Of a stretch of DNA of 64,000 nucleotides, positions 1 through 64,000 are shown piece by piece. A program made the position numbers and the translations under genes. The stretch is from contig JABSQZ010000016.1 in assembly GCA_013215505.1 (NCBI GenBank), positions 57,595 to 121,594 on the forward strand, read 5' to 3'. Each line of letters starts with the position of its first letter. Within the stretch, counting starts at the first letter, position 1. Below the pieces are notes generated by a model, which saw nothing but the letters and a program-made list of their open reading frames with translations, ran no database searches and was not told where the DNA came from. This stretch comes from Oceanospirillaceae bacterium (GTDB lineage Bacteria > Pseudomonadota > Gammaproteobacteria > Pseudomonadales > Balneatricaceae).

Positions 1-150
1 GCGAATATAGCGCGCGGGAAGCTGGGTTAATGCCAGGCAACAGAGGTCAGCGAGGAACTCTTTTTCGTAATCTCTGCTGTAATTATTATCTTCTAAATGT
101 TCAACGACTAAATGCTCATAGAAATTATGAATATCCAAATCTAATTGCAT
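1..150 (-). CDS. ComFB family protein, 5' end only (runs off the left edge)
   Basis: The reverse strand opens with an ATG at 148-150 behind a near-perfect Shine-Dalgarno (AGGAGGT, about 156-163) and stays open for 50 codons to the window edge. The peptide begins MQLDLDIHNFYEHLVVEHL and ends with LADLCCLALTQLPARYIR. The pattern FL-AD-CLALNQLPPRYIR is the hallmark of the ComFB (late competence development protein) domain. Such small proteins occur in many proteobacteria and cyanobacteria without an established role; some homologues bind cyclic dinucleotides. The C-terminal part is outside the window, so the full length cannot be judged. Confidence 0.75.
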   Translation of the reverse strand, partial: MQLDLDIHNFYEHLVVEHLEDNNYSRDYEKEFLADLCCLALTQLPARYIR

Positions 151-240
151 GATCTCACCTCCTATTATTATTTCGTTTAAGTATAGAAGCTTATTTGCAG
201 CTTGATAGTATCCTAAGTAAATGCTTAAAGACATTCTTCG

Positions 241-528
241 TCAATAGGCATTAATGTCAATTTAAATAGCCCAACACTATTATAGATAGCGGTCTCTGGC
301 AGGGGAATGGCGATTGGCAATCTATGTCTGTCGTTCGATGATGTAGAAACTGGATTGTTGGTAAAACCTTTTAGCTTTGAAAGCCCGATAGCGGAACGCC
401 ACTACTTTGTCTGTACAACAGATGATAGCTACTGCGATCTGAATGTTATTATAGGTAACTGGCTGTTGCAGAAATTTGCATTAATGCAGCCATTAAAGAC
501 CACTACAGAAGTTACTGGAAGTGGCTAA
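241..528 (+). pseudogene. Remnant of a GcvA-like LysR regulator (C-terminal end)
   Basis: The frame reads NSPTLL, stop, IAVSGRGMAIGNL, then GLLVKPF and ends in IIGNWLLQKF. This is the last third of a LysR substrate-binding domain of the GcvA type, where the usual pattern is NS-LAL-DAAVAGQGIALG, G-LV-PF and F-WL. A TAG at 283-285 interrupts the frame, another stop lies at 226, and no helix-turn-helix part is visible upstream. An ATG at 307 could start a 73-residue peptide, but it falls in the middle of the domain and has no convincing ribosome-binding site. I read the piece as a decayed gene rather than a small protein. Confidence 0.7.
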
Positions 529-640
529 CACTAACGACTTGAACAAGTCTGCAGAAGAGATAAAATAACCTCTAATCTTTGAAAAATTCTAATTTTCAAT
601 ATATTACTTAAACCATGAAATACTCATAGCAGGAGCTTGG

Positions 641-1045
641 ATGGCATTTAAGGATGAATTCAGACTAAGCTGCCACGCGGTTATTTTTAATCAACAGCAG
701 CAAGTGTTACTAGTACGGGCGACTTATGGCTCCTGTGGCTGGGGACTGCCCGGTGGAGCGTTGGAGCCTGGGGAGACAATCCATCAGGCACTGGATCGCG
801 AGTGTAAAGAGGAGCTGGGGATTCAAGTACAGATTAACTATTTGAGTGGGGTGTACTTTCACAGTGCTTTCAACTCCCAGGCGTTTATCTTTAGCTGCGA
901 AGTCTTTGATGATGCAGGCATTGTTCTCTCCTGTGAACACAGCGCTTATAAATATAGCCCTGTCGATGAACTCTCAGAAATACAGCAAACTAGAATCAAT
1001 GATTGCCTGAATTTTAGCGGCTACGTTAAAAGTGCGGCTTTTTAA
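641..1045 (+). CDS. Nudix hydrolase
   Basis: A 134-residue Nudix-family protein with a complete Nudix box at residues 39-61 (G-x5-E, then RECKEELGI with the metal-binding REx2EE core). These enzymes hydrolyse nucleoside diphosphates linked to another moiety in the cytoplasm; the substrate cannot be read from the sequence. The ATG follows AGGAGC at good spacing. The length is that of a single-domain MutT-like enzyme. It lies just upstream of, and in the same direction as, an IMP cyclohydrolase-like gene, so a nucleotide-related role is possible but unproven. Confidence 0.88.
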   Translation: MAFKDEFRLSCHAVIFNQQQQVLLVRATYGSCGWGLPGGALEPGETIHQALDRECKEELGIQVQINYLSGVYFHSAFNSQAFIFSCEVFDDAGIVLSCEHSAYKYSPVDELSEIQQTRINDCLNFSGYVKSAAF

Positions 1046-1075
1046 GAATAATTCAATAGATAGGGTGGAGCATAA

Positions 1076-1717
1076 ATGTACTTGGGAAGGATCGTTTCAG
1101 TAGGGCTTACTTTAGATAATAAACTAGCGGTCATGTATCGAGTGTCCTCTCGCTCTTTTCCCAATAGAATTATCAGTGAAATAAATGGCGCCCTGGCGGT
1201 TATTCCCGCCCCCGGCTTTGAAACTGATATCTACCAAAACCCTTATATTAGTTACAATTGTTTAAGGGTTGATCAGCAATATGCCGTGGTCGGCAATGGT
1301 ACTCACGCCGATCCTATCTTTGAAAAACTACAGAGCGGAATGAGCATGCGCGATGCGCTGAGCGCGGTTTTATTGGCCATGGATTATGAGCACGACAGTT
1401 TAAATACGCCGAGAATAGCCGCTATTGCCGATCGTAAAAATAGAACTGCAGCCTTAGGCGTGATTCGAAAGCAGGGGATAGAAGTGCAAGAGTTTTCTCT
1501 GCAACTTGGCTGCTATCGCTATATAAGTACCTATGAACATTGTTATATAGATGCCAACTACGCTGGCAGCGAATTACAACTAGCAACAGCGGAACAAGCC
1601 AGTGAATTTATCCTGGAGGCCGGGGTGTTTAGTCAATTTAGCAACCCAGTGGCCGCATCTGCCGCCATTGAAACAGCCACAGGTTTTGAATTATCCCGCA
1701 AAAACCTTAACCAGTAG
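1076..1717 (+). CDS. IMP cyclohydrolase, PurO-like family
   Basis: This 213-residue protein starts MYLGRIVSVG and carries YRVSSRSFPNR followed by AVIP-PGFE and YISYNCLR, the conserved blocks of the PurO-type IMP cyclohydrolase family (PF07826). In archaea PurO closes FAICAR to IMP, the last step of purine synthesis. Most bacteria use PurH, so bacterial copies are usually extra or of uncertain role. It starts 30 bases after the Nudix gene and ends 22 bases before recQ, so the three may be one transcript. The start has GGTGGAG upstream. Family membership is fairly sure; the activity is inferred. Confidence 0.75.
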   Translation: MYLGRIVSVGLTLDNKLAVMYRVSSRSFPNRIISEINGALAVIPAPGFETDIYQNPYISYNCLRVDQQYAVVGNGTHADPIFEKLQSGMSMRDALSAVLLAMDYEHDSLNTPRIAAIADRKNRTAALGVIRKQGIEVQEFSLQLGCYRYISTYEHCYIDANYAGSELQLATAEQASEFILEAGVFSQFSNPVAASAAIETATGFELSRKNLNQ

Positions 1718-1739
1718 CCCACTAAAACGAGTAAATACT

Positions 1740-3719
1740 ATGAGCACTGACCCACTAGCCACTTTACTGAAGCAAAGTTTTGGTTTTGATCAATTTCGAC
1801 CTGGGCAACAGCAGACGATTAGTCAGCTATTACTGGGTCGCTCATCCCTGGCTATTTTCCCAACGGGCTCAGGCAAATCTCTGTGCTACCAGTTTACTGC
1901 CTTGCAGTTGCCAAATTTAACCTTAGTTGTCTCACCGCTGTTGGCCCTGATGAAAGACCAACTGGCGTTTTTATCGGCCAATAACATTAGCGCTGCCAGT
2001 ATAGATTCGACCTTAAATGCGCAGCAGAGCCAGCAGATAATGCAACGGGTGCGCAGCGGTGACATCAAAATACTGATGGTCTCTGTAGAGCGCTTTAAGA
2101 ATGAGCGATTTCGGCAGTTTATCGACTCTATTTCCATCTCAATGTTAGTGATCGACGAAGCCCACTGTATCTCAGAATGGGGGCATAATTTTAGACCGGA
2201 CTATTTGAAACTGCCAAGTTATCAGCGCCAGTTGAATATTCCGCTGGTGTTGTTGCTAACGGCTACTGCCACTGCCGGTGTCAAGCGCGACATGGCGAAA
2301 AAATTTGCCATCGGTGAAGAGGATATTGTACAGACCGGTTTTTACCGGGCCAACTTAGCGCTGCAAGTTGAGGCTGTGCATTCTTCGGCGAAGGGACAGC
2401 GGCTGCAGCAGCTCATTCAGGCGCAACAGAGTAGCGCTCAAACCTCGGGGATTGTTTATGTGACACTGCAAAAAACTGCCGAGCGGGTGGCCGCTGATCT
2501 GGCAACTGCTGGTATCAATGCCAGGGCATATCATGCGGGTATAGCCGATGAGCAGCGCCAGTTAATTCAACAGCAATTTATGGCTGATGAGATTGATGTA
2601 GTCGTGGCAACTATCGCTTTTGGTATGGGCATTGATAAGCCCAACATTCGCTTTGTTATCCACTACGACTTGCCCAAGTCGATTGAAAATTACTCTCAGG
2701 AGATTGGTCGGGCCGGGCGCAACGGGCAGAGCGCCGAATGTTATACCTTGGCCAATTTGGACAGTTTAAATACCTTGGAAAATTTTGTTTATGGCGATAC
2801 TCCAGAGTTGCACTCCATAACCTATGTGCTACAAAATATCGCCGACGAAGTGACCAATCAACAGTGGGAGCTACAGCTGTACGGGCTCTCTAATGCCAGT
2901 AATATTCGCCAGCTAACCTTGAAAACATTGTTAGTACAGCTGGAATTGTTGGGAGTCATACAAGCTAAGTACGCTTACTTCGCCGAATTTAAAATTAAAC
3001 TGTTGTGCTCGCAATCAGAAATATTAAAGCGCTTTAACGGCGAGCGGCAGCAGTTTTTACAGCAAGTATTTGATCACACAGCATTCAAAAAAGTCTGGGG
3101 AAGCCTGAATTTTGAATCTCTGTATCAGGCCTATGGTTGTGAGCGTTCGCGAGTAGTGGCGGCTCTGGAATACCTGGTCGAGCAACAGTTAATTGAATTG
3201 CAAAGCAGTCAGATGACGGAAGTGTTTTCCGTGGATATTGATAAGCTCAGCAGTGCCGAGCTAGGCCAGCAGTTATATCAATACTTCAGTGATAAAGAGC
3301 AAAAAGAGTTGGCCAGGATTCAAGCGCTGGTGGACTTTTTTGAAAAAGACAGTTGTCTGACATACAACCTGGCCGAATATTTTGACGACCAGCAGATCAT
3401 TAGCCATGGGTTTGTTGATAATCAGGGCGCTAAAAACTGTGGCCATTGCTCAGTGTGCAGTGGCCGTGTCGCCAAATTGCAATACAGTGCCAAGAGCGCC
3501 TGGCCGGAATCTGCGCAGCTGCAACAGTATGTCAGTACTTTACGCCAGCACCTTCAGGAAAATGGCCTGCAGCAAGTCTCTATTGATATCTGTTGCCGGT
3601 TTCTTGCCGGGATCAGCTTGCCGATATTTACTAAGTTTAAAGTGCGTAAACTGGCGGGCTTTGGCAGCTGTGAAAACCAGCGTTATGCAGAGATTAAACA
3701 GCATCTGCAGCAGACGTAA
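1740..3719 (+). CDS. RecQ-family ATP-dependent DNA helicase
   Basis: A 659-residue superfamily 2 helicase. Motif 0 is FGFDQFRPGQQQ, Walker A is PTGSGKS (residues 41-47), Walker B is DEAH (139-142) followed by the RecQ aromatic loop CISEWGHNFRPD, motif III is TATAT, and motif VI is QEIGRAGRNG. Near the end is a cysteine cluster (NCGHCSVCSG) matching the RecQ zinc-binding subdomain. No HRDC domain is recognisable after it, so this is a RecQ-like paralogue rather than a certain orthologue of E. coli RecQ. The frame is open further upstream into purO, but the ATG at 1740 begins the first conserved block at a sensible distance and avoids a long overlap. Confidence 0.88.
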   Translation: MSTDPLATLLKQSFGFDQFRPGQQQTISQLLLGRSSLAIFPTGSGKSLCYQFTALQLPNLTLVVSPLLALMKDQLAFLSANNISAASIDSTLNAQQSQQIMQRVRSGDIKILMVSVERFKNERFRQFIDSISISMLVIDEAHCISEWGHNFRPDYLKLPSYQRQLNIPLVLLLTATATAGVKRDMAKKFAIGEEDIVQTGFYRANLALQVEAVHSSAKGQRLQQLIQAQQSSAQTSGIVYVTLQKTAERVAADLATAGINARAYHAGIADEQRQLIQQQFMADEIDVVVATIAFGMGIDKPNIRFVIHYDLPKSIENYSQEIGRAGRNGQSAECYTLANLDSLNTLENFVYGDTPELHSITYVLQNIADEVTNQQWELQLYGLSNASNIRQLTLKTLLVQLELLGVIQAKYAYFAEFKIKLLCSQSEILKRFNGERQQFLQQVFDHTAFKKVWGSLNFESLYQAYGCERSRVVAALEYLVEQQLIELQSSQMTEVFSVDIDKLSSAELGQQLYQYFSDKEQKELARIQALVDFFEKDSCLTYNLAEYFDDQQIISHGFVDNQGAKNCGHCSVCSGRVAKLQYSAKSAWPESAQLQQYVSTLRQHLQENGLQQVSIDICCRFLAGISLPIFTKFKVRKLAGFGSCENQRYAEIKQHLQQT

Positions 3720-3975
3720 TAGCGGCTCAAAGGCGGTTAATCAATTAAGCTGCAAGGGGTGAAATAGGCTTGATTAAATGCTGGGTCAAAAATATAAAGT
3801 GCCTGGGAATCTATTGGCCTTCAATAATTATTGGCTTAATTATGACTGTGAAAAGAGCGCGGCTGACTGCTGTTGAAATTAGTGTTTAGAATTTGCAACA
3901 CTTAACTGAAGTTTGAATATATACTTTCTTAATATCAATGGCATACCTGGCTGTTACGGTGCAATTAATGGTTAA

Positions 3976-5907
3976 GTGATCAGTGTGTTGGTCGATAGCA
4001 ATAGGTATCAGACCAGGGACGGCATCAGAGCTATTATGAAAATTTCTTCGCACGCAGCGATTAACCATACCCAAAACCAAACATTGAACAGCGGCAGCCA
4101 ATCCAGTTTACAGCAACAAACCCCGCTCAAAGATGAGCCGCGCATTGGCAGTACAATACAGTTGAAATCGAGTCAACCGACAGAGGCTGAGACGCTGAAA
4201 TCTTCGCATTTTGCCGTCGGGGATGAGCCTGGGGGAAATCAAATTGCCGAGGGCAGTCGCAGTGTCCAAGGTAGACACAATATCATCCTGTTAGATGATT
4301 CCGAAAAGTCTCAGCTAATCCTAAAATTGCTAGATAGGCTGGATAAGCCCGCTCAGACCACCTTGATCGACACCGATATCTTGCAAAGTGATAGCTTTTT
4401 GCAATTGGCGCAGCAGCTGCGTGATGAAGAGTTGCAACAGTTTGTTGCAGTGACACAGGCCCTGCAAAGCGCGCCGCAACGCAATAAAATGCCCTCTGTG
4501 AATATTTCTATTATTCAGTTAAAAGCATTTGTTGAAACGCTTTCTACGCTTGATGCGCAAACCCGAACTCAAGTGTTGCAGCAAGGGGGCGAACACACGG
4601 CAAAAGTGACTGTTGCAGAGACTGATCAGAGTTACAACCAGCAGGGCCAGTTGCCAAACAGTAGTTCCAGTTCCGCCAATGATGTGCACAACTTTGTCGA
4701 TGCGATTAATAACTCCTCAGATGCTCAGGGTATGCTGCAGGGTCTGCAAAATTTCAGTGTTAGCCAGCAGTCGAATTTATTGCAGTTGTTAGTTGCAGAT
4801 AGACTGGGGAGCAGGGTAATGCAACAGCTGCAGGATAAGAGTGATGCTATTAAAGACAGTGCTCTGCAGTATTTGGCGGGATTAAGTAAAAACATCGAAG
4901 GATTTGCGCCTGAATACACATTGGCAGTATCCGGTGACGATGGCGGGGCACTGCTTAATTATGACAATCATAGTGGCCGTACTGCCTTTGCTATGATTGA
5001 ACACAGTGTCGAATTGCTGGAAAACTACAATTTCTCCGACGATCAACTAGAAGAAATGTTCGCTGCATTACATGGATTGCAAGTATCTGATCAGCGGGCT
5101 TACCTGCAAATTACCAGCAGCGGCTTAGAGCAATTAGTGGGCGTTAAAACGGCACTTGGCGATAAATTGGAAATAACCGGAAACGAGGCTGTGATGCAGA
5201 CACTGGAAAATGTCCGGGGTAACTCACAGGCGCGGGATCTAGTGTTTAAGTCACGAATGGGCCCCAGTCAACTAGATCAGAATGGTCGTAAATTCTATGA
5301 TATAAAAGATCTGTCCGCAGCTGAGAAAGATCAAAAAAACACCATCAACTTGCTGATTAGTGAAACTTTTTACGCGATCAATGATAGTCATCTGGCCGCT
5401 GAAAGTAGCTATGACAAGAATACTAATAGACTGGCGACAAACTTACTAGAGCTAGGTGCTGATGCCCGCGATCCATTAACTGCGCAACTGAGTGCGTTGG
5501 CCAGATCCGAAGTACCACTGCAGCACTTAGCCGGAAAAACCCTGCAGCAAAATTTAAGCGAATTTAAACAGCGCACTGACAGTTTAGTGGCGACTTCAGA
5601 TATACAAACATTATTAGCGACACAACAGCAACTCGCAGGGCAGCTCGATACTGATAGCTCTGAGCACTTTTGGCAGGCCATGGCGGCCTCGGGAGATAAA
5701 GTAGATCGCGCAGTGGAGCTAATCAATCATAGCCCAGAAGAGTTTAAACAACAGCTGATTGGTTATTTAGCCGATAATTATAGCCCTGACTCAGATAATC
5801 AGAAAGGGCGACATATGCAGCAGAATATTGATGAATTATTTGCATTTTTTGAGGCGGATACTGATGCAAAAAGTAGCGCAGACTTTTTCCAGCGCAAGGG
5901 GTATTAA
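3976..5907 (+). CDS. Hypothetical glutamine/serine-rich protein, 643 residues
   Basis: No family is recognised. The frame opens at GTG 3976; an ATG at 4036 (beginning MKISSHAAINH) is an equally good or better start, giving 623 residues. The first 110 residues are low-complexity and rich in Gln, Ser and Asn (SLQQQTPLKDEP type). The rest is predicted by eye to be helical, with many leucine/glutamine stretches such as LLQLLVADRL and TQQQLAGQL. There are no transmembrane segments or signal peptide, and cysteines are almost absent. It stands alone between recQ and a LysR gene. The disordered start and absence of cysteine recall secreted effectors or cytoskeleton-like proteins, but there is no direct evidence for either. 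Confidence 0.65.
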   Translation: MISVLVDSNRYQTRDGIRAIMKISSHAAINHTQNQTLNSGSQSSLQQQTPLKDEPRIGSTIQLKSSQPTEAETLKSSHFAVGDEPGGNQIAEGSRSVQGRHNIILLDDSEKSQLILKLLDRLDKPAQTTLIDTDILQSDSFLQLAQQLRDEELQQFVAVTQALQSAPQRNKMPSVNISIIQLKAFVETLSTLDAQTRTQVLQQGGEHTAKVTVAETDQSYNQQGQLPNSSSSSANDVHNFVDAINNSSDAQGMLQGLQNFSVSQQSNLLQLLVADRLGSRVMQQLQDKSDAIKDSALQYLAGLSKNIEGFAPEYTLAVSGDDGGALLNYDNHSGRTAFAMIEHSVELLENYNFSDDQLEEMFAALHGLQVSDQRAYLQITSSGLEQLVGVKTALGDKLEITGNEAVMQTLENVRGNSQARDLVFKSRMGPSQLDQNGRKFYDIKDLSAAEKDQKNTINLLISETFYAINDSHLAAESSYDKNTNRLATNLLELGADARDPLTAQLSALARSEVPLQHLAGKTLQQNLSEFKQRTDSLVATSDIQTLLATQQQLAGQLDTDSSEHFWQAMAASGDKVDRAVELINHSPEEFKQQLIGYLADNYSPDSDNQKGRHMQQNIDELFAFFEADTDAKSSADFFQRKGY

Positions 5908-6100
5908 TGCAAACCACAAAGGGTATGTGTATAAGCGCTGTATCTTGGTGTGACCCCGAGCCATTAGAGTATCGCCAAGGCGATTAATATCTGTTATTTT
6001 TACTGCTCTGCTAGCTCTGTAACTGAATCAAAAGAGTGAGTTGCAGTACAGGGCAATGTATTGTGCCCGACTATTGATTTTCTCTATCTTCGGAGCCTGC

Positions 6101-7030
6101 ATGTCAAAGTCCAAAAAAAACATTCCCCCGTTAAATGCCCTGCGAGCATTTGAGGCGACCGCCCGATTGCAGAGTTTAACCAGAGCTTCTCAAGAATTAC
6201 AAGTCACCCAAGGTGCAGTGAGCCAACAGGTCAAACTGTTAGAGGAATACTTAGGGGTGCCGCTGTTTACCCGAAAATCCAGAAAACTGCATTTGACGGA
6301 TTTGGCGCGTTCTTATTTACCGGTACTAACGGATGCATTTAGCAAAGTACAAACCAGCACTCAAGAATTATTCGACACAGCACATCAACCTTTTTTACAG
6401 GTACGTTGCGGCACTTCTTTCGCCCAGCGTTGGTTAGTGCCTAAATTACCTAACTTTGCCGAAGTGTATCCTCAATATCGGATGCGGTTACAGACTATTA
6501 TCTGGCACGATGAAGCCTCTTTGGAGGGCATGGATTTAGAAATTTGTCACGGCTACGGTGAATACTCGGGGCTGTCAGTACAACGGCTATTAAAAGAGCA
6601 CTGGATTGTTGTGGCCAGTGCTGAATTCGCAGAAAAACACGGCTCTGAGCTCTCCCTTGAACAATTACAACAGCTTCCACTGATCTCGACTATGGGTTAT
6701 AGAGAAAACTGGAATCAATGGTTTTCTGAGCAGGGGATTGCAGATAGCCAAGTGCTGTCCAACTTTGAATTCGATAATTCTAGCATGGCGATAGATATGA
6801 CCTTGGCGGGTATGGGGGTGATGCTGGGCTTGGATACATTCCTGCATGGACACATAGCTGCTGGGGAATTAGTTCAAGTACATCCACAGCCGATGGATGC
6901 GGAGTGCGGTTTATTTCTGGTGTTGCCGAATCAGGCGATCAGACCAAAAACCAAAGATTTTTGCCACTGGATGTTTGGCCAATTGGCCGAGCACCCGAAT
7001 CGCGATAATTTAGAGTGGTTACATGATTAA
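6101..7030 (+). CDS. LysR family regulator, GcvA-like
   Basis: A 309-residue LysR-type regulator. The winged helix-turn-helix is in residues 9-66 (PLNALRAFEATARLQS, then QVTQGAVSQQVKLLEEYLG). The effector domain has the GcvA-type signature CGTSFAQRWLVPKLPNF. The ATG at 6101 has GGAG eight bases upstream; an in-frame ATG at 6041 would add an unlikely hydrophobic leader. The target is unknown, since the neighbours run in the same direction and no divergent partner exists. Confidence 0.88.
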   Translation: MSKSKKNIPPLNALRAFEATARLQSLTRASQELQVTQGAVSQQVKLLEEYLGVPLFTRKSRKLHLTDLARSYLPVLTDAFSKVQTSTQELFDTAHQPFLQVRCGTSFAQRWLVPKLPNFAEVYPQYRMRLQTIIWHDEASLEGMDLEICHGYGEYSGLSVQRLLKEHWIVVASAEFAEKHGSELSLEQLQQLPLISTMGYRENWNQWFSEQGIADSQVLSNFEFDNSSMAIDMTLAGMGVMLGLDTFLHGHIAAGELVQVHPQPMDAECGLFLVLPNQAIRPKTKDFCHWMFGQLAEHPNRDNLEWLHD

Positions 7031-7116
7031 TATAATTAACCTGGCTAGTGGGCTTGTTCCCAGCTGCTACAACTGAGAAAATAGGCTTCTTCAATTAATC
7101 TGCCTAAGGCTTTTTT

Positions 7117-7632
7117 ATGACCAATAATGATGTACTGCGACGGATGCGCTATATCTTCGATTTAAATGATACAACAATGATTAGTATTTTTTCTCATGCG
7201 CAGCTGCAAGTAACCCGCGAGCAAATTAGTGCCTGGTTAAAAAAAGATGACGATGAAGGTTTTGAAAAATGTCGAGATCTCAATCTGGCGGCTTTCTTGA
7301 ATGGCTTTATCGTTGCCAGACGTGGTAAAAAAGACGGCCCAGCAGTGGCAAACGAAAAAAAGCTTAATAACAACATAGTGTTAAAAAAGCTAAAAATTGC
7401 TCTGTCGCTGGAAAGTGATGCTATTATCCAGATGTTAGCTAGGGTTGACTTACCCATCAGCAAACACGAACTCAGTGCATTTTTTCGCAAGAGTGGCCAC
7501 AAAAATTATCGCGAGTGCAAAGATCAGTTCCTGCGCAATTTCTTGCAGGGGCTACAGTTGGATTATCGTCCCGCCGAGGGGGCTTTTAGCTGGAATAAAG
7601 ATGCCAAACCGGCTCCAACTGACAAAAAATAA
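7117..7632 (+). CDS. yehS: DUF1456 family protein, YehS-like
   Basis: This 171-residue protein carries two copies of the DUF1456 repeat. The first begins NDVLRRMRYIFDLND and the second NNIVLKKLKIALSLESD; each is followed by an ISAWLKKDDD/LSAFFRKSGH helix and a CRD/CKD turn. This is the YehS family, common in gammaproteobacteria and without an established biochemical function. Length and repeat layout are normal. A terminator-like hairpin follows. Confidence 0.85.
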   Translation: MTNNDVLRRMRYIFDLNDTTMISIFSHAQLQVTREQISAWLKKDDDEGFEKCRDLNLAAFLNGFIVARRGKKDGPAVANEKKLNNNIVLKKLKIALSLESDAIIQMLARVDLPISKHELSAFFRKSGHKNYRECKDQFLRNFLQGLQLDYRPAEGAFSWNKDAKPAPTDKK

Positions 7633-7644
7633 CTGCTTTATAGC

Positions 7645-7679
7645 CCGCCCGTAAGAGTTAACAGGGCGGCCTGATTTTT
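7645..7679 (+). terminator. Rho-independent terminator after yehS
   Basis: CCGCCC (7645-7650) pairs with GGGCGG (7664-7669) around a 13-base loop, and a short T run (GATTTTT) follows. It lies 12 bases after the yehS stop codon. Confidence 0.6.
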
Positions 7680-7877
7680 GCTTATCGCCTCTCTGCTGCT
7701 CTTGGAAAACGCTGTAAGCCAGAGGGGAATTGAACTTGTTGCATCTTCTTTAAATCAAAGTCTTGAAATCAAAAAAAAAGTACTTATCTAATATGCTTAA
7801 GGAAGGGGTGCTTTTGATCGGGTATTCCAGGGCTCCAGACTGTTGGTTACATAATCTAAGCAATATCGGAGAAATAC

Positions 7878-8492
7878 ATGCTCAGTATAGAATTTTTAAT
7901 AACCTCACTGATTGTTGTTTTAATACCGGGCAGCGGCGTTATATACACTATTTCTACGGGTTTATTTAAAGGCTCACGCGCGAGCATTTTTGCCGCATTG
8001 GGCTGTACAGCAGGTATTATTCCCTCATTGAGCGCTTGTGTTTTAGGGCTCGCCGCCATCATGCATACTAGCGCTTTAACTTTTCAGCTGATTAAATTTG
8101 CCGGTGTCGCCTACCTGCTGTATCTGGCCTGGGGTATGTGGAAGGAAACGGGTGCATTAGTATTAGAGGGAGAAGACAGTAAGGCCAGTTTATGGAGCAT
8201 CAGCGTCAAAGGATTTTTAATCAATATCCTCAACCCTAAACTATCACTGTTCTTCCTGGCTTTTTTGCCACAGTTCATTCCCGCTGAAGGGCCATCTCCA
8301 CTGATCAATATGTTAGTACTAGGTGGTGTCTTTATGGGCATGACTTTTCTGGTCTTTATTATGTATGGATTACTGGCCAATAGTTTAAGTAGCTATGTAG
8401 TAAACTCGCCAAAAGCCATTAACTATATTCAGCGTGGTTTTGCGGCATCGTTTGCTCTGCTGGGGGCAAAACTGGCTTTTACGGATAGATAG
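7878..8492 (+). CDS. LysE/RhtB family amino-acid exporter
   Basis: A 204-residue membrane protein with about six hydrophobic segments. It shows the family pattern LIPGSGVIYTISTGLFKGSRAS near the N terminus (the P-GP-L-V-G-R region) and GFLINILNPKLSLFFLAFLPQF in the middle. LysE/RhtB proteins export amino acids or homoserine lactone-like compounds driven by the proton gradient. The ATG has CGGAGA upstream. It is one of three LysE-like genes in the window (others at 28.9 kb, broken, and 60.5 kb). Confidence 0.88.
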   Translation: MLSIEFLITSLIVVLIPGSGVIYTISTGLFKGSRASIFAALGCTAGIIPSLSACVLGLAAIMHTSALTFQLIKFAGVAYLLYLAWGMWKETGALVLEGEDSKASLWSISVKGFLINILNPKLSLFFLAFLPQFIPAEGPSPLINMLVLGGVFMGMTFLVFIMYGLLANSLSSYVVNSPKAINYIQRGFAASFALLGAKLAFTDR

Positions 8493-8550
8493 ACCAGGCA
8501 AATGTGCAGCAGTTATTATTATATTTTTTTGATTTTAAGGTTGTTTAGTT

Positions 8551-8970
8551 ATGGATCAAACTAGCAGTGCAATGGTTGTGGAGTTAACTGTCACAGATTT
8601 CAGAAAATCCCTGACTTTTTACACTGAAACTCTAGGGTTTAAAGTGCGCAATCAGCGGGATAATCCTGAATTTGCTTATCTGATTAAAGAAAATGTGCAG
8701 TTGATGATTGAGCAATCTCACGAAGATGGTTGGAATATTGCTGCTACCTCTTATCCAATGGGAAATGGCATCAATCTGCAAATGGAATTCGCTGATATAG
8801 AACCACTCTACAATAAACTTAAAGCTCAGAAGAGAGTATTTTATAGGGAGCTCAAAGAGGTCTGGTATGACACTGGTAGCCATATGTCTGGGAGAAAGGA
8901 GTTTTTGATTCAAGACCAGGATGGCTATCTACTGCGATTTAGTCAATATCTTGGTGATAGAGATAAGTAG
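8551..8970 (+). CDS. VOC superfamily (glyoxalase/bleomycin resistance-like) protein
   Basis: This 139-residue single-chain protein has the vicinal oxygen chelate fold: VVELTVTDFRKSLTFYTETLGF at the start, a central LMIEQS strand and FLIQDQDGYLLRFSQYLG at the end, where the conserved D-DG-L-F motif sits. Such proteins are metal-dependent lyases/dioxygenases or drug-binding proteins; the substrate is unknown. It is 58 bases after the LysE gene in the same direction and may be cotranscribed. Confidence 0.82.
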   Translation: MDQTSSAMVVELTVTDFRKSLTFYTETLGFKVRNQRDNPEFAYLIKENVQLMIEQSHEDGWNIAATSYPMGNGINLQMEFADIEPLYNKLKAQKRVFYRELKEVWYDTGSHMSGRKEFLIQDQDGYLLRFSQYLGDRDK

Positions 8971-9414
8971 CGCTCTGCAGTTTTTTTAAACTCTACCAAT
9001 AACATAGTCCTTGATTAATCGCGCTTAGAGGCAGTTTTATCCTCTGTTATATACATTGATATAATCAGTTTTTTTATTTTCTAAGTAGATGTCGCTATTG
9101 ATATATATTATTATAAGCTTATAACTTTTTATCTATGTGAAAAGAGAGACAGGCAAGCTAGCTACACCTCAGCAGAGGTCAGTTGATTTGCCAGTATGGA
9201 TCTAAGTAAAGAGCGATAGCAGGACGCGGCAGCTCTGTCAGGCAACAGGGAAAGATACTTGCCATTCCAGTGTGATTCCCTCGTTTTAATGATCGCTTTA
9301 TAGCCAGCAGAGACAATGAATGCTGTCTCTGTACGCCGTAAATAACTTTACGGCAGGGATATTATTTGCTCTGAAATACCTTTGTGATACCTGTGATTCA
9401 ACATAAGGCTATTT
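8971..9414 (+). other. 444-base intergenic region with several perfect hairpins; possible structured RNA
   Basis: No open frame of note. From 9166 it has a chain of inverted repeats: ACCTC/GAGGT (9166-9179), CAGAGACA/TGTCTCTG (9308-9331, 8-base loop) and GCCGTAAA/TTTACGGC (9335-9354, 4-base loop). Four GGA-type motifs (ATGGA, CAGGACG, AGGGA, AGGGA) lie between or beside them. This could be a small RNA of the CsrA-sequestering type or a 5' leader of the next gene. No run of T follows the last hairpin, so the reading is tentative. Confidence 0.3.
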
Positions 9415-9795
9415 ATGAAAGACGTTAAATTTATTTGCCACATATATTATTTTATACTTGGCCTTTTAGTGGGGGTAGCAATGATGATATATGCTCTCAA
9501 TAGTAGTTTTATGCACAGTACTGAGCTCATACCTAGTCTTATTATGGGCACTGTTGGTCTTTGGACGATTTATTCCATTAGTGTGGAATCACCGCGGTTA
9601 GAGTTTAGAGAAAATACCTTGGTCATAAATCGTTGGTTTTATAAGCAGCGCTATAAAATTTCTGAAATACTCGGTATTGAACAAACTAAAATTAATAAGC
9701 ATTCTGGCATCTTAATTCAATTTCGCAACGGGCAAACTTTTCTCTGTATCTGTGCGCCGAAGAATACTGCGCAGGCTATTGAATTTGTTAGCTAG
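9415..9795 (+). CDS. Hypothetical membrane protein with a PH-like C-terminal part
   Basis: A 126-residue protein with two hydrophobic segments (about residues 9-29 and 39-56). They are followed by a strand-rich segment (RLEFRENTLVINRWFYKQRY) that resembles bacterial PH-like domains of short membrane proteins. No specific family is recognised. It may share the long upstream leader described at 8971-9414. Confidence 0.6.
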   Translation: MKDVKFICHIYYFILGLLVGVAMMIYALNSSFMHSTELIPSLIMGTVGLWTIYSISVESPRLEFRENTLVINRWFYKQRYKISEILGIEQTKINKHSGILIQFRNGQTFLCICAPKNTAQAIEFVS

Positions 9796-9820
9796 AGACT
9801 TGTCTCTTAGATAAATTTTT
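9792..9820. terminator. Hairpin between convergent genes
   Basis: AGAGA (9794-9798) and TCTCT (9803-9807) flank a CTTG tetraloop and are followed by a T-rich stretch. It separates the plus-strand gene ending at 9795 from the minus-strand gene ending at 9807 and could serve the plus-strand gene. Confidence 0.4.
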
Positions 9821-10307
9821 CAAGTAATGCTACCGAGTGAAACTGAGAATGTTTGTAACCGACTTCCCTCAAGGTACCTGCCAGTTTAAAGCCAAATTTT
9901 TTGTGCAATCTAATCGAGCCATCATTGGGTAGTGTGATACCCGCATATAGGCGGTGCAGCGGTGTTAAGGATATTCTGGCCAATAGCTCACGATACAACT
10001 GCGCACCGATTCCCTGACCCTGTAGCCCCGTTTTTACGTAAACGGTCACTTCTGATGAAGTGGCGTAGGCAGCTTTCTCTTTATACTTAGAGTTATAGGC
10101 AAAGCCTACTAGCTGGTCATCTAAAGTTGCCACGAGTAGCGAGTAAATATCTGCGTTGGCTTCGAACTGCTCAAACCACTCAAGGCGTTTCTGCTCACCC
10201 CAGGGCTCAATATCAAAAGTTACATTGCTCTCTTTCACGTAGTGGTTATAGATGCTGTTGATAGCAGGCAAATCTGCTGGTGTGCCTGGATTTATTATTA
10301 GGGCCAT
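9807..10307 (-). CDS. GNAT N-acetyltransferase, phosphinothricin/methionine sulfoximine acetyltransferase-like
   Basis: This 166-residue protein matches the PAT/MnaT branch of GNATs: DLPAINSIYNHYVKESNVTFDIEPW at the N terminus, the acetyl-CoA loop GLQGQGIGAQLYRELL in the middle and RLYAGITLPNDGSIRLHKKFGF, then VGYKHSQFHSVALLEK at the end. Relatives acetylate phosphinothricin, methionine sulfoximine or other amino acids. The true substrate is unknown. Confidence 0.85.
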   Translation of the reverse strand: MALIINPGTPADLPAINSIYNHYVKESNVTFDIEPWGEQKRLEWFEQFEANADIYSLLVATLDDQLVGFAYNSKYKEKAAYATSSEVTVYVKTGLQGQGIGAQLYRELLARISLTPLHRLYAGITLPNDGSIRLHKKFGFKLAGTLREVGYKHSQFHSVALLEKFI

Positions 10308-10749
10308 TGAAAGATCCTTTGCTGAAGGCGCTGATTATCAGTGTTACAGGTTAAACCATCTCAAGTGGATCTCTTATATATGCACCAATATGAGGCGCAT
10401 ATAAGCTTGTGCACAGCATTGGGGCGGGTGCTCAAAATGCTAAGCTGCCAGCCAGCTATTAGAACAGCCCTGGCGCGGGGCTTCGGCTGTTCTGACTGAC
10501 AGTACGATCTCATCGAATATGGATATTGCTAAAATAGAGCAACAATGATGCCAAAAGTAAGTAACAGTGGTCTGCTTTAAAAAATTGCTGGCAAGATAGC
10601 TGTATGCAGATGTTTCACTGGCCAGATCATTTCAGCAACTGCTTCTATAGCCTAACGTGCAATTTTTCAGCAAAAGCACTCTTTTAAGTGCGCCTGAGTT
10701 TTAATACTATATTATTGCCTTACTCCCCGTTTTCTACACTAGGTCACTT
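10308..10749. other. 442-base divergent intergenic region with two hairpins
   Basis: It separates the minus-strand GNAT gene from the plus-strand membrane-protein gene and should hold both promoters. A strong hairpin joins AGAACAGCC (10461-10469) and GGCTGTTCT (10485-10493). A weaker inverted repeat (TATATGC/GCATATA) lies near 10376-10403. Neither has a T run. No coding potential is seen. Confidence 0.4.
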
Positions 10750-11163
10750 ATGTACCCACTATTTGAAAAACCCTTATTAATGATCAATGACCGAGTCACT
10801 GGTCGCTTTATCGCATCCGTGAAGTGTCTGGCGTTACTGATCGCTTTGATGGTTGGCATTGTGATAGCGGCGATCGAAATCGAAAGCTATAAACATCTGC
10901 TCAGTGCCAGCGCATTTTTTCTGTTCCCTGTGCTGATGATTGCTTTAGCTTTCCAGGCGATCACTTGGCATTACTACAAAGTGAAAAATGCAGTGGCTGC
11001 CGCAAAAACGTTAACACAACTCAGTAGCAATACAGGGTTGATTGCACTCGCTAAAGGGGTGAAGCTGCTAATGAATTACTGCTGGTTACTGTACATTTAT
11101 CTCTGGTTAGTAGCTGCTGTGGTGGTATTTGTCATGGCAATAAAGACAGTATTTTTAAATTAA
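10750..11163 (+). CDS. Hypothetical three-helix membrane protein
   Basis: A 137-residue protein with three clear hydrophobic segments (about residues 24-44, 52-74 and 113-135) and no recognisable domain. It is probably a small inner-membrane protein. No operon partner: the next gene is convergent. Confidence 0.55.
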   Translation: MYPLFEKPLLMINDRVTGRFIASVKCLALLIALMVGIVIAAIEIESYKHLLSASAFFLFPVLMIALAFQAITWHYYKVKNAVAAAKTLTQLSSNTGLIALAKGVKLLMNYCWLLYIYLWLVAAVVVFVMAIKTVFLN

Positions 11164-11200
11164 CAAAGCTTCACCTGGATGTGCAGAAGGTAATTACAGA

Positions 11201-11256
11201 GTCCTGGATCCAAGTCAGGACACAGAAGCATCCGCTGAAAATATGCTTCGTGTCCT
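11201..11256. terminator. Long hairpin between convergent genes, with an alternative stem
   Basis: AGGACACAGAAGCA (11217-11230) pairs with TGCTTCGTGTCCT (11244-11256) with a single bulged base and a 13-base loop. GTCCTG (11201-11206) can instead pair with CAGGAC (11216-11221), so two mutually exclusive stems exist. It lies between the membrane-protein gene and the SDR gene and probably works as a two-way terminator. Confidence 0.5.
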
Positions 11257-11267
11257 GTATATTGAGA

Positions 11268-11972
11268 CTAAACAGAGCGGGTTAAGCCGCCGTCGATGCG
11301 AATGTTTTGCCCGGTGATATAACTGGCTTCATCAGAGACCAGGTAAGCGACCAGCGATGATACTTCACTGGTTTTTCCGTAGCGGCCCATGGGAATACGC
11401 TGCCGTCGCTCTTGAGTCTCTGCCAGAGAGTCGATAAAACCTGGCAGCACGTTGTTCATACGGATATTCTGCGCCGCATATTTATCGGCAAAGAGTTTAC
11501 TAAAACTGGCCAGCGCCGCACGAAATACTCCAGATGTCGGAAACAATGGGTCTGGTTCAAAGGTGGCGAAGGTTGAAATGTTGACGATTGCGCCACCTCC
11601 CTGGTCGGCCATGATAGGTGCTAATATTCGCGCCGGTCGGATTACATTTAGCAGATAGTATTCCATTCCCAAGTGCCAATCAGCATCACTGAGCTCAAGC
11701 ACAGCACCTTTAGGGCCATGGCCGGCGGAATTCACTAATACATCGACACGACCCCAGCGCTGCATTGCCAGATCAACCAGTTGCTGGGTATCAGCCACAG
11801 ATTGGTTAGAGCCTGTGACTGAGACAGCATCGAGCTGTGTCGCCAGTTGCTGGCCTTTGGCGGAAGATGAAAGTATGCCTAGCTGGTAGCCTTGCGCGGC
11901 CAAACGCCTGGCGATGTCCGCTCCAATGCCACTGCCCGCGGCGGTAATTAGTGCTACTTTATTGTTTTTCAT
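11268..11972 (-). CDS. SDR family oxidoreductase lacking the YxxxK pair
   Basis: A 234-residue short-chain dehydrogenase fold. It has the cofactor motif TAAGSGIGADIAR near the start, NSAGHG around residue 85, VNIST in the catalytic strand region and GFIDS plus YITGQNIRIDGG at the end. Where classical SDRs have YxxxK (YSASKAAL) this protein reads SGVFRAAL, so Tyr is replaced by Ser and Lys by Arg. The surrounding residues are well kept, which points to a distinct subfamily rather than decay. It is divergent from a LysR gene that starts 112 bases away, which probably regulates it. Confidence 0.82.
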   Translation of the reverse strand: MKNNKVALITAAGSGIGADIARRLAAQGYQLGILSSSAKGQQLATQLDAVSVTGSNQSVADTQQLVDLAMQRWGRVDVLVNSAGHGPKGAVLELSDADWHLGMEYYLLNVIRPARILAPIMADQGGGAIVNISTFATFEPDPLFPTSGVFRAALASFSKLFADKYAAQNIRMNNVLPGFIDSLAETQERRQRIPMGRYGKTSEVSSLVAYLVSDEASYITGQNIRIDGGLTRSV

Positions 11973-12084
11973 GTTTCTGCTCCATTGATTTAATGGCTAA
12001 AATTTAAGTCATAGCTAGCTACTTGACTAATCATCATTACTGCTCTTAGACTGTAGAAAAAATACTGGCTTAGAAGAGGCATGA

Positions 12085-12972
12085 ATGCAACCCGCTAACT
12101 TAAATGCACTGAAAATGTTTGATGCAGCCGCCCGTCATTTAAACTTTAGGCTTGCTGGTGAGGAACTTAACTTGACGCAAGGGGCAGTGGCACAGCAAGT
12201 ACGGGGCCTGGAGGCTAACTTACAAATAACGCTATTTCATCGTCGGGCCAGAGGTCTAGAACTGACCGAAAGTGGGCGAGAGTACCAGCGACAGATACGC
12301 CGGGCACTGGCGATAATAGAGTCAGCTAGCGCCAAATTGCAGCGGCAAAATGCCCAGATTACCCTGAGTGTACCGCCGTCTTTTGCCAGCAAGTGGTTAG
12401 TGCCGCGCCTGCCTGTGTTTGCGACAGAGTATCCTGAAATTGACCTGCAAATTATCGCCAGTGAACAGCTCAGTGATTTCAAGACAGATACCGTCGATAT
12501 CGCCATACGCATAGCCAGAGCGCCTTTTTCGCCACAACTGAATGTGCAGTTACTTGCAGCTCTAAACCTCTGCGCGCTCTGCAGCTCAGAGTTTGCCACG
12601 CAGCTCCCTGTTATTAACTGCGCACAGGACTTGCTCAAGCATCCCTTAATTCAGGATAGTCACTATCATTGGGATTCCATATTAGAAGATGCTGGCAGCT
12701 CAAGTAGCGCTAAAATTTTACAGTTCAACCAAACTGCGCTGGCAATCGATGCGGCAGCGAATGGCCAGGGAATCGCCTTATCACCGCTTTTTTTAGTCGC
12801 TGCAGAAATAACCAGCGGCAAGTTAGTAGATCTCTGGCAACCGAAAAGCAACAGTACAGAAAGTGCCTACCATTTACTGACGTTGAAATCAGCGCCGAAA
12901 AACCCGGCCAGAGAGAAAGTTATTCAGTGGCTATTGAATGAGGCGAGCAGTTACTCTGCACAAGGGGATTAA
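12085..12972 (+). CDS. LysR family regulator, GcvA-like, divergent from the SDR gene
   Basis: A 295-residue regulator. The DNA-binding domain is in residues 5-65 (NALKMFDAAARHLNF, then NLTQGAVAQQVRGLEA), and the effector domain has the GcvA-type strand SVPPSFASKWLVPRLP. The ATG at 12085 follows AAGAGG. The 112-base gap to the divergent SDR gene is the normal place for its operator, so the SDR gene is the likely target. A heptamer repeat starts 31 bases after its stop. Confidence 0.87.
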   Translation: MQPANLNALKMFDAAARHLNFRLAGEELNLTQGAVAQQVRGLEANLQITLFHRRARGLELTESGREYQRQIRRALAIIESASAKLQRQNAQITLSVPPSFASKWLVPRLPVFATEYPEIDLQIIASEQLSDFKTDTVDIAIRIARAPFSPQLNVQLLAALNLCALCSSEFATQLPVINCAQDLLKHPLIQDSHYHWDSILEDAGSSSSAKILQFNQTALAIDAAANGQGIALSPLFLVAAEITSGKLVDLWQPKSNSTESAYHLLTLKSAPKNPAREKVIQWLLNEASSYSAQGD

Positions 12973-13003
12973 TTTGTATGCTGGTTACCTGGCCTCCTGT
13001 TCG

Positions 13004-13094
13004 CTTCCAGCTTCCAGCTTCCAGCTTCCAGCTTCCAGCTTCCAGCTTCCAACTTCCAACTTCCAACTTCCAACTTCCAACTTCCAACTTCCAG
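13004..13094. repeat. Heptamer tandem repeat, 13 units (CTTCCAG/CTTCCAA)
   Basis: Thirteen head-to-tail 7-base units without interruption. The first units are CTTCCAG, the next CTTCCAA, and the last is CTTCCAG again. It lies between the 3' ends of the convergent LysR and DUF3047 genes. It is the longest member of a family repeated elsewhere in the window. Confidence 0.97.
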
Positions 13095-13099
13095 TCGGA

Positions 13100-13741
13100 T
13101 TACTCACGAGTAAACTCAAACCCCTTATACCAGCCGGTGGTCTTTTGTTTACTGTTATCGGCATCAGTCATTACCGCTATGACATCAATTTTATCGAATT
13201 TCTCGCCAAAGGCCGCCTGCAAGTCTTTTTGCACATCGCGCTGGTGGTGCTGCCAGGTGCCCTGTAGCTTTTTACCGCTGTCTACGGCAATCATCATCAC
13301 AGTGTCAGTGTAAGGGTTAGGCCAGCTTTCACCGACACTTTGGTAATTAGACCAGACATATGACAAGGTCTTTTTTTGCCAGGGGAAAGGGCCAGTAGAA
13401 GTCAAGATATAGACACGTGCGGCGAAATCGTCACCCTTTTTAGTCCGCTCTTTTAATGAGTGCAAGGTATTACTGATTTTCCAGGACCAATTCAGTATGG
13501 GAGTTTTGTTTAAGTCTACTTGCTGCTCGAGAAATAACCCGGAGGCAGTTTGATCGGAATCTATCTGTACAGTGGCAATGTTATCGGTGTTACTGTAGAT
13601 AAATTTGTTAGTGCCAACAAAATCTTTTTGCCGCCATTGATCGAAGGGAATCAGAGTTTCGCCATAACTGTTAACAGCGCTGCTCAATAGGGTAAGCATC
13701 ACAATGCCACAGCTGGTCAGTTTACGTTTAGTCGGTATCAT
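13100..13741 (-). CDS. DUF3047 family exported protein
   Basis: A 213-residue protein with a signal peptide (charged MIPTKRKL, hydrophobic CGIVMLTLLSSAV, cleavage about residue 27). The body has the DUF3047 pattern: LNWSWKI, then GDDFAARVY, LSYVWSNY and VQKDLQAAFGE with DVIAVMTDADNS, ending in W-KGFEF. The family is found in periplasmic or outer-membrane-associated proteins and has no known function; it may bind carbohydrate or lipid with a jelly-roll-like fold. Its stop codon is 6 bases from the repeat array. Confidence 0.82.
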   Translation of the reverse strand: MIPTKRKLTSCGIVMLTLLSSAVNSYGETLIPFDQWRQKDFVGTNKFIYSNTDNIATVQIDSDQTASGLFLEQQVDLNKTPILNWSWKISNTLHSLKERTKKGDDFAARVYILTSTGPFPWQKKTLSYVWSNYQSVGESWPNPYTDTVMMIAVDSGKKLQGTWQHHQRDVQKDLQAAFGEKFDKIDVIAVMTDADNSKQKTTGWYKGFEFTRE

Positions 13742-13826
13742 CTAGTTGTCTCGAATAATCGTTGATGAGTGATAGTTGCTTTATCTGAGTGTTAATATTC
13801 ACTAGAGTTCATTTTGCAGAAGCATA

Positions 13827-14336
13827 CTAGTAAAGTTGGCCACAAGCTTGCAAGTAAGTCAGGTACAGCCGCAAGTCAAGCTCTACCTGATGGTAGTCCG
13901 CTTGCATATGGCTGCACAAATTGTAAAACGCGCGGTTGTGGTCTCGCTCTTTGAAGTGCGCTAACTCGTGAACAATAATCATTTTTAAAAAGTCTTGTGG
14001 GGCTTTTTTAAACACAGAGGCCACTTTGATTTCCCGTTTGGCCTTTAATTTGTTACCTTGAATTCTAGATATTTGGCTGTGTAATCCAAGGGCGTTGTGG
14101 ATAACATCAATTTTATCGTCGAAGCGAACTTTACTCAGTGGTGGAGACTTGCGCAGATACTGATTTTTTAAATCTATAGTGTATTGATATAATTGCTTTT
14201 CTGAGCGCAAGCTATGGCAATACGGGTATTTCTTCAATAAATAGCTGCCTAATTTATCAGCGCTCAAAAGCGACTCAACTTGCTGTTGAATCTGCTCAGA
14301 GTAGCCGGATAGGTAACTTACATGCTTTTTTTTCAT
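13827..14336 (-). CDS. YgjP-like zinc metallopeptidase
   Basis: The chosen ATG gives 169 residues; a TTG at 14378 would add 14. The zinc site is IIVHELAHFKERDHNRAFY, with HELAH and a downstream glutamate/histidine, the signature of the YgjP (M48-like) metallopeptidase domain. Upstream KSPPLSKVRFDDKIDVIH matches the usual strand order. Activity on proteins is assumed from the family and not proven. It is encoded next to the DUF3047 gene, 85 bases apart, same strand. Confidence 0.78.
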   Translation of the reverse strand: MKKKHVSYLSGYSEQIQQQVESLLSADKLGSYLLKKYPYCHSLRSEKQLYQYTIDLKNQYLRKSPPLSKVRFDDKIDVIHNALGLHSQISRIQGNKLKAKREIKVASVFKKAPQDFLKMIIVHELAHFKERDHNRAFYNLCSHMQADYHQVELDLRLYLTYLQACGQLY

Positions 14337-14570
14337 CGGATAGGCCGGTGTTAATGAGTGCGCAGATTCTACCCACAATGGTCGATATTAGCGACAGTTG
14401 ACCATCAGAATTTTGAACAAAAATCAAACAAAATAAATTATAGTTCGCAGATCCTATTTAGTACTGGCGTTTTTTTATAGGTGGATTAAAATGCGCAACC
14501 GTTTATAAAAAAGTCACATTTGAGTCCGCTGAAATCGGCTTCAAATTTGCAGTAAATTAAAAATTAATAA

Positions 14571-15389
14571 GTGTTAAAAAGTGCAGTTTTTAACAGATAC
14601 TTATCCCGTATTTTAGAGCTGCAATTTTATATTGATGACAAGAGAAATATTTTGATCGTTTTTACCATAAAGAATATCCGCACCAATACAGTCTATGTAG
14701 GCACCACCAAAGACAATATCGATGAGCGTTGGGCTGTGTATCAATTAGCCAAAGACTTGCCATTAGATGCCCCTTTATATGAGGATATGCGTAAGTTTGG
14801 TATACCTTGTTTTGTTATTGAAGAATATGATTTCGCCGAAACTCGCCAGGAACTGGCCGAGCTGTATGAAGATGCCATGTTACAGTTTGATGGCATTAGT
14901 CTAAAAGGTATGAAAACTTCTCTGCCTAGAACGGCTGTTTATACGGTTAGAGAAGCGCCTAAAGCGAAGCCGGTTAAAAAAACAGTGGCTAAAGCAAAAG
15001 CTGTGCCTAAAGTAAAAGCAGTGGCCAGCAGTATCGATAAGCTTAAAGCTGAACTGAATGCGATCAGTGCGGTGACAGCGATTACCAAGTCGAGTACCAG
15101 TGCCAAGGTGAGTACTAGCAGTGCCCGCGTTAGTACCAGCAACTCTAACTTAATAGGGATGCGCCGCAAGCCGGTAGAAACGGCGATGCCCAGTGCAACA
15201 AAGTTGAAGTTGTCATCTGGGCGCACAGGTTCTGCGATCAGAGAGAAAAAAATCAAAGAGGGGATCCAGCAGGAAAAAGATGCCCGCGATGCGCTTAAAC
15301 AACAGCAGGTTTCTCAACAGGCCGATGAAATGAAGGCGATTATGGCGCGTTTAGATTCCAGAGGCTCCAGTTTAAAAAAGCGCTTTTAA
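14571..15389 (+). CDS. GIY-YIG-like domain protein with a basic C-terminal tail
   Basis: From the GTG at 14571 it encodes 272 residues; a TTG at 14652 (preceded by AAGAGA) would start directly at the domain and may be the true start. The first domain reads FTIKNIRTNTVYVGTT, then ERW, LYEDMRKFGIPCFVIEEYDF and ELYEDAML, the layout of a GIY-YIG nuclease-like domain (VYVG for YIG, Arg, final Glu). After residue 120 the protein is Lys/Ala/Ser/Thr-rich, low in complexity and strongly basic, so it probably binds nucleic acid. Function unknown; nuclease activity is inferred from fold only. Confidence 0.68.
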   Translation: MLKSAVFNRYLSRILELQFYIDDKRNILIVFTIKNIRTNTVYVGTTKDNIDERWAVYQLAKDLPLDAPLYEDMRKFGIPCFVIEEYDFAETRQELAELYEDAMLQFDGISLKGMKTSLPRTAVYTVREAPKAKPVKKTVAKAKAVPKVKAVASSIDKLKAELNAISAVTAITKSSTSAKVSTSSARVSTSNSNLIGMRRKPVETAMPSATKLKLSSGRTGSAIREKKIKEGIQQEKDARDALKQQQVSQQADEMKAIMARLDSRGSSLKKRF

Positions 15390-15396
15390 AACACTC

Positions 15397-15414
15397 GGGG
15401 TGATTTTTCACCCC
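15397..15414 (+). terminator. Hairpin after the GIY-YIG-like gene
   Basis: GGGGTGA (15397-15403) and TCACCCC (15408-15414) form a perfect 7-base-pair stem with a TTTT loop, 8 bases after the stop codon. There is only a weak T run after it. Confidence 0.55.
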
Positions 15415-15540
15415 TTGCAACTTCCCATACTCCCTACCCCTAAAAAATTATTTTCTGCCCTGATTTATCATTGTGTTATAGATTTTATTGGCTAATAAAA
15501 ATGCTATTATGCTCTGCTCGCTTTTCAATCAGGATTTGTT

Positions 15541-16107
15541 GTGGCAGATATCGATAAACAAAAATGGGATAAGGTTTACAGCCACCCGCAAAGAACATTC
15601 CCCAATCCTCCCGCTGCATTAGTCGCTTATGCAGATTACTTAATACCAGGACGTTTACTGGATGTCGCCTGTGGTGAAGGTGCCGTTGCCCTCTATGCAG
15701 CGGCTACTGGGCTATACGCTACGACAGCGATAGATATCTCACAAATTGGTCTGGATAAACTCAGCCGCTTTGCCGAGCAGCAACAACTGCCAGTCAATAC
15801 TCAAACTGTCGATTTAGATGATCTGCAACAGTTATCTGAACTTGGAAAATTCCACAGTATCACCTTGTTTAGATTTAAACCCAGCAGAGAATTACTCGAG
15901 GCATTGATGCTCTGTTTAGTACCGGGAGGCAGGCTGTTGCTCAGTACCTTCAATATGCAACATCACCAGAGTACAGGTTTTTCGCAGCGGTTTTGTCTGC
16001 AGCAGCGGGAGTTCATGGATATTGCTGGTAGTGGCAAACTTATTCATTTTATAAGCTCGAATTGTGCACCTTTTACCGATACTTATATTTTTGAAAACCA
16101 GCAGTAA
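15541..16107 (+). CDS. Class I SAM-dependent methyltransferase
   Basis: A 188-residue protein with a GTG start. Motif I is LLDVACGEGAVALYAA (about residues 40-55), followed by AIDIS (acidic residue of motif II) and DLDDLQ. The N-terminal WDKVY...FPNPPAALV pattern is close to TehB-like and thiopurine methyltransferase-like small-molecule methyltransferases. The substrate is unknown. It is 27 bases before a membrane-protein gene in the same direction. Confidence 0.8.
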   Translation: MADIDKQKWDKVYSHPQRTFPNPPAALVAYADYLIPGRLLDVACGEGAVALYAAATGLYATTAIDISQIGLDKLSRFAEQQQLPVNTQTVDLDDLQQLSELGKFHSITLFRFKPSRELLEALMLCLVPGGRLLLSTFNMQHHQSTGFSQRFCLQQREFMDIAGSGKLIHFISSNCAPFTDTYIFENQQ

Positions 16108-16134
16108 TAGCCGTTTATTACAGAGGTAACAGCA

Positions 16135-16944
16135 ATGACTGATCAGTGTACTAAAGTAAAAAATTTGTATTCTTTAAATGCTATAGCGCTGGGGACTTTT
16201 ATCGGCGGGCCCGCTGCCGCCGGTACCATGATCAGACGAAATTATATTAATACTGGCAGGGAAAAGCAGGGGAACCGCGCATTATTAATTGCTTGCTTAG
16301 CCACGTTATTGATAGGCATAGTCCTGGTGCTTATGGCGGAGACTTTTTTGCATGATCTACCCAGCTATGTAATTCCTCTAACTTATACCGTTATCATCAG
16401 TGCTATCGTCAGTCGTATTCAGGGTGACGATTTTCAGCGTCAAAAATTCCGTAAGGGAAGCTTTTATTCCAGTTGGCGAGCTGCCGGAGTAGGTGGCATT
16501 CATCTGAGCATAATTGTCTGCATTTATATTACCTGGGTATTTCTCAGCCCAAGTGAGTACGATACTGCGCAGTACGATCAAGGGTTAGTAACGCTGCAGA
16601 GCAATGCGGATCAAGCAGAGCAACTTTTTGATTACCTGGCTGCAGAGCAAATAGATCAGGCCATAAGCTTTAACCGCGATATTGCTATGCCGCTGTGGCA
16701 GCAAAATTTACAGATACTGCAGCGCCTCGACAAATTAGAGGGGCTGGTTACGCAATTACAGCAGCAAAACCAAATGCTCAAAGAGTACTATCAACTGCGC
16801 TTGCAGTCTTTCCAGTTAATACAAAATGCGCTGGTTGAAGACACTGATGCCTATCAACAGCAATTGCAGCAACTGGACATAAAAATACAACTGATCACCG
16901 ATCAATTACAAAAAGCCATGGCGACCAGGCTCACCGGTGGATAG
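16135..16944 (+). CDS. Hypothetical membrane protein with C-terminal coiled coil
   Basis: A 269-residue protein. The first 140 residues hold about four hydrophobic segments, starting with the common but unnamed module LYSLNAIALGTFIGGPAAAGTM (GGP-AAG motif near the first helix). Residues 145-265 are a glutamine-rich helical segment (ILQRLDKLEGLVTQLQQQNQ) that should form a coiled coil in the cytoplasm. No function can be given. Confidence 0.62.
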   Translation: MTDQCTKVKNLYSLNAIALGTFIGGPAAAGTMIRRNYINTGREKQGNRALLIACLATLLIGIVLVLMAETFLHDLPSYVIPLTYTVIISAIVSRIQGDDFQRQKFRKGSFYSSWRAAGVGGIHLSIIVCIYITWVFLSPSEYDTAQYDQGLVTLQSNADQAEQLFDYLAAEQIDQAISFNRDIAMPLWQQNLQILQRLDKLEGLVTQLQQQNQMLKEYYQLRLQSFQLIQNALVEDTDAYQQQLQQLDIKIQLITDQLQKAMATRLTGG

Positions 16945-16988
16945 ACAATTGCCGCTGCGGTTGTTGTTGCTTATTAAGAGGACATAGA

Positions 16989-17816
16989 TTGGAATATCTA
17001 CTGGTACTGATTGCCGCTTTGTTCCACGCCATCTGGAACAGTTTAATGAAAGGCAGCAGTGATAAATTGCTCACTCTGACAGCGATCAGATCAGTGGGAA
17101 TAGTGTATGGATTCGTGGTCATTGTCAGCCAGCCGATGATCGAGTTGCAAGCGGTTCCCTACTTGCTGGTGGCGGTGTTAATCCTCTACTTGTATTTTTA
17201 CTGTTTAGTCAACGCCTATAAGTTTGGTGACTTCTCACAGGTCTATCCAATTTCCAGGGGACTGGCACCCGTAGTAGTACTAGTGGTGGGTTGGCTATTT
17301 TTTGCGGAGCAATTGCAAAGCTTGCAACTGTTGGCCACTTTACTGATCAGTGCCGGGGTGTTATCTCTGGCTCTTAGCAATAAACGTTTTGATCCTAAGC
17401 CTCTCTATTTTGCCGTTGCAACGGCTTTTTGCATTGCCGGTTATACCGTGGCCAGTGGCTTAGGAGTAAGATTAAGCAGTTCTTTTTGGGTGTTTTCCGG
17501 ATGGCTGGAATTACTCACTGGATTGTCAGTATTGAGCTTTAGTTTGCTCAGGCGCAAAGCCACAATATTGCAGTTTACCCGCCAGCATTGGCGCAGCAGT
17601 TTACTAGCCGGAGTTTTATCAGTGGCGGCTTTTGCGATTGCACTCTGGGCCATGTCCAGAATTGCTATGGCACCGGTTGCGGCTATCCGCGAAACCAGTG
17701 TCATATTTGCGGTGATTATCGGTGCCTGGGGGATGAAAGAAGGTTTTGTGTTTAAGAGAATACTAGCTTCAGTACTGGTGGCAGCGGGCATTGCCATATT
17801 GGGTTTTTCCGTTTAA
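16989..17816 (+). CDS. EamA/DMT family transporter
   Basis: A 275-residue protein with ten hydrophobic segments in two repeats, each ending in the EamA-type pattern (VYPISRGLAPVVVLVVGW and APVAAIRETSVIFAVIIGAW). Members export or import small metabolites; the substrate is unknown. The start is a TTG with AAGAGGA nicely spaced before it. Confidence 0.85.
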   Translation: MEYLLVLIAALFHAIWNSLMKGSSDKLLTLTAIRSVGIVYGFVVIVSQPMIELQAVPYLLVAVLILYLYFYCLVNAYKFGDFSQVYPISRGLAPVVVLVVGWLFFAEQLQSLQLLATLLISAGVLSLALSNKRFDPKPLYFAVATAFCIAGYTVASGLGVRLSSSFWVFSGWLELLTGLSVLSFSLLRRKATILQFTRQHWRSSLLAGVLSVAAFAIALWAMSRIAMAPVAAIRETSVIFAVIIGAWGMKEGFVFKRILASVLVAAGIAILGFSV

Positions 17817-17847
17817 CAAATACATCAGATAGGGATATCAAAATAAT

Positions 17848-18579
17848 ATGCATGCTCTTTTATTAGCGAGTGTAAAAAACAACGCCAGCTGGTGTGAAAC
17901 TGTCAGCGCCGGGCAAGGGCATTTGGGAAAAACCACAGACAAGCTTTGGTACAACACCGGGCAAGTGCCGATGTACTACCCAAACTTAGTCACTTTAGAT
18001 CCTCAGCTTTGTGCCGAGTACGATCAAGTTATCGCACAACTCAGTGCTCTTGATCCGCAACCTAACTGGGGGATTAAAGATTCCTTTGCCAGCTTACCCT
18101 TAGACAGCAAAGGATTTTTTGAACATTTCAGTGCCAGCTGGTTCTCTCGTTCAGAGCAGCTAGCGCTAGGTGTGCAGCAGGACAGTGATAGTGAAATTTT
18201 AGTCATAAAAACTGTTGCACAATTACAGCAATGGGAGCGTGCCTGGAGCGGTTCACAAAACATCAGCAGCACTGGGACAGCTATCTTCGCCGATCAGCTA
18301 CTGCAACAAGATCGAGTAGTGTTTCTCGCTACACTAAAAAATAATAAGCTAATCAATGGTATGATTGCTTTTAGTGACAGTGGAGTGATTTCTATCAGTA
18401 ATTTGTTTTCTTTAGAACTGTCTGATTTCAGCTTACTAGCTCCGTTAATTGAGCGCAGCTGGCAGCTGTTGGGCAGGCAAGCTATTGTTGGTTACGACGA
18501 TCCACAGCAAATAATAAAAGCCAAAGACTACGGTTTTAACTCTATTGGCGACTTAACAGTGTGGTTAAAAAATGCATAA
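17848..18579 (+). CDS. GNAT-like protein of unknown function
   Basis: A 243-residue protein without a sure family. The N-terminal half (LWYNTGQVPMYYPNLVTL and IKDSFASLPL) and the C-terminal half (TGTAIFADQLL, GMIAFSDSG, YGFNSIGDLTVWL) fit the pattern of degenerate two-lobed GNAT proteins. No clear Q/RxxGxG/A acetyl-CoA loop is visible. It overlaps the next gene by 8 bases, so the two are translated together and may act together. Confidence 0.6.
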   Translation: MHALLLASVKNNASWCETVSAGQGHLGKTTDKLWYNTGQVPMYYPNLVTLDPQLCAEYDQVIAQLSALDPQPNWGIKDSFASLPLDSKGFFEHFSASWFSRSEQLALGVQQDSDSEILVIKTVAQLQQWERAWSGSQNISSTGTAIFADQLLQQDRVVFLATLKNNKLINGMIAFSDSGVISISNLFSLELSDFSLLAPLIERSWQLLGRQAIVGYDDPQQIIKAKDYGFNSIGDLTVWLKNA

Positions 18580-19153
18580 ATTTCTGGAATCGAGCGAATA
18601 CATTGATTGGCATCACCCGCTAGTGGTGGCCTGGGCCCAGCAGCTCAGTGCTGACCTAAGCTGTAAAACACAGATTGCCGAAAAGTGTTTTTATTTTGTT
18701 CGCGATCAAATAAAACACAGCTGGGACTACCGACTGAATCCCGTTACTTGTAAAGCTTCTGATGTACTGGCCCAGGGAACCGGGTACTGCTATGCAAAAA
18801 GCCATTTGCTGGCGGCGCTGTTGCGCGCTAACTCAATCCCTACCGGCTTGTGCTATCAGCGTTTAACGATCAGCGATGAACAACCCCCTTTTTGTCTGCA
18901 CGGACTGAACGCCATTTATCTTGAAGATTTTGGGTGGTATCGGGCTGATGCCCGCGGTAACAAGCCGGGAGTGACTGCAGAGTTTTGCCCACCGCAAGAG
19001 CAGTTAGCGTTTAATATCGTGGAATCGGGAGAGAAGGATTTGCCGGAAATCTGGTCGGAGCCGTTAAAGGTAGTTATAGACGCTTTAACTTACAATCAAG
19101 ATTATCAGCAAGTTGCAGATAATTTGCCCGATGTCAGATTACTTGACCTGTAA
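18572..19153 (+). CDS. Transglutaminase-like cysteine protease-fold protein
   Basis: A 193-residue protein with the full transglutaminase-core triad: Cys in GTGYCYAKSHLLAALLRA, His in CLHGLNAIY and Asp in RADARGNKPG. Bacterial members usually act as proteases or amide-bond hydrolases. It overlaps the GNAT-like gene by 8 bases, a sign of coupled translation. Confidence 0.85.
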   Translation: MHKFLESSEYIDWHHPLVVAWAQQLSADLSCKTQIAEKCFYFVRDQIKHSWDYRLNPVTCKASDVLAQGTGYCYAKSHLLAALLRANSIPTGLCYQRLTISDEQPPFCLHGLNAIYLEDFGWYRADARGNKPGVTAEFCPPQEQLAFNIVESGEKDLPEIWSEPLKVVIDALTYNQDYQQVADNLPDVRLLDL

Positions 19154-19286
19154 TTAATTAGCGTTGCTTTAAAGCAAAATAGCGGCTAAATTTGCGCTGC
19201 AATTTACTATTATCGGGCTGTTTCTTCAGCCCGATATCTTCCCCTCATTCACATTAAAAAATCATATCAAGTCCAGGAGTACTGCA

Positions 19287-20069
19287 TTGGAATTAGTCAG
19301 TTTATCGATAGAGATGATCGCATTTTTATTTTTCATCGCCATTTTGGCCGGTTTAATCGATACCTTGGCCGGTGGCGGTGGGCTAATTGTAATACCGGCA
19401 CTGATTATCACCGGAGTGCCACCACTGGCGGCTTTAGGGACAAATAAATTGCAGGGCAGTGTCGGCACAGCTACAGCCACTTTTCTACTGTTCAAAAAAA
19501 GAAAGATCAGTTGGGATGATGTTAAGTACATGATGTTGACTGCATTTATTGGGGCAGTCATAGGTACAGTGATTGTCCAGTTTATCAATACAGAGATTTT
19601 GTCTTATGTGATTCCCATAGTGCTGCTGTTGATCGGGCTGTATTTTTTATTTACCCCAACGGCAACTGAAGAACAGCGTCCGGCTAAAATTTCAGCGGGC
19701 AAATATCGCAACTCCATAGTACCGGTGATAGGCTGCTACGATGGCATGTTTGGTCCAGGCACTGGCTCGTTCTTTGCCCTCGCAGGCGTCTCATTTAAGG
19801 GCCTGGGGTTAATTTCATCGACTGCCGAGGCAAAACCGCTAAATTTCTCAACCAACATCGCCTCTTTAATTGTCTTTGTCATCGCCGGTCAAGTGGTTTG
19901 GCTAGTGGGTATTTTAATGATGTTTGGGCAGGTACTAGGTGCCTGGTTGGGTACTCATTGTCTGTATATCGTCAATCCCAAATACTTGCGTGCTCTGGTG
20001 GTAGTGATGTGTTTTAGTATGTTGCTCAAGTATGCAGATACTATGGGTTGGTTGGGGTTTATGGACTAG
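19287..20069 (+). CDS. TSUP (TauE/SafE) family membrane transporter
   Basis: A 260-residue protein with about eight hydrophobic segments. The N-terminal repeat has the signature GLIDTLAGGGGLIVIPALI and TNKLQGSVGT; the second has GCYDGMFGPGTGSFFALA and AKPLNFSTNIASL. TSUP proteins move organosulfur anions such as sulfite, sulfoacetate or taurine-derived compounds. The start is TTG with CCAGGAG upstream. Its stop codon is directly followed by a heptamer repeat. Confidence 0.9.
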   Translation: MELVSLSIEMIAFLFFIAILAGLIDTLAGGGGLIVIPALIITGVPPLAALGTNKLQGSVGTATATFLLFKKRKISWDDVKYMMLTAFIGAVIGTVIVQFINTEILSYVIPIVLLLIGLYFLFTPTATEEQRPAKISAGKYRNSIVPVIGCYDGMFGPGTGSFFALAGVSFKGLGLISSTAEAKPLNFSTNIASLIVFVIAGQVVWLVGILMMFGQVLGAWLGTHCLYIVNPKYLRALVVVMCFSMLLKYADTMGWLGFMD

Positions 20070-20097
20070 TTGGAAGTTGGAAGTTGGAAGTTGGAAG
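20070..20097. repeat. Heptamer tandem repeat, 4 units (TTGGAAG)
   Basis: Four units of TTGGAAG, the reverse complement of CTTCCAA, begin on the base after the stop codon of the TSUP gene and end 15 bases before the next start codon. Confidence 0.95.
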
Positions 20098-20112
20098 TAG
20101 TGAGGGGTTGGT

Positions 20113-20718
20113 TTGGCTAAGGGGTTAGAGGAAGAGCGGGCATTTAAACATCTTAGAAAAGTGATGCACAGTTATGCGCCTCTTTCTGATTTGACCTGGC
20201 AGCGATTAGTCAGACACTGTGAATTTAAAACAATTGGCAAAAAATCGCTGCTGTATGCCAGTGGAGAGATACCTACTTCCTTCTCATTTGTTTATCGGGG
20301 GCTGTTCAGGGCATTTAATTTAGACCCAGGTGGCAGTGAATACAATAAAACCTTTTTTTATGAAGGGCGCTTTCCCGGCTCCATGACTGCTCTGTTGACC
20401 CAGACCCCCACTGGGTTAAGTATAGAGGCACTGGAAGACTCTGCGGTGATAGTGATTAACTTTAAAGGTTTTCGCCAGTTGCTAATGGCCAGCGAAGACT
20501 TAAAGTTATTTCAAATTCACTACTTAGAGAAAAACTGGCTGCTGCGGGCAGATGCCCGTGACAATGAGTTAGTACAGCAAGATGCCAGTGCCCGCTACCT
20601 GCGATTTTTGAGTGATTTTCCGCAGTTGAGCCAGAGATTAGCCCAGTACCATATTGCTTCGCATCTAGGCATCACTGCTACACAGTTGAGCCGCATCCGT
20701 AAAAAACTAGAGTCATAA
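20113..20718 (+). CDS. Crp/Fnr family transcriptional regulator
   Basis: A 201-residue protein with a cyclic-nucleotide-binding-like beta barrel (residues 30-115, including LLYASGEIPTSFSFVYRGLFRAF) and a C-terminal winged helix-turn-helix (HIASHLGITATQLSRIRKKL). The form, with a short C-terminal HTH ending in SRIRKKL, is the one frequent in Bacteroidetes-type Crp-like regulators. The start is TTG after GAGGGG. Cyclic nucleotide binding is uncertain because the phosphate-binding cassette is not conserved. Confidence 0.8.
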   Translation: MAKGLEEERAFKHLRKVMHSYAPLSDLTWQRLVRHCEFKTIGKKSLLYASGEIPTSFSFVYRGLFRAFNLDPGGSEYNKTFFYEGRFPGSMTALLTQTPTGLSIEALEDSAVIVINFKGFRQLLMASEDLKLFQIHYLEKNWLLRADARDNELVQQDASARYLRFLSDFPQLSQRLAQYHIASHLGITATQLSRIRKKLES

Positions 20719-20838
20719 TTAATATCCCACGCAATTAACTATTTTTACTTTTATCAACCTATGTAAATGCAGCCTGGCTAACAGCAAAGTAATATCCCCC
20801 CGTTGAACACACAGAGCACTATTAATTCAGAGTTCAAC

Positions 20839-20859
20839 GGTTAATGGTTAATGGTTAAC
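20839..20859. repeat. Short heptamer repeat, 3 units (GGTTAAT)
   Basis: Two copies of GGTTAAT and one of GGTTAAC in tandem, ending 10 bases before the start of the nitroreductase-like gene. It has the same 7-base period as the CTTCCAA arrays but a different unit. Confidence 0.85.
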
Positions 20860-20869
20860 GGGGAACTGC

Positions 20870-21496
20870 ATGCATATTTTACAAGCTCTAAATTGGCGCT
20901 ACGCAGTCAGAAAATTCTCTGATGTAGTGCTCACAGAGCAACAAGTTGATGAACTGTTGGAAGCCACCCGATTAAGTGCTTCTTCTTATGGATTGCAGCC
21001 GTATAGAATCTTAGTGGTTAAATCAAAAGCACTGCGTCGCCAGCTGCTGACTTATTCTCATGGGCAAGGCAAAGTGTTGCACAGTTCGCATTTGCTCATC
21101 ATAGCGTCGAAAACATCTGCAGATAAGGCGTTTATACGCCAGCACGTACAGCGAGTGGCTTTGGCAAGAGCCGTTCACAACCGGGATTTAGCCGACATGT
21201 CGGCGTTTTTGCAACGATCTTTTGTCGATGTAAGTGATCAGCAGTTTACTCAATTTGCAGAGCAGCAGGCCTATGTAGCACTGGGTAATTTGTTGACCAG
21301 CGCTGCTTCTATGCAGATAGACACATGCGTAATAACCGGTATAGATGTCCCGGGGTTTGATGGGCTGTTAGGATTAGCTGAAAAAGACCTAACGACTACA
21401 GTGATTTGCCCCATTGGTCTTCGCCACTGGGATGATTGCAGGGCCCGTGCCGATAAAACTCGAGTGAGTTTTTCTGAAATGATTGTCAGGCTATAA
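20870..21496 (+). CDS. Nitroreductase family NAD(P)H-dependent oxidoreductase
   Basis: A 208-residue flavin-dependent enzyme. It has WRYAVRKFSD at the FMN phosphate site, LRLSASSYGLQPYRILVV, the Q-AYVALGNLLTSAASMQIDTCVITG helix and a short C-terminal segment. The NfsB/YdgI-like fold reduces nitro compounds or quinones. It overlaps closely with the next gene (2 bases between), so both are probably cotranscribed. Confidence 0.85.
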   Translation: MHILQALNWRYAVRKFSDVVLTEQQVDELLEATRLSASSYGLQPYRILVVKSKALRRQLLTYSHGQGKVLHSSHLLIIASKTSADKAFIRQHVQRVALARAVHNRDLADMSAFLQRSFVDVSDQQFTQFAEQQAYVALGNLLTSAASMQIDTCVITGIDVPGFDGLLGLAEKDLTTTVICPIGLRHWDDCRARADKTRVSFSEMIVRL

Positions 21497-21498
21497 AG

Positions 21499-21954
21499 GT
21501 GAATTCACTATCATTGTTAGCGGTTGCTGCGACATTGGCTGGGGCGGCTATTGCCACTCAGTCGGGGCTCAATTCACAGCTCGGGGTGATGTTGAAAAAT
21601 CCGTTAATCGCAGCCGTTATCGCCTTTACATTTAGTGCTCTGTTTGCCTTAGCGGCGCTATTAGTCTTTAACAAGAACTACCCGCAGCTAGATGATATCA
21701 AGGTGATACCTGCTTACCTGTGGTTTAGCGGCAGTATTTTCAGTGCCTTTGCCGTGGCGATGTTTTTTTATCTGGCGCCAAAAATGGGGGTGGGATCTAT
21801 GATGTCCTACGCCTTGAGCGGTCAGATACTGGTGGCTATCATCTCCAGTCATTTCGGTTGGTTTGATTTGCCGCAAAAACCTATCACCGGGTTAAAACTG
21901 CTGGGAGTCGCGGCGTTAATAGGTGGCATACTTTTAATAAACTGGCAGAAATAA
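21499..21954 (+). CDS. YdcZ-like DMT family transporter
   Basis: A 151-residue protein with five hydrophobic segments. The beginning AATLAGAAIATQSGLNSQLG is typical of the YdcZ (DUF606) half-size DMT family. These proteins usually work as homo- or heterodimers; no partner gene lies next to it. GTG start immediately after the nitroreductase stop. Confidence 0.82.
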   Translation: MNSLSLLAVAATLAGAAIATQSGLNSQLGVMLKNPLIAAVIAFTFSALFALAALLVFNKNYPQLDDIKVIPAYLWFSGSIFSAFAVAMFFYLAPKMGVGSMMSYALSGQILVAIISSHFGWFDLPQKPITGLKLLGVAALIGGILLINWQK

Positions 21955-21989
21955 CGGTTTTTAATGCATTTAAGAAAATGAGGAAAAGC

Positions 21990-22796
21990 ATGACATACAG
22001 CAGTAGAGCAACAGCGTATTTGGCAGATCTTGAATTAACCTTTAGCCAGCCCGATCTGGAATTTTTGCAGGCTCTACAGAGCCGACATGTGGCTAAGTAC
22101 AGCTTCAATAGCTTAGCGGTAATTCTGGGAGATGAAGTAAAAGTTGACAGCGCCAGTGTCTTTGAAAAAATAGTGCAGCAAGGTTTAGGTGGTTACTGCT
22201 TTGAACACAATAAGTTAACTTATGATTTGCTCTTTGAACTGGGATTTAAAGTACACATTTTAATGGCCAAAGTGGCCAGTAGTAATGATATCGATGCACC
22301 CAGAACACATCGTATAAGCTTGGTCGATTTAGCGGGAGAGCAATATATTGTCGATACCGGTTTTGGTCATTTGGGCTGCAGATTACCGATTAGATTAGGC
22401 CTGGGAGAAGTGCAAAACCAAGGGCAGGCAAGCTATAGGCTGCAACGCAATGATGGCGGTGAATACTGCTTAGAAATACTTAAACAAGGCGCGTTTACTA
22501 TGCTGTTTAGATTTGATTTTGGCAGTTATACCGAGGCAGATTGCCTGGTGAGTAATTTTTATACCAGTAAACATCCGCAATCGAACTTCGTCAATAATCT
22601 GATTCTATCCAGAAAATTAGAACACGGCATCCGCTCACTGCGCAACGCACAATTCCATCAGATCAGTGAGGGCATTACCGATGTTACTGAAGTGACTAGC
22701 CTGGCGCAACTGAGTCAGTTATTAAAAGAAGCATTTTCTTTAGAGTTAGAAACTCCAGTCATTGAGTCCCTTTATGAGCGGTTTGTGAAGAGTTGA
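21990..22796 (+). CDS. Arylamine N-acetyltransferase (NAT)
   Basis: A 268-residue protein from the ATG at 21990, which has AGGA at good spacing; an ATG at 21978 would add four residues. The catalytic triad is visible: Cys in GLGGYCFEHN (residue 70), His in PRTHRISLVDL and Asp in YIVDTGFG. NATs move acetyl groups from acetyl-CoA to arylamines and hydrazines. It sits between a transporter and an Old Yellow Enzyme, so a role in aromatic xenobiotic handling is possible. Confidence 0.9.
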   Translation: MTYSSRATAYLADLELTFSQPDLEFLQALQSRHVAKYSFNSLAVILGDEVKVDSASVFEKIVQQGLGGYCFEHNKLTYDLLFELGFKVHILMAKVASSNDIDAPRTHRISLVDLAGEQYIVDTGFGHLGCRLPIRLGLGEVQNQGQASYRLQRNDGGEYCLEILKQGAFTMLFRFDFGSYTEADCLVSNFYTSKHPQSNFVNNLILSRKLEHGIRSLRNAQFHQISEGITDVTEVTSLAQLSQLLKEAFSLELETPVIESLYERFVKS

Positions 22797-22871
22797 ATTA
22801 TTTAATTAAATCAAAGGGTTAATCTATTGTTTTAGAAAAAATGTTCTAATTAATTGATTTGTAATCAATAT

Positions 22872-22940
22872 AAAGTTGTTAATGTTTCAATAAAACAGGT
22901 TATTTACTGTGTTTGTGTTGAATGTAAAGATGCCGGCTCT
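22872..22940 (+). promoter_or_regulatory. Conserved promoter element, copy A (upstream of the Old Yellow Enzyme gene)
   Basis: About 65 bases similar to two other places in the window (25177-25250 and 28751-28830). Shared blocks are TTAATGTTTCAATAAAA, TATTTAC, a GTTT/TTGT stretch and TTGAATGTGAAAA. All three are next to LysR-related sequence, so they may be the binding site of the LysR protein encoded at 24.3-25.2 kb. No protein-binding evidence is available. Confidence 0.5.
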
Positions 22941-22963
22941 TCTATTCGACCAAGGTAAAACCG

Positions 22964-24088
22964 ATGACAAATAGCGAAAATTTATTTTCTGCTGGGCAGT
23001 TGGGTAAACTGTTAACAAGTAACAGATTAGTGCTGGCCCCTATGACCAGAGTCAGCGCCCTGGAAAATGGTAATGTGGGGCCGCTAATGGCCGAATACTA
23101 CAATGAATTTGCCGCGGGGGGATTTGGCGTAATTATTACCGAGGGGCTGTACACTGATCGGCATTACTCCCAGGGGTATTACCGGCAACCGGGACTGAGT
23201 TCGAATGAGCAGGCACAGAGCTGGCAGCCAATCATCCAGTCTGTGCAGGAGCATGGGACGAAGATTATTGCCCAATTGATGCACGCGGGGGCATTGTCAA
23301 GCTACAACCGCTTTAGCGAAAATTCTGCAGCACCCTCAGCGATACAGCCTAAAGGCAAACAGATGCCCTTGTATTACGGCAGTGGCGACTATAGTCAGCC
23401 TTTAGCGATGAGTGTCAACGACATTGACAATGTATTGCAAGGTTTTGCCGATGCTGCTCGCAGAGCCAAAGATGCCGGATTTGATGGCGTAGAAATCCAT
23501 GGCGCCAATGGCTATCTGTTAGATCAATTCCTCACTGACTACACTAACCATAGAGAGGATCAATACGGTGGAGACTTACGCAACAGGTTGCGTATATATA
23601 CCGATATTGTCGCTGCTGTGCGTGCAGCAGTTGGAGACGATTTCTTAGTCGGGGTGCGCTTTTCTCAGAAAAAGGTCAATGATAGTCAGTACTGCTGGCC
23701 AACAGCCGAGGATGCAGCCCGGGAAATATTCTCTGTGATAGCGGTTAGCGGCATAGATTTTTTGCATATCACCGAACCGGACATCGGCCAGAGCGCTTTT
23801 AATGAGGGCGCCTCGCTAGTAAGTCTGGCCAAGAAATACAGTGGTTTGTCTGTGATTGGTAACGGTGGGGTAGTAACAGCAGAGCAGGCCAGCGCATCAT
23901 TCACTGAGCAACAGGTAGATTTTCTGGCGCTTGGCAAAGTGGCACTGGCCAACCCTGACTGGCCCAATTTAGCCAGGCTGGGGGGCGCGATAAAAGCGTT
24001 TGACCCGGCGATGTTTACACCCCTGGCTGACCTGCCCTCGGCCCGGGACTACGCTAATAAATCCGTCGCTGTTTGCTTCGAAAGTTAA
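22964..24088 (+). CDS. Alkene reductase / Old Yellow Enzyme family (NemA-like)
   Basis: A 374-residue FMN enzyme of the TIM-barrel OYE class. It has RLVLAPMTRVSA at the start, IIAQLMHAGALSS in place of the usual AQLWHVGR, AKDAGFDGVEIHGANGYLLDQ, YGGDLRNRLR and GNGGVV...LGKVALANPDWP at the end. These enzymes reduce activated C=C bonds or nitro esters with NADPH. The gene is divergent in direction from the LysR gene 3' of it and has the conserved promoter element upstream. A damaged copy of its 3' end follows. Confidence 0.9.
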   Translation: MTNSENLFSAGQLGKLLTSNRLVLAPMTRVSALENGNVGPLMAEYYNEFAAGGFGVIITEGLYTDRHYSQGYYRQPGLSSNEQAQSWQPIIQSVQEHGTKIIAQLMHAGALSSYNRFSENSAAPSAIQPKGKQMPLYYGSGDYSQPLAMSVNDIDNVLQGFADAARRAKDAGFDGVEIHGANGYLLDQFLTDYTNHREDQYGGDLRNRLRIYTDIVAAVRAAVGDDFLVGVRFSQKKVNDSQYCWPTAEDAAREIFSVIAVSGIDFLHITEPDIGQSAFNEGASLVSLAKKYSGLSVIGNGGVVTAEQASASFTEQQVDFLALGKVALANPDWPNLARLGGAIKAFDPAMFTPLADLPSARDYANKSVAVCFES

Positions 24089-24110
24089 AGTAGCAATGGC
24101 GAGTTCTTGA

Positions 24111-24227
24111 CTGACCCATTTAGCTAAATTTATGGGTGTGCTAAAAGCGTTTGTCCCGGCGATGTTTATGTCTCTCACTGACCTGCCCTCGGCCCGGGAA
24201 TATGTGAATAAGTCCGGCTTAATTTGA
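24111..24227 (+). pseudogene. Remnant: degraded copy of the 3' end of an Old Yellow Enzyme gene
   Basis: Directly after the intact gene, about 117 bases repeat its last 100 bases at lower identity. In one frame it reads THLAKFMGVLKAFVPAMFM, then LTDLPSAREYVNKSGLI and stop, aligning with the intact IKAFDPAMFTPLADLPSARD. Relative to the intact copy one base is missing near 24118 and the upstream part is absent. The differences suggest a second, decayed paralogue or an old partial duplication, not a recent one. Confidence 0.8.
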
Positions 24228-24266
24228 TACGCTAATAGTGACCGGATTTGCTGTTATGTCCTGTCT

Positions 24267-25169
24267 TCATTGGCCGCTGACTAAGCGCTGGCTGAGAAAT
24301 TCCTGCAGCACCTTTAGCCGATGCGAGGGAGTGCGATCACTGGGGCGCAGAGAATAAACATTAAGGTTCGGGCTGCTGAACTGCTGCAAAATCGCGATTA
24401 ATTTTCCGCTATGTATATCGTCACTAACAATAAACTCCGGAACCAGTGCTATGCCTTTATTGGCCAGCAGAGCCAGATGCAGTAGCTTACTGTTATTGGC
24501 AAGTAGCAGTGGATTTAGCAGTACTTCGAAGCGCTTGCGCCCCTCGTTAAACTGCCATTTGCGAGGGGTACCCGGTGGCGCATAGATGAGCGTCGCATGG
24601 TTTTTTAATTCATTTGGGTGCAGAGGTTGGCTAAATTTTTTCAGATAGGCGGGGGACGCACAGGCGATCATAGAGTAGCTAGTGAGTTTCCTGCATATTA
24701 ACGCGCTGTCGTCGAGTTGGTGGGTAATACGCAGTACTAAATCGTACTGACCTTCGAGCACATTTACTTGGGTATCACTTAGCTGTACATCTAAAGTGAT
24801 ATCCGGATACTGGTCCATAAAGTCATTGAGTATCGGCGCCAGTTTTAACAGTCCCCAGGTCATAGGGGCACTGATACGCAACTTACCGACCGGACTCTGA
24901 TGAGTTTCCAGCAACTGTTGTTTCAACTCTTGCCACTGATGGATTAGTTCAATAGCACGGTTGTAACATTGCTCGCCACTGTCGGTGATTAACATATGTC
25001 GGGTACTGCGGTTGAACAGCAGTGTCCCCAACTCCAGCTCTAAGCTTTCAATAGACTTAGACACTCTGGCCGCGGAGATATTCAGGCGCTTAGCAGCCTG
25101 GGTGAAGCTGCCGCACTCGACCACGGCCTTAAATACTTTTAAACTTTCGAGTTGATTAATTCTGGGCAT
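24267..25169 (-). CDS. LysR family transcriptional regulator
   Basis: About 300 residues; ATG at 25169, or TTG two codons upstream. The winged helix is in residues 5-62 (ESLKVFKAVVECGSFTQAAKRL, SAARVSKSIESLELELG). The effector domain begins near GKLRISAPMTWGLLKLAP, as in the CrgA/DmlR-type group. It probably regulates the Old Yellow Enzyme gene next to it, since both promoters share a conserved element. Fragments of a near relative are found at 28.7 and 30.2 kb. Confidence 0.88.
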   Translation of the reverse strand: MPRINQLESLKVFKAVVECGSFTQAAKRLNISAARVSKSIESLELELGTLLFNRSTRHMLITDSGEQCYNRAIELIHQWQELKQQLLETHQSPVGKLRISAPMTWGLLKLAPILNDFMDQYPDITLDVQLSDTQVNVLEGQYDLVLRITHQLDDSALICRKLTSYSMIACASPAYLKKFSQPLHPNELKNHATLIYAPPGTPRKWQFNEGRKRFEVLLNPLLLANNSKLLHLALLANKGIALVPEFIVSDDIHSGKLIAILQQFSSPNLNVYSLRPSDRTPSHRLKVLQEFLSQRLVSGQ

Positions 25170-25176
25170 ATTCAAT

Positions 25177-25250
25177 AAAAGGTTAGTAATGTATCAGTAA
25201 GAATGAATGTTTATATACTTTATATTGAATCTGAAAATACCGTTAACTGC
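25177..25250 (-). promoter_or_regulatory. Conserved promoter element, copy B (upstream of the LysR gene)
   Basis: About 70 bases directly upstream of the LysR start codon, similar to copies A and C (AAAGGTTAGTAATGTATCAG then TATTGAATCTGAAAATACCG). On the minus strand TTTTCA and TATAAA, 16 bases apart, could act as the LysR promoter. Autoregulation is the simplest reading. Confidence 0.5.
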
Positions 25251-25530
25251 CGATTTCAGCAAGCGATTTTTCTCGATATTGTACGTTTGCTAGTGTGACT
25301 TTCAACTTGAACTGGATACATAAAAGTTCGGATTCCTGTAGCCTCTAGTGTCACTCTGCAAAGCAGTTGTTTTTCTTTATGTTATAGCGCCTCACAGGCA
25401 GTACTAGAAAAAGTCGTCTGTGTATCATTCTGAATTGAATAAATATAACCAGAAAAGCAACAATAATTCATATAAATGATAATTTTTGTATCAGATATTG
25501 TAATATTGTTGATATATATGTTTTTTTAGT

Positions 25531-25571
25531 GATACTTAAAATATCGAAGGTATTTTTTTGATGCTTCTTTT
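25531..25571 (+). promoter_or_regulatory. Shared operator-like element upstream of the GMC gene
   Basis: GATACTTAAAATATCGAAGG and the following T run with TGATGCTTCTTTT match, in the opposite orientation, the sequence just upstream of the IclR gene (28225-28257). It lies in a 466-base AT-rich intergenic stretch (25176-25641) that otherwise shows only copy B and no coding potential. The IclR protein encoded downstream is the natural candidate to bind both. Confidence 0.5.
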
Positions 25572-25641
25572 GTGAGGCAGAATATTACCAAGCTGCTTCT
25601 TCTGTCTGCAGTGGATAGTTAGATAATAAAAACAAATAACA

Positions 25642-27270
25642 ATGGTAATGCTGATGTCGTTACAAGATACATATGATTATATTGTGATTGGTGCGGGTTC
25701 CGCGGGCTGTGTGATGGCGAACCGATTATCAGAAGATTCTGACAGTCGTGTATTGTTATTAGAAGCAGGCAACCAAGATAGCAATATTTGGATTCATATC
25801 CCTATTGGCTATTTTAAAATTATGCATAATCCCAAAACGGATTGGTGTTATATGACGGAACCTGATTCCGGGCTAAACGGCAGGCAGATACAGTGGCCTA
25901 GAGGAAAAGTGCTAGGAGGGACTAGCTCTCTAAATGGTCTGTTGTATGTCCGTGGTCAGAAAGAAGACTATGACGGCTGGGCGGCCCTGGGCAATAAAGG
26001 CTGGTCCTATGATGAAGTGCTGCCGTACTTCAAAAAATCTGAAGACCAGGAGCGCGGTGCCAATAAGTATCATGGTACGGGTGGACCGCTGAGTGTTTCG
26101 AATATTCGAATTCGTCGCGAAATCTGCGATAGATTTATCGAGGCAGCTGAACAAGTCGGTATTCCACGCAATGATGATAGCAACGGTGCAACTCAGGAAG
26201 GCGTGGGCTACTTTCAATTAACAATGAATCGTAATGGCACTCGCTGCAGCACGGCTGTGGGCTTTTTGAAGCCGGCAATGAAAAGAGCAAACCTGGACGT
26301 AAAAACCAATGCTCAAGTGCAAAACATAGAATTTTCTGGCGATCGTGCCGTGGCGATCAATGTGAATATTAAGGGTATTGATCATCGGATTAACTGTCAA
26401 CGAGAAGTGGTGCTCAGCGGCGGTGCCATTAATTCGCCACAGGTATTGATGCTGTCAGGTATCGGTGACCAGGAAGAGCTTGCGCAGCATAATATCCCAC
26501 TGGTTAAACATTTGCCGGGTGTAGGTAAGAACCTGCAAGATCATTTACAGATTCGTAGCATTTATAAAGTTAATAAACCCATCACCCTGAATGATGAGGT
26601 CAATAACCCGCTGCGTAAAATGATGATGGGTATAGAGTATGCGCTATTTCGTACCGGTCCTCTCACCATGGCTGCAAGTCAGGTCTGTATTTTTACCAAA
26701 ACAGATAAAACAATGGTACGTCCGAATATCCAATATCACTTACAACCCTTGAGTGCGGATAAACCAGCGGATGGGACTCACAAGTTTTCAGCATTTACAG
26801 CATCGGTGTGCCAGTTGCGCCCGACAAGCACCGGTAGTATTAGTCTCAAGAGTGCAAATCCACTGGAGTATCCTGCCATACATCCTAATTATTTAGCCAC
26901 AAAAGAAGATCAACAAACCGCCATAGATGCGATCAGATTTACCCGAGATATTATTGCTGCACCCGCACTAAAGTCGCTGATTAAAGAAGAGTATGAACCC
27001 GGTGTGCAGTATCAAACTGACGAGGAATTACTGCAGTATGCACGTAACAGAGCGACGACTATTTACCATCCTACTGGCACCTGCAAAATGGGATCAGATG
27101 ATATGGCGGTTGTCGATGAGCGATTAAGAGTGCGAGGGGTCCGTGGTTTACGTGTAGTAGATGCCTCAATCATGCCCATGATTGTCTCTGGAAACACCAA
27201 CGCGCCGACCATCATGATCGCTGAAAAAGCTGCAGATATGATAAAAGAAGATGCTGCTTTGATGTTTTAG
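25642..27270 (+). CDS. GMC family oxidoreductase (choline/alcohol dehydrogenase-like)
   Basis: A 542-residue flavoprotein with in-frame ATGs at 25642, 25648 and 25654. The FAD site is YIVIGAGSAGCVMANRL with the terminal LLLEAG. The GMC signature is RGKVLGGTSSLNGLLYVRG. The C-terminal catalytic His is in IYHPTGTCKMG and the second active-site residue in VSGNTNAPTIMIAEKAA. Choline dehydrogenase, glucose and alcohol oxidases share this structure; the substrate is unknown. A convergent IclR gene follows and probably controls it. Confidence 0.9.
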   Translation: MVMLMSLQDTYDYIVIGAGSAGCVMANRLSEDSDSRVLLLEAGNQDSNIWIHIPIGYFKIMHNPKTDWCYMTEPDSGLNGRQIQWPRGKVLGGTSSLNGLLYVRGQKEDYDGWAALGNKGWSYDEVLPYFKKSEDQERGANKYHGTGGPLSVSNIRIRREICDRFIEAAEQVGIPRNDDSNGATQEGVGYFQLTMNRNGTRCSTAVGFLKPAMKRANLDVKTNAQVQNIEFSGDRAVAINVNIKGIDHRINCQREVVLSGGAINSPQVLMLSGIGDQEELAQHNIPLVKHLPGVGKNLQDHLQIRSIYKVNKPITLNDEVNNPLRKMMMGIEYALFRTGPLTMAASQVCIFTKTDKTMVRPNIQYHLQPLSADKPADGTHKFSAFTASVCQLRPTSTGSISLKSANPLEYPAIHPNYLATKEDQQTAIDAIRFTRDIIAAPALKSLIKEEYEPGVQYQTDEELLQYARNRATTIYHPTGTCKMGSDDMAVVDERLRVRGVRGLRVVDASIMPMIVSGNTNAPTIMIAEKAADMIKEDAALMF

Positions 27271-27352
27271 CCTATAGCTTTAAATACCAGGGCCTGAACA
27301 TACTGCTGTTCATGGATCTTCTCTATTGCTAAATCAATCACTTAACTCCTTG

Positions 27353-27381
27353 CCTCTACAGCCTATCTGTAGGGGGTTTTT
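27353..27381. terminator. Terminator after the GMC gene
   Basis: CCTCTACAG (27353-27361) pairs with CTGTAGGGG (27367-27375), one G-T wobble, 5-base loop, followed by GTTTTT. It lies between the convergent GMC and IclR genes. Confidence 0.7.
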
Positions 27382-27393
27382 ATGCCTGTTCAG

Positions 27394-28200
27394 CTAGCGC
27401 TTCAGGTCAGTATCAAAACTTGATTCAGTTAAGTCGTCCATAAGCTCAGCGAGTTCTTTGGCTGCTTGTTGCATCAGTGGCACATGTTCTAAGGCTTGCT
27501 CTAGTGTGATACGTGCTGTCGGGGCATGCATGGCCAAAGCTGCATACAATCGGTTTTGTTTATCTCTGATAGGAACGGCGATTGCAATCATTCCCTGAAA
27601 AAACTCTTCATTGTCGATGCCAATACTGGATTTTTTAATCTTATTTAATTCAGGCTTGAGCGCTTTAGCACTGGTCAAGGTATTTGGGGTATGTGCTTCA
27701 AGCGGTAATTTTGCCAGTAATCTAGAGCGTTGCATACTGGTTAGCTCGCTGAGAAAAAGTTTCCCGCTAGCAGTACAATGTAACGGTACTCTATCATTAA
27801 CTTGTAATTGAATGCGCAGCGGCCAGTGCGTTTCGACGCGATCAAAATAGATTGATTCATGACCATTGGGAATTGAGATATTACAGGTTTCTCCTAATTT
27901 TTCTGAAAGCCGTTGCAGTATCACATGACGCTGGCTACGTAAAAAATCATTATTACTGAATACGGCTAGCGCAATACTGTTGAGCTTAGGGCCTGCAACT
28001 AATCCTCTGCCATCCATTCTGATCTGCAAAAAACCTTCGTCTTGTAACTGGGCACAAAGTCGATGGATAGTGGGTTTGGGTAACTTTAAATGTCGGTTAA
28101 TTTCTGTCGGTGTTATGGCTTGAGAGGCATTCGCTACTATTTCGAGGATGTTAAGGGAACGCTGTATTGATGAGCTTTTGCTACTAGGGGCATCAGACAT
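27394..28200 (-). CDS. IclR family transcriptional regulator
   Basis: A 268-residue regulator: an N-terminal winged helix (SIQRSLNILEIVANA, ITPTEINRHLKLPKPTIHRLCAQL; residues 10-70) and a C-terminal effector domain (RVPLHCTASGKLFLSEL; GIDNEEFFQGMIAIAVPI). IclR proteins typically repress or activate catabolic genes for small acids and aromatics. It shares a promoter element with the GMC gene, and this pair is probably a stand-alone regulatory unit. Confidence 0.88.
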   Translation of the reverse strand: MSDAPSSKSSSIQRSLNILEIVANASQAITPTEINRHLKLPKPTIHRLCAQLQDEGFLQIRMDGRGLVAGPKLNSIALAVFSNNDFLRSQRHVILQRLSEKLGETCNISIPNGHESIYFDRVETHWPLRIQLQVNDRVPLHCTASGKLFLSELTSMQRSRLLAKLPLEAHTPNTLTSAKALKPELNKIKKSSIGIDNEEFFQGMIAIAVPIRDKQNRLYAALAMHAPTARITLEQALEHVPLMQQAAKELAELMDDLTESSFDTDLKR

Positions 28201-28224
28201 AATAAACTTAATCTCAAAATAAAA

Positions 28225-28257
28225 AAAGAAGCATATTCTACGATATTAAAAGTCTCA
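28225..28257 (-). promoter_or_regulatory. Shared operator-like element upstream of the IclR gene
   Basis: Read on the minus strand this is GAGACTTTTAATATCGTAGA then ATATGCTTCTTTTTTT, closely similar to 25531-25571 upstream of the GMC gene. The conserved core is AATATCG-AG followed by TGCTTCTTTT. It lies 24-57 bases before the IclR start codon, a normal autoregulation position. Confidence 0.5.
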
Positions 28258-28700
28258 TTTGCAGTGCTAAAGGGTGTTTCTTCGACTTACTGGTAGTGCA
28301 ATGAACTAAATAAAATAGCTCTTATTAATTTCTTAAAATCTTAAACTAACAAGTATTTAGTATCATCGATTTTTTTATGATTTTTATCACGATATAGGAA
28401 AATAATCCATCAATTTAAAACCGTTTCAGCCGCACAGAGAAACTCAATCATTAAACTATTAATCATAATAATTGATTATAAAACAATAATATATTAGCTT
28501 TTGTTTAATCACCGGGATCAAAATGTAATAGTTTATAACGCAATTTGCAAATGTGTGTGTTGATACAGATTCATTCCCGCATAAGTTCATCGGACTTTCA
28601 ACTTGGTCGTATATTTCCTAAGTGGCCTGTTTCGTCTATAAAAACACATCCAGTATTCGCTATAGCGAGTCTTGTATCTTTGTATATCTGGTTGATGCAT
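28258..28700. other. 443-base AT-rich region without genes
   Basis: No open frame with coding character and no recognisable RNA. A 63-codon frame at 28545-28736 has no homology and overlaps the LysR remnant, so I do not accept it. It probably holds the IclR promoter at its left end and decayed sequence further right. Confidence 0.5.
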
Positions 28701-28746
28701 AGGCCTTTGAGTATAGTTATATTTCGAGTTGATTAATTCTAGGCAT
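28701..28746 (-). pseudogene. Remnant of the 5' end of a LysR gene
   Basis: Read on the minus strand the first eight codons are MPRINQLE, identical to the start of the LysR protein at 24.3-25.2 kb. The next codons are ATA TAA, i.e. a stop, and similarity fades into an AGGCC block matching FKA of the intact gene. The promoter region next to it (copy C) is also conserved. The gene was once complete here and has decayed. Confidence 0.75.
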
Positions 28747-28750
28747 ATTC

Positions 28751-28830
28751 AATAAAAGGTTATTAATGTTTCAATAGAAAGGGATATTTACAAGTTTTGC
28801 ATTGAATGTGAAAATAGCGCCAACTGCGGA
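28751..28830 (+). promoter_or_regulatory. Conserved promoter element, copy C (upstream of the broken LysE gene)
   Basis: Very similar to copies A and B: AAAAGGTTATTAATGTTTCA, then GATATTTACAAGTTTT and TTGAATGTGAAAATAGCG. It is between a LysR 5' remnant (minus strand) and a LysE gene (plus strand), the normal arrangement of a divergent LysR/target pair. Confidence 0.5.
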
Positions 28831-28901
28831 ATTGGGTAAGTATTTTCGCTCAATTTAGTTCCTTGATGCGGCCACAGTATTCCATTATTTGAGGAACACC
28901 C

Positions 28902-29522
28902 ATGTTTGACTATTTTTTCTTGTTACCTATATCACTGTTTTTACTACTGGGGGTAATGAGCCCGGGACCGAGTTTCATCTTAGTGGCACAAACCGCCATG
29001 GCAAAATCTAAAGCTGATGCCTATGCGGTATCGCTGGGGTTAGGCGTCGGCGCGACAATCTTTGCCACTATTGCCGCACTGGGTTTGTTTGTGCTGCTGG
29101 AATCCGTGCCTTTGCTGTACAGTGCGCTAAAAGTAGCAGGTGGTTTATATCTGTGTTATCTCGCGTTCAAGATGTATAAAAATACCACCGAGGTAACGAC
29201 TCATCCAGAGCAACAATCCAAGCCAGCACCTCTATGGAAAATGTTTTTCAGAGGATTATTCACTCAATTGAGTAACCCGAAAACGGCGATAGTTTTTGCC
29301 AGTGCCTTTGCTGCCTTTTTGCCGGCGACTGCCCCAGAATAAGGTTATCTGTTAGTCTGTGCGGCAGCGTTCGTAATAGATACAGGCTGGTATTTACTGG
29401 TATCACCACTGCTTGGCAGTGTTAAGTCGCAGCGAGTTTACGCTAAGTTTAAAAAAGCCATTAATCGAATCGGCGGCGGTTTTATGGGCTTGATGGGACT
29501 TAAGCTAATCACTGCTGATTGA
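28902..29522 (+). pseudogene. LysE family exporter gene interrupted by one in-frame stop
   Basis: The first 146 codons encode a typical LysE/RhtB exporter start (LLGVMSPGPSFILVAQTAM, then GLFTQLSNPKTAIVFASAF). A TAA at 29340-29342 stops it after ATAPE, but the same frame continues without further damage for another 59 codons (GYLLVCAAAFVIDTGWYLL to MGLKLITAD and TGA at 29520-29522). The total, about 206 codons, is the normal family length, so a single base change has broken an otherwise intact gene. A stop-codon read-through or a sequencing error is possible. Confidence 0.85.
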
Positions 29523-29554
29523 TGGCTAAACCTTTTATATAGACAGAGGGCACT

Positions 29555-29998
29555 ATGCATACTAAAGCTTCAATTGTGATGATCCACGGCTTGCTTGGAT
29601 CCCTGGATTTTTTTGATCCGCAATTTTAACCGATTATCAGCTTATCTTTCCGAAATTACAGGGCTATACAGGGGCTTCGCAGCAACCTATTAGTTCTTTG
29701 TAACATCAGAGCGCCAGCGCGGTGCAGGGGGTGGCAAAAGCGGTGGTCAAGGATACCGATGCCAAGGCTTATCAGCAGAGTATCGAGGCGCTGGTAGAGC
29801 GTACTTCTTAGTCGCAGGTGAACATTCAGCAGCTGACTGGCAGGTACCGAAAAGTGTCATAAATTCAGCCACCGCCAGCTATCAAATACCCGGCACAGGG
29901 CACATGATGATGCTGCAGCAACTGCAGCAACTGCAGCAACTGCAGCAACCGCAGCAATTCTGTCAGCTGATAGCAGAAATAATTAACCCTGGGAAATA
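29555..29998 (+). pseudogene. Remnant of an alpha/beta hydrolase gene
   Basis: The start reads MHTKASIVMIHGLLGSLDFF (strand and HG oxyanion motif), then a stop. The 3' part reads FLVAGEHSAADW and YQIPGTGHMMMLQ followed by FCQLIAEIIN, with the catalytic Asp-region and His-region patterns of an alpha/beta hydrolase. The nucleophile elbow is missing and several stops and frame changes lie between. A GAGGG precedes the ATG. It is dead. Confidence 0.75.
29913..29957. repeat. 9-base tandem repeat (CTGCAGCAA, 5 units)
   Basis: Four exact CTGCAGCAA units and one CCGCAGCAA. In the hydrolase remnant they would encode a run of Leu-Gln-Gln. The unit is 9 bases, unrelated to the 7-base arrays, and keeps frame, so it probably grew while the gene was still expressed or after decay. 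Confidence 0.9.
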
Positions 29999-30082
29999 AC
30001 TGCCAGCGATAAACACAATAGCAGTAGCTTGCTCCCGTTAGCTTGCAAGAGTAATTTTTGCTGGCGACTAAACCTCCTTAGG

Positions 30083-30216
30083 TCTCAACCTTTTGTAGTC
30101 ACCTGTAGAGAGTAAAAGTCATCTGGCAGCAGGCACTGCCGATACGCCATCAGCTATTGTGGCCAAACAAGAGTACAGAGTTTTTTCAAGTCAGCGGCGA
30201 TCAAAGCGCCAGGCAC
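30083..30216 (+). pseudogene. 5' remnant of a GNAT acetyltransferase gene (paralogue of the 51.4-kb gene)
   Basis: About 134 bases align with 51422-51554 at high identity, including the leader (TCTCAA, TTTTG-AGT) and codons for WQQALPIRH and SGDQSAR. The start codon has become CTG and the second codon TAG, and homology ends abruptly at 30216. A GNAT gene has therefore been duplicated and cut here. Confidence 0.8.
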
Positions 30217-30262
30217 CTGGCAACCTGAGTAAAGCTGCTGCACTCAACCATGGTCTTTACCG
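30217..30262 (-). pseudogene. Fragment of a LysR helix-turn-helix
   Basis: On the minus strand it reads VKTMVECSSFTQVA, matching FKAVVECGSFTQAA of the LysR protein at 24.3-25.2 kb. It directly abuts the GNAT remnant, so at least two unrelated pieces were joined here. Confidence 0.65.
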
Positions 30263-30480
30263 GTGACTCCCAGAGAATCTAATAGCTGCGACTGTCCTCG
30301 GGTAACTTTGACTAATACCTCCTCCTCATCTAGTGAAATAGCCAATATATCAGAGGGCTTCATTGGTCGCACTATATCCAAGCTGTGAGGGCCAGTCCCT
30401 ATCTTTAACGTTTCAAACAGACTATTCGGCCTGGCGAAATCATGCCATTTTTAGCCGGGGCAGATTACGATTTTGCCGAG
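30263..30480 (-). pseudogene. Unrecognised coding-like remnant
   Basis: On the minus strand a frame reads FARPNSLFETLKIGTGPHS, then RPMKPSDILAISLDEEEVLV and GQSQLLDSLGVTGKDHG before stopping, with a stop after GKIVICPG upstream. The composition looks coding, but I do not recognise the family. It has no start and no ribosome-binding site. Confidence 0.3.
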
Positions 30481-30496
30481 ATTTGATTTCAAAACC

Positions 30497-30646
30497 TTAG
30501 TGATATGCCGGGTAGCTGGCACAAAGACGACTAACCACTGCCTTAACTTCGCTGATTACCTTTCCCCGCTCAGTTGTCTTCATTACATCGAGAATATCAG
30601 CGATCCAACCAGCAAACTCAGCCAAGCGTGCTGACTTATACAATTG
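30497..30646 (-). pseudogene. C-terminal remnant of serine hydroxymethyltransferase (glyA-like)
   Basis: On the minus strand it reads LAEFAGWIADILDVM, then VISEVKAVVSRLCASYPAY and stop. The pattern AE-IADVLD...EV--V--LC--FPVY is the end of GlyA. Only the last 50 or so codons remain and stops lie just upstream. GlyA uses methylene-THF, which fits a lost link to the dimethylglycine dehydrogenase-like gene that follows. Confidence 0.7.
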
Positions 30647-30762
30647 ACTTCACAAAGAAGCTGAGAAATTTAGCTTTGTACTATTTCAGATGAAATAACT
30701 CTGCCTTATGTTGAGCGGTGGTTTTAATTAGCGTTCAATCTAGTGACGATATATTTTAACAA

Positions 30763-30776
30763 AATTGTCTAGTCAA
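30763..30776. promoter_or_regulatory. GntR-type operator, left copy
   Basis: AATTGTCTAGTCAA, identical over 14 bases to 50591-50604 on the other side of the island. It matches the half-palindrome of consensus AATTGTCTAGACAATT. Confidence 0.6.
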
Positions 30777-31138
30777 AAAATATATAAAATCAATATTGAT
30801 TACATCAGTTAAGCACATATCTGGATTTTTTCCCGCCAGATCTTAGAATGATATCGCAAAAAAATAGGCAATACAGACTTGAAAACATGAGAGTCCAAGA
30901 TGGCAGGTGATCTGCTAAAGCACTATGGCGATCCTTAAATTTGGCCAGGTTAGATTGTATGAATCTATAGTATTTCTCTGGTCTCTGCGGACTAAAACAA
31001 TAATTAGATGAGCCTTGGCTGCTTCTGCTTATGCCTGAAAATCTTTTCCTGAAAAAATTTGTTGATCATATATCTCAAATACTACCGTTGGTAACAAAGA
31101 AGATATTTATCTTAGGGCAGTACATGAAAAACAATCTC

Positions 31139-31179
31139 GACAATTGTCTAGATAAAATATGAAATGGTATAGACAATTG
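31139..31179 (+). promoter_or_regulatory. Pair of GntR-type operators upstream of the kinase-dehydrogenase operon
   Basis: GACAATTGTCTAGATAA (31139-31155) and GGTATAGACAATTG (31166-31179) lie one after the other. Both contain the core GTMTAKAC reported for GntR/HutC-type binding sites (GTATAGAC exactly, GTCTAGAT with one mismatch). They end four bases before the -35 element of the promoter at 31183. Confidence 0.6.
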
Positions 31180-31182
31180 CCT

Positions 31183-31211
31183 TTGACCTGTATTAGTATA
31201 GCCCTTATATA
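31183..31211 (+). promoter_or_regulatory. Sigma-70-type promoter
   Basis: TTGACC (31183-31188) and TATATA (31206-31211) separated by 17 bases, 51 bases before the start codon of the first gene. The operators lie just upstream, so the promoter is probably controlled by the GntR protein of the island. Confidence 0.6.
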
Positions 31212-31262
31212 TTTAACACCCTATGCGGTAAGTCCTCAAAAAAACAACAACGAGGTGGTTCC

Positions 31263-32150
31263 ATGGCGATAAGTGCAAAACAACTGGCTGAAAAGCTGTG
31301 TTGCTGGGAAGTGCCGGTCATCGCTGTACCTTTGGCAGGTGGCCTGACCAATACTAATTTCAAGGTGGGCTACCAAGGTGCTGACTATGTGGTCAGGATT
31401 GGGCAAGACATTCCCGAGCATGGGGTAATGCGTTTCAATGAGTTGAATGCAAGTATCGCAGCATTTAAAGCGGGTATCTCACCAGAAATCATTCACAGTG
31501 CTCCCGGTGCATTAGTGATGCGCTTTATCGAGGGAAAGACGCTGGCTGCAAAAGATATTCGTAATAACGAAACCCTTGAAAAGATCCTGCCGCTGCTGAA
31601 AAAGTGCCATTACCAGCTACCGAGACACTTAAAAGCCGGTGCTTTGAGTTTTTGGGTCTTTCAGGTAATTCGTAATTATGCCGACACTTTGCAAGAGACT
31701 GCCAGTGTCTACAAGAGCAGCCTGGGCAAGCTAATGACGATCAATGACCGATTGGAGAAAGCAGTGGGGAGAGTCAATATTGCCTTCTGCCATAACGATA
31801 TGTTGGCTGCGAACTTCATTAATACTGAAGATAAGTTGTGGCTAATCGATTGGGATTACGCCGGTTTTAATAGCCCATTGTTCGATCTCAGTAACTTGGC
31901 GACTAACAACGATCTGACCCACAGCCAAGAGCGCTGGCTGTTAGACAGTTACTTTGAATGCAATCTATCTGACAAGCTGTGGTACAGCTACTGTGCTATG
32001 AAATGTGCATCGCTGTTGCGCGAATCGATGTGGAGCATGGTAGCGGAGCAGCAATCCAAATTAAATTTTAATTACCGACAGTACAGCCAAGAAAATCTCG
32101 CGCGTTTTGATCGCGCTTACAAAGAATTTATAGAAATTACAAAGGTATAG
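31263..32150 (+). CDS. Choline/ethanolamine-kinase-like phosphotransferase
   Basis: A 295-residue protein of the aminoglycoside phosphotransferase/choline kinase fold. It has the ATP-site GGLTNTNFKV, the Brenner motif FCHNDMLAANFI (catalytic Asp) and the DFG-equivalent LIDWDYAGF. Its likely reaction is ATP-dependent phosphorylation of choline, ethanolamine or a related amino alcohol in the cytoplasm. It starts after GAGGTGG, ends 4 bases before the dehydrogenase-like gene and is the first gene of the block. Confidence 0.85.
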   Translation: MAISAKQLAEKLCCWEVPVIAVPLAGGLTNTNFKVGYQGADYVVRIGQDIPEHGVMRFNELNASIAAFKAGISPEIIHSAPGALVMRFIEGKTLAAKDIRNNETLEKILPLLKKCHYQLPRHLKAGALSFWVFQVIRNYADTLQETASVYKSSLGKLMTINDRLEKAVGRVNIAFCHNDMLAANFINTEDKLWLIDWDYAGFNSPLFDLSNLATNNDLTHSQERWLLDSYFECNLSDKLWYSYCAMKCASLLRESMWSMVAEQQSKLNFNYRQYSQENLARFDRAYKEFIEITKV

Positions 32151-32154
32151 CAAC

Positions 32155-34602
32155 ATGACTTTTCCAACACAGGCAGAAATAGTAATCATTGGCGGCGGAA
32201 TTATTGGCTGTAGCACTGCATATCATCTCGCTAAAGAGGGAGCGAAAGATGTGATTGTTCTGGAGGGCGGGCAATTAACTAACGGGTCAACCTGGCACGC
32301 GGCGGGCTTGGTCGGGCAGTTGCGAAGCTCGGCTAATATCACCCAATTACTAAAAAACTCAGTGGATCTTTACAAGAACCTGGAAGCTGATACAGGCCTG
32401 GCTACGGGCTGGAAGATGAATGGCGGTCTGCGCCTCGCTTGCAATAAAGATCGCTGGACAGAAGTTAAACGCCAGGCGACTACTGCGCATAGCTTTGGCA
32501 TGCCCATGGAGCTACTAACGGCTCGCGAAGCCCAGGATCTCTGGCCGTTGATGGATGTTTCCGATGTGGTAGGTGCTGCCTTTCTGCCAACCGATGGCCA
32601 GGCCAACCCCTCTGATATCACCCAGTCCCTCGCCAAGGGGGCGAGAATGCGCGGCGTTAAATTTTATCAGCAATGCCCGGTAACGGGTATCACTGTTGAA
32701 AATGGTCGGGTCGTCGGCGTCTCCACTGCACAGGGCTTTATTAAGTGCGAAAAAGTCGTTAACTGTTGTGGCCAATGGGCCAAAGAAGTAGGTCGTATGG
32801 CGGGTGTTAATGTACCTCTACAGCCTGTAGAACATCAATATATGGTCACCGAGCCGCTGACACCGAATGCGGTTCCAGGTGATCTTCCAACCTTGAGAGA
32901 CCCGGACCGTTTGATTTACTTCAAAGAAGAAGTGGGTGGTCTGGTTATGGGTGGCTACGAGCCTAACCCTATCGCCTGGGCACGCAAGGGAATTCCGAAA
33001 AATTTCTACTTCTCGCTGTTGAATGAAAACTGGGATCATTTCGAACAATTAATGGAACAAGCCTTGATCCGGGTGCCCTCATTGGAAACCGCAGGGATAA
33101 GAACACTGACTAACGGGCCGGAATCCTTTACTCCAGATGGAAACTTTATTCTCGGGGAGGCGCCAGAGGTGAAGAATTTCTTTGTCGGTGCAGGTTTTAA
33201 TGCCTTTGGCATTGCTGCAGGTGGTGGAGCTGGCAAAGCTTTAGCAGAGTGGGTGTTGGCGGGAGAGCCGCCGATGGACCTATGGCCAGTCGATATCCGA
33301 CGTTTTAGCCAAGTGCATCATGACGATGAGTTCGTTTGCAACCGGACGCTGGAGGCTTATGGCAAGCATTATACTATGAGCTGGCCCCATGAAGAATATG
33401 AGAGCGGACGGCCTATTTTAACCTCATTGCTCTATCAAACATTGAAAGATCAAGGTGCCTGCTTCGGATCTAAAAATGGCTGGGAGCGGCCTAACTGGTT
33501 TGCGCCAGAGGGGGTGGAACCTAAAGATCAGTACTCTTACGCTCGCCAAAACTGGTTCGATGCAGTAGGTGACGAACACCGGGCTGCGCGGGAATCGGCG
33601 GTGGTTTTTGACCAGAGCTCATTTGCCAAATGTGTCATTAAAGGGGCGGATGCCCAGCAAGCGCTTTCATGGGTTTGCGCTAACGATGTTGCGAAACCCG
33701 TGGGTAGCCTCATTTACACGCAACTGCTCAATGACAAGGGGGGTATCGAATGTGACCTGACCGTTTGCCGTGTGGCTGAAGACGAGTACTACATCGTCAC
33801 TGGCACTAGCTTTCGCACCCATGACTTTGCATGGATTGAAAGTAACATGCCACAGGGACTGGATGCACAGCTGACGGATATCACCGAGGGTTGGACGACT
33901 CTTTCGCTGATGGGTCCGGATTCGCGCAGGGTTCTTAGTAAGATCACCAACACCGACCTCAGCAATGACGCTTTCCCATTCGCAACCCTACAGTCGGTGC
34001 AAATAGCGGGCCATGATGTACGTGCGCTACGCGTTACCTTTATCGGCGAGCTGGGTTGGGAGCTGCATATGCCACGCTCTGCGGGTGGGGATGTATATCG
34101 GGCGCTGATGAGTGCCGGCGAAGAGTTCGGTCTGCGCAATGCCGGTTATCGCGCCATTGAGTCTCTGCGACTGGAGAAGGGTTATCGGGTATGGAGTTCT
34201 GACCTCACGCCCGACCACACTCCCTTTGAGGCGGGACTAGGATGGGCGGTTAAATTAAAAAGCGACCTGCAATTTAAAGGCAGAGAGGCACTGGAAAAAC
34301 TGAAACCACAAGCCCTTATAAAGCGGCTGGTTTGCTTCACCGTCAAGGACCCTGATGTGATCCTGTTGGGACGCGAAAGTATTTATCGCAATGGTCAGCT
34401 GGTTGGCTACCTGACCAGTGGCGGCTGGGGGTACACGGTTGAGGCCAATATCGGCTACGGTTATGTTCGCAACCAGGAAGGTGTCGATGTTGAGTATCTC
34501 AAGTCGGGCGAATATGAGCTGGAAATAGCCTGTGAGCGCGTTGCCTGCGAAATCCACCTTGCCCCCCTGTATGACCCAACAATGGCACGGGTCAAAGCCT
34601 GA
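32155..34602 (+). CDS. Dimethylglycine/sarcosine dehydrogenase-like GcvT-fused flavoprotein
   Basis: An 815-residue protein of the dimethylglycine dehydrogenase type. Residues 1-370 form the FAD-binding DAO domain (VIIGGGIIGCSTAYHLAKEG; the STWHAAG motif whose His binds FAD covalently in relatives). The middle linker (FAO_M type) runs to about 430. Residues 430-800 form a GcvT/aminomethyltransferase domain with its C-terminal barrel (GYRAIESLRLEKGYRVW, GLGWAVKLK). The enzyme family removes N-methyl groups from dimethylglycine or sarcosine, passing electrons to ETF and formaldehyde to tetrahydrofolate. The true substrate here is unknown. Confidence 0.88.
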   Translation: MTFPTQAEIVIIGGGIIGCSTAYHLAKEGAKDVIVLEGGQLTNGSTWHAAGLVGQLRSSANITQLLKNSVDLYKNLEADTGLATGWKMNGGLRLACNKDRWTEVKRQATTAHSFGMPMELLTAREAQDLWPLMDVSDVVGAAFLPTDGQANPSDITQSLAKGARMRGVKFYQQCPVTGITVENGRVVGVSTAQGFIKCEKVVNCCGQWAKEVGRMAGVNVPLQPVEHQYMVTEPLTPNAVPGDLPTLRDPDRLIYFKEEVGGLVMGGYEPNPIAWARKGIPKNFYFSLLNENWDHFEQLMEQALIRVPSLETAGIRTLTNGPESFTPDGNFILGEAPEVKNFFVGAGFNAFGIAAGGGAGKALAEWVLAGEPPMDLWPVDIRRFSQVHHDDEFVCNRTLEAYGKHYTMSWPHEEYESGRPILTSLLYQTLKDQGACFGSKNGWERPNWFAPEGVEPKDQYSYARQNWFDAVGDEHRAARESAVVFDQSSFAKCVIKGADAQQALSWVCANDVAKPVGSLIYTQLLNDKGGIECDLTVCRVAEDEYYIVTGTSFRTHDFAWIESNMPQGLDAQLTDITEGWTTLSLMGPDSRRVLSKITNTDLSNDAFPFATLQSVQIAGHDVRALRVTFIGELGWELHMPRSAGGDVYRALMSAGEEFGLRNAGYRAIESLRLEKGYRVWSSDLTPDHTPFEAGLGWAVKLKSDLQFKGREALEKLKPQALIKRLVCFTVKDPDVILLGRESIYRNGQLVGYLTSGGWGYTVEANIGYGYVRNQEGVDVEYLKSGEYELEIACERVACEIHLAPLYDPTMARVKA

Positions 34603-34613
34603 TAGTAATGAAA

Positions 34614-34631
34614 GCCGGGGTTGGACCCGGC
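34614..34631 (+). promoter_or_regulatory. Intercistronic hairpin before etfB
   Basis: GCCGGG and CCCGGC flank a 6-base loop between the dehydrogenase-like gene and etfB. No T run follows. Such stems usually protect or adjust the transcript rather than stop it. Confidence 0.5.
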
Positions 34632-34650
34632 ACTACAGCAGGAAGTAATT

Positions 34651-35400
34651 ATGAAAATTTTAGTAGCGGTAAAACGAGTGGTAGATGCCAATATCAAAGT
34701 TCGGGTACTCTCAGATGAGACCGGCATCGATATGAATGACACCAAGATGGCACTCAATCCATTTTGTGAAATCGCAGTAGAGGAAGCTATCCGGCTGAAA
34801 GAAAGCGGCTCTGCTAGCGAAGTCATCGTCGTCTCTATCGGTCCGGAAAAAAGCCAAGAGCAATTGCGCACCGCATTGGCTCTGGGGGCCGACCGAGCTA
34901 TTCTGCTGCAAACCGATCAAGTAATAGAACCTCTGAGCGTCGCAAAGCTGCTGGCTAAACTGGTGCAAGAGGAACAGCCGGAGTTGGTGATTCTTGGCAA
35001 GCAATCGATTGATAGTGACAATAATCAAACCGCGCAGATGTTAGCAGCACTGACCGGCAGACCTCAGGGCACTTTCATCTCACAACTGAGTGTAGACAAT
35101 TCTGCAATACACATCACTCGCGAAGTTGATAATGGCCTGCAAAAATTGAGCTTACAGCTCCCAGCAGTCGTTTCAGTCGATCTGCGTCTGAATGAACCGC
35201 GCTTCGCATCACTGCCCTCCATTATGAAAGCCAAACGCAAGCCCATTGATAGGCGATCGGCCGAGAGTTTTGGCATAGATCTTAGCCCCCGAATTAAGCA
35301 TCTTAAGATAACCACCCCTGCAGAGCGAAAATCTGGGCAGTTAGTCGCCTCAGTGGCAGAGCTGGTCGGGAAACTAAAATTAGAAGCGGAGGTTATCTGA
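34651..35400 (+). CDS. etfB: Electron transfer flavoprotein subunit beta
   Basis: A 249-residue protein starting MKILVAVKRVVDANIKV behind AGGAAG. It has KMALNPFCEIAVEEAIRLKE and the ALGADRAILLQTD strand typical of EtfB. With EtfA it forms the soluble carrier taking electrons from the dehydrogenase and passing them to ETF-ubiquinone oxidoreductase. The stop TGA overlaps the ATG of etfA by one base. An upstream in-frame ATG (34621) falls inside the hairpin and is less likely. Confidence 0.94.
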   Translation: MKILVAVKRVVDANIKVRVLSDETGIDMNDTKMALNPFCEIAVEEAIRLKESGSASEVIVVSIGPEKSQEQLRTALALGADRAILLQTDQVIEPLSVAKLLAKLVQEEQPELVILGKQSIDSDNNQTAQMLAALTGRPQGTFISQLSVDNSAIHITREVDNGLQKLSLQLPAVVSVDLRLNEPRFASLPSIMKAKRKPIDRRSAESFGIDLSPRIKHLKITTPAERKSGQLVASVAELVGKLKLEAEVI

Positions 35401-36329
35401 TGCGACCATTAGTTATCGCTGAGCACCAGCAGCAAACACTCGATGCAGCCACACTAAGCACCGTCACGGCAGCCCAACAGATTGGCGGAAAAGTTGATCT
35501 TCTCATCTGTGGTGAAAATATCAGCAGCGTTGTGGATCAGGCAGCTAAGATTGAAGGTATCTACCAACTATTGGTGGCAGACCATGTTTGTTACAAAGAT
35601 CAGCTGGCAGAAAATACCAGCAAGCTGCTGCTTACACTTTCCGAAAATTACACCCATATATTTGCCGCTGCGACAACCCAGGGAAAAAATCTACTGCCAC
35701 GCCTCGCTGCTCTTCTGGATGTCCCGCAGCTTTCAGAAATCATTCAGATCATTGATGCCAATACCTTTGTGCGACCAATTTATGCAGGTAACGCACTGGC
35801 GACTGTGCAGCTCGAAGAAGCAACTATCTTAGCGACGGTGCGCAGCACTGCCTTTGATGCAGTGCCTTTTTGTGACGATCAAGCGGTAATTGTCTATCTC
35901 GATGATGTCCACGAAAATGATCTGAGCCGCTTTATAGCAGAGGACCTGAGCCAATCAGATCGCCCGGAGCTTGGGGCTGCGCGCATCGTGGTTTCTGGTG
36001 GCCGTGGCATGGGATCAGGCGATAATTTTTCTTTACTGAATAATGTAGCCGATAAGTTGGGCGCAGCTGTGGGAGCTTCAAGAGCTGCTGTGGACGCAGG
36101 CTTTGCTGCAAACGATATGCAGGTTGGACAAACGGGTAAGATCGTGGCTCCAGAGCTGTATATAGCCGTTGGTATTTCCGGCGCTATTCAGCACCTGGCA
36201 GGGATGAAAGATAGCAAAGTTATCGTCGCCATCAACCAGGATGCCGATGCCCCGATATTTCAGGTTGCTGATTATGGGCTGGTATCCGACCTGTTTGAAT
36301 CGCTACCACAGCTTGAACAGCTACTCTGA
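35400..36329 (+). CDS. etfA: Electron transfer flavoprotein subunit alpha
   Basis: A 309-residue EtfA. The C-terminal FAD-binding domain is complete: [40 protein letters not shown] and [20 protein letters not shown]. It is coupled to etfB by the TGATG overlap. ETF is specific to this operon, as is usual where an N-methylglycine dehydrogenase is the electron donor. Confidence 0.95.
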
Positions 36330-36773
36330 ACCGGAGCAAATATGAAGAGCTTCCCCTGGCAAAGGCGCCTTATCTTATCCGCCTTCTTGCTCGAAAGTTC
36401 TAAGCAGCTTTTACCATCTGTCCCAGAAAATAATTTTCAAGGGGGTAGGGGTGGTTTCTTAACAATCTGTCCGCAATGCAGTTAATTATGCCTTGGCAAT
36501 ATAATGCGTTTATCTGAATATGCCTTACAAATCACTGTTGCGAAAGTTCAAGGTTGGTTCGGTCAAAAAACTGTCCTGGTTAGAAAAATCTGCAATCTGT
36601 GTTTACCCGGATTGCAGATCAGCCACTTCCCATAGAGGTCGACATGAGTGGGTGGAAAATACATGTTTTTATAGAGTTAGCAATATTTGACAAGCGTTTA
36701 CATTATCAATATATGTGATTGCTGGTCGCTCAACAGTCCAATAATAATTGAGCACTTGATAAGGAACCCCCCG
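36330..36773. other. 444-base intergenic region with a 10-base perfect inverted repeat
   Basis: No coding potential. ATCTGCAATC (36588-36597) and GATTGCAGAT (36610-36619) form a perfect inverted repeat around 12 bases, about 155 bases upstream of the gbdR start. It could be an operator of the regulator or a weak terminator of the etf operon; no T run follows it. Confidence 0.5.
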
Positions 36774-37895
36774 ATGAATACAAAGGTTAAAATATCCAGT
36801 GGCGCAAATACCAGGGTCAAAACATCCAATGTTGGTTTTTTGTTATTAGGCGACTATTCAATGATCGCTCTTGCATCTGCAGTAGAGCCTCTGCGTATGG
36901 CCAATCAGCTATCGGGCAAAGAACTCTACAGTTGGTACTTGCTAAGCGCTGATGGTAACAGTGTACAGGCCAGTATTGGGATGCAAGTGCAAGTAGATGC
37001 GTCAATGAGCGGCGCGCCGAAACTGGATACCCTGATCGTTGCCGGCGGCATTAATATCACCAAGAACTACAGTAGAACGCAATTGAATTGGCTGCGAGCG
37101 CAGGCCAACAAAGATGTGATGCTGGGCAGTATTTGTACTGGGGCATACACACTGGCAGATGCGGGGCTGTTGGACGGCTACGATTGTAGCGCCCACTGGG
37201 AATATATAGCGCCATTACAAGAGGCCTTCCCCAAAGTTAACTGCAATCGCCGTCTGTTTACTCACGATCGGAACCGGCTAACGTGTTCGGGCGGCGGTGC
37301 GCCAATGGATATGATGTTGTATGTGATTAGTATGCAACACGGCAGAGCGCTCAGTGGTGCCATATCGGATATGTTTATCTGTGATCGGGTGCGCTCTCAG
37401 GGAGATCAGCAGCGAGTGCCTTTACGTCATCTACTCAGTACTGCTCAGCCCAAGTTGGTGGAGATAGCAGAATTGATGGAAGCCAATATTGAAGAGCCGA
37501 TTGAATTAGATGAACTAGCCTGTTTTGTCAGTGTTTCCAGGCGTCAGTTGGAACGGTTATTCCATCGCTATTTAGACTGCACTCCATCACGTTATTACCT
37601 TAAATTGCGCCTGGAACGGGCCCGGCAGTTATTAAAGCAGACCACGCTTTCTATTCTTGAAGTGTCCTCTGCCTGTGGTTTTGTATCGCCGCCGCATTTT
37701 AGTCGCTGCTACCGTAAGCATATTGGTTTTTCACCCAGCGAAGACCGCACCGGTATGTGGTCTGATGACAGTCTACATGTGTCAAATCCCAGCGAAGGGG
37801 TTGCCCAGCAAGAATTAATGGTTAATAAGGTGATGCAGAATATTTTGAGTGCCGCCCGCGCAGAACCTAGTTTCGCCTCGGTGAGTATTAACTAA
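36774..37895 (+). CDS. gbdR: GbdR-like AraC regulator with GATase1-like domain
   Basis: A 373-residue protein with an N-terminal class I amidotransferase-like domain (GFLLLGDYSMIALASAVEPL, IVAGGINITK, GSICTGAYTLADAGLLDG) and a C-terminal AraC helix-turn-helix pair (ISVSRRQLERLFHRYL type; SACGFVSPPHFSRCYRKHIG). The pattern EPLRMANQLSGKELYSWYLLS is as I recall it from GbdR of Pseudomonas, which senses glycine betaine/dimethylglycine and activates their catabolism. The ATG at 36774 follows AAGGAA. It links this block to N-methylated glycine compounds. Confidence 0.8.
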   Translation: MNTKVKISSGANTRVKTSNVGFLLLGDYSMIALASAVEPLRMANQLSGKELYSWYLLSADGNSVQASIGMQVQVDASMSGAPKLDTLIVAGGINITKNYSRTQLNWLRAQANKDVMLGSICTGAYTLADAGLLDGYDCSAHWEYIAPLQEAFPKVNCNRRLFTHDRNRLTCSGGGAPMDMMLYVISMQHGRALSGAISDMFICDRVRSQGDQQRVPLRHLLSTAQPKLVEIAELMEANIEEPIELDELACFVSVSRRQLERLFHRYLDCTPSRYYLKLRLERARQLLKQTTLSILEVSSACGFVSPPHFSRCYRKHIGFSPSEDRTGMWSDDSLHVSNPSEGVAQQELMVNKVMQNILSAARAEPSFASVSIN

Positions 37896-38307
37896 TTGTT
37901 GCTGCCTGTTCTCTAGTTGGGCAGTTAAATTCAAGTCTTGCGAGCTATACCAATGCCGATTAATCAGCTAAACATTAATTTAGCCCCAGAATGACTAAAG
38001 TCTCTCGCTTTATACACTCAGGTTAACTTTAGCGGCCAGGTTTGGCATCGATAGAAAATTTCATTGATGGGCTTAAGAAACCGTTCAGAGTGTTGGATGC
38101 TTCGTTTGGACTTTAATATAAGCTCTCATTTCAACCTGGCAGCAACGCAATTTTGCTATCGTATTTTTTAAATACCGGGTTTTGCATATTCAATACGACA
38201 ATAAATATAAATATTGAATAGTCAGTGTTTTTTGATCGGGATTTCAATTAAACTCAATTAAACCTAATATATTTCAGTATTATGGATAAGTAAGCAGATA
38301 CTAAGAC
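37896..38307. other. 412-base intergenic region without recognised features
   Basis: AT-rich to the right. No convincing open frame, hairpin or operator copy is seen. The promoter of the GntR gene must be here, but no clear -35/-10 pair stands out. Confidence 0.4.
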
Positions 38308-39225
38308 ATGGAAAATTCGTCCAAAAACACATCTCATACATTGTTGATCCGAGAGTATATACTCAGTCTGATCGAGCAAAAAAAAATCAGCCTGCAAAGT
38401 AAACTTCCCGCAGAGCGCATGCTTTGCGAACGTTTCGGCATTACTAGAATTACCCTGCGACAAGCTCTGGTTCAATTAGAAACTGAAGGTTTTATTTACC
38501 GAGAGCATCACAAGGGCTGGTTTGTTTCTCCCGCGCGAATTTTGTATGACCCCACGCAAAATATGAGCTTTACGGAGATGGTATTAAAGCAGAATCGTCA
38601 GCCGAGTAATAAAATACTATCTGCAGAAAAACATCTCGCGACGCCATGGACGAGGGAGTCTCTTAAACTGAAGGAAGACGAAAATGAAGTTTATTGCATT
38701 CGACGTCTTCGCTCAGTCGATGATCGTCCGGTGATGGTCGAGCACTTGTACATCAATGCAGCGCGCTGTGAAAATTTACTGGATGGCCCGATAGAAACCT
38801 CTTTAACTGAAATCCTTAACAGCCAGTATAACATCGTGATTACTCGCTCCAGTGTCCGACTGCATTCGACAGCATTAACTGATGTACAGGCAAAGGACCT
38901 GAACGGCGCCGCAGGTACCCCCTCGATTTATCTGATTCGCACCAACTATGATCAGGACGACAACATCATAGAAGTTGACCAGGAGTTTTGGCGACATGAT
39001 GCCCTTGAGTTAACAGCCAGTTCGCAACTTGAAGCAAAAGCCAAGCAGGATCATGGATCAGTGAGCTTTCCCAGTCAGCTCAGTGGCGAAGAGCGTCAAT
39101 TAATAGAATGCTACCAACAGCAGCTGGGTCTTATGGCTAAAGAACTTGCCCTCTATCGTGCTGCATATCAGCAAGAGCTGAGTGAGATTAAGAAAAGACT
39201 GATCAACCTGGAAGCCAATAAATAA
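38308..39225 (+). CDS. GntR family regulator, HutC/PhnF type with UTRA domain
   Basis: A 305-residue regulator. The winged helix (IREYILSLIEQKKISLQSKL, PAERMLCERFGITRITLRQAL) is followed by a UTRA ligand-binding domain (ENEVYCIRRLRSVDDRPVMV to IYLIRTNYDQDDNIIEVDQEFW) and an extra coiled-coil-like tail after residue 255. This subgroup includes PhnF/PhnR and HutC. It lies between the two divergently oriented blocks of the island and is the best candidate to bind the AATTGTCTAGACAATT operators, whose core fits this class. Confidence 0.85.
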   Translation: MENSSKNTSHTLLIREYILSLIEQKKISLQSKLPAERMLCERFGITRITLRQALVQLETEGFIYREHHKGWFVSPARILYDPTQNMSFTEMVLKQNRQPSNKILSAEKHLATPWTRESLKLKEDENEVYCIRRLRSVDDRPVMVEHLYINAARCENLLDGPIETSLTEILNSQYNIVITRSSVRLHSTALTDVQAKDLNGAAGTPSIYLIRTNYDQDDNIIEVDQEFWRHDALELTASSQLEAKAKQDHGSVSFPSQLSGEERQLIECYQQQLGLMAKELALYRAAYQQELSEIKKRLINLEANK

Positions 39226-39589
39226 AAAAAACCGCCGATTAGCTGTTTGGGCAGTGGGTGAGCATGCGATCGCTTTACCGTTCACAGAGAAGATAGAGGA
39301 CTTATTCGAATGTTTCTTAGCACTACTGAAACCGCCAGCGCCCTGGGGTATTAGCTAAACAGGCTTGTAGCTAAATGTTTGATGCATAACATCTTTAAGC
39401 ATCATTAGTGCTGCGAGTAGATTGCACGTTTTTGCTGACATGCTACTTGTGCCACTAAGTCATAGACCTAGGCCAGGCGGAAGCGATACTTTAGGCTGCA
39501 TAAAGCCTGATAGGGGACGGATCAGTTCATCTGCCCCTATACTTCCAACTTCCAACTTCCAACTTCCAACTTCCAACTGCTCTTAACCA
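39226..39589. other. Intergenic region with terminator-like hairpins and a heptamer array
   Basis: Between the convergent GntR and GMC genes. AGGCT/AGCCT (39493-39508) and ATAGGGG/CCCCTAT (39510-39516 with 39534-39540) form two stems, probably terminators. An array of CTTCCAA follows (separate entry). No gene is seen. Confidence 0.5.
39542..39576. repeat. Heptamer tandem repeat, 5 units (CTTCCAA)
   Basis: Five CTTCCAA units in tandem, 13 bases from the stop codon of the GMC gene. Confidence 0.97.
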
Positions 39590-41221
39590 CTAACCAATAT
39601 GTTGTTGCAAAATCATTTGCGAGCCCTTTTCCGCGATCATCATTGCCGGCGCCGAGGTATTACCGCTGATCAAGGTTGGCATAATCGAAGCATCTATAAC
39701 CCGTAGATTTTGCATTCCCTTCACTTTCAAAGAGTCCGGACTGACCACTGCCAGCGCATCGGTACCCATTTTGCAGGTGCCCACCGGATGATAAACGGTA
39801 CTAGTGGTATGCCTTAAATACTCGAGGATTTCTGCATCCGTTTGCACTTTACTGCCGGGTGCCATCTCCTCACCACGGATGTGATCAAAGGCCGGTGAAG
39901 CGAGTATCTCCCGGGCTTTTTTAACCCCTTCAATCAGCACTCGCTGGTCGCGCTCGTCGGCGAAAAAATTATGATCGATCAGTACGTTGCGACGACTGCC
40001 ATCATTGGCTAGTTTAACCGTTCCGGCGCTGCGCGGACGCAGTACACAAGTAAATAGCGAATAACCGTGACCAAACTCGAAGGTTTTACCACGATGACTG
40101 CGATACATTGGGGTAAAGTGAAACTGAATATCTGGATCGGCATCCGCAGAACCCGATTCAGCGGCTTCAGCCAGCTTGGTTTTGGCAAATCCTCCCGCCT
40201 CAACGTAGTTGGTGGTCCACCAGCCCTTGCGCGCGAAGAAGTAATTAAACGGAGCTGTCAGAACATCGGGCAACAGAGTACCCAGGGAAACGCCTATGGT
40301 ATGCGCGACACTGGAGCGCACGGTCACCATGCTATCGACATGATCCTGTAAATTCTCACCCACACCGGGTAGGTGCTGTTTGCACTCGATGCCAAGGGCA
40401 TCGAGCTGGCTGCGGTCACCTATCCCAGAAGCGAGTAAAATGCGCGGCGAAATAATAGTTCCGGCACACAAGATCACTTCCCGCTCACAAGTGATTAGCT
40501 GGGCGACCCCCTCAAGCTCGACCTCGAGTCCAGTCACTTTATCATTATCAATCTGTAACGACAGTACTTCACAATGGGTCAGTATGGTCAAGTTGGGGCG
40601 AGAGCGTATCGGCTCGACAAAGGCGCTATAACCACTGACTCTGACCCCCTTATTTTGTTTAACGTTGTAGACCCCTAAACCATATTGGCTGTTGGCATTA
40701 AAATCGCAGTTTTCTGGCAACCCCACCGCGGACCCAGCGGCAACAAAAATCTGGCTGACCCGGTTTGGATCCTGGGGCTTAGCGACACTCAATTCACCAG
40801 AAAAACCATGATAGGCGGCATCTTGACCGATCTTATTAGCTTCTAGTTTTTTGTAAACGGGGAGCACATCCTGATACGACCAGCCGGCACAACCTAAAGC
40901 CTGCCAGCCGTCGTAATCATTTTGATTGCCACGGATATAGACCATGCTGTTGATCGCACTTGAGCCACCGAGCATTTTTCCACGATTAATGTTCATGCTG
41001 CGCTGATACAAGTGTTTTTGTGGCACTCCTGCAAAAGTGTAATCGTATTTTTTGTTACCGTATAAAGCAGCTACAGCAGCGGGTATTTTAAGCCAGGGGC
41101 TCTTGGCGCGGCCACCCGCTTCCAGCAGGGCGACGCTGACCTTTGGATTGGCACTGAGACGATTGGCGACCACACAGCCGGCAGAGCCGGCACCGACGAC
41201 TATAAAATCAAATTTTTTCAT
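39590..41221 (-). CDS. GMC family oxidoreductase (alcohol oxidase/choline dehydrogenase-like)
   Basis: A 543-residue FAD enzyme: FIVVGAGSAGCVVANRLSAN at the start, RGKMLGGSSAINSMVYIRGN as GMC signature and VYHPVGTCKMGTDALAVV plus SGNTSAPAMMIAEKG with the catalytic His and Asn near the end. It converts an alcohol to an aldehyde. It is the last gene of the minus-strand block; the preceding gene is an aldehyde dehydrogenase 18 bases away, so aldehyde handover is likely. I infer a gamma-glutamyl amino alcohol as substrate; choline is the alternative. Confidence 0.9.
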   Translation of the reverse strand: MKKFDFIVVGAGSAGCVVANRLSANPKVSVALLEAGGRAKSPWLKIPAAVAALYGNKKYDYTFAGVPQKHLYQRSMNINRGKMLGGSSAINSMVYIRGNQNDYDGWQALGCAGWSYQDVLPVYKKLEANKIGQDAAYHGFSGELSVAKPQDPNRVSQIFVAAGSAVGLPENCDFNANSQYGLGVYNVKQNKGVRVSGYSAFVEPIRSRPNLTILTHCEVLSLQIDNDKVTGLEVELEGVAQLITCEREVILCAGTIISPRILLASGIGDRSQLDALGIECKQHLPGVGENLQDHVDSMVTVRSSVAHTIGVSLGTLLPDVLTAPFNYFFARKGWWTTNYVEAGGFAKTKLAEAAESGSADADPDIQFHFTPMYRSHRGKTFEFGHGYSLFTCVLRPRSAGTVKLANDGSRRNVLIDHNFFADERDQRVLIEGVKKAREILASPAFDHIRGEEMAPGSKVQTDAEILEYLRHTTSTVYHPVGTCKMGTDALAVVSPDSLKVKGMQNLRVIDASIMPTLISGNTSAPAMMIAEKGSQMILQQHIG

Positions 41222-41238
41222 TTCATTGCCTTAAGCGG

Positions 41239-42630
41239 TCAATCAGTTTTAATTTTAAAGTGGTAACTTTTTGGCCGAGTCACCGCATCGTAACCTAAGT
41301 TAGATAGCGAACAACCGCGCCCGGTATCTTTCACCCCGGTCCAGACTAATGCTGGATCAAGATAGTCACAGCGATTCATAAACACAGTACCCGCTTCAAG
41401 TTGTGGCGCTATTCGCTGTGCCGCACTCAGATCTTCTGTCCAGATACCCGCGCTCAAGCCAAAGGCTGAATCATTCATCAAAGCAATGGCCTCTTCATCA
41501 CTGCTAACTTTGATCACGCCGACAACAGGACCAAAACTCTCGTCGGTCATCACTGACATCTCATGGGTCACCTGGGTTAATACTTGCGGTGACATATAGG
41601 CAGAACCGGGTTTATCTAGCTCAAAACGACTGGTATCCACGTGCGCTTTAGCACCTGCGGCCAGTGCATCGCCTATTTGCTGGCGCACAAAATCTGCCGC
41701 AGCCGGTTTAATCATAGGCCCAAGGTTAGTATTAACATCCAAGGGATTGCCTAATCTGTAGGCTTGCCCCGCAGCCGCCAGGCCCGCGACTAATTCATCG
41801 TGAATGCTCTCATGCACATAGATGCGTTCAATGCTGCAGCACGACTGCCCACTGTTAAAGAACGCACCATCGGCCAGGTTTTCTATGCAATAAGGCAAGT
41901 TGGCATCGGCCCGCACGTAAGCGGGGTCTTTGCCGCCCAGCTCGAGACCGACCGGAATAAACTGCCCGGCAGCGGCCTGTTCCATGGCTTTGCCGCCACC
42001 GACCGAGCCGGTGAAGCAAACCATATCGACATTACCTGAGCCGATTAACTCACTGGTGCTGGTATGGTTGAGAACTATATGCTGAAACACCGCCTCAGGC
42101 AGCTTGGCCGCAGCAAAAGCATCTTGTATACACTCGGCCACCAGCAAAGTACTAGCGGCATGTTTCAATACGACCGTATTACCCGCCACCAGAGCCGGAA
42201 TAATAGAATTGAGTGCCGTCATAAATGGGAAATTCCAGGGGGCGATAGTAAAGACTACTCCCAGTGGCTCGCGAGTGATCTGTCGGCTAAAGCCCGCTTT
42301 CTCACCGGGGTCTGTAGGTTGTAATGCTTGATCGGCAATGGCAATCATATGCCGGGCGCGCTCTTCCAACCCATCGACTTCACCAGCTCCCTGACTGATA
42401 GGGCGACCCATTTGCCAGGCTAGTACTTCGGCGATGCGTGTCTTCATCGCCATCATTGCATCTACCGCGGCGCTAACGTAGTCCTTACGCTGCTGCAGAC
42501 TCAGTGCCGCCCAACTGTGTTGAGCTGCTTTGGCCCCGGCAAATATATTGGCCATTTGGCTGGCACTCGCAACCGGGCGCTGTGCGTAAACACTACCGTC
42601 AACCGGTGAAATACATTGGATATTATTCAT
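41239..42630 (-). CDS. NAD(P)-dependent aldehyde dehydrogenase
   Basis: A 463-residue ALDH. It has APWNFPFMTALNSIIPALVAG at the cofactor/substrate pocket, catalytic Glu in LELGGKDPAYV and catalytic Cys in FFNSGQSCCSIERIYV; the end is MNRCDYLDPALVWTGVKDTG. The region with YLDP-L-WTGVKDSGRG is common in succinate-semialdehyde-like and other small aldehyde dehydrogenases. It likely oxidises the aldehyde made by the GMC enzyme to an acid. Confidence 0.9.
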   Translation of the reverse strand: MNNIQCISPVDGSVYAQRPVASASQMANIFAGAKAAQHSWAALSLQQRKDYVSAAVDAMMAMKTRIAEVLAWQMGRPISQGAGEVDGLEERARHMIAIADQALQPTDPGEKAGFSRQITREPLGVVFTIAPWNFPFMTALNSIIPALVAGNTVVLKHAASTLLVAECIQDAFAAAKLPEAVFQHIVLNHTSTSELIGSGNVDMVCFTGSVGGGKAMEQAAAGQFIPVGLELGGKDPAYVRADANLPYCIENLADGAFFNSGQSCCSIERIYVHESIHDELVAGLAAAGQAYRLGNPLDVNTNLGPMIKPAAADFVRQQIGDALAAGAKAHVDTSRFELDKPGSAYMSPQVLTQVTHEMSVMTDESFGPVVGVIKVSSDEEAIALMNDSAFGLSAGIWTEDLSAAQRIAPQLEAGTVFMNRCDYLDPALVWTGVKDTGRGCSLSNLGYDAVTRPKSYHFKIKTD

Positions 42631-42712
42631 TGATTTTTTCCTAAAAATTGTTTCGATGACTGACTGAAAGCTAACCAGCTGACCGTTTTATTCAGACTTT
42701 AAGCCTCTGCAG

Positions 42713-44080
42713 CTACGCGCGCTCAAATCCGCGCGCGACTTCCCAGTCTGTGACTTGCTTATCGTATTGGCGCTGCTCCCAGCGAGCGGCATGCACGTAG
42801 TGATCAATCACATCACTACCGAATGCTTCACGCAGCATAGTTGATTGATCAAGTTTCTCAGTCGCCTCGCGCAAGGTGTTTGGCACTTCACGAATGTCCT
42901 GGCCGCCATAGGCATTGCCAACGAATTCAGTTTCTAATTCAAGTTGCTGCTCAATCCCCGCCATGCCCGCTGCCAGCTGACCGGCCAGCGCCAAATACGG
43001 ATTGAGGTCTGCACCACCAATACGGCACTCTATACGGATGGCTTTAGTATTGGCACCGCATAAACGAAACCCAGCGGTGCGATTATCCAAACTCCAGATG
43101 GCCTTGGTCGGCGCAAAAGTCCCCTCGCAGAAGCGCTTGTAGGAATTGACGTAAGGTGCCAAAAAGCAGGTGACGTCATCGGCGTGGGCCAGCAGCCCGG
43201 CCAGATAGTGGCACATCATCTGTGACATTCCGTGTTCGCGACTCTCGTCTAAAAATAACGGCTGCCCTTCCAGGCTCCACATGGATTGATGCACGTGAGA
43301 TGAACTTCCCGCCGAGTTGTTATCCCACTTCGCCATGAAAGTCACAGCCTTACCGTGCCCCCAGGCAATTTCTTTACAGGCATTCTTAACGATTGAATGG
43401 TGATCTGCAGTGGTCAAAGCCTTGTCGTATTTGATATTGATCTCTGCTTGCCCCGCCGAGGCCTCGCCCTTTGAGCACTCCACCGGAATTCCCGCACCGT
43501 ATACGCCGTTGCGCATGGCGCGTATAACAACCTCTTCTTTGGTGGTCTGGAATATGTGGTAGTCTTCGTTGTAATTACTCGCCAGTGGCATGCCCCGGTA
43601 GCCAGCCTGGCAGGCTTCTGCATAGCTTTGATCAAACAGGAAAAACTCAAGTTCTGTGGCCATCATAGGCTGAATACCTAAGTCGACAAAACGCTCAATT
43701 TGCTTGCGTAGAATAGCCCTTGGAGAGTGCGCTATAGGCTGATAGTCATGATGATCCAATACATCGCAAAGCACTAGCGCTGTGCCTTCCAGCCAGGGAA
43801 CCCGACGCAAGGTACTCAAGTCTGGCTTCATCACATAATCGCCGTAACCGGCTTTCCAACCGGTGGATTTATAGCCCTCTACCGTTGCCATTTCTAAATC
43901 GGTGGCTAACAGATAGTTACACGAATGCGTTTCATCGTAAGCATTGTTAATAAAATAATCGGCATGAAAACGCTTGCCCATCAAGCGGCCCTGCATATCA
44001 ACCATACAGGCCAATACAGTATCGATTGTGCCGGCTGCAAATTCTTCTTCTAAGTGCTCTAATGTCAGCATTTTACGCAT
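42713..44080 (-). CDS. Glutamine-synthetase-like ligase (gamma-glutamyl-amine synthetase candidate)
   Basis: A 455-residue protein of the GS fold. The N-terminal part has TVLACMVDMQGRLMGKRF, and the catalytic core shows the Glu triad and His (TELEFFLFD; SAGQAEINIKY; NSAGSSSHVHQSMW), the glutamate-binding Arg (NRTAGFRLCG) and IECRIGGADLNPYLALAG. It is clearly not a nitrogen-assimilating GlnA but the PuuA/GMAS/IpuC-like type, which joins glutamate to an amine with ATP. Next to an amidohydrolase, an ALDH and a GMC enzyme, it fits a protect-oxidise-release scheme like the Puu pathway. Confidence 0.85.
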   Translation of the reverse strand: MRKMLTLEHLEEEFAAGTIDTVLACMVDMQGRLMGKRFHADYFINNAYDETHSCNYLLATDLEMATVEGYKSTGWKAGYGDYVMKPDLSTLRRVPWLEGTALVLCDVLDHHDYQPIAHSPRAILRKQIERFVDLGIQPMMATELEFFLFDQSYAEACQAGYRGMPLASNYNEDYHIFQTTKEEVVIRAMRNGVYGAGIPVECSKGEASAGQAEINIKYDKALTTADHHSIVKNACKEIAWGHGKAVTFMAKWDNNSAGSSSHVHQSMWSLEGQPLFLDESREHGMSQMMCHYLAGLLAHADDVTCFLAPYVNSYKRFCEGTFAPTKAIWSLDNRTAGFRLCGANTKAIRIECRIGGADLNPYLALAGQLAAGMAGIEQQLELETEFVGNAYGGQDIREVPNTLREATEKLDQSTMLREAFGSDVIDHYVHAARWEQRQYDKQVTDWEVARGFERA

Positions 44081-44130
44081 TACAAATCCTCTCTATAACT
44101 TTAGCTTTTACCTCTAACGGAGGTTGGGTG

Positions 44131-44880
44131 CTAGTTCTTAAAACTGTTAAAGGTATCGGCTATCAACCGTGCCCATTGTGTAACGCCCGCTGCTGTTAAT
44201 AGCAGGTCATTACGTATTTCCAGCATGATACTGGCCAATTGATGCTCTTCTGCGTGGCGGGTTACCAAGTGCAATACTGGGTCCGATGGTCCATAGGGCT
44301 CATTGATACGAATATCGTAAGCCTTATTTTTTCGAGCTTGTTGATAAAACGCATCGGCAAAAGGATTATCTGTATCGGAAATGATTCCCAGCTGTACAGT
44401 GCGCTGTCTGCCCAAAAAAATAGGTGTAAAACTATGAATGCTCATCACAATGGTATTTCTACCGGCCGCTTTACGAGCGGCTATTTGAGCGCTGATTGCA
44501 TTGTGAAAAGGCTCATAGATTCGCTCTACCCGATATTCTCTAGCCTCGACACTAAGGCCTAGATTGCCTTTGATTTCTGTTTCTTCACTGAGCTGTGGTA
44601 CTGCACTGGCCTCGTTGGGCGGCCGATTACAGTCATACAGCAAACGTGAGTAACGCTGTACTACCAGAGCGGCATCCAGAGAGTCACTCAACGCTCGGGC
44701 CAATTCTGCCGCGCCTATATCCCAACCAATATGGCTGAGTCTCTGTGCCTCACTCAGGCCGAGGTTGGCAAAACAATCGGGAATAAAATTGCTGGCGTGT
44801 TCACACACCAGCAAAACATCAGAGGCGCCATCAGAGTTAAGTAGCACCGCGGACGGTTGCTCTAATCCTTGCATAATCAT
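44131..44880 (-). CDS. N-formylglutamate amidohydrolase-like hydrolase
   Basis: A 249-residue member of the HutG/N-formylglutamate deformylase family: VLLVCEHASNFIPDCFANLG, HIGWDIGAAELARAL, YSRLLYDCNRPPNE and SIHSFTPIFLGRQR. The family hydrolyses the amide bond of N-acylated glutamates. Here it could release glutamate from gamma-glutamyl-acid. It starts directly upstream of the GS-like gene and is on the same strand, 50 bases apart. Confidence 0.82.
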   Translation of the reverse strand: MIMQGLEQPSAVLLNSDGASDVLLVCEHASNFIPDCFANLGLSEAQRLSHIGWDIGAAELARALSDSLDAALVVQRYSRLLYDCNRPPNEASAVPQLSEETEIKGNLGLSVEAREYRVERIYEPFHNAISAQIAARKAAGRNTIVMSIHSFTPIFLGRQRTVQLGIISDTDNPFADAFYQQARKNKAYDIRINEPYGPSDPVLHLVTRHAEEHQLASIMLEIRNDLLLTAAGVTQWARLIADTFNSFKN

Positions 44881-44989
44881 GCCGCAAGCACTCCTATTTC
44901 TCTCGGTTGAAAAATCAACATTATTAGTTGTCCAAAATCAATTCAGCTAGCCACAATATCAGTTGTGGAAATGCCACAAACAGGAATAA

Positions 44990-45781
44990 TTAGTCAGAGT
45001 TGAGCAATTTTAAGAGCGACTGGTGCAGTTCAGGAGTTGCAGCTGAAAGCACATCTCCTTTAGAGTGCATATCAAGCTTATTGCCCTGCCAATCAGTGAT
45101 AATCCCCCCAGCAGATTGAATGACCATGGATAGGGCAAGATAATCATAAGGTTTTAGGTCGTAATCGATGACCGCGTCAATATGGCCTGCTGCAAGTAGC
45201 GCATGGGGATAGCAATCATAGCCAAATCGTCGCACTTTTCCGGTTGTCAGTAGTCGGCTAAGCTTTTCGGGGTGTTCGCTGAGTAATTTTTCACCTTCAT
45301 TGATGGAGAGCAGGCAATCATCGATATTAATTTGGTCTGAGACTTTGATAGGCTTGCCATTGCAGGTAGCAGGCAAGCCTACACCGCCACTGTAAACCTC
45401 GTTTAACATTGGCATTGAAATGACCCCAGCAGTGGGCACACCAGCTTGTACATAGGCGAGCAACATACCGAACAGTGGATTTCCCAAAACGAAGGATCGG
45501 GTACCATCGATAGGATCGATTACCCAGAGGTTATGGTTAGTTTTCCCGTCGGTTCCACTCTCTTCTCCCAGTATGCCATCCTCTGGGTATTTTGCTGAAA
45601 TTGCTTTTTTTAGTTCACTTTCTATTAGTTGATCAATGACAGTGACAGGGCTCTCATCAGTTTTGAAGCTGACCTGGGTTGGCTGTCGAAAATATTGGCG
45701 AGCCAGCACTGCCGCTTCATCTGCCCAATGTTGGCAATCGGCAAGAATCTCTAAGTAGTTGCTATTGTTCGTGCTTGTCAT
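44990..45781 (-). CDS. Inositol-monophosphatase-family phosphatase (HisN-like)
   Basis: A 263-residue protein from the ATG at 45781, placed after GGAG at good spacing; a TTG four codons upstream is less likely. The metal-binding motifs are complete: ILGEESG (Glu), WVIDPIDGTRSFV (Asp-Asp) and KPYDYLALSMVIQSAGG (Asp). This branch includes histidinol-phosphate phosphatases and inositol phosphatases. In this operon, with an importer and no histidine or inositol genes, I infer a phosphate-ester substrate such as phosphoethanolamine; this is untested. Confidence 0.86.
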   Translation of the reverse strand: MTSTNNSNYLEILADCQHWADEAAVLARQYFRQPTQVSFKTDESPVTVIDQLIESELKKAISAKYPEDGILGEESGTDGKTNHNLWVIDPIDGTRSFVLGNPLFGMLLAYVQAGVPTAGVISMPMLNEVYSGGVGLPATCNGKPIKVSDQINIDDCLLSINEGEKLLSEHPEKLSRLLTTGKVRRFGYDCYPHALLAAGHIDAVIDYDLKPYDYLALSMVIQSAGGIITDWQGNKLDMHSKGDVLSAATPELHQSLLKLLNSD

Positions 45782-45833
45782 TTGTAACTCCAATTATCTG
45801 TATTCATACTGGGGGCGGTATAGTCACTGTCGT

Positions 45834-46601
45834 TTATTTATCGGTAACTATTTCAACACCGGCCCTGGTAAAAGGCTCTATCTGGTCTGGCTTCGCTAAA
45901 TGATCCGTTACCAAATAGTCGATATCACGGGTTTTAGCAAAACGAACACGGCTGGTAGTGCCGAACTTAGTTCGATCACACAAGAGCACGTTTTGACGTG
46001 CTTGAGAGATCATTGTCCTGGCAATTTCGGCCTCTTTTAATGCAAACGAAAACATCCCTTCTTCTGCGTGTACCGCCACCGGACCGATAAATGCCAAGTC
46101 GACATTAAAGCGCCTGATTTCCGATAAAGTGAGTTCGCCATAGGTTGCCGGTACATCTGAAACTATCTGTCCACCCAGTAAGATAAGGTCTATGTCACTG
46201 CCGCTGGATTTGATGGTTTGCGCAATCTCGATTGAGTTAGTGATCAGCATAATTCCCGATAGCTTTGCCAGTGACTGGCCGAAAACTGTGGTCGTGGTAC
46301 CCGCATCAACAAAAATAGAGCTGCCGGGTGGAATTAAAGTGACCGCTTTTCGAGCAATACCTTGTTTGGCTCGTATTTGCTCATCTCTGCGGTTTTCAAA
46401 AGGCGCTTCATGTCCTCTATTGGGTAAAACCGCGCCGCCATGCACTCGGTCAATCAGACCTTTGTTGTCCAGTTCTAGTAAGTCACGGCGCACAGTTTCG
46501 CGAGAGACCTCCAATAGCCCAGCAAGATCATTTGCACTGACTAACTGGTTACCGCTTAACATCGAGAGAATGCGCTGATGTCGCTCCTTCGGCCACATCA
46601 T
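45834..46601 (-). CDS. DeoR family regulator
   Basis: A 255-residue protein with an N-terminal DeoR helix-turn-helix (RILSMLSGNQLVSANDLAGL, SRETVRRDLLEL, then GLIDRVHGGAV) and a C-terminal sensor domain (FVDAGTTTTVFGQSL; ITNSIEIA). DeoR proteins usually respond to phosphorylated sugars or similar. Its start overlaps the stop of the permease gene (ATGA), so it is cotranscribed and may report the phosphorylated substrate. Confidence 0.88.
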   Translation of the reverse strand: MMWPKERHQRILSMLSGNQLVSANDLAGLLEVSRETVRRDLLELDNKGLIDRVHGGAVLPNRGHEAPFENRRDEQIRAKQGIARKAVTLIPPGSSIFVDAGTTTTVFGQSLAKLSGIMLITNSIEIAQTIKSSGSDIDLILLGGQIVSDVPATYGELTLSEIRRFNVDLAFIGPVAVHAEEGMFSFALKEAEIARTMISQARQNVLLCDRTKFGTTSRVRFAKTRDIDYLVTDHLAKPDQIEPFTRAGVEIVTDK

Positions 46602-48259
46602 GCAGATCCAGTGGAGCGTTTAGATTGAATGGATAGTATTAATTTCATAATACCTAGTGCAAGAGCGACAACCGCCATTACACAAGTAGAGAAAGCTGCC
46701 GCTTGAGAAGTTAATCCCGCGTCGTCCAGGCGCATAATTGTCACAGCGGCAACATTAAGTTGCGGTGTGGTTAAAAACACCACTGCTGATAGTGTCACCA
46801 TTGAGCGCATGAAAAGGAAAAAGAACACGGCCACTAGCATCGGAGAAACGAAGGGGGCGATGACGTTGATAGCAGTGCTACCTAATCCAGCCCCTAGAGA
46901 ACCAGAGGCCTCTTCGAGCGCTTTGGGAAATTGACGAAAGCCTGTCATTACGGTCAAAAATGCTTGAGTATGGTAATGATAAAAGTTGATCACGGCAATT
47001 AACGTGGCGGTTCCGTATAACATGTACAGCGGTGTCGACGTGGAGTTAAATGTTAGGATATAGGCCAGGCCTAAGACGATCCCGGGTACCGCCGCCGGCA
47101 TAGCTGCCAGTACTTGTATCGTCTGGGAAATAGCCGCTGGAAGACGCAGCAGACCGAGGTTTAACATGAAAATTAACAAGGTTCCGCCCACTGCTGCAGC
47201 CAGGGAGATCCCAATGGTGATCCACAACGAGCTGTAACCACCTGCGGTCGTGATGTCAAAGTGCTTCAAAGTAAAGTCGAAGTTATAGGGCCAAAGTTTG
47301 ACAAAGCTGGCATAGATGACGATAGCAATAACCGCTAAAATCATTCCGACAATAAAGAAACAGACCCCAGCCATGGGAATATCTCTACTCGCCATGAAGC
47401 TTGGGACAAAGGGCTGTATATTAGTATTGAGCTGTCCTTTTTGGCGCGCCATGGCCTTGCGCTCTATATAGTAAGACACGACGGTCGGCAACAGCAACAT
47501 AATGCCCACCACGGCACCCATATTGAAATTTCGCAAGCCGACAACTTGAGTATATATTTCTGTCGCCAGTACCGAATAATCCCCGGCGATAACCGCGGCG
47601 TTACCAAAGTCGGTGATGGTCACGATAAACACCACAAAACCGGCATTCAATAGAGCGAAGAAGATAGCGGGCAAGGTCAAGTCGCGAAATTGGCGAGTCG
47701 GTTTTGCCCCCATCATTTCAGCGGCTTCATAGACACGTGCATCCAATAGTACGAGCGACGCGCCAATAATCATAACGACTTGCGGAATCGCATAAAGCGT
47801 ATTCGCGAGGGTCAGCCCCCAAAATCCATAAATATCTAATTCGAGGCCGAATACTCGATTAATCACGCCATTGCGCCCTAATAGAAATATCAATCCCAGC
47901 GCCTGGATGAGAGAGGGGGCCAATAGTGGCATGATGATTATCGAGCGTATTATCCACTTGCCACGAAATGAGCAACGGTGTAGTCCGTGAGCTATGATGA
48001 AGCCCAAAAAAACACTGATGATCATGGTAGTGAAACCCATCAACATAGAATGTCGGGTGGCTCGCCAGAACCCAGAAGAGGCGAGGGTATCAGTATAGTT
48101 CTGCAGACCCAGACCACCATCGGCTAATGTGATCGAGCGCATGAAGACAGTAAACATTGGGTAGAGGAAAAACAGCGTTAAACCAATTAACGGAATCACC
48201 AGACAAGCGATTGTCAGTAACTTGTCCCCATCGGGACGTCTTGTGAATACGGAACTCAT
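46598..48259 (-). CDS. ABC importer, fused two-domain permease (FbpB/PhnU type)
   Basis: A 553-residue protein with about twelve hydrophobic segments: two permease domains in one chain, each with its EAA loop (EAAEMMGAKPTRQFRDLTLP and EEASGSLGAGLGSTAINV). This double form is typical of FbpB-like iron and 2-aminoethylphosphonate importers. ATGA overlap with the ATPase gene on one side and the DeoR gene on the other shows tight coupling. Confidence 0.9.
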   Translation of the reverse strand: MSSVFTRRPDGDKLLTIACLVIPLIGLTLFFLYPMFTVFMRSITLADGGLGLQNYTDTLASSGFWRATRHSMLMGFTTMIISVFLGFIIAHGLHRCSFRGKWIIRSIIIMPLLAPSLIQALGLIFLLGRNGVINRVFGLELDIYGFWGLTLANTLYAIPQVVMIIGASLVLLDARVYEAAEMMGAKPTRQFRDLTLPAIFFALLNAGFVVFIVTITDFGNAAVIAGDYSVLATEIYTQVVGLRNFNMGAVVGIMLLLPTVVSYYIERKAMARQKGQLNTNIQPFVPSFMASRDIPMAGVCFFIVGMILAVIAIVIYASFVKLWPYNFDFTLKHFDITTAGGYSSLWITIGISLAAAVGGTLLIFMLNLGLLRLPAAISQTIQVLAAMPAAVPGIVLGLAYILTFNSTSTPLYMLYGTATLIAVINFYHYHTQAFLTVMTGFRQFPKALEEASGSLGAGLGSTAINVIAPFVSPMLVAVFFFLFMRSMVTLSAVVFLTTPQLNVAAVTIMRLDDAGLTSQAAAFSTCVMAVVALALGIMKLILSIQSKRSTGSA

Positions 48260-49284
48260 TCTGCTATCCCTGCCACATCATTTTCCACCCAGATGCAATC
48301 TGCAGGGGCAATATCTAGCGAGACCTTTTGTTTTTCTTTGAGGTCTGTAGCACCATGTACTTCTACTATTAAATTTCCCAGCGGACTAGCCAATTTTATT
48401 TTACTCAAATTGCCCAAAAATCCGATGGATACTATGCTGGCTTCTCCCTTGGGATTAGCTTCAATGCGTATTGATTCGGGTCGAATGCAGGCATCATATT
48501 GATCGTCATCGCCCCCGGGGCGAGTGCTTAATAATTCTGGCATTATGCTTTTTATCTTTTGAGTACTAATCAAATTGCTGGTCCCCATGAAAGTGGCGAC
48601 AAAGCGTGTAGCAGGTTTATGATACAGTTCATGCGGCGTGCCTGATTGGACAACAACCCCTTGGTTCATACAAATAATTTTATCGGCAAGCGCCAGTGCT
48701 TCCTCTTGGTCATGGGTGACCATCAATGTCGGGATACCCAGCGATCTCTGTAGCTGATGAATTTCGTCGCGCAATTCTCCACGTACCTGTGCATCAAGTG
48801 CTGAGAGTGGTTCATCCAGTAATAATACCCGGGGATTAACAGCGATAGCACGCGCCAGAGCGACTCGCTGTTGTTGACCACCTGAAAGTTGTCCGGGGAT
48901 TTTATCCGCGAATTGAGGCAACTTAATAATATCCAATAATTCACTGACACGAGCACTGATTTGATCGGCGGGTATCTTCCTTATTTTTAAGCCGTAGCCA
49001 ATGTTTTCAGCTACTGTCATGTTAGGAAACAATGAATAAGATTGAAAAACGATCCCAAAATCACGCTTACGTGCCGATATCTTTAACAGTGACTTGCCAT
49101 TTAGCTGAACGTCACCTTCATCTAAGTCCGCCAGGCCAGCAATGATACGTAGCAAGCTGGTTTTGCCACAGCCACTGGGTCCTAGAAGGCAGACAAATTC
49201 ACCCTTCTCAATTGATATAGATACATCATTCAACGCTCTGAATGAACCATAGTGTTTGGTTGCGTTGGTAACAGTTAAATACAT
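48256..49284 (-). CDS. ABC importer, ATP-binding subunit
   Basis: A 342-residue ATPase: Walker A GPSGCGKTSLL, signature LSGGQQQRVALARA, Walker B VLLLDEPLSALD, switch His in MVTHDQEEALAL, and a C-terminal TOBE-like domain (residues 270-340) as in FbpC/PotA-like subunits. It is between the binding-protein gene and the permease gene. Confidence 0.93.
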   Translation of the reverse strand: MYLTVTNATKHYGSFRALNDVSISIEKGEFVCLLGPSGCGKTSLLRIIAGLADLDEGDVQLNGKSLLKISARKRDFGIVFQSYSLFPNMTVAENIGYGLKIRKIPADQISARVSELLDIIKLPQFADKIPGQLSGGQQQRVALARAIAVNPRVLLLDEPLSALDAQVRGELRDEIHQLQRSLGIPTLMVTHDQEEALALADKIICMNQGVVVQSGTPHELYHKPATRFVATFMGTSNLISTQKIKSIMPELLSTRPGGDDDQYDACIRPESIRIEANPKGEASIVSIGFLGNLSKIKLASPLGNLIVEVHGATDLKEKQKVSLDIAPADCIWVENDVAGIAE

Positions 49285-49369
49285 TTTCTAATAACTCGAC
49301 TAGGTAATATCGGAACACCGAACAAGAATGAGGTCTGAAGGTTTAGATGATAAAAATAAATATGTGCAT

Positions 49370-49400
49370 ACATGCGGATAGACAATCACTACCCGCATGT
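49370..49400 (-). promoter_or_regulatory. Intercistronic hairpin between binding-protein and ATPase genes, containing an operator half-site
   Basis: ACATGCGG (49370-49377) and CCGCATGT (49393-49400) form a perfect 8-base-pair stem with a 15-base loop. The loop contains ATAGACAATCAC, and GGATAGACAAT (49376-49386) is identical to 11 bases at 50657-50667. As stem-loop it would favour more binding protein than transporter; as operator half-site it may be a secondary repressor position. Confidence 0.55.
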
Positions 49401-49413
49401 CATTTGCTATGGT

Positions 49414-50421
49414 TTATCTACCAAATTTTTCGCGCCACTGAGCCTTAATTTCAGTCTGTCTATTTGCAGATTCAACGAAATTAACTTGCGCAAGGATGGT
49501 GCTTAAATCAGCGGGAAGACCCGATAGTTTCGCCGCTTCAGACTGTTTCACATTAGGTACAGTGATTAATGCCTTAAATTGACCAAACAGTGAAATTGCA
49601 CTATCCGACATGCTCCATTCTAAGAAGCGCTTTGCCGCCGGCTTGTTTTTACTACTGGATAGCAGAGCAGAAGCTTCCAATTCATAACCTACGCCACCTT
49701 TGGGAAATACCATTGCCAACGGGTAGCCATCCTCGATTGAATTCATAGCCGTTAAAGCGACAGAGACACCGACGACATATTCACCGGTACGTGCCATTTT
49801 ACAAGGCTTTGACCCTGACGAAGTATATTGCGCCATGTTGGCATCAACGTCCTGAAGTTGTGCCCAACCTTTTTCAAGACCCATTGATTGCAACACTGCA
49901 TTTACGTGTAAATAGCCAGTACCAGACGAGTTAGGATCCGGCATAACTACCTCTCCTTTAAACTCTGGTTTTGCTAAATCGGCCCAGCTTTGTGGCATGC
50001 TTAAGCCTTTCTGTTTTAGGCGTTCTGTATTTACACAGAATGCGCCCATGTAGCCCATCTGCGAAAACCAACGATCTTTGGCATCGCGAAATTCAGGGGC
50101 AAGTTTTTCGGCTCCCTGCACTTTGACAGGTTCAAGTAATTTAAGAATCTGAGGGTCCATCATAGCGGTGACTGCCCAACCCCAGATTACATCTGCTTGT
50201 GGGTTGCCTGCTTCCGCTAATAGACGTGCACCTAGCTTGCCGGTAGAGAGACGAAGTACATTGATATCAATATCTGGCATTTCTTTCTCGGCAGCCTTTA
50301 CATACACAGCAATCTCTTCTTCTTCAAGAGAAGTGTATAAGGTAAGGGATTCTGAGTATGCGGCAGAGGCTGTACCTAAAAGAATCATCGAGGTTGTGAG
50401 TTTAGCTATTATTTTTTTCAT
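49414..50421 (-). CDS. ABC importer, periplasmic binding protein (2-aminoethylphosphonate/AepX-like family)
   Basis: A 335-residue protein with signal peptide (MKKIIAKLTTSMILLGTASA, cleavage about residue 23). It starts with LTLYTSLEEEEIAVYV as in FbpA-like proteins. The blocks ADVIWGWA, MPDPNSSGTGYLHV and YTSSGSKPCKMA (residue ~205) are, as I recall, those of the 2-aminoethylphosphonate-binding PhnS2/AepX family. No phosphonate-degrading gene is in the window, so the ligand may be an analogue such as phosphoethanolamine. It is the first gene of the block. Confidence 0.85.
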   Translation of the reverse strand: MKKIIAKLTTSMILLGTASAAYSESLTLYTSLEEEEIAVYVKAAEKEMPDIDINVLRLSTGKLGARLLAEAGNPQADVIWGWAVTAMMDPQILKLLEPVKVQGAEKLAPEFRDAKDRWFSQMGYMGAFCVNTERLKQKGLSMPQSWADLAKPEFKGEVVMPDPNSSGTGYLHVNAVLQSMGLEKGWAQLQDVDANMAQYTSSGSKPCKMARTGEYVVGVSVALTAMNSIEDGYPLAMVFPKGGVGYELEASALLSSSKNKPAAKRFLEWSMSDSAISLFGQFKALITVPNVKQSEAAKLSGLPADLSTILAQVNFVESANRQTEIKAQWREKFGR

Positions 50422-50590
50422 CTCTTTTCTTCACTCTATGTTGTTGTGGGGCATGTTTAGATTATACAAACGAGCACTGGGCCCTGAGGCTACCTAATCA
50501 AGAGATCGTACTTTCTCAAGACAATGTGTATTTGTGTGTGTTTGTGTAAATTTGTGCTTTTAACAACCGAACGATATCAATAATACAAAT

Positions 50591-50690
50591 AATTGTCTAG
50601 TCAATAATTGGGTTGGTATGGCTTTTGGCTGAAATATATTTAAGATTCAAAATACTGGATAGACAATATCTGGTTAAAGTATAGTCAATA
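50591..50690 (-). promoter_or_regulatory. Cluster of GntR-type operators upstream of the ABC importer operon
   Basis: Three sites: AATTGTCTAGTCAA (50591-50604, identical to 30763-30776), GGATAGACAATATC (50657-50670) and GTATAGTCAATA (50679-50690). They lie 170-270 bases before the start codon of the binding-protein gene, on the side of its promoter. Similar sites occur at the other end of the island, so both transcripts are probably controlled by the same protein. Confidence 0.55.
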
Positions 50691-50929
50691 GTGGCTAGAG
50701 TCCGATCTATGGATGCCATTCTAGATAAGGTGCATCAGTATTCGCGATACAAGATTGATGACAGATAACAGGTATAATACTTGCAGCGGAGCCAACGGAT
50801 AATGATAAAAATAAGCAGTCAGATATGACTGAGAGTGGAACTTAGCTAATTTAGTTAATCATGATTGGTGCGGTAATCGGGGCATTTGCCTCTATTGGTG
50901 ATTGTGAAAACGGACTAGGTGTTACCCCG
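50691..50929. other. Intergenic region without genes
   Basis: Short open stretches (MIGAVIGAFASIGDCENGLG near 50860) have no recognisable homology. It looks like decayed sequence. Nothing else is seen. Confidence 0.35.
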
Positions 50930-51124
50930 ACAATGCAGCAACTGCCTTATCGATGTTGATTTGGGGGGTATCGGAGTGGCATGCTAACTTTGGCCAATGA
51001 TTAGTTTGTGTGGTGGTTAATGTCAGGGCATATTTTGGGTGGTGCCACAGCGACACCCTTTGCTCAGAAATACCCGGAATTTGTCTTGGGCTCTAGTAAT
51101 GTTGAAGGCCTTTTTAGTTTGTAA
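50930..51124 (+). pseudogene. Remnant of an alpha/beta hydrolase gene (right flank)
   Basis: A piece reads MSGHILGGATATPFAQKYPEF (51020-51082), which looks like the nucleophile elbow GHSLGGATA--FAQKYPE with Ser replaced by Ile. Upstream LGGYRSGMLTL is compatible with a G-GxSG loop, with stops between. It is too short for a gene and has no proper start. It may or may not be from the same family as the remnant at 29.6 kb. Confidence 0.5.
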
Positions 51125-51441
51125 GATAGGTTTGGTTATCAATAGATAACTCAGTTACCAGAGCTATAATCGGCGTCAGAATAGCAGCAAATAAAAGCTG
51201 ACCCTCAGTGATTTCTGGGTGACTGCAATAATTATATTAATACCCAGCGCAGAACTTAAGCGCATGCTATTTTTACTGCATAAGAGCGACGCTATAGGTC
51301 TGTCAGCTGATGACAGAAGGAATGAGCGTTGATAAATAACTGGCAGGGGAAAACACAGCGACTGTTGTCGGTTTTTGCTATCCAAGTAGAGTAAGTTCCG
51401 CTAGCCGGCAGATCCCCTAATTCTCAATTTTTTGGAGTTAC

Positions 51442-51849
51442 ATGCAGATAGTAAAAATCAGCTGGCAGCAGGCACTGCCGATACGCCACCAGGTATTGTG
51501 GCCACACAAGTGCGCAGAGTTTTGCAAAGTCAGCGGCGATGAAAGCGCCAGGCATTATGGGGTGATCATTGATAAAGAACTGATCTGTGTCGCTTCGATC
51601 TACGAGCATCGTGATACTGTCAGACTGCGTAAATTCGCCACTTTGGCTGGCTATCAGGGGCAGGGGATTGGCAGCGCCATGTTGCGGCACATTTTATCTG
51701 AACTGCGCAGTGGCGAGTTTAAGATTTTTTACTGTGATGCCAGAGAGGCGGCGATGGCTATCTACGAAAAAATCGGTATGCAGAGAGTGGGTGAGCGTTT
51801 TTACAAAGAGCGTGTAGCATTTTATAAAATGTCTATGGCTATCGATTGA
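51442..51849 (+). CDS. GNAT N-acetyltransferase
   Basis: A 135-residue protein with the acetyl-CoA-binding loop GYQGQGIGSAMLRHIL (Q-x-x-G-I-G) and a C-terminal YEKIGMQRVGERFYKE. The ATG follows TTTTGGAGT at good spacing. The substrate is unknown. Its leader and first third are duplicated at 30083-30216, where the copy is dead. Confidence 0.85.
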   Translation: MQIVKISWQQALPIRHQVLWPHKCAEFCKVSGDESARHYGVIIDKELICVASIYEHRDTVRLRKFATLAGYQGQGIGSAMLRHILSELRSGEFKIFYCDAREAAMAIYEKIGMQRVGERFYKERVAFYKMSMAID

Positions 51850-51876
51850 TAGCCATAGTGGCTGGTGGCCAGAATT

Positions 51877-52470
51877 TTAAGTTCTGAACATGCCAGCGGC
51901 TAGTCTGGGCCACTGATCACTCCATTGCTCGGTCGGCTTGCGTTTAAATTCGCTGCGAACAAACTGGCGGATTCGTCCTTCAACGACAGCTAGCATCAGA
52001 TTGGCAGTGGCGCTGGCGGTGGTTTCAGTGCGCAGCCCCTCTTTTAGTTCGGCTTCACGCAGTACTTGTTTTATCTGCGTTTCCAGGCGCTGAAAAAGCT
52101 GATGGATGCTGGCACGTAAACGCTCAGATTCACCTGCCAGGGCGTCGCCGGTTAAGATACGTGCCATGCCCGGGTTGCGCTCCACAAAGGTCAATACTAA
52201 TGTCAGTATCTGCTCGCATTGACGTACTGAAGGCGAATCTGAGTGAGTAATCATGTTAGTGCGCGAGAAGATAGTCTCTTCAATAAAGTCGATTAAACCT
52301 TCAAACATTTTAGCCTTACTGGGAAAGTGGCGATAGAGTGCCGCCTCGGAGACTCCGACATTCTTCGCCAGTGCCGCAGTAGTGATTCGCGCGCCCGGAT
52401 TATTTTCCAGCATCGCCACTAAACACTGCAATATCTGTTCACGTCTGGATGTTTTAACTGTTTCAGTCAT
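51877..52470 (-). CDS. slmA: Nucleoid occlusion factor SlmA (TetR family)
   Basis: A 197-residue TetR-type protein: RREQILQCLVAMLENN, VSEAALYRHFPSKAKMFEGL, IEETIFSRTN. Length and sequence fit SlmA, which binds specific sites on the chromosome and blocks FtsZ ring formation over the nucleoid. Its place next to argB is usual in this group of gammaproteobacteria. Confidence 0.93.
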   Translation of the reverse strand: MTETVKTSRREQILQCLVAMLENNPGARITTAALAKNVGVSEAALYRHFPSKAKMFEGLIDFIEETIFSRTNMITHSDSPSVRQCEQILTLVLTFVERNPGMARILTGDALAGESERLRASIHQLFQRLETQIKQVLREAELKEGLRTETTASATANLMLAVVEGRIRQFVRSEFKRKPTEQWSDQWPRLAAGMFRT

Positions 52471-52488
52471 TGTTATTATGTTTCCAAG

Positions 52489-53463
<975 letters not shown>

Positions 53464-53498
53464 TTAATCTTTAATAAAACTCTAAGCAACTCGCTAGC

Positions 53499-54884
53499 TT
53501 AGTAACTAATATCTAACTGTGCATCAATACTGTGCAATTGCGTCTGGAATTGCTGTTGAATGCGCGCCAGCGCCTGTTCAGTACTGGCTTCGAATCGAAG
53601 GACTAAAACCGGGGTTGTGTTAGAGGCGCGTATTAGCCCCCAGCCGTCAGTGTAGTCAACCCGCACTCCGTCGATAATGTTCTTGTTTCCATCCGGGTAC
53701 TCACCTTGCTGCATTTGCTCGATGATCGAGAACTTAGTGTCGTCGCAAACGCTGATGTTGATTTCAGGGGTGCTGATTTCTTCCGGGTATTGGGCAAAAA
53801 TCTGATCCAGATCTAAATCACTGGCGGAGAGTATTTCCAATAATCGTGCTGCAGCGTACAGTCCATCATCGAATCCATACCAGCGTTCTTTGAAGAATAC
53901 ATGGCCACTCATTTCACCGGCCAGCAGTGCACCTGATTCACGCATTTTGCGCTTGATCAACGAGTGACCGGTTTTCCACATGGTGGCTTTACCACCGGCT
54001 TCGGTGATCACATTGTGCAGCAGCCTGGAGCATTTTACGTCGTAGATTATTTCGGCATTGGGGTTGCGCGACAATACATCTTGGGCAAACAGCATCATCA
54101 GGCGGTCGGCGTAAATCATATTACCTTTAGGGGTGACTATCCCCACTCTGTCGCCGTCGCCATCAAAAGCCAGCCCGATATCGGCTCCCTGCTTTTTGAC
54201 TTGTGCGATGCACTCCAGTAAATTTTCCAGCTTGCCGGGGTCCGGGTGGTGATTGGGAAAGTTGCCATCCACCTCACAGTAAAGTGGCGTCACTTCACAG
54301 CCCAGGGCTTTAATCAGCCCAGGATTCATCTCACCGGGAATACCGTTGCCACAGTCGACTACGGTTTTTAACGGGCGCTTCAATTTGATGTCTTTAAGTA
54401 TGCTCTGCATATAGTCGGAGCGAACATCTTTGGCTTCGACGTTGCCTTCACCTTCACAATAATCTTCAGTGAGCATGATGTCTTTGAGCTTTTGTATTTC
54501 ATCTAAGGCTAAGGTATTGCCCGCTAACACCATTTTAAAGCCGTTATAATCTTTAGGATTATGGCTGCCGGTGATCATGATGCCGCTGATGCTTTCACAG
54601 TGATGGGCTGCGTAATAAAGCACAGGAGTTGCGACAAAACCTATATCGCTGACATCCATGCCGCCATCGAGTAACCCCTCGATAAGCAGCTGTTTTAAAT
54701 GCGGGCTGGAAATACGGCCGTCCGCTGCGACACATAAATGGCTGACGCCTTCAGTTTTTGCCTGGGTGGCAAAGGACCGCCCCAAGTGATAAACCGTGGC
54801 GTCAGTTAATGCTGTTCCGACTACGCCACGAATATCGTAGGCGCGAAAAATATTTTGATCTAGGTTTTCTAACTTATACGGCAT
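53499..54884 (-). CDS. algC: Phosphomannomutase/phosphoglucomutase AlgC
   Basis: A 461-residue hexosephosphate mutase: phosphoserine loop ITGSHNPKDYNGFK, metal site FDGDGDRVG, sugar-binding GEMSGHVFF and C-terminal phosphate loop IRASNTTPVLVLRFEA. The family makes mannose-1-P and glucose-1-P for lipopolysaccharide and exopolysaccharide. The ATG at 54884 follows AGGGAA; the frame is open upstream into dut but that part is not homologous. Confidence 0.94.
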   Translation of the reverse strand: MPYKLENLDQNIFRAYDIRGVVGTALTDATVYHLGRSFATQAKTEGVSHLCVAADGRISSPHLKQLLIEGLLDGGMDVSDIGFVATPVLYYAAHHCESISGIMITGSHNPKDYNGFKMVLAGNTLALDEIQKLKDIMLTEDYCEGEGNVEAKDVRSDYMQSILKDIKLKRPLKTVVDCGNGIPGEMNPGLIKALGCEVTPLYCEVDGNFPNHHPDPGKLENLLECIAQVKKQGADIGLAFDGDGDRVGIVTPKGNMIYADRLMMLFAQDVLSRNPNAEIIYDVKCSRLLHNVITEAGGKATMWKTGHSLIKRKMRESGALLAGEMSGHVFFKERWYGFDDGLYAAARLLEILSASDLDLDQIFAQYPEEISTPEINISVCDDTKFSIIEQMQQGEYPDGNKNIIDGVRVDYTDGWGLIRASNTTPVLVLRFEASTEQALARIQQQFQTQLHSIDAQLDISY

Positions 54885-54903
54885 TCTATAATTCCCTTTA
54901 TAT

Positions 54904-55359
54904 TTAAGCTCGACCTGAGGATCCAAAGCCACCTTCGCCTCTGTCAGAGGCTGAAAAATCATCGACAATTTCAAATTCTGCCTGCACTACCGGCACTAGC
55001 ACCAGCTGCGCGATGCGCTCGCCAGGCTCCATAGTGAACGTGGTCTGACCGCGGTTCCAGCAGGAGACAAACAGTTGTCCCTGATAATCAGAATCGATCA
55101 ACCCGACTAAATTACCTAATACTATGCCGTGTTTATGGCCCAGGCCAGAACGCGGTAAAATCATTGCGCAGAGCCCTGGATCTTCAATATGAATCGCCAT
55201 ACCTGTGGGGATCAAATGGGTCTGGCCGGGTTCAATGGTCAGGGGGCTGTCCAGACAGGCGCGTAAATCAAGACCCGCTGAGCCTGGTGTGGCATAACTG
55301 GGCAGAGGGAATTCGGCGCCGATGCGCGAGTCGAGTATTTTTACTTGTAGTTTATTCAT
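54904..55359 (-). CDS. dut: dUTP diphosphatase
   Basis: A 151-residue dUTPase with the five standard motifs: [38 protein letters not shown] and [11 protein letters not shown]. It converts dUTP to dUMP. Its ATG overlaps the stop of coaBC by one base (TAATG), so the genes are coupled. Confidence 0.96.
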
Positions 55360-56576
55360 TATGGGTCAATTCTTTGAGTCATTAATAGGGCGATGTGACG
55401 GATTAACTGCTGTGCTAATACCGCTTTACTGGCTTGTTCTAAAACCAGTTGTTGTTTGTCACTGATCAAGGTCAGGGCATTTTCGTCAGAGTTGAAGCCG
55501 ATCTCAGTATTAGACACGTCGTTGGCGGCGATCAGGTCGAGATTTTTCTGCTCTAATTTGCCGCGGGCGTATTCCTGCATATTTTCGGTTTCGGCGGCAA
55601 AGCCCACTGTAAAGGGTTTATGGGTACGCTGGGCGACTGTGGCAATGATATCCGGGTTTTTACTCATCAGCAGCGAGATAGTGTCACTGCTGCCTTTCTT
55701 GATTTTTTGCTCTGCTTGATGTGCCGGTCGAAAATCAGCCACTGCAGCGCAGCCGATGAAAATGTCGCAGGCATCAATATCTTCCAACACGCTGGCTAAC
55801 ATTTGCTCGGCGCTTTCAATCATCACCCGCTCAACCCGCTCAGGGCAGGGCAAGATCACCGGGCCACTGATCAATTTTACTTTGGCGCCCGCTTCTACTG
55901 CGGCAACAGCCAGGGCATAGCCCATCTTTCCGGAGCTATGGTTGGAGATATAACGTACCGGGTCTATTGCCTCGCGCGTGGGGCCGGCGGTTATAAACAC
56001 GGTTTTGCCGCTTAACAGCTTGGTGGTATAGAGTTCGGCACTGAGCTGAGCGATTGCGCCAGGTTCTAACATGCGTCCAGGGCCTACATCACCACAAGCT
56101 TGCTCACCGGAATCCGGACCCCAAAACACCACTTGTTGCTGCAGTAGATCAAAGACATTGCTCTGAGTTTGGGTAGAGCGCCACATGGCCTGGTTCATCG
56201 CCGGTGCCAACGCGAGAGGGGCATCGCTGGCCAGGCATAAAGTGGTCAGTAAATCGTTGGCCATACCGCTTTTTAAGCGGGCGATAAAATCGGCACTGGC
56301 GGGCGCTATGACAATCAGGTCTGCCCATCTTGCCAGTTCTATATGACCCATACCCGCTTCAGCTTCAGGATCCAGCAACGCGGTATGTACCGGGTTGCCC
56401 GAGAGTGCCTGCAAGGTGAGGGGAGTAATAAATTCAGTGGCTGCTGGCGTCATAACAACGCGAACATCAGCACCAGCGGTTTTGTATAATCGAGTCAGCT
56501 CGGCACTTTTATAGGCGGCAATGCCACCGGTAATACCGAGAATAATTCGTTTGTTGGTAAGTCTTTGCATACCCAT
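55359..56576 (-). CDS. coaBC: Bifunctional phosphopantothenoylcysteine decarboxylase/synthetase
   Basis: A 405-residue protein with two domains. The CoaC flavoprotein half has [14 protein letters not shown], the PAMNQAMW motif and a Cys in [13 protein letters not shown]. The CoaB half has [20 protein letters not shown] and [18 protein letters not shown]. It makes 4'-phosphopantetheine from 4'-phosphopantothenate in CoA synthesis. The order coaBC-dut-algC-argB-slmA is the common one. Confidence 0.96.
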
Positions 56577-56804
56577 AGCGCCTTAAAATACCATGACTTT
56601 GATTGAGGTGGCTAAGATAACATCATGAATGCGCTTTTCGAAGGGGTTGAGGATAAAATATTAGTTTTAACTGATATATTGACTAAAGGGCTAATCTTAA
56701 GACCCATAGCCATTAGTCTAAGTCAGGTGATAACAAGTCCTCTGCCCAAGGGCTGATTTAGGCGTATGATAGTTGTTTGATAAAGGATTATCTGTGAGGT
56801 TTAG

Positions 56805-57479
56805 ATGTCAATTAATGACTGGCCCATCTCAGAGCGGCCTCGGGAAAAATTATTGCTAAAAGGAGCGCAATCGCTGTCAGATTCCGAACTACTGGCGATC
56901 TTTTTACGCACTGGCACTAAAGGTCTGAGCGCCGTTGATATTGCCCGACAGCTATTGTCCAGCTACGGCGGATTACGGCAATTATTCGAGTCCTCTGAAG
57001 CTGAATTTTGCTCCGGTACAGGTTTGGGCCCGGCGAAGTACGCATTATTACAAGCAGTTCTGGAGATGAACAGGCGGCACTTGGGGCAGCAATTAGAGCA
57101 GGGCTCTACCATGGACAGCCCACATACGGTACAACAGTACCTGATCAGTCAACTGCGCCACCATCAAAGAGAAGTATTTGCCTGCTTGTTTTTAGATACC
57201 AAACACAGCGTGTTAGGTTTTGAAATTTTGTTTAAAGGCAGTATCAACTGCGCGCAAATTCATCCCCGTGAAGTGGTTAAATCGGCATTGAGTTACAATG
57301 CCGCCGCGGTAATTTTTTCGCACAATCACCCGTCTGGTATTGCCGAGCCTTCGATGGCAGATAAGCAGATAACAGAGCGGTTGTCAGCAGCACTGGCACT
57401 GGTAGATGTCGCAGTGATTGATCATATTATCATTGGCAATGCAGAGCCTGTGTCATTTGCAGAACGTGGGCTGTTATAG
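56805..57479 (+). CDS. radC: RadC family JAB-domain protein
   Basis: A 224-residue protein with an N-terminal helix-hairpin-helix region ([20 protein letters not shown]) and a C-terminal MPN/JAB metalloprotease-like core with [13 protein letters not shown] (His-His-Asp). Despite the name its role in DNA repair is not established. It is encoded divergently from coaBC, 228 bases apart. Confidence 0.93.
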
Positions 57480-57708
57480 TGGATTCTATTCAGCCGGTGA
57501 TGCTTTTATATGCACTATAATGAGTAGTATAAGTATTTCAATTTGTCGCTGGCTATTTGTCATGTCTGTCTGTAGTATACGCGGCTTCTATTCGAACTGG
57601 TTTGGGATTTCTGTCTATTAGTTACGGACGCTCCACCTGCGGCAATAATTTTTTTTGCTAATAAGTATCAGAATAGATGTAACTTGTTCCTATATTGGAG
57701 TTTTTAAA

Positions 57709-57945
57709 ATGGCTAAAGTTTGTGTTGTTACGGGTAAGCGCCCAGTAACAGGAAACAATGTTTCCCACTCTCAACGTAAAACGCGTCGTCGTTTTCTACC
57801 TAACCTGCATTGGCATCGTTTTTGGGTAGAAGCTGAGAACCGTTTCATACGTCTACGTGTTTCTTCTAAAGGCATGCGTATCATCGACAAGAAAGGTATC
57901 GATATCGTTCTTAAAGAAATTCGCGCTCGCGGCGAAAAAGTATAA
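57709..57945 (+). CDS. rpmB: 50S ribosomal protein L28
   Basis: A 78-residue L28: [35 protein letters not shown] and [15 protein letters not shown] precedes the ATG. It is followed by rpmG 11 bases further, as in most gammaproteobacteria. Confidence 0.97.
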
Positions 57946-57956
57946 GGAGCTAGACA

Positions 57957-58127
57957 ATGGCATCTAAAGGTAATCGTGAAAAGATTCGTCTAGTATCATC
58001 TGCTGGTACTGGTCACTTCTACACAACAGACAAAAACAAGCGTACTATGCCTGAAAAGATGGCGATCAAGAAATTTGATCCTGTTGTACGTCAGCACGTT
58101 ATGTATAAAGAAGCTAAAATCAAGTAA
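57957..58127 (+). CDS. rpmG: 50S ribosomal protein L33
   Basis: A 56-residue L33: [56 protein letters not shown]. It has no cysteines, so it is the zinc-independent form. AAGGAGC precedes the start. A strong terminator follows. Confidence 0.97.
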
Positions 58128-58147
58128 TTGATTCCAGCTCAAGAAAA

Positions 58148-58175
58148 GCCTCAGCTAACCCTGAGGCTTTTTTTT
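58148..58175 (+). terminator. Rho-independent terminator of rpmB-rpmG
   Basis: GCCTCAG (58148-58154) and CTGAGGC (58161-58167), 6-base loop, followed by eight T. An A run in front of the stem makes it usable in both directions. Confidence 0.93.
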
Positions 58176-58205
58176 GCCCAAAAGATATTTAATGCTAGTA
58201 ATTAG

Positions 58206-58287
58206 TTACTCGCTACTCGCTACTCGCTACTCGCTACTCGGCCATTTATCCGCTCAAGGCTGTCTACTTCCAACTTCCAACTTCCAA
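58206..58287. repeat. Two different heptamer arrays side by side
   Basis: 58206-58240: one TTACTCG and four CTACTCG units. 58267-58287: three CTTCCAA units followed by a partial one. Both have period 7. They lie after the ribosomal terminator and before a GNAT gene. Confidence 0.93.
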
Positions 58288-58368
58288 CTTAGTTTCTATT
58301 TACTCTCAAACTGTTTTTATATACAGTGCTTTTGCTTGTGAATGGTAACGAGCTTAAAGGAATTAAAA

Positions 58369-58836
58369 ATGTCGATAACAATTGAAAAAATTGATCCTAA
58401 AGAAGCAGAGCACTTAATAGCTGAGCTGGATGAGTACCAAAAGACCCTCTATCCCCCCGAGAGTAATCATCTGGATTCTATCGAAACCCTTAGTGCTGCA
58501 AACGTGCGTTTTTATGGCGCCCGTGAAAATGAGCAAATAATCGCCATAGGATCTGTGAAGCTGTTTGACGATTACGGGGAAATTAAAAGAATTTATGTGC
58601 CTATCGCTCATAGAGGTAAACGCTTAGCGCAAAATATAATGGCTGTGTTGGAAAATGAACTGATTGCTAACCACATCTTCATATCTCGACTAGAAACTGG
58701 CCCTCAATCAAAAGACGCAATTGGCTTATATTTGAAGCTGGGTTATCTAGAGCGTGGTAAATTTGGCACTTATAAGCTTGATCCTCTGAGTACCTTTATG
58801 GAGAAAAAGCTTGATGTACCGGCTACAGATGGATAA
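58369..58836 (+). CDS. GNAT N-acetyltransferase
   Basis: A 155-residue protein starting MSITIEKIDPKEAEHLI behind AAAGGA; an earlier GTG is unlikely. RIYVPIAHRGKRLAQNIM is the acetyl-CoA loop (RGKRLA, degenerate Q/RxxGxG), and the end has LYLKLGYLERGKFGTY. Substrate unknown. It is 6 bases before another GNAT gene. Confidence 0.82.
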   Translation: MSITIEKIDPKEAEHLIAELDEYQKTLYPPESNHLDSIETLSAANVRFYGARENEQIIAIGSVKLFDDYGEIKRIYVPIAHRGKRLAQNIMAVLENELIANHIFISRLETGPQSKDAIGLYLKLGYLERGKFGTYKLDPLSTFMEKKLDVPATDG

Positions 58837-58842
58837 ATCACC

Positions 58843-59337
58843 ATGAGCCAACTAGACACTGAACGTCTGACACTCAGGCAGTGGAAAAAGACAGACTTTG
58901 AACAGTTTGCTGAATATTATGCCGACGAAAATAATGCAAAATATGTAGGCGGTCAAAAAAGTATTGATGATGCCTGGCGTCATTTTGCTCTGCAAATAGG
59001 CCATTGGCAGTTAAAGGGCTTCGGCTATTGGGCGCTGGATGAAAAAAGCTCAGGAAACTTTGTCGGTTGCGTGGGTCTTTGGCACTCTGCTGGCTGGCCT
59101 GAGTTAGAATTGGGCTATTGGCTGCTAAACAAGTATCAGGGGAAAGGTTATGCGCGAGAAGCTGCAATAGCCAGTAAACAGTACGCGCAACATGTACTAA
59201 ATGCACAATCCCTGGTTAGCTATATCGATCCAAACAACGCTCCCTCTATTAAATTGGCCGAGTCCCTGGATGCAAAGTATGAAAAAACCATTGAGTTACT
59301 ACAACATGGCCGCCACTGCGTCTATCGCCATTTCTGA
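58843..59337 (+). CDS. GNAT N-acetyltransferase, RimJ/RimL-like
   Basis: A 164-residue protein with ERLTLRQWKKTDFEQFAEYY, ELELGYWLLNKYQGKGYARE (acetyl-CoA loop) and VSYIDPNNAPSIKLAESLDA, the typical layout of the RimJ/RimL-type group that acetylates protein N-termini or small molecules. Cotranscribed with the previous gene. Confidence 0.87.
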   Translation: MSQLDTERLTLRQWKKTDFEQFAEYYADENNAKYVGGQKSIDDAWRHFALQIGHWQLKGFGYWALDEKSSGNFVGCVGLWHSAGWPELELGYWLLNKYQGKGYAREAAIASKQYAQHVLNAQSLVSYIDPNNAPSIKLAESLDAKYEKTIELLQHGRHCVYRHF

Positions 59338-59381
59338 GCAGTTGGTAACTAATTTATCCGCTCCAGAGTGTCTACTCGCAA

Positions 59382-59444
59382 CTTCCAACTTCCAACTTCC
59401 AACTTCCAACTTCCAACTTCCAACTTCCAACTTCCAACTTCCAA
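59382..59444. repeat. Heptamer tandem repeat, 9 units (CTTCCAA)
   Basis: Nine uninterrupted CTTCCAA units between the convergent GNAT and LysR genes, four bases before the LysR stop codon. Confidence 0.97.
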
Positions 59445-59448
59445 CTCG

Positions 59449-60357
59449 CTACTGCTCTTCCCCCCCCACCTCCTGCACCACAAAATCAATAAATTCATTC
59501 ACTAGTGCCGACTCTTTACGTCGCTGGGTATAGAGCGCATAAAATGTGGAGCTTTTAACCGGGTAGTCACTCAGTACTTCCTGCAACAGCCCATTAGTTA
59601 ACTCTTTTTGCACCAGGTATCTGGGCAGTACAGCAATGCCAAATCCTTCTTGAACTGCGCTGTAAATAGCATCTTTGCTGCTAAAAGATAAGCCGCCAAC
59701 TAAATGTTCAGTAATTTCATTGCCATTGTGGCAAAAGGTAATTTTTTCAAATTGACTGCTCTTATGTGCCAGGGTGATCATCTGTGCCCCCGCCAGGTCA
59801 GCAGGAGTGTTAAAAGGTTGTGCCTCTAGCAAGTACTGATAACTGGCACAAAGTACGTAGTCATCCGCAGCAATATACTTTGCCAGATACGGCTCATCCT
59901 TTAATTGGGTGCTGCGAAAGGCGATGTGAATGTTGTCGCGGATGAGGTCGCAGGTCTCATTCGAGTAGCTGGCGACAAAGTTCACTGCGCTGTAGCGCCG
60001 TTTAAATTTAAAGATTAACGGGGTCAGCACTACTTTGCCCCAAAGGCTCGGCGCACTTATGCGCAGCTCACCACTGAGGGTGTCTTTCATGCTGTGGATG
60101 CTATCCAGCATCTGTTGATGTAGTTCAATTATATCCAACGATTTTTTATAAAACTCAGTACCTGAATCGGTGAGATAAATGGATCGGGTGGTGCGGTTTA
60201 ACAGCAGTACTTGCATAGAGCTTTCTAAAAAGCGGATATCTTTTGAGGCTTTAGTGGCTGCAATGCCCAGCTGTTCGGCCGCCGCTGAGAAAGAGCCCCG
60301 CTGCACTATCGCTACAAACAGTCGCATTAGATGCATCTGGTCTAACTTGTGACTCAT
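59449..60357 (-). CDS. LysR family regulator
   Basis: A 302-residue regulator. The DNA-binding part is LMRLFVAIVQRGSFSAAAEQ and TKASKDIRFLESSMQ (residues 5-60). The effector domain starts ELRISAPSLWGKVVLTPL, as in the CrgA/DmlR-like group. The ATG at 60357 follows GGAGGA; an earlier in-frame start has no such site. It is divergent from a LysE gene that starts at 60465 and probably regulates it. Confidence 0.87.
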   Translation of the reverse strand: MSHKLDQMHLMRLFVAIVQRGSFSAAAEQLGIAATKASKDIRFLESSMQVLLLNRTTRSIYLTDSGTEFYKKSLDIIELHQQMLDSIHSMKDTLSGELRISAPSLWGKVVLTPLIFKFKRRYSAVNFVASYSNETCDLIRDNIHIAFRSTQLKDEPYLAKYIAADDYVLCASYQYLLEAQPFNTPADLAGAQMITLAHKSSQFEKITFCHNGNEITEHLVGGLSFSSKDAIYSAVQEGFGIAVLPRYLVQKELTNGLLQEVLSDYPVKSSTFYALYTQRRKESALVNEFIDFVVQEVGGEEQ

Positions 60358-60464
60358 TATGTCCTCCCGGGACATTGTTTTTGGGTAATTATCGCTATTA
60401 TCATCATAAATCAATAAGAGTAAAGTAGCCATATCTTCAAAACAACAACCAGCGAGGAAAGAAC

Positions 60465-61103
60465 ATGTCAATAATCGATCTGATCAGTGCTCATCAAACT
60501 CAGCTGCTGAGCATCAGCGCCATCGCACTGTTGATGGCTATCAGTCCCGGTGCGGACTTCGCCTTAGTGACTCGCAACAGCATTATCGGCTCTAAGCGCG
60601 CCGGATTGTATACCACTTTGGGAATAGCCACCGGGCTGTGGTTACACATTGGTTACAGCATCGCCGGTATCGCACTAGTGATCAAAAACTCTCCCTGGTT
60701 GTTTGATGCGATGAAATATCTGGGGGCAGGCTATCTGATCATACTCGGCGGGCTCTCTATTTTTAACAGTAAAAAGCCATCGACACTCAATAGTGATAGC
60801 AAAAGTAGCATATCGGCCAAAAGTGCTTTTAGCAGTGGTTTTATCAGCAATGCACTGAACCCTAAAACCAGCTTGTTTTTCCTCAGTATATTTACCCAGT
60901 TAGTTACAGAAAACACCCCTTTAAGCATGCAGTTTGCATACGGGATGATTATCTGTATAGCCCATATTATCTGGTTTTCAAGCCTAAGTACGATACTCAC
61001 CCAACCGTCATTGTTAGCCCAGCTAAGGCATCGGAAAACACTCATTGATAACGTACTAGGGGCTATGTTAATTGCCTTTGGATTGCGCATCATCACTTTA
61101 TAA
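60465..61103 (+). CDS. LysE/RhtB family exporter
   Basis: A 212-residue membrane protein: ISPGADFALVTRNSIIGSKR, GLWLHIGYSIAGIALV and NALNPKTSLFFLSIFTQL are the LysE blocks. The ATG follows GAGGAAAG. It is divergent from the LysR gene at 59.4-60.4 kb, 107 bases apart. Confidence 0.9.
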   Translation: MSIIDLISAHQTQLLSISAIALLMAISPGADFALVTRNSIIGSKRAGLYTTLGIATGLWLHIGYSIAGIALVIKNSPWLFDAMKYLGAGYLIILGGLSIFNSKKPSTLNSDSKSSISAKSAFSSGFISNALNPKTSLFFLSIFTQLVTENTPLSMQFAYGMIICIAHIIWFSSLSTILTQPSLLAQLRHRKTLIDNVLGAMLIAFGLRIITL

Positions 61104-61142
61104 AAATACAGTTTAACGACTAATTACACAGGAAATATCCCT

Positions 61143-62156
61143 ATGAAAACTTATCAAATTCACAATGCCAAAGTCACTTTAATAGAACAGCCAATGCCAG
61201 AGTGTGCAGCAGATCAAGTGTTAGTTAAAATGCATGCATTGGCCCTTAACCACCGGGACTATTTAGTGGTTAACGGCATCACCCGCTGGAAACTGGCTGA
61301 AGATGGGCGAGTGCCAGTTGCCGATGGAGCCGGTGAAGTAATAGCGGTAGGTTTACTGGTCACTGATCTGAAGGTAGGTGATAGGGTCAGCAGTTTAATT
61401 GTCCCCAACTGGCAAGACGGTGAAATGACGGCAGATAAATTACAGGGATCTCCAGGTGGCCCAGGTGCAGATGGGGTGGCGGCTGAGTATAGAGTCTTTA
61501 AGCACAGTGCTGTGATTAAGATTCCGGATTATCTCAGCTATCAGGAAGCCGCAGCGCTCCCCTGTGCAGGAGTGACCGCCTGGAATGCCATGGTTGAAAG
61601 CAGTCAGCTGAAACCTGGCAACACAGTATTGATTTTAGGCACAGGTGGCGTGTCACTGTTTGCTATGCAGTTTGCATTGATGATGGGTTGTGAAGTGATC
61701 GTCAGCTCCAGTAGCGATGCTAAACTGGCGATGGCTAAAGAGTTAGGGGCGCACCACTTGATAAATTATGCAACTAACAGTGAGTGGGTTGAGAGCGTAC
61801 TGGAAATAACCGGCGGCGAAGGTGTGCATCATATTGCCGAAGTGGTTGGTGGCAGTCACTTAAATTTATCCTTGCGCTGTATCCGCAGTGGCGGAACTAT
61901 CGCGCAAATTGGCGCTATTCAGGGGATCTGTGAAGGCACAGTGGACACGGCTGAAATCATGTATAAAGCGGTAAATATCAAAGGCATTGAAGTGGGGTCA
62001 AAGGCGATGCACAGCAGAATGTTAAAGGCGATGCAGACACATCAGATGAAGCCGGTGATGCACAAAGTATTTGATTTTTCGCAGCTGGGCGAGGCGATTG
62101 ATTATCAGGGTAGTGGCAGTCACTTTGGCAAGATAGGGATTACGCTTGAGTCGTAA
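61143..62156 (+). CDS. Zinc-type alcohol dehydrogenase-like (MDR) oxidoreductase
   Basis: A 337-residue MDR protein: MKTYQIHNAKVTLIEQPMPE, GAGEVIAVG and the NAD(P)-binding VLILGTGGVSLFAMQFALMM, then VVGGSHLNLSLRCIRSGG. The usual structural zinc cysteines are absent and the catalytic zinc site is not evident, so it is closer to the quinone oxidoreductase/enoyl reductase group. The last Ser codon and the stop codon (TCG TAA) are part of a heptamer array. Confidence 0.85.
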   Translation: MKTYQIHNAKVTLIEQPMPECAADQVLVKMHALALNHRDYLVVNGITRWKLAEDGRVPVADGAGEVIAVGLLVTDLKVGDRVSSLIVPNWQDGEMTADKLQGSPGGPGADGVAAEYRVFKHSAVIKIPDYLSYQEAAALPCAGVTAWNAMVESSQLKPGNTVLILGTGGVSLFAMQFALMMGCEVIVSSSSDAKLAMAKELGAHHLINYATNSEWVESVLEITGGEGVHHIAEVVGGSHLNLSLRCIRSGGTIAQIGAIQGICEGTVDTAEIMYKAVNIKGIEVGSKAMHSRMLKAMQTHQMKPVMHKVFDFSQLGEAIDYQGSGSHFGKIGITLES

Positions 62157-62213
62157 GTCGTAAGTTGGAAGTTGGAAGTTGGAAGTTGGAAGTCGTAAGA
62201 CGTAAGTTGGAAG
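62151..62213. repeat. Mixed heptamer array, 9 units, overlapping the stop codon of the upstream gene
   Basis: Units in order: TCGTAAG twice, TTGGAAG four times, TCGTAAG, ACGTAAG, TTGGAAG. The first unit contains the last sense codon and the stop codon of the alcohol dehydrogenase-like gene. Units of two kinds in one array point to unequal exchange and base change within the array. Confidence 0.92.
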
Positions 62214-62219
62214 TTAAAG

Positions 62220-62254
62220 AGGTTCGCTACTTTTATAGTAGCGAACCTTTTAGT
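62220..62254. terminator. Strong bidirectional terminator between convergent genes
   Basis: AGGTTCGCTAC (62220-62230) pairs with GTAGCGAACCT (62238-62248), loop of 7 bases, then TTTTAGTTTTA. It separates the alcohol dehydrogenase-like gene and ydbL. Confidence 0.9.
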
Positions 62255-62255
62255 T

Positions 62256-62591
62256 TTATTTCTGGTACCAGTTACCGGCGGCGTTCCTGATAAAGTCCCC
62301 GGATGCGGCGCGCTCAACCTGGCGCTGGGCAACTCTTTTTGCTACCACAGCAACGCTGACTCCTGCATTGGCAGCTGACTTTGTAAATGCTGCTTTTCGA
62401 GCTTGGTTGATTGAATTGATCAGTGCGCTAATTTCTGCGCTGGGGCTGCCTTTGACGCTGGCCAAGTATCCCTGGCTGGTTTCACCGATGAGTCCCTGAG
62501 CTTTGGCCTGATTTTTGTCTATAGCATGACTGGCAGTGCTGAAAGAAACTAACAGCAGGGCGATTGAGAAAAATGAAAGTAGTTTGTTCAC
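62256..62591 (-). CDS. ydbL: YdbL family periplasmic protein (DUF1318)
   Basis: A 111-residue protein with a signal peptide (MNKLLSFFSIALLLVSFSTA, cleavage after SHA). The mature part has AKAQGLIGETSQGYLASV, INQARKAAFTKSA and RAASGDFIRNAAGNWYQK, the DUF1318/YdbL pattern. YdbL works with YdbH and YnbE in the cell envelope in E. coli. The gene is the third in the minus-strand run. Confidence 0.9.
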   Translation of the reverse strand: MNKLLSFFSIALLLVSFSTASHAIDKNQAKAQGLIGETSQGYLASVKGSPSAEISALINSINQARKAAFTKSAANAGVSVAVVAKRVAQRQVERAASGDFIRNAAGNWYQK

Positions 62592-62603
62592 GCTGTGTTC
62601 CTC

Positions 62604-62822
62604 CTAAAAAAGGTCGCTTTGTTGGTTGAATAGGTCATCGATTTCTTTATCGACTTTGATCAGTATTTGGTGCTCAATTTTAACGTTTAAGTTAATAGTG
62701 ATAGGTTCTTTAGGTGCTTCTATGGCAATTCTTGGCGAGCAGGCAGCCAGTAGTATTGCAACAGCGACCAGAGAACAGCCAAAAATGCCTCGCTGCACTT
62801 TGGCTGAAAAAGCTTGAAACAT
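62604..62822 (-). CDS. ynbE: YnbE-like lipoprotein
   Basis: A 72-residue protein from the ATG at 62822 (AAGGAGAG upstream); an ATG at 62858 is not supported by a site. The signal peptide ends in a lipobox-like LLAACS, and the mature part ends PITINLNVKIEHQILIKVDKEIDDLF, the typical YnbE pattern. In E. coli YnbE is the outer-membrane lipoprotein of the YdbH-YnbE bridge. Confidence 0.88.
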   Translation of the reverse strand: MFQAFSAKVQRGIFGCSLVAVAILLAACSPRIAIEAPKEPITINLNVKIEHQILIKVDKEIDDLFNQQSDLF

Positions 62823-62945
62823 GTAACTCTCCTTGTCTAACCAATGACTTGATGTCAAAGGTAGAAAATATAGCTAGATCCTAGCGATATCCTGATACTA
62901 GGTCAATAATAGCATTAAGATTTATATGCGCTGACTAAGTTCCCT

Positions 62946-64000
62946 CTACTGAGCAGTTTTTTGTATTTGTTGCCGTATGTTCTTCTCCAGATCACTGCTA
63001 AATTGTAAGGTTTTCAGCAGTGCCAGTAAATTTTCTTCGACGTTAATACTGAACTTAATCGGGTGTCCTTGCTGCCAGTTGGGGTTGTTGCCTGAGAGTT
63101 GGTTTTCTAGCACTAACTTGCCATCGGGATAATAACTAAGCCTGATTGACAGCACTTCATAATAGAAATCCTCGAGAATGTTTAGCGCAATTTTCAGGCC
63201 GCTATTGGTGGACGCCAGTGCGCGGATTCTGTCGTTGGCGCTATAGCGAATGTAGCCTTTGTCCATCGCTTTTATCTGGCCATCTACAATGTAAAGCTGG
63301 CCACTGGAAAAACGAAACGGCAGCTTGCCCTGCAGGGAGCCGCTACCGGATAAGCTAGGGTTTTGCTCCAGAGCCAGAACATTATTAAGCGGTAAATTGC
63401 TGAAGTTAATCTGCGAGCTTCCCTGTAGTGGCTCAAGCGTGGTCGAAAAAGGCTCTAAATTAAAGTCACCTTGTAATAATTTTCCCTTGGTGTTGTTTAA
63501 TTGCAGGGATCGGTTTGTTTTTAATATGTTTTTAAGGCTGAAATCTGCGCTTATTTGAGTGACAGCGATACCGCTGTTAACCTCTGCAATGTTCAGGGAG
63601 CCGGTTTCGCTGAGGCGGCTATCTTTGTATTGGCTGTCACTGCTGATGTTAATGTCACGGGCAATAGTGTCAGCGATTTTCAGTGTCAGCTGGGTAACTT
63701 TGTGTTGTACCTGAGCCTCTATCTTTTGTTTAGTTATTTTGAACTGACCACTGTGTCGGTAATCACCGGCTATGATTTGTAACTCCTCAGGCCAAGGTAA
63801 GTTTGATAGTTCAGCCATTTTCCTTGCCGCTGATGCAAGACTTAATGGGCTCAACTGCCACTCACCTGATATATGACGGAATTTACTGTCACTGCGGATT
63901 TTTCCCTTCAGTCGCAAGGGTAGGGCGTTGTGGTTAATTTCAAAATTGGCCCTGTAGCGATTTCCAGCGACGCTGGCTTGGCTGTTGATGTCCAGGTTTT
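62946..64000 (-). CDS. ydbH: YdbH family AsmA-like intermembrane protein, C-terminal part
   Basis: The frame stays open from the stop at 62946 to the right window edge, so at least 351 codons of a larger protein are seen. Repeated beta-strand-like units such as IDGQIKAMDKGYIRYSA and a C-terminal block (FYYEVLSIRLSYYPDGKLVL, then LSGNNPNW-GHPIKFSINVEEN) match the YdbH (AsmA-like) family, which spans the periplasm as a lipid-conducting bridge. Its N terminus and membrane anchor are outside the window. With ynbE and ydbL it forms the usual operon. Confidence 0.88.
   Translation of the reverse strand, partial: NLDINSQASVAGNRYRANFEINHNALPLRLKGKIRSDSKFRHISGEWQLSPLSLASAARKMAELSNLPWPEELQIIAGDYRHSGQFKITKQKIEAQVQHKVTQLTLKIADTIARDINISSDSQYKDSRLSETGSLNIAEVNSGIAVTQISADFSLKNILKTNRSLQLNNTKGKLLQGDFNLEPFSTTLEPLQGSSQINFSNLPLNNVLALEQNPSLSGSGSLQGKLPFRFSSGQLYIVDGQIKAMDKGYIRYSANDRIRALASTNSGLKIALNILEDFYYEVLSIRLSYYPDGKLVLENQLSGNNPNWQQGHPIKFSINVEENLLALLKTLQFSSDLEKNIRQQIQKTAQ

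Follow-up and report, generated by a model that had tools for sequence, protein, structure and literature searches.

Two gene runs at the locus

The window, by which we mean the whole stretch of 64,000 nucleotides that was analysed from a marine bacterium, carries two convergent gene runs that form separate operons. The 15 genes named in the original prediction, on both strands, are all intact open reading frames at the positions it gave, and the families assigned here with Pfam and NCBIfam profile models agree with its gene list. On the minus strand, in order of transcription, lie the genes for a solute-binding protein (SBP; 49414..50421), the proposed phosphoethanolamine binder, for the ATPase (48256..49284) and the fused two-domain permease (46598..48259) of an ABC transporter, these three being TIGR03261-, PhnT2- and PhnU2-like, respectively, each under its cut-off, and for a DeoR/GlpR-family regulator (45834..46601; Pfam/NCBIfam models). 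They are followed by an IMPase-family phosphatase (44990..45793; PF00459), an FGase-family hydrolase (44131..44880; PF05013), a GS-like ligase (42713..44080; PF00120), an aldehyde dehydrogenase (ALDH; 41239..42630; PF00171) and a GMC flavoenzyme (39590..41221; PF00732/PF05199, below the BetA cut-offs), proposed as phosphoethanolamine phosphatase, gamma-glutamylglycine amidohydrolase, gamma-glutamylethanolamide synthetase, maker of gamma-glutamylglycine and gamma-glutamylethanolamide dehydrogenase, respectively. Intergenic distances within this nine-gene run are -4 to 129 bases. A Pho-box scan gave no excess (3 matches vs 3.18 expected), and promoter and terminator scans gave signal at or below shuffle level.

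The plus-strand run begins with a choline/ethanolamine-kinase-like phosphotransferase (31263..32150; PF01633, 94.7 bits, cut-off 29) and a DMGDH-like flavoprotein with folate-binding GcvT domains (32155..34602; PF01266, PF16350, PF01571, PF08669), and continues with EtfB (34621..35400; PF01012), EtfA (35400..36329; PF00766, PF01012), GbdR (36687..37895; NF052371, 572.9 bits, cut-off 480) and a PhnR-like GntR/UTRA regulator (38308..39225; TIGR03337, 243.6 bits, below the cut-off of 296.75). The nearest solved structures of the flavoprotein are those of DMGDH (4pab, 568 bits), with which its WHAAG and HQY stretches align; we take these stretches to have known functional roles in DMGDH.

Whether the minus-strand genes occur together elsewhere was a check proposed in the original prediction, and they do. 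The Osedax symbiont Rs2 carries all nine in identical order at 89-96% identity, and Pseudorhodobacter aquimaris carries the first eight in the order of the window, arguing that the arrangement is not due to chance. The ninth gene of P. aquimaris encodes an iron-type dehydrogenase in the GMC position, and from this equivalence of slots we propose that the GMC enzyme is a functional stand-in for the iron-type alcohol dehydrogenase.

The gamma-glutamylation core

Published studies describe a gamma-glutamylation route for ethanolamine comprising a GS-like ligase, an ALDH, an alcohol-oxidising enzyme and an FGase-like hydrolase; they also report that GlnA4, of a homologous system, forms gamma-glutamylethanolamide in vitro, and that the proteins of a homologous operon in Phaeobacter increase on phosphorylethanolamine. 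The core of the window operon is this known pathway and hence not new, and the label of an undescribed pathway falls for the core, whose chemistry is published for ethanolamine. With the eto systems (C. salexigens, the Phaeobacter eto operon, Streptomyces GlnA4) it shares the ligase, the ALDH, an alcohol-dehydrogenase step and the FGase-family hydrolase, and the chemistry is expected to be the same. The surroundings differ: the eto operon has the TRAP importer EtoXVW and RpiR, neither of which is found within the window operon, whereas the window has an ABC importer, DeoR and the IMPase beside the enzymes. The iron-type alcohol dehydrogenase is likewise absent from the operon, its slot being taken by the GMC enzyme.

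The nearest solved structures to the ligase are 5dm3 (625 bits over 452 residues), which we take to be the Chromohalobacter enzyme, and 11zs (606 bits), the next best reaching 174; the sole PDB match of the FGase-family hydrolase is 2odf (Atu2144). In 21 other GS loci, drawn from class and order samples, GS is 46-73% identical to the window ligase and is accompanied by FGase in 9, EtoX in 11, an iron-type alcohol dehydrogenase in 14 and a GMC enzyme in 1, several of these loci being cut by contig ends. Where FGase and/or EtoX are present (11 loci), GS identity is 46-70%, and 58-70% in 10 of the 11; the window ALDH is 50-69% identical to those near GS in other loci. Another contig of the genome to which the window belongs holds an FGase-EtoX-DctQ-DctM set behind a gene judged by eye to be RpiR-like; in the 20 kb there, a marker search found no GS, ALDH or ADH. 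Since other GS matches in the genome are just 30-33% identical to the window ligase, the window enzymes look like the missing partners of this set, and the genome, having EtoX, need not depend on the window importer.

Importer, regulator and phosphatase across genomes

The AepX-like ABC importer and DeoR form a conserved module. From at least 394 confirmed matches we took the best 80 as named loci, many of them close relatives and 12 shorter than 15 kb; marker thresholds were fixed after inspection of the data, and the markers for EutB, EutC, lyase and phospholipase C were taken from the same loci or from a locus of the same search line. Among these best 80 of at least 394, DeoR is present at 36% identity or more in 62, while the IMPase-like phosphatase is found in 51 and an ethanolamine-phosphate phospho-lyase (ETNPPL/AGXT2L1 family) in 12, with both in 0 and neither in 17. 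The lyase is the partner enzyme in an alternative form of the module and is absent from the window, where the phosphatase holds its place. The only lyase tested, that of L054, has ethanolamine-phosphate phospho-lyase 6tor (2e-105) and phospholyase 5g4i (2e-92) as its best PDB matches, the next being at 1e-54. EutB lies in 12 of the best 80 of at least 394 loci, 11 of them with the IMPase, and the gamma-glutamylation cassette in 6; three EutB and two EutC representatives score above cut-off. As an example, public annotation of an Azospirillum plasmid gives the order eutC-eutB-hisN, then SBP-ATPase-permease-DeoR. Hosts of the module include roseobacters, Azospirillum and Variovorax, the lyase form occurring in enterobacteria and Vreelandella. 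The genes 3' of the module in L053 and 5' of the cassette in L022 were uninformative on the substrate. The cassette may also have other importers as partners, since in one further genome GS-ALDH-FeADH is found ~6 kb away from an AepX-like importer (39%).

The 51 IMPase genes among the best 80 of at least 394 loci are divergent next to the SBP in 44 cases and codirectional in 7, and the two kinds fall in separate groups of an IMPase tree, of which only in-group clades were used (five rows were hand-added, and L178 fills 15% of columns). All 53 of the 53 IMPase rows examined show a DPIDGT-type motif and match two loose motif patterns. Three neighbouring IMPases are publicly annotated as histidinol-phosphatase; the window enzyme falls short of the HisN model TIGR02067, scoring 220.1 bits for a cut-off of 275.15.

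Judging from gene identity, gene order and the choice of partners, the minus-strand operon probably serves phosphoethanolamine utilisation, with importer and phosphatase feeding gamma-glutamylation. Phosphoethanolamine would enter through the SBP-ATPase-permease importer and be split by the IMPase-like enzyme into ethanolamine and phosphate, a phosphorus source; the GS-like ligase would join ethanolamine to glutamate at the cost of ATP, the GMC enzyme and ALDH would oxidise the tagged alcohol to the acid, and the FGase-like hydrolase would release glycine and glutamate, DeoR being the probable sensor of the phosphorylated substrate. The substrates of importer and phosphatase, the GMC step and the DeoR effector are those that we infer; gene context supports the dephosphorylation, coupling to glutamate, two oxidations and hydrolysis that had been predicted. 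Evidence against this reading is that the fetched DNA of 50 of the best 80 of at least 394 loci contains neither a lyase nor EutB nor a gamma-glutamylation cassette, that the 17 noted above have neither phosphatase nor lyase, and that the IMPase family is broad. Within the SBP clade of the window (29 rows), such partners occur only in the window, the Osedax symbiont, P. aquimaris and L079.

Could the importer carry some other phosphomonoester, such as phosphocholine, a sugar phosphate or glycerol phosphate, with a generalist phosphatase and the ethanolamine cassette as a chance neighbour? Closest to the SBP among solved structures are 4r72 (named an Fe3+ transport component; we take it for the sugar-phosphate binder AfuA), 8x1a and 6wce. 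The last of these, a pyridoxal-5-phosphate binding protein, speaks for such a substrate, and sugar/glycerol-phosphate-type operons adjoin two plasmid copies of the module. A phospholipase C matching a phosphocholine-specific model is found in 4 of the best 80 of at least 394 loci (the two tested score above cut-off and both sit between SBP and ATPase), and most alphaproteobacterial copies have no ethanolamine gene nearby. Yet three unrelated ethanolamine-linked partners (lyase, EutB and gamma-glutamylation) recur beside the importer, and we consider this explanation unlikely. That the ligase acts on another amine (putrescine, isopropylamine or methylamine) is less credible still, to the point of being extremely improbable. 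Such GS-like ligases are known, and the Puu and Ipu pathways use gamma-glutamyl tagging with gene sets resembling that of the window; but the ligase scores 199.5 bits against the PuuA model (cut-off 650), the ALDH 211.6 against PuuC (cut-off 850) and glutamate-methylamine ligase 9qur just 132 bits against the ligase, while homologous ligases accompany EtoX in 11/21 loci. The comparison with the Puu models places ligase and ALDH outside the Puu families by NCBIfam cut-off, and the resemblance to 5dm3 makes the ligase one of eto type.

The original prediction allowed for import of a phosphorylated or a phosphonate amino alcohol, and gene context favours the former. An importer of 2-aminoethylphosphonate (AEP), in an operon for AEP use, would fit the top NCBIfam matches of the importer, which are putative AEP importer models, its superfamily and subunit make-up, shared with AepXVW, and the PhnR-like GntR regulator near the operon. 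However, all three subunits score under the cut-offs (339.9/392.75, 461.1/593.25 and 408.5/457.7 for TIGR03261/03262/03265), in the SBP tree the importer lies outside the AepX-like group (support 98/96), it adjoins a phosphatase or phospho-lyase, and cleavage of a C-P bond would not be expected of an IMPase. No AEP catabolic enzyme was found among the 15 genes of both runs with Pfam/NCBIfam, nor was PhnW matched in the genome at E<=1e-20 in a search without positive control, and we set AEP aside as a very unlikely substrate. Seven rows (L055-L061) are called AepX-like on grounds of similarity; of these, L057 alone is shown to sit beside PhnW and PhnX, and in L056 and L059 the neighbours that were tested are not phosphonate genes. 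The genome of L057 holds both kinds of importer, an AepX-like one with PhnW and PhnX above cut-off and a window-type one with the lyase (L054). In the SBP alignment, positions were listed at which the 66 rows linked to phosphatase or lyase differ from 5 of the AepX-like ones.

Phosphatidylethanolamine, whose head group is phosphoethanolamine, ranks among the main membrane lipids of bacteria. A 2023 study of marine phospholipid use reports that mutants in phoX and phoB retain growth on phosphorylethanolamine, and leaves undecided whether the cells rely on other phosphatases for this or take up the head group intact (PMC10132767). To this question the module contributes concrete candidates for an importer and a phosphatase. 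MED193_11419, 11424 and 11439, which appear in tables of that study as PotA, PotD and GlpR, may be members of the module. What looks new, and seems to be without a name, is the front end for uptake and removal of phosphate; if phosphoethanolamine is its substrate, this would correct the public plasmid annotations of module genes as 'ABC transporter substrate-binding protein' and 'histidinol-phosphatase', and supply a marker gene for head-group uptake.

Relation to the demethylation operon

Coupling of the minus-strand genes to the demethylation operon had also been proposed, as unproven. In its favour, the GS-like ligase is present in 18/21 kinase-bearing genomes vs 22/328 without kinase, a difference that relatedness inflates (the Fisher tests handled phylogeny by genus-level repeat only, and in the class sample genus g219 was counted as shared with kinase and GS in different genomes); against it, the runs are convergent and not one operon. 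A window-type importer as general companion of the kinase was rejected: the SBP was found at E<=1e-60 in 10 of 42 genomes (20 kinase-bearing, 22 with GS and no kinase) and at 48% or more in 2 only, where DeoR, IMPase and lyase all went undetected nearby. The scarcity of the SBP suggests that the link of the kinase is with the GS-like ligase, not with the window importer.

The plus-strand operon may simply carry out ordinary dimethylglycine demethylation in glycine betaine catabolism under GbdR, unrelated to ethanolamine, and we give this slightly less than an even chance. GbdR above its cut-off, the DMGDH structures nearest to the flavoprotein and the convergence of the runs all point this way, as do importer genes of ProXVW/ChoXWV type, present in 6 of the 26 other kinase loci (one permease tested exceeds the cut-off for choline permeases, and the binding protein that goes with it scores below cut-off). 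But betaine breakdown needs no kinase, and a DMGDH-like gene shares the locus with the kinase in 24/26 cases, directly adjoining it in 22; nor would it account for the company of the GS-like ligase or for EutH, which comes after the kinase-DMGDH pair in L190. More tentatively, and on balance doubtfully, both runs could work as a single system that handles lipid head groups whether methylated or not. N-methylated ethanolamines would be phosphorylated by the choline-kinase-like enzyme, and the phosphorylated amine would then be demethylated to phosphoethanolamine by the DMGDH-like flavoprotein together with EtfBA and folate, phosphate replacing the carboxylate of dimethylglycine in the substrate; the product would join imported phosphoethanolamine on its way through the IMPase to gamma-glutamylation. 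If true, this would be a phosphorylated-intermediate route for amino alcohol demethylation. An IMPase gene also lies in three kinase loci, among them L161, whose enzyme scores barely above the cut-off of the HisN model (275.6 against 275.15) and is placed among the divergent IMPases.

Two convergent gene runs and the gamma-glutamylation core

Both runs lie exactly at the coordinates of the original prediction, and they are convergent. The minus-strand run (50421 to 39590) comprises nine genes separated by intergenic gaps of -4 to 129 bases and looks like a single operon. It encodes, in order, a solute-binding protein (SBP), an ATPase, a fused permease, a DeoR regulator, an IMPase-family phosphatase, an FGase-family hydrolase, a GS-like ligase, an aldehyde dehydrogenase (ALDH) and a GMC flavoenzyme. 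The plus-strand run (31263-39225) encodes a choline/ethanolamine-kinase-like protein, a DMGDH-like flavoprotein carrying folate-binding domains, EtfB, EtfA and two regulators: GbdR, which exceeds its model cut-off, and a PhnR-like GntR protein, which stays below its own. A second GMC gene (25642-27270), next to an IclR regulator, exceeds the NF002550 (choline dehydrogenase) cut-off.

Against solved structures, the ligase matched 5dm3, which we take to be the Chromohalobacter salexigens enzyme, with 625 bits and 11zs with 606 bits, the next glutamine synthetase reaching only 174 bits; PuuA was ruled out by the NCBIfam cut-off. The hydrolase had a single PDB match, Atu2144. According to PMC6529630, Streptomyces GlnA4 makes gamma-glutamylethanolamide in vitro, and the subsequent steps are predicted to involve a dehydrogenase, an aldehyde dehydrogenase and a member of the formylglutamate-amidohydrolase family. 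In Phaeobacter grown on phosphorylethanolamine, the matching proteins increase together with EtoX, a TRAP ethanolamine-binding protein (PMC10132767). The core of what had been predicted as an undescribed pathway is already in print, in these two papers, as the ethanolamine gamma-glutamylation route.

At E<=1e-100 the ligase was found in 17/369 genomes of the class and 6/145 of the order (the window's genome counted in both). Among 21 other ligase loci, several of them broken by contig ends, we detected an iron-type ADH in 14, EtoX in 11, FGase in 9 and a GMC enzyme in one. Three eto-like cassettes (L129, L141, L142) carry ligases just 31-33% identical to the window's, with ALDH and Fe-ADH 52-66% identical to the markers; these ligases may be a second lineage serving the same pathway. 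At L022:5764-14333, GS-ALDH-GMC is followed by an isochorismatase-domain hydrolase, with phoB-phoR and a BrkB-like gene upstream and no FGase detected nearby.

All nine genes of the operon recur in the Osedax symbiont Rs2, in the same order and with 89-96% identity. Pseudorhodobacter aquimaris keeps the first eight in order and orientation, with an iron-type ADH in the ninth place; this replacement points to the GMC enzyme as the putative alcohol-oxidising step.

The importer module and its predicted substrate

Scanning named genomes with a three-SBP alignment gave at least 394 confirmed matches, and neighbours in the best 80 loci were scored with tblastn markers. Among these best 80 of at least 394, an IMPase-like gene was present in 51 (divergent and directly beside the SBP in 44, codirectional in 7) and an ethanolamine-phosphate phospho-lyase in 12, with both in none and neither in 17; DeoR was found in 62, EutB in 12, phospholipase C in 4, and ligase, ALDH and ADH together in 6. 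The assignment as a lyase comes from a single member, that of L054, which matched 6tor (ethanolamine-phosphate phospho-lyase) at 2e-105 and 5g4i (phospholyase) at 2e-92, against 1e-54 for the next class III enzyme; the 12 lyases are 75-89% identical to it. Scores above cut-off were obtained for representatives of EutB (three), EutC (two) and phospholipase C (two), and both phospholipases sit between SBP and ATPase. The module adjoins eutC, eutB and 'hisN', as annotated, on an Azospirillum plasmid; on a Klebsiella plasmid its neighbour is a class III enzyme that shares 74% identity with the lyase of L054. In Roseovarius amoyensis the module adjoins a complete EtoX cassette. Another genome (G014) carries the module with IMPase on one contig (L053) and an EtoX cassette on another (L025).

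Phospho-lyase, EutB, gamma-glutamylation and phospholipase C converge on phosphoethanolamine, and ethanolamine from it, as the shared substrate. We consider it likely that the operon imports phosphoethanolamine: the IMPase-like enzyme would dephosphorylate it to ethanolamine, which would be gamma-glutamylated and yield glycine and glutamate. Against this stand 50 of the best 80 (of at least 394) loci, in whose neighbourhood neither lyase nor EutB nor cassette was detected, and the window's own SBP clade, where only four of 29 rows (the window, Rs2, P. aquimaris and R. amoyensis) have any of the three. Two plasmid copies are moreover flanked by sugar-type operons, and public records name some neighbouring IMPases histidinol-phosphatase. 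No phosphoethanolamine importer was found in open-licence literature, and one may be described elsewhere; the Phaeobacter paper (PMC10132767) states that intact head-group import is still to be determined, and the word ethanolamine is absent from the AepXVW paper.

The AepX-like importers, which resemble the 2-aminoethylphosphonate importer AepXVW, form one group of seven rows on the SBP tree (support 98/96). In a control genome (G365) one is accompanied by PhnW and PhnX, both exceeding their cut-offs, and a separate locus pairs an importer of the window's kind with the lyase; at AepX-like loci L056 and L059 the tested neighbours were not phosphonate genes. The lyase label requires two changes among the 90 rows of the tree, which suggests at least two separate origins of the lyase form. 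Another AepX-like importer (L195, G517:C11; 39%) lies ~6 kb from a GS-ALDH-FeADH cassette. In one SBP subgroup (L121, L124, L128, L130-L132, L135-L137, L139, L143-L145) no DeoR (>=36%), IMPase or lyase was detected. The SBP of L132, a 'Bacillus subtilis' record, is identical to a Pseudochrobactrum's, and a 'Dysgonomonadaceae' plasmid (H14) scores the same as a Martelella plasmid; both records are probably mislabelled or contaminated.

An apparently split pathway in the window's own genome

The eto pathway appears to be divided over two contigs in this genome. Contig C1 (27000-46900) carries FGase-EtoX-DctQ-DctM behind a divergent gene, RpiR-like as judged by eye, and in this 20-kb stretch tblastn with the markers detected neither ligase nor ALDH nor ADH. 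The remaining GS matches in the genome are 30-33% identical to the window's ligase, and neither EutB nor PhnW was found at E<=1e-20 (run without positive control). The window's enzymes are therefore probably the genome's ethanolamine enzymes, sited with a second importer. At C9:49853-51097, a 1043-residue open frame includes a domain of the class III aminotransferase type that shares 36% identity with the phospho-lyase.

The kinase-DMGDH run and its link to the ligase

Taken by itself, the plus-strand operon is most simply read as ordinary dimethylglycine demethylation under GbdR. The original prediction tentatively coupled it to the minus-strand run, and here the evidence divides: the runs are convergent, but kinase and ligase co-occur. 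At E<=1e-40 the kinase was found in 7/369 class and 21/349 phylum genomes (own genome counted in both). Across the phylum, the ligase (E<=1e-90) was present in 18/21 kinase-bearing genomes vs 22/328 without kinase (Fisher p 2e-16; 17/20 and p 2e-15 without the window's genome; by genus, own excluded, 8/11 vs 19/173, p 1e-5), and across the class in 4/7 vs 13/362 (own excluded 3/6, p 0.001). These values are inflated by relatedness, one family supplying 13 of the 21 kinase-bearing genomes of the phylum sample. This co-occurrence suggests that the kinase-DMGDH pair yields something consumed by the ethanolamine pathway.

A DMGDH-like gene (47-80%) was present in 24 of 26 other kinase loci, directly adjoining the kinase in 22. 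Of the 26 loci, 6 contained ProXVW/ChoXWV-like importer genes, three an IMPase (L161, narrowly above the HisN cut-off, L178 and L179) and one EtfBA (L158). Profile tests, which covered some loci's neighbours, placed EutH (417 bits, cut-off 25) beside the pair in L190. A second kinase-DMGDH pair (69% and 80%) lies at C23:45000-64900 in the window's genome, where genes for a DeoR-like regulator and an importer of the ProXVW/ChoXWV type precede it.
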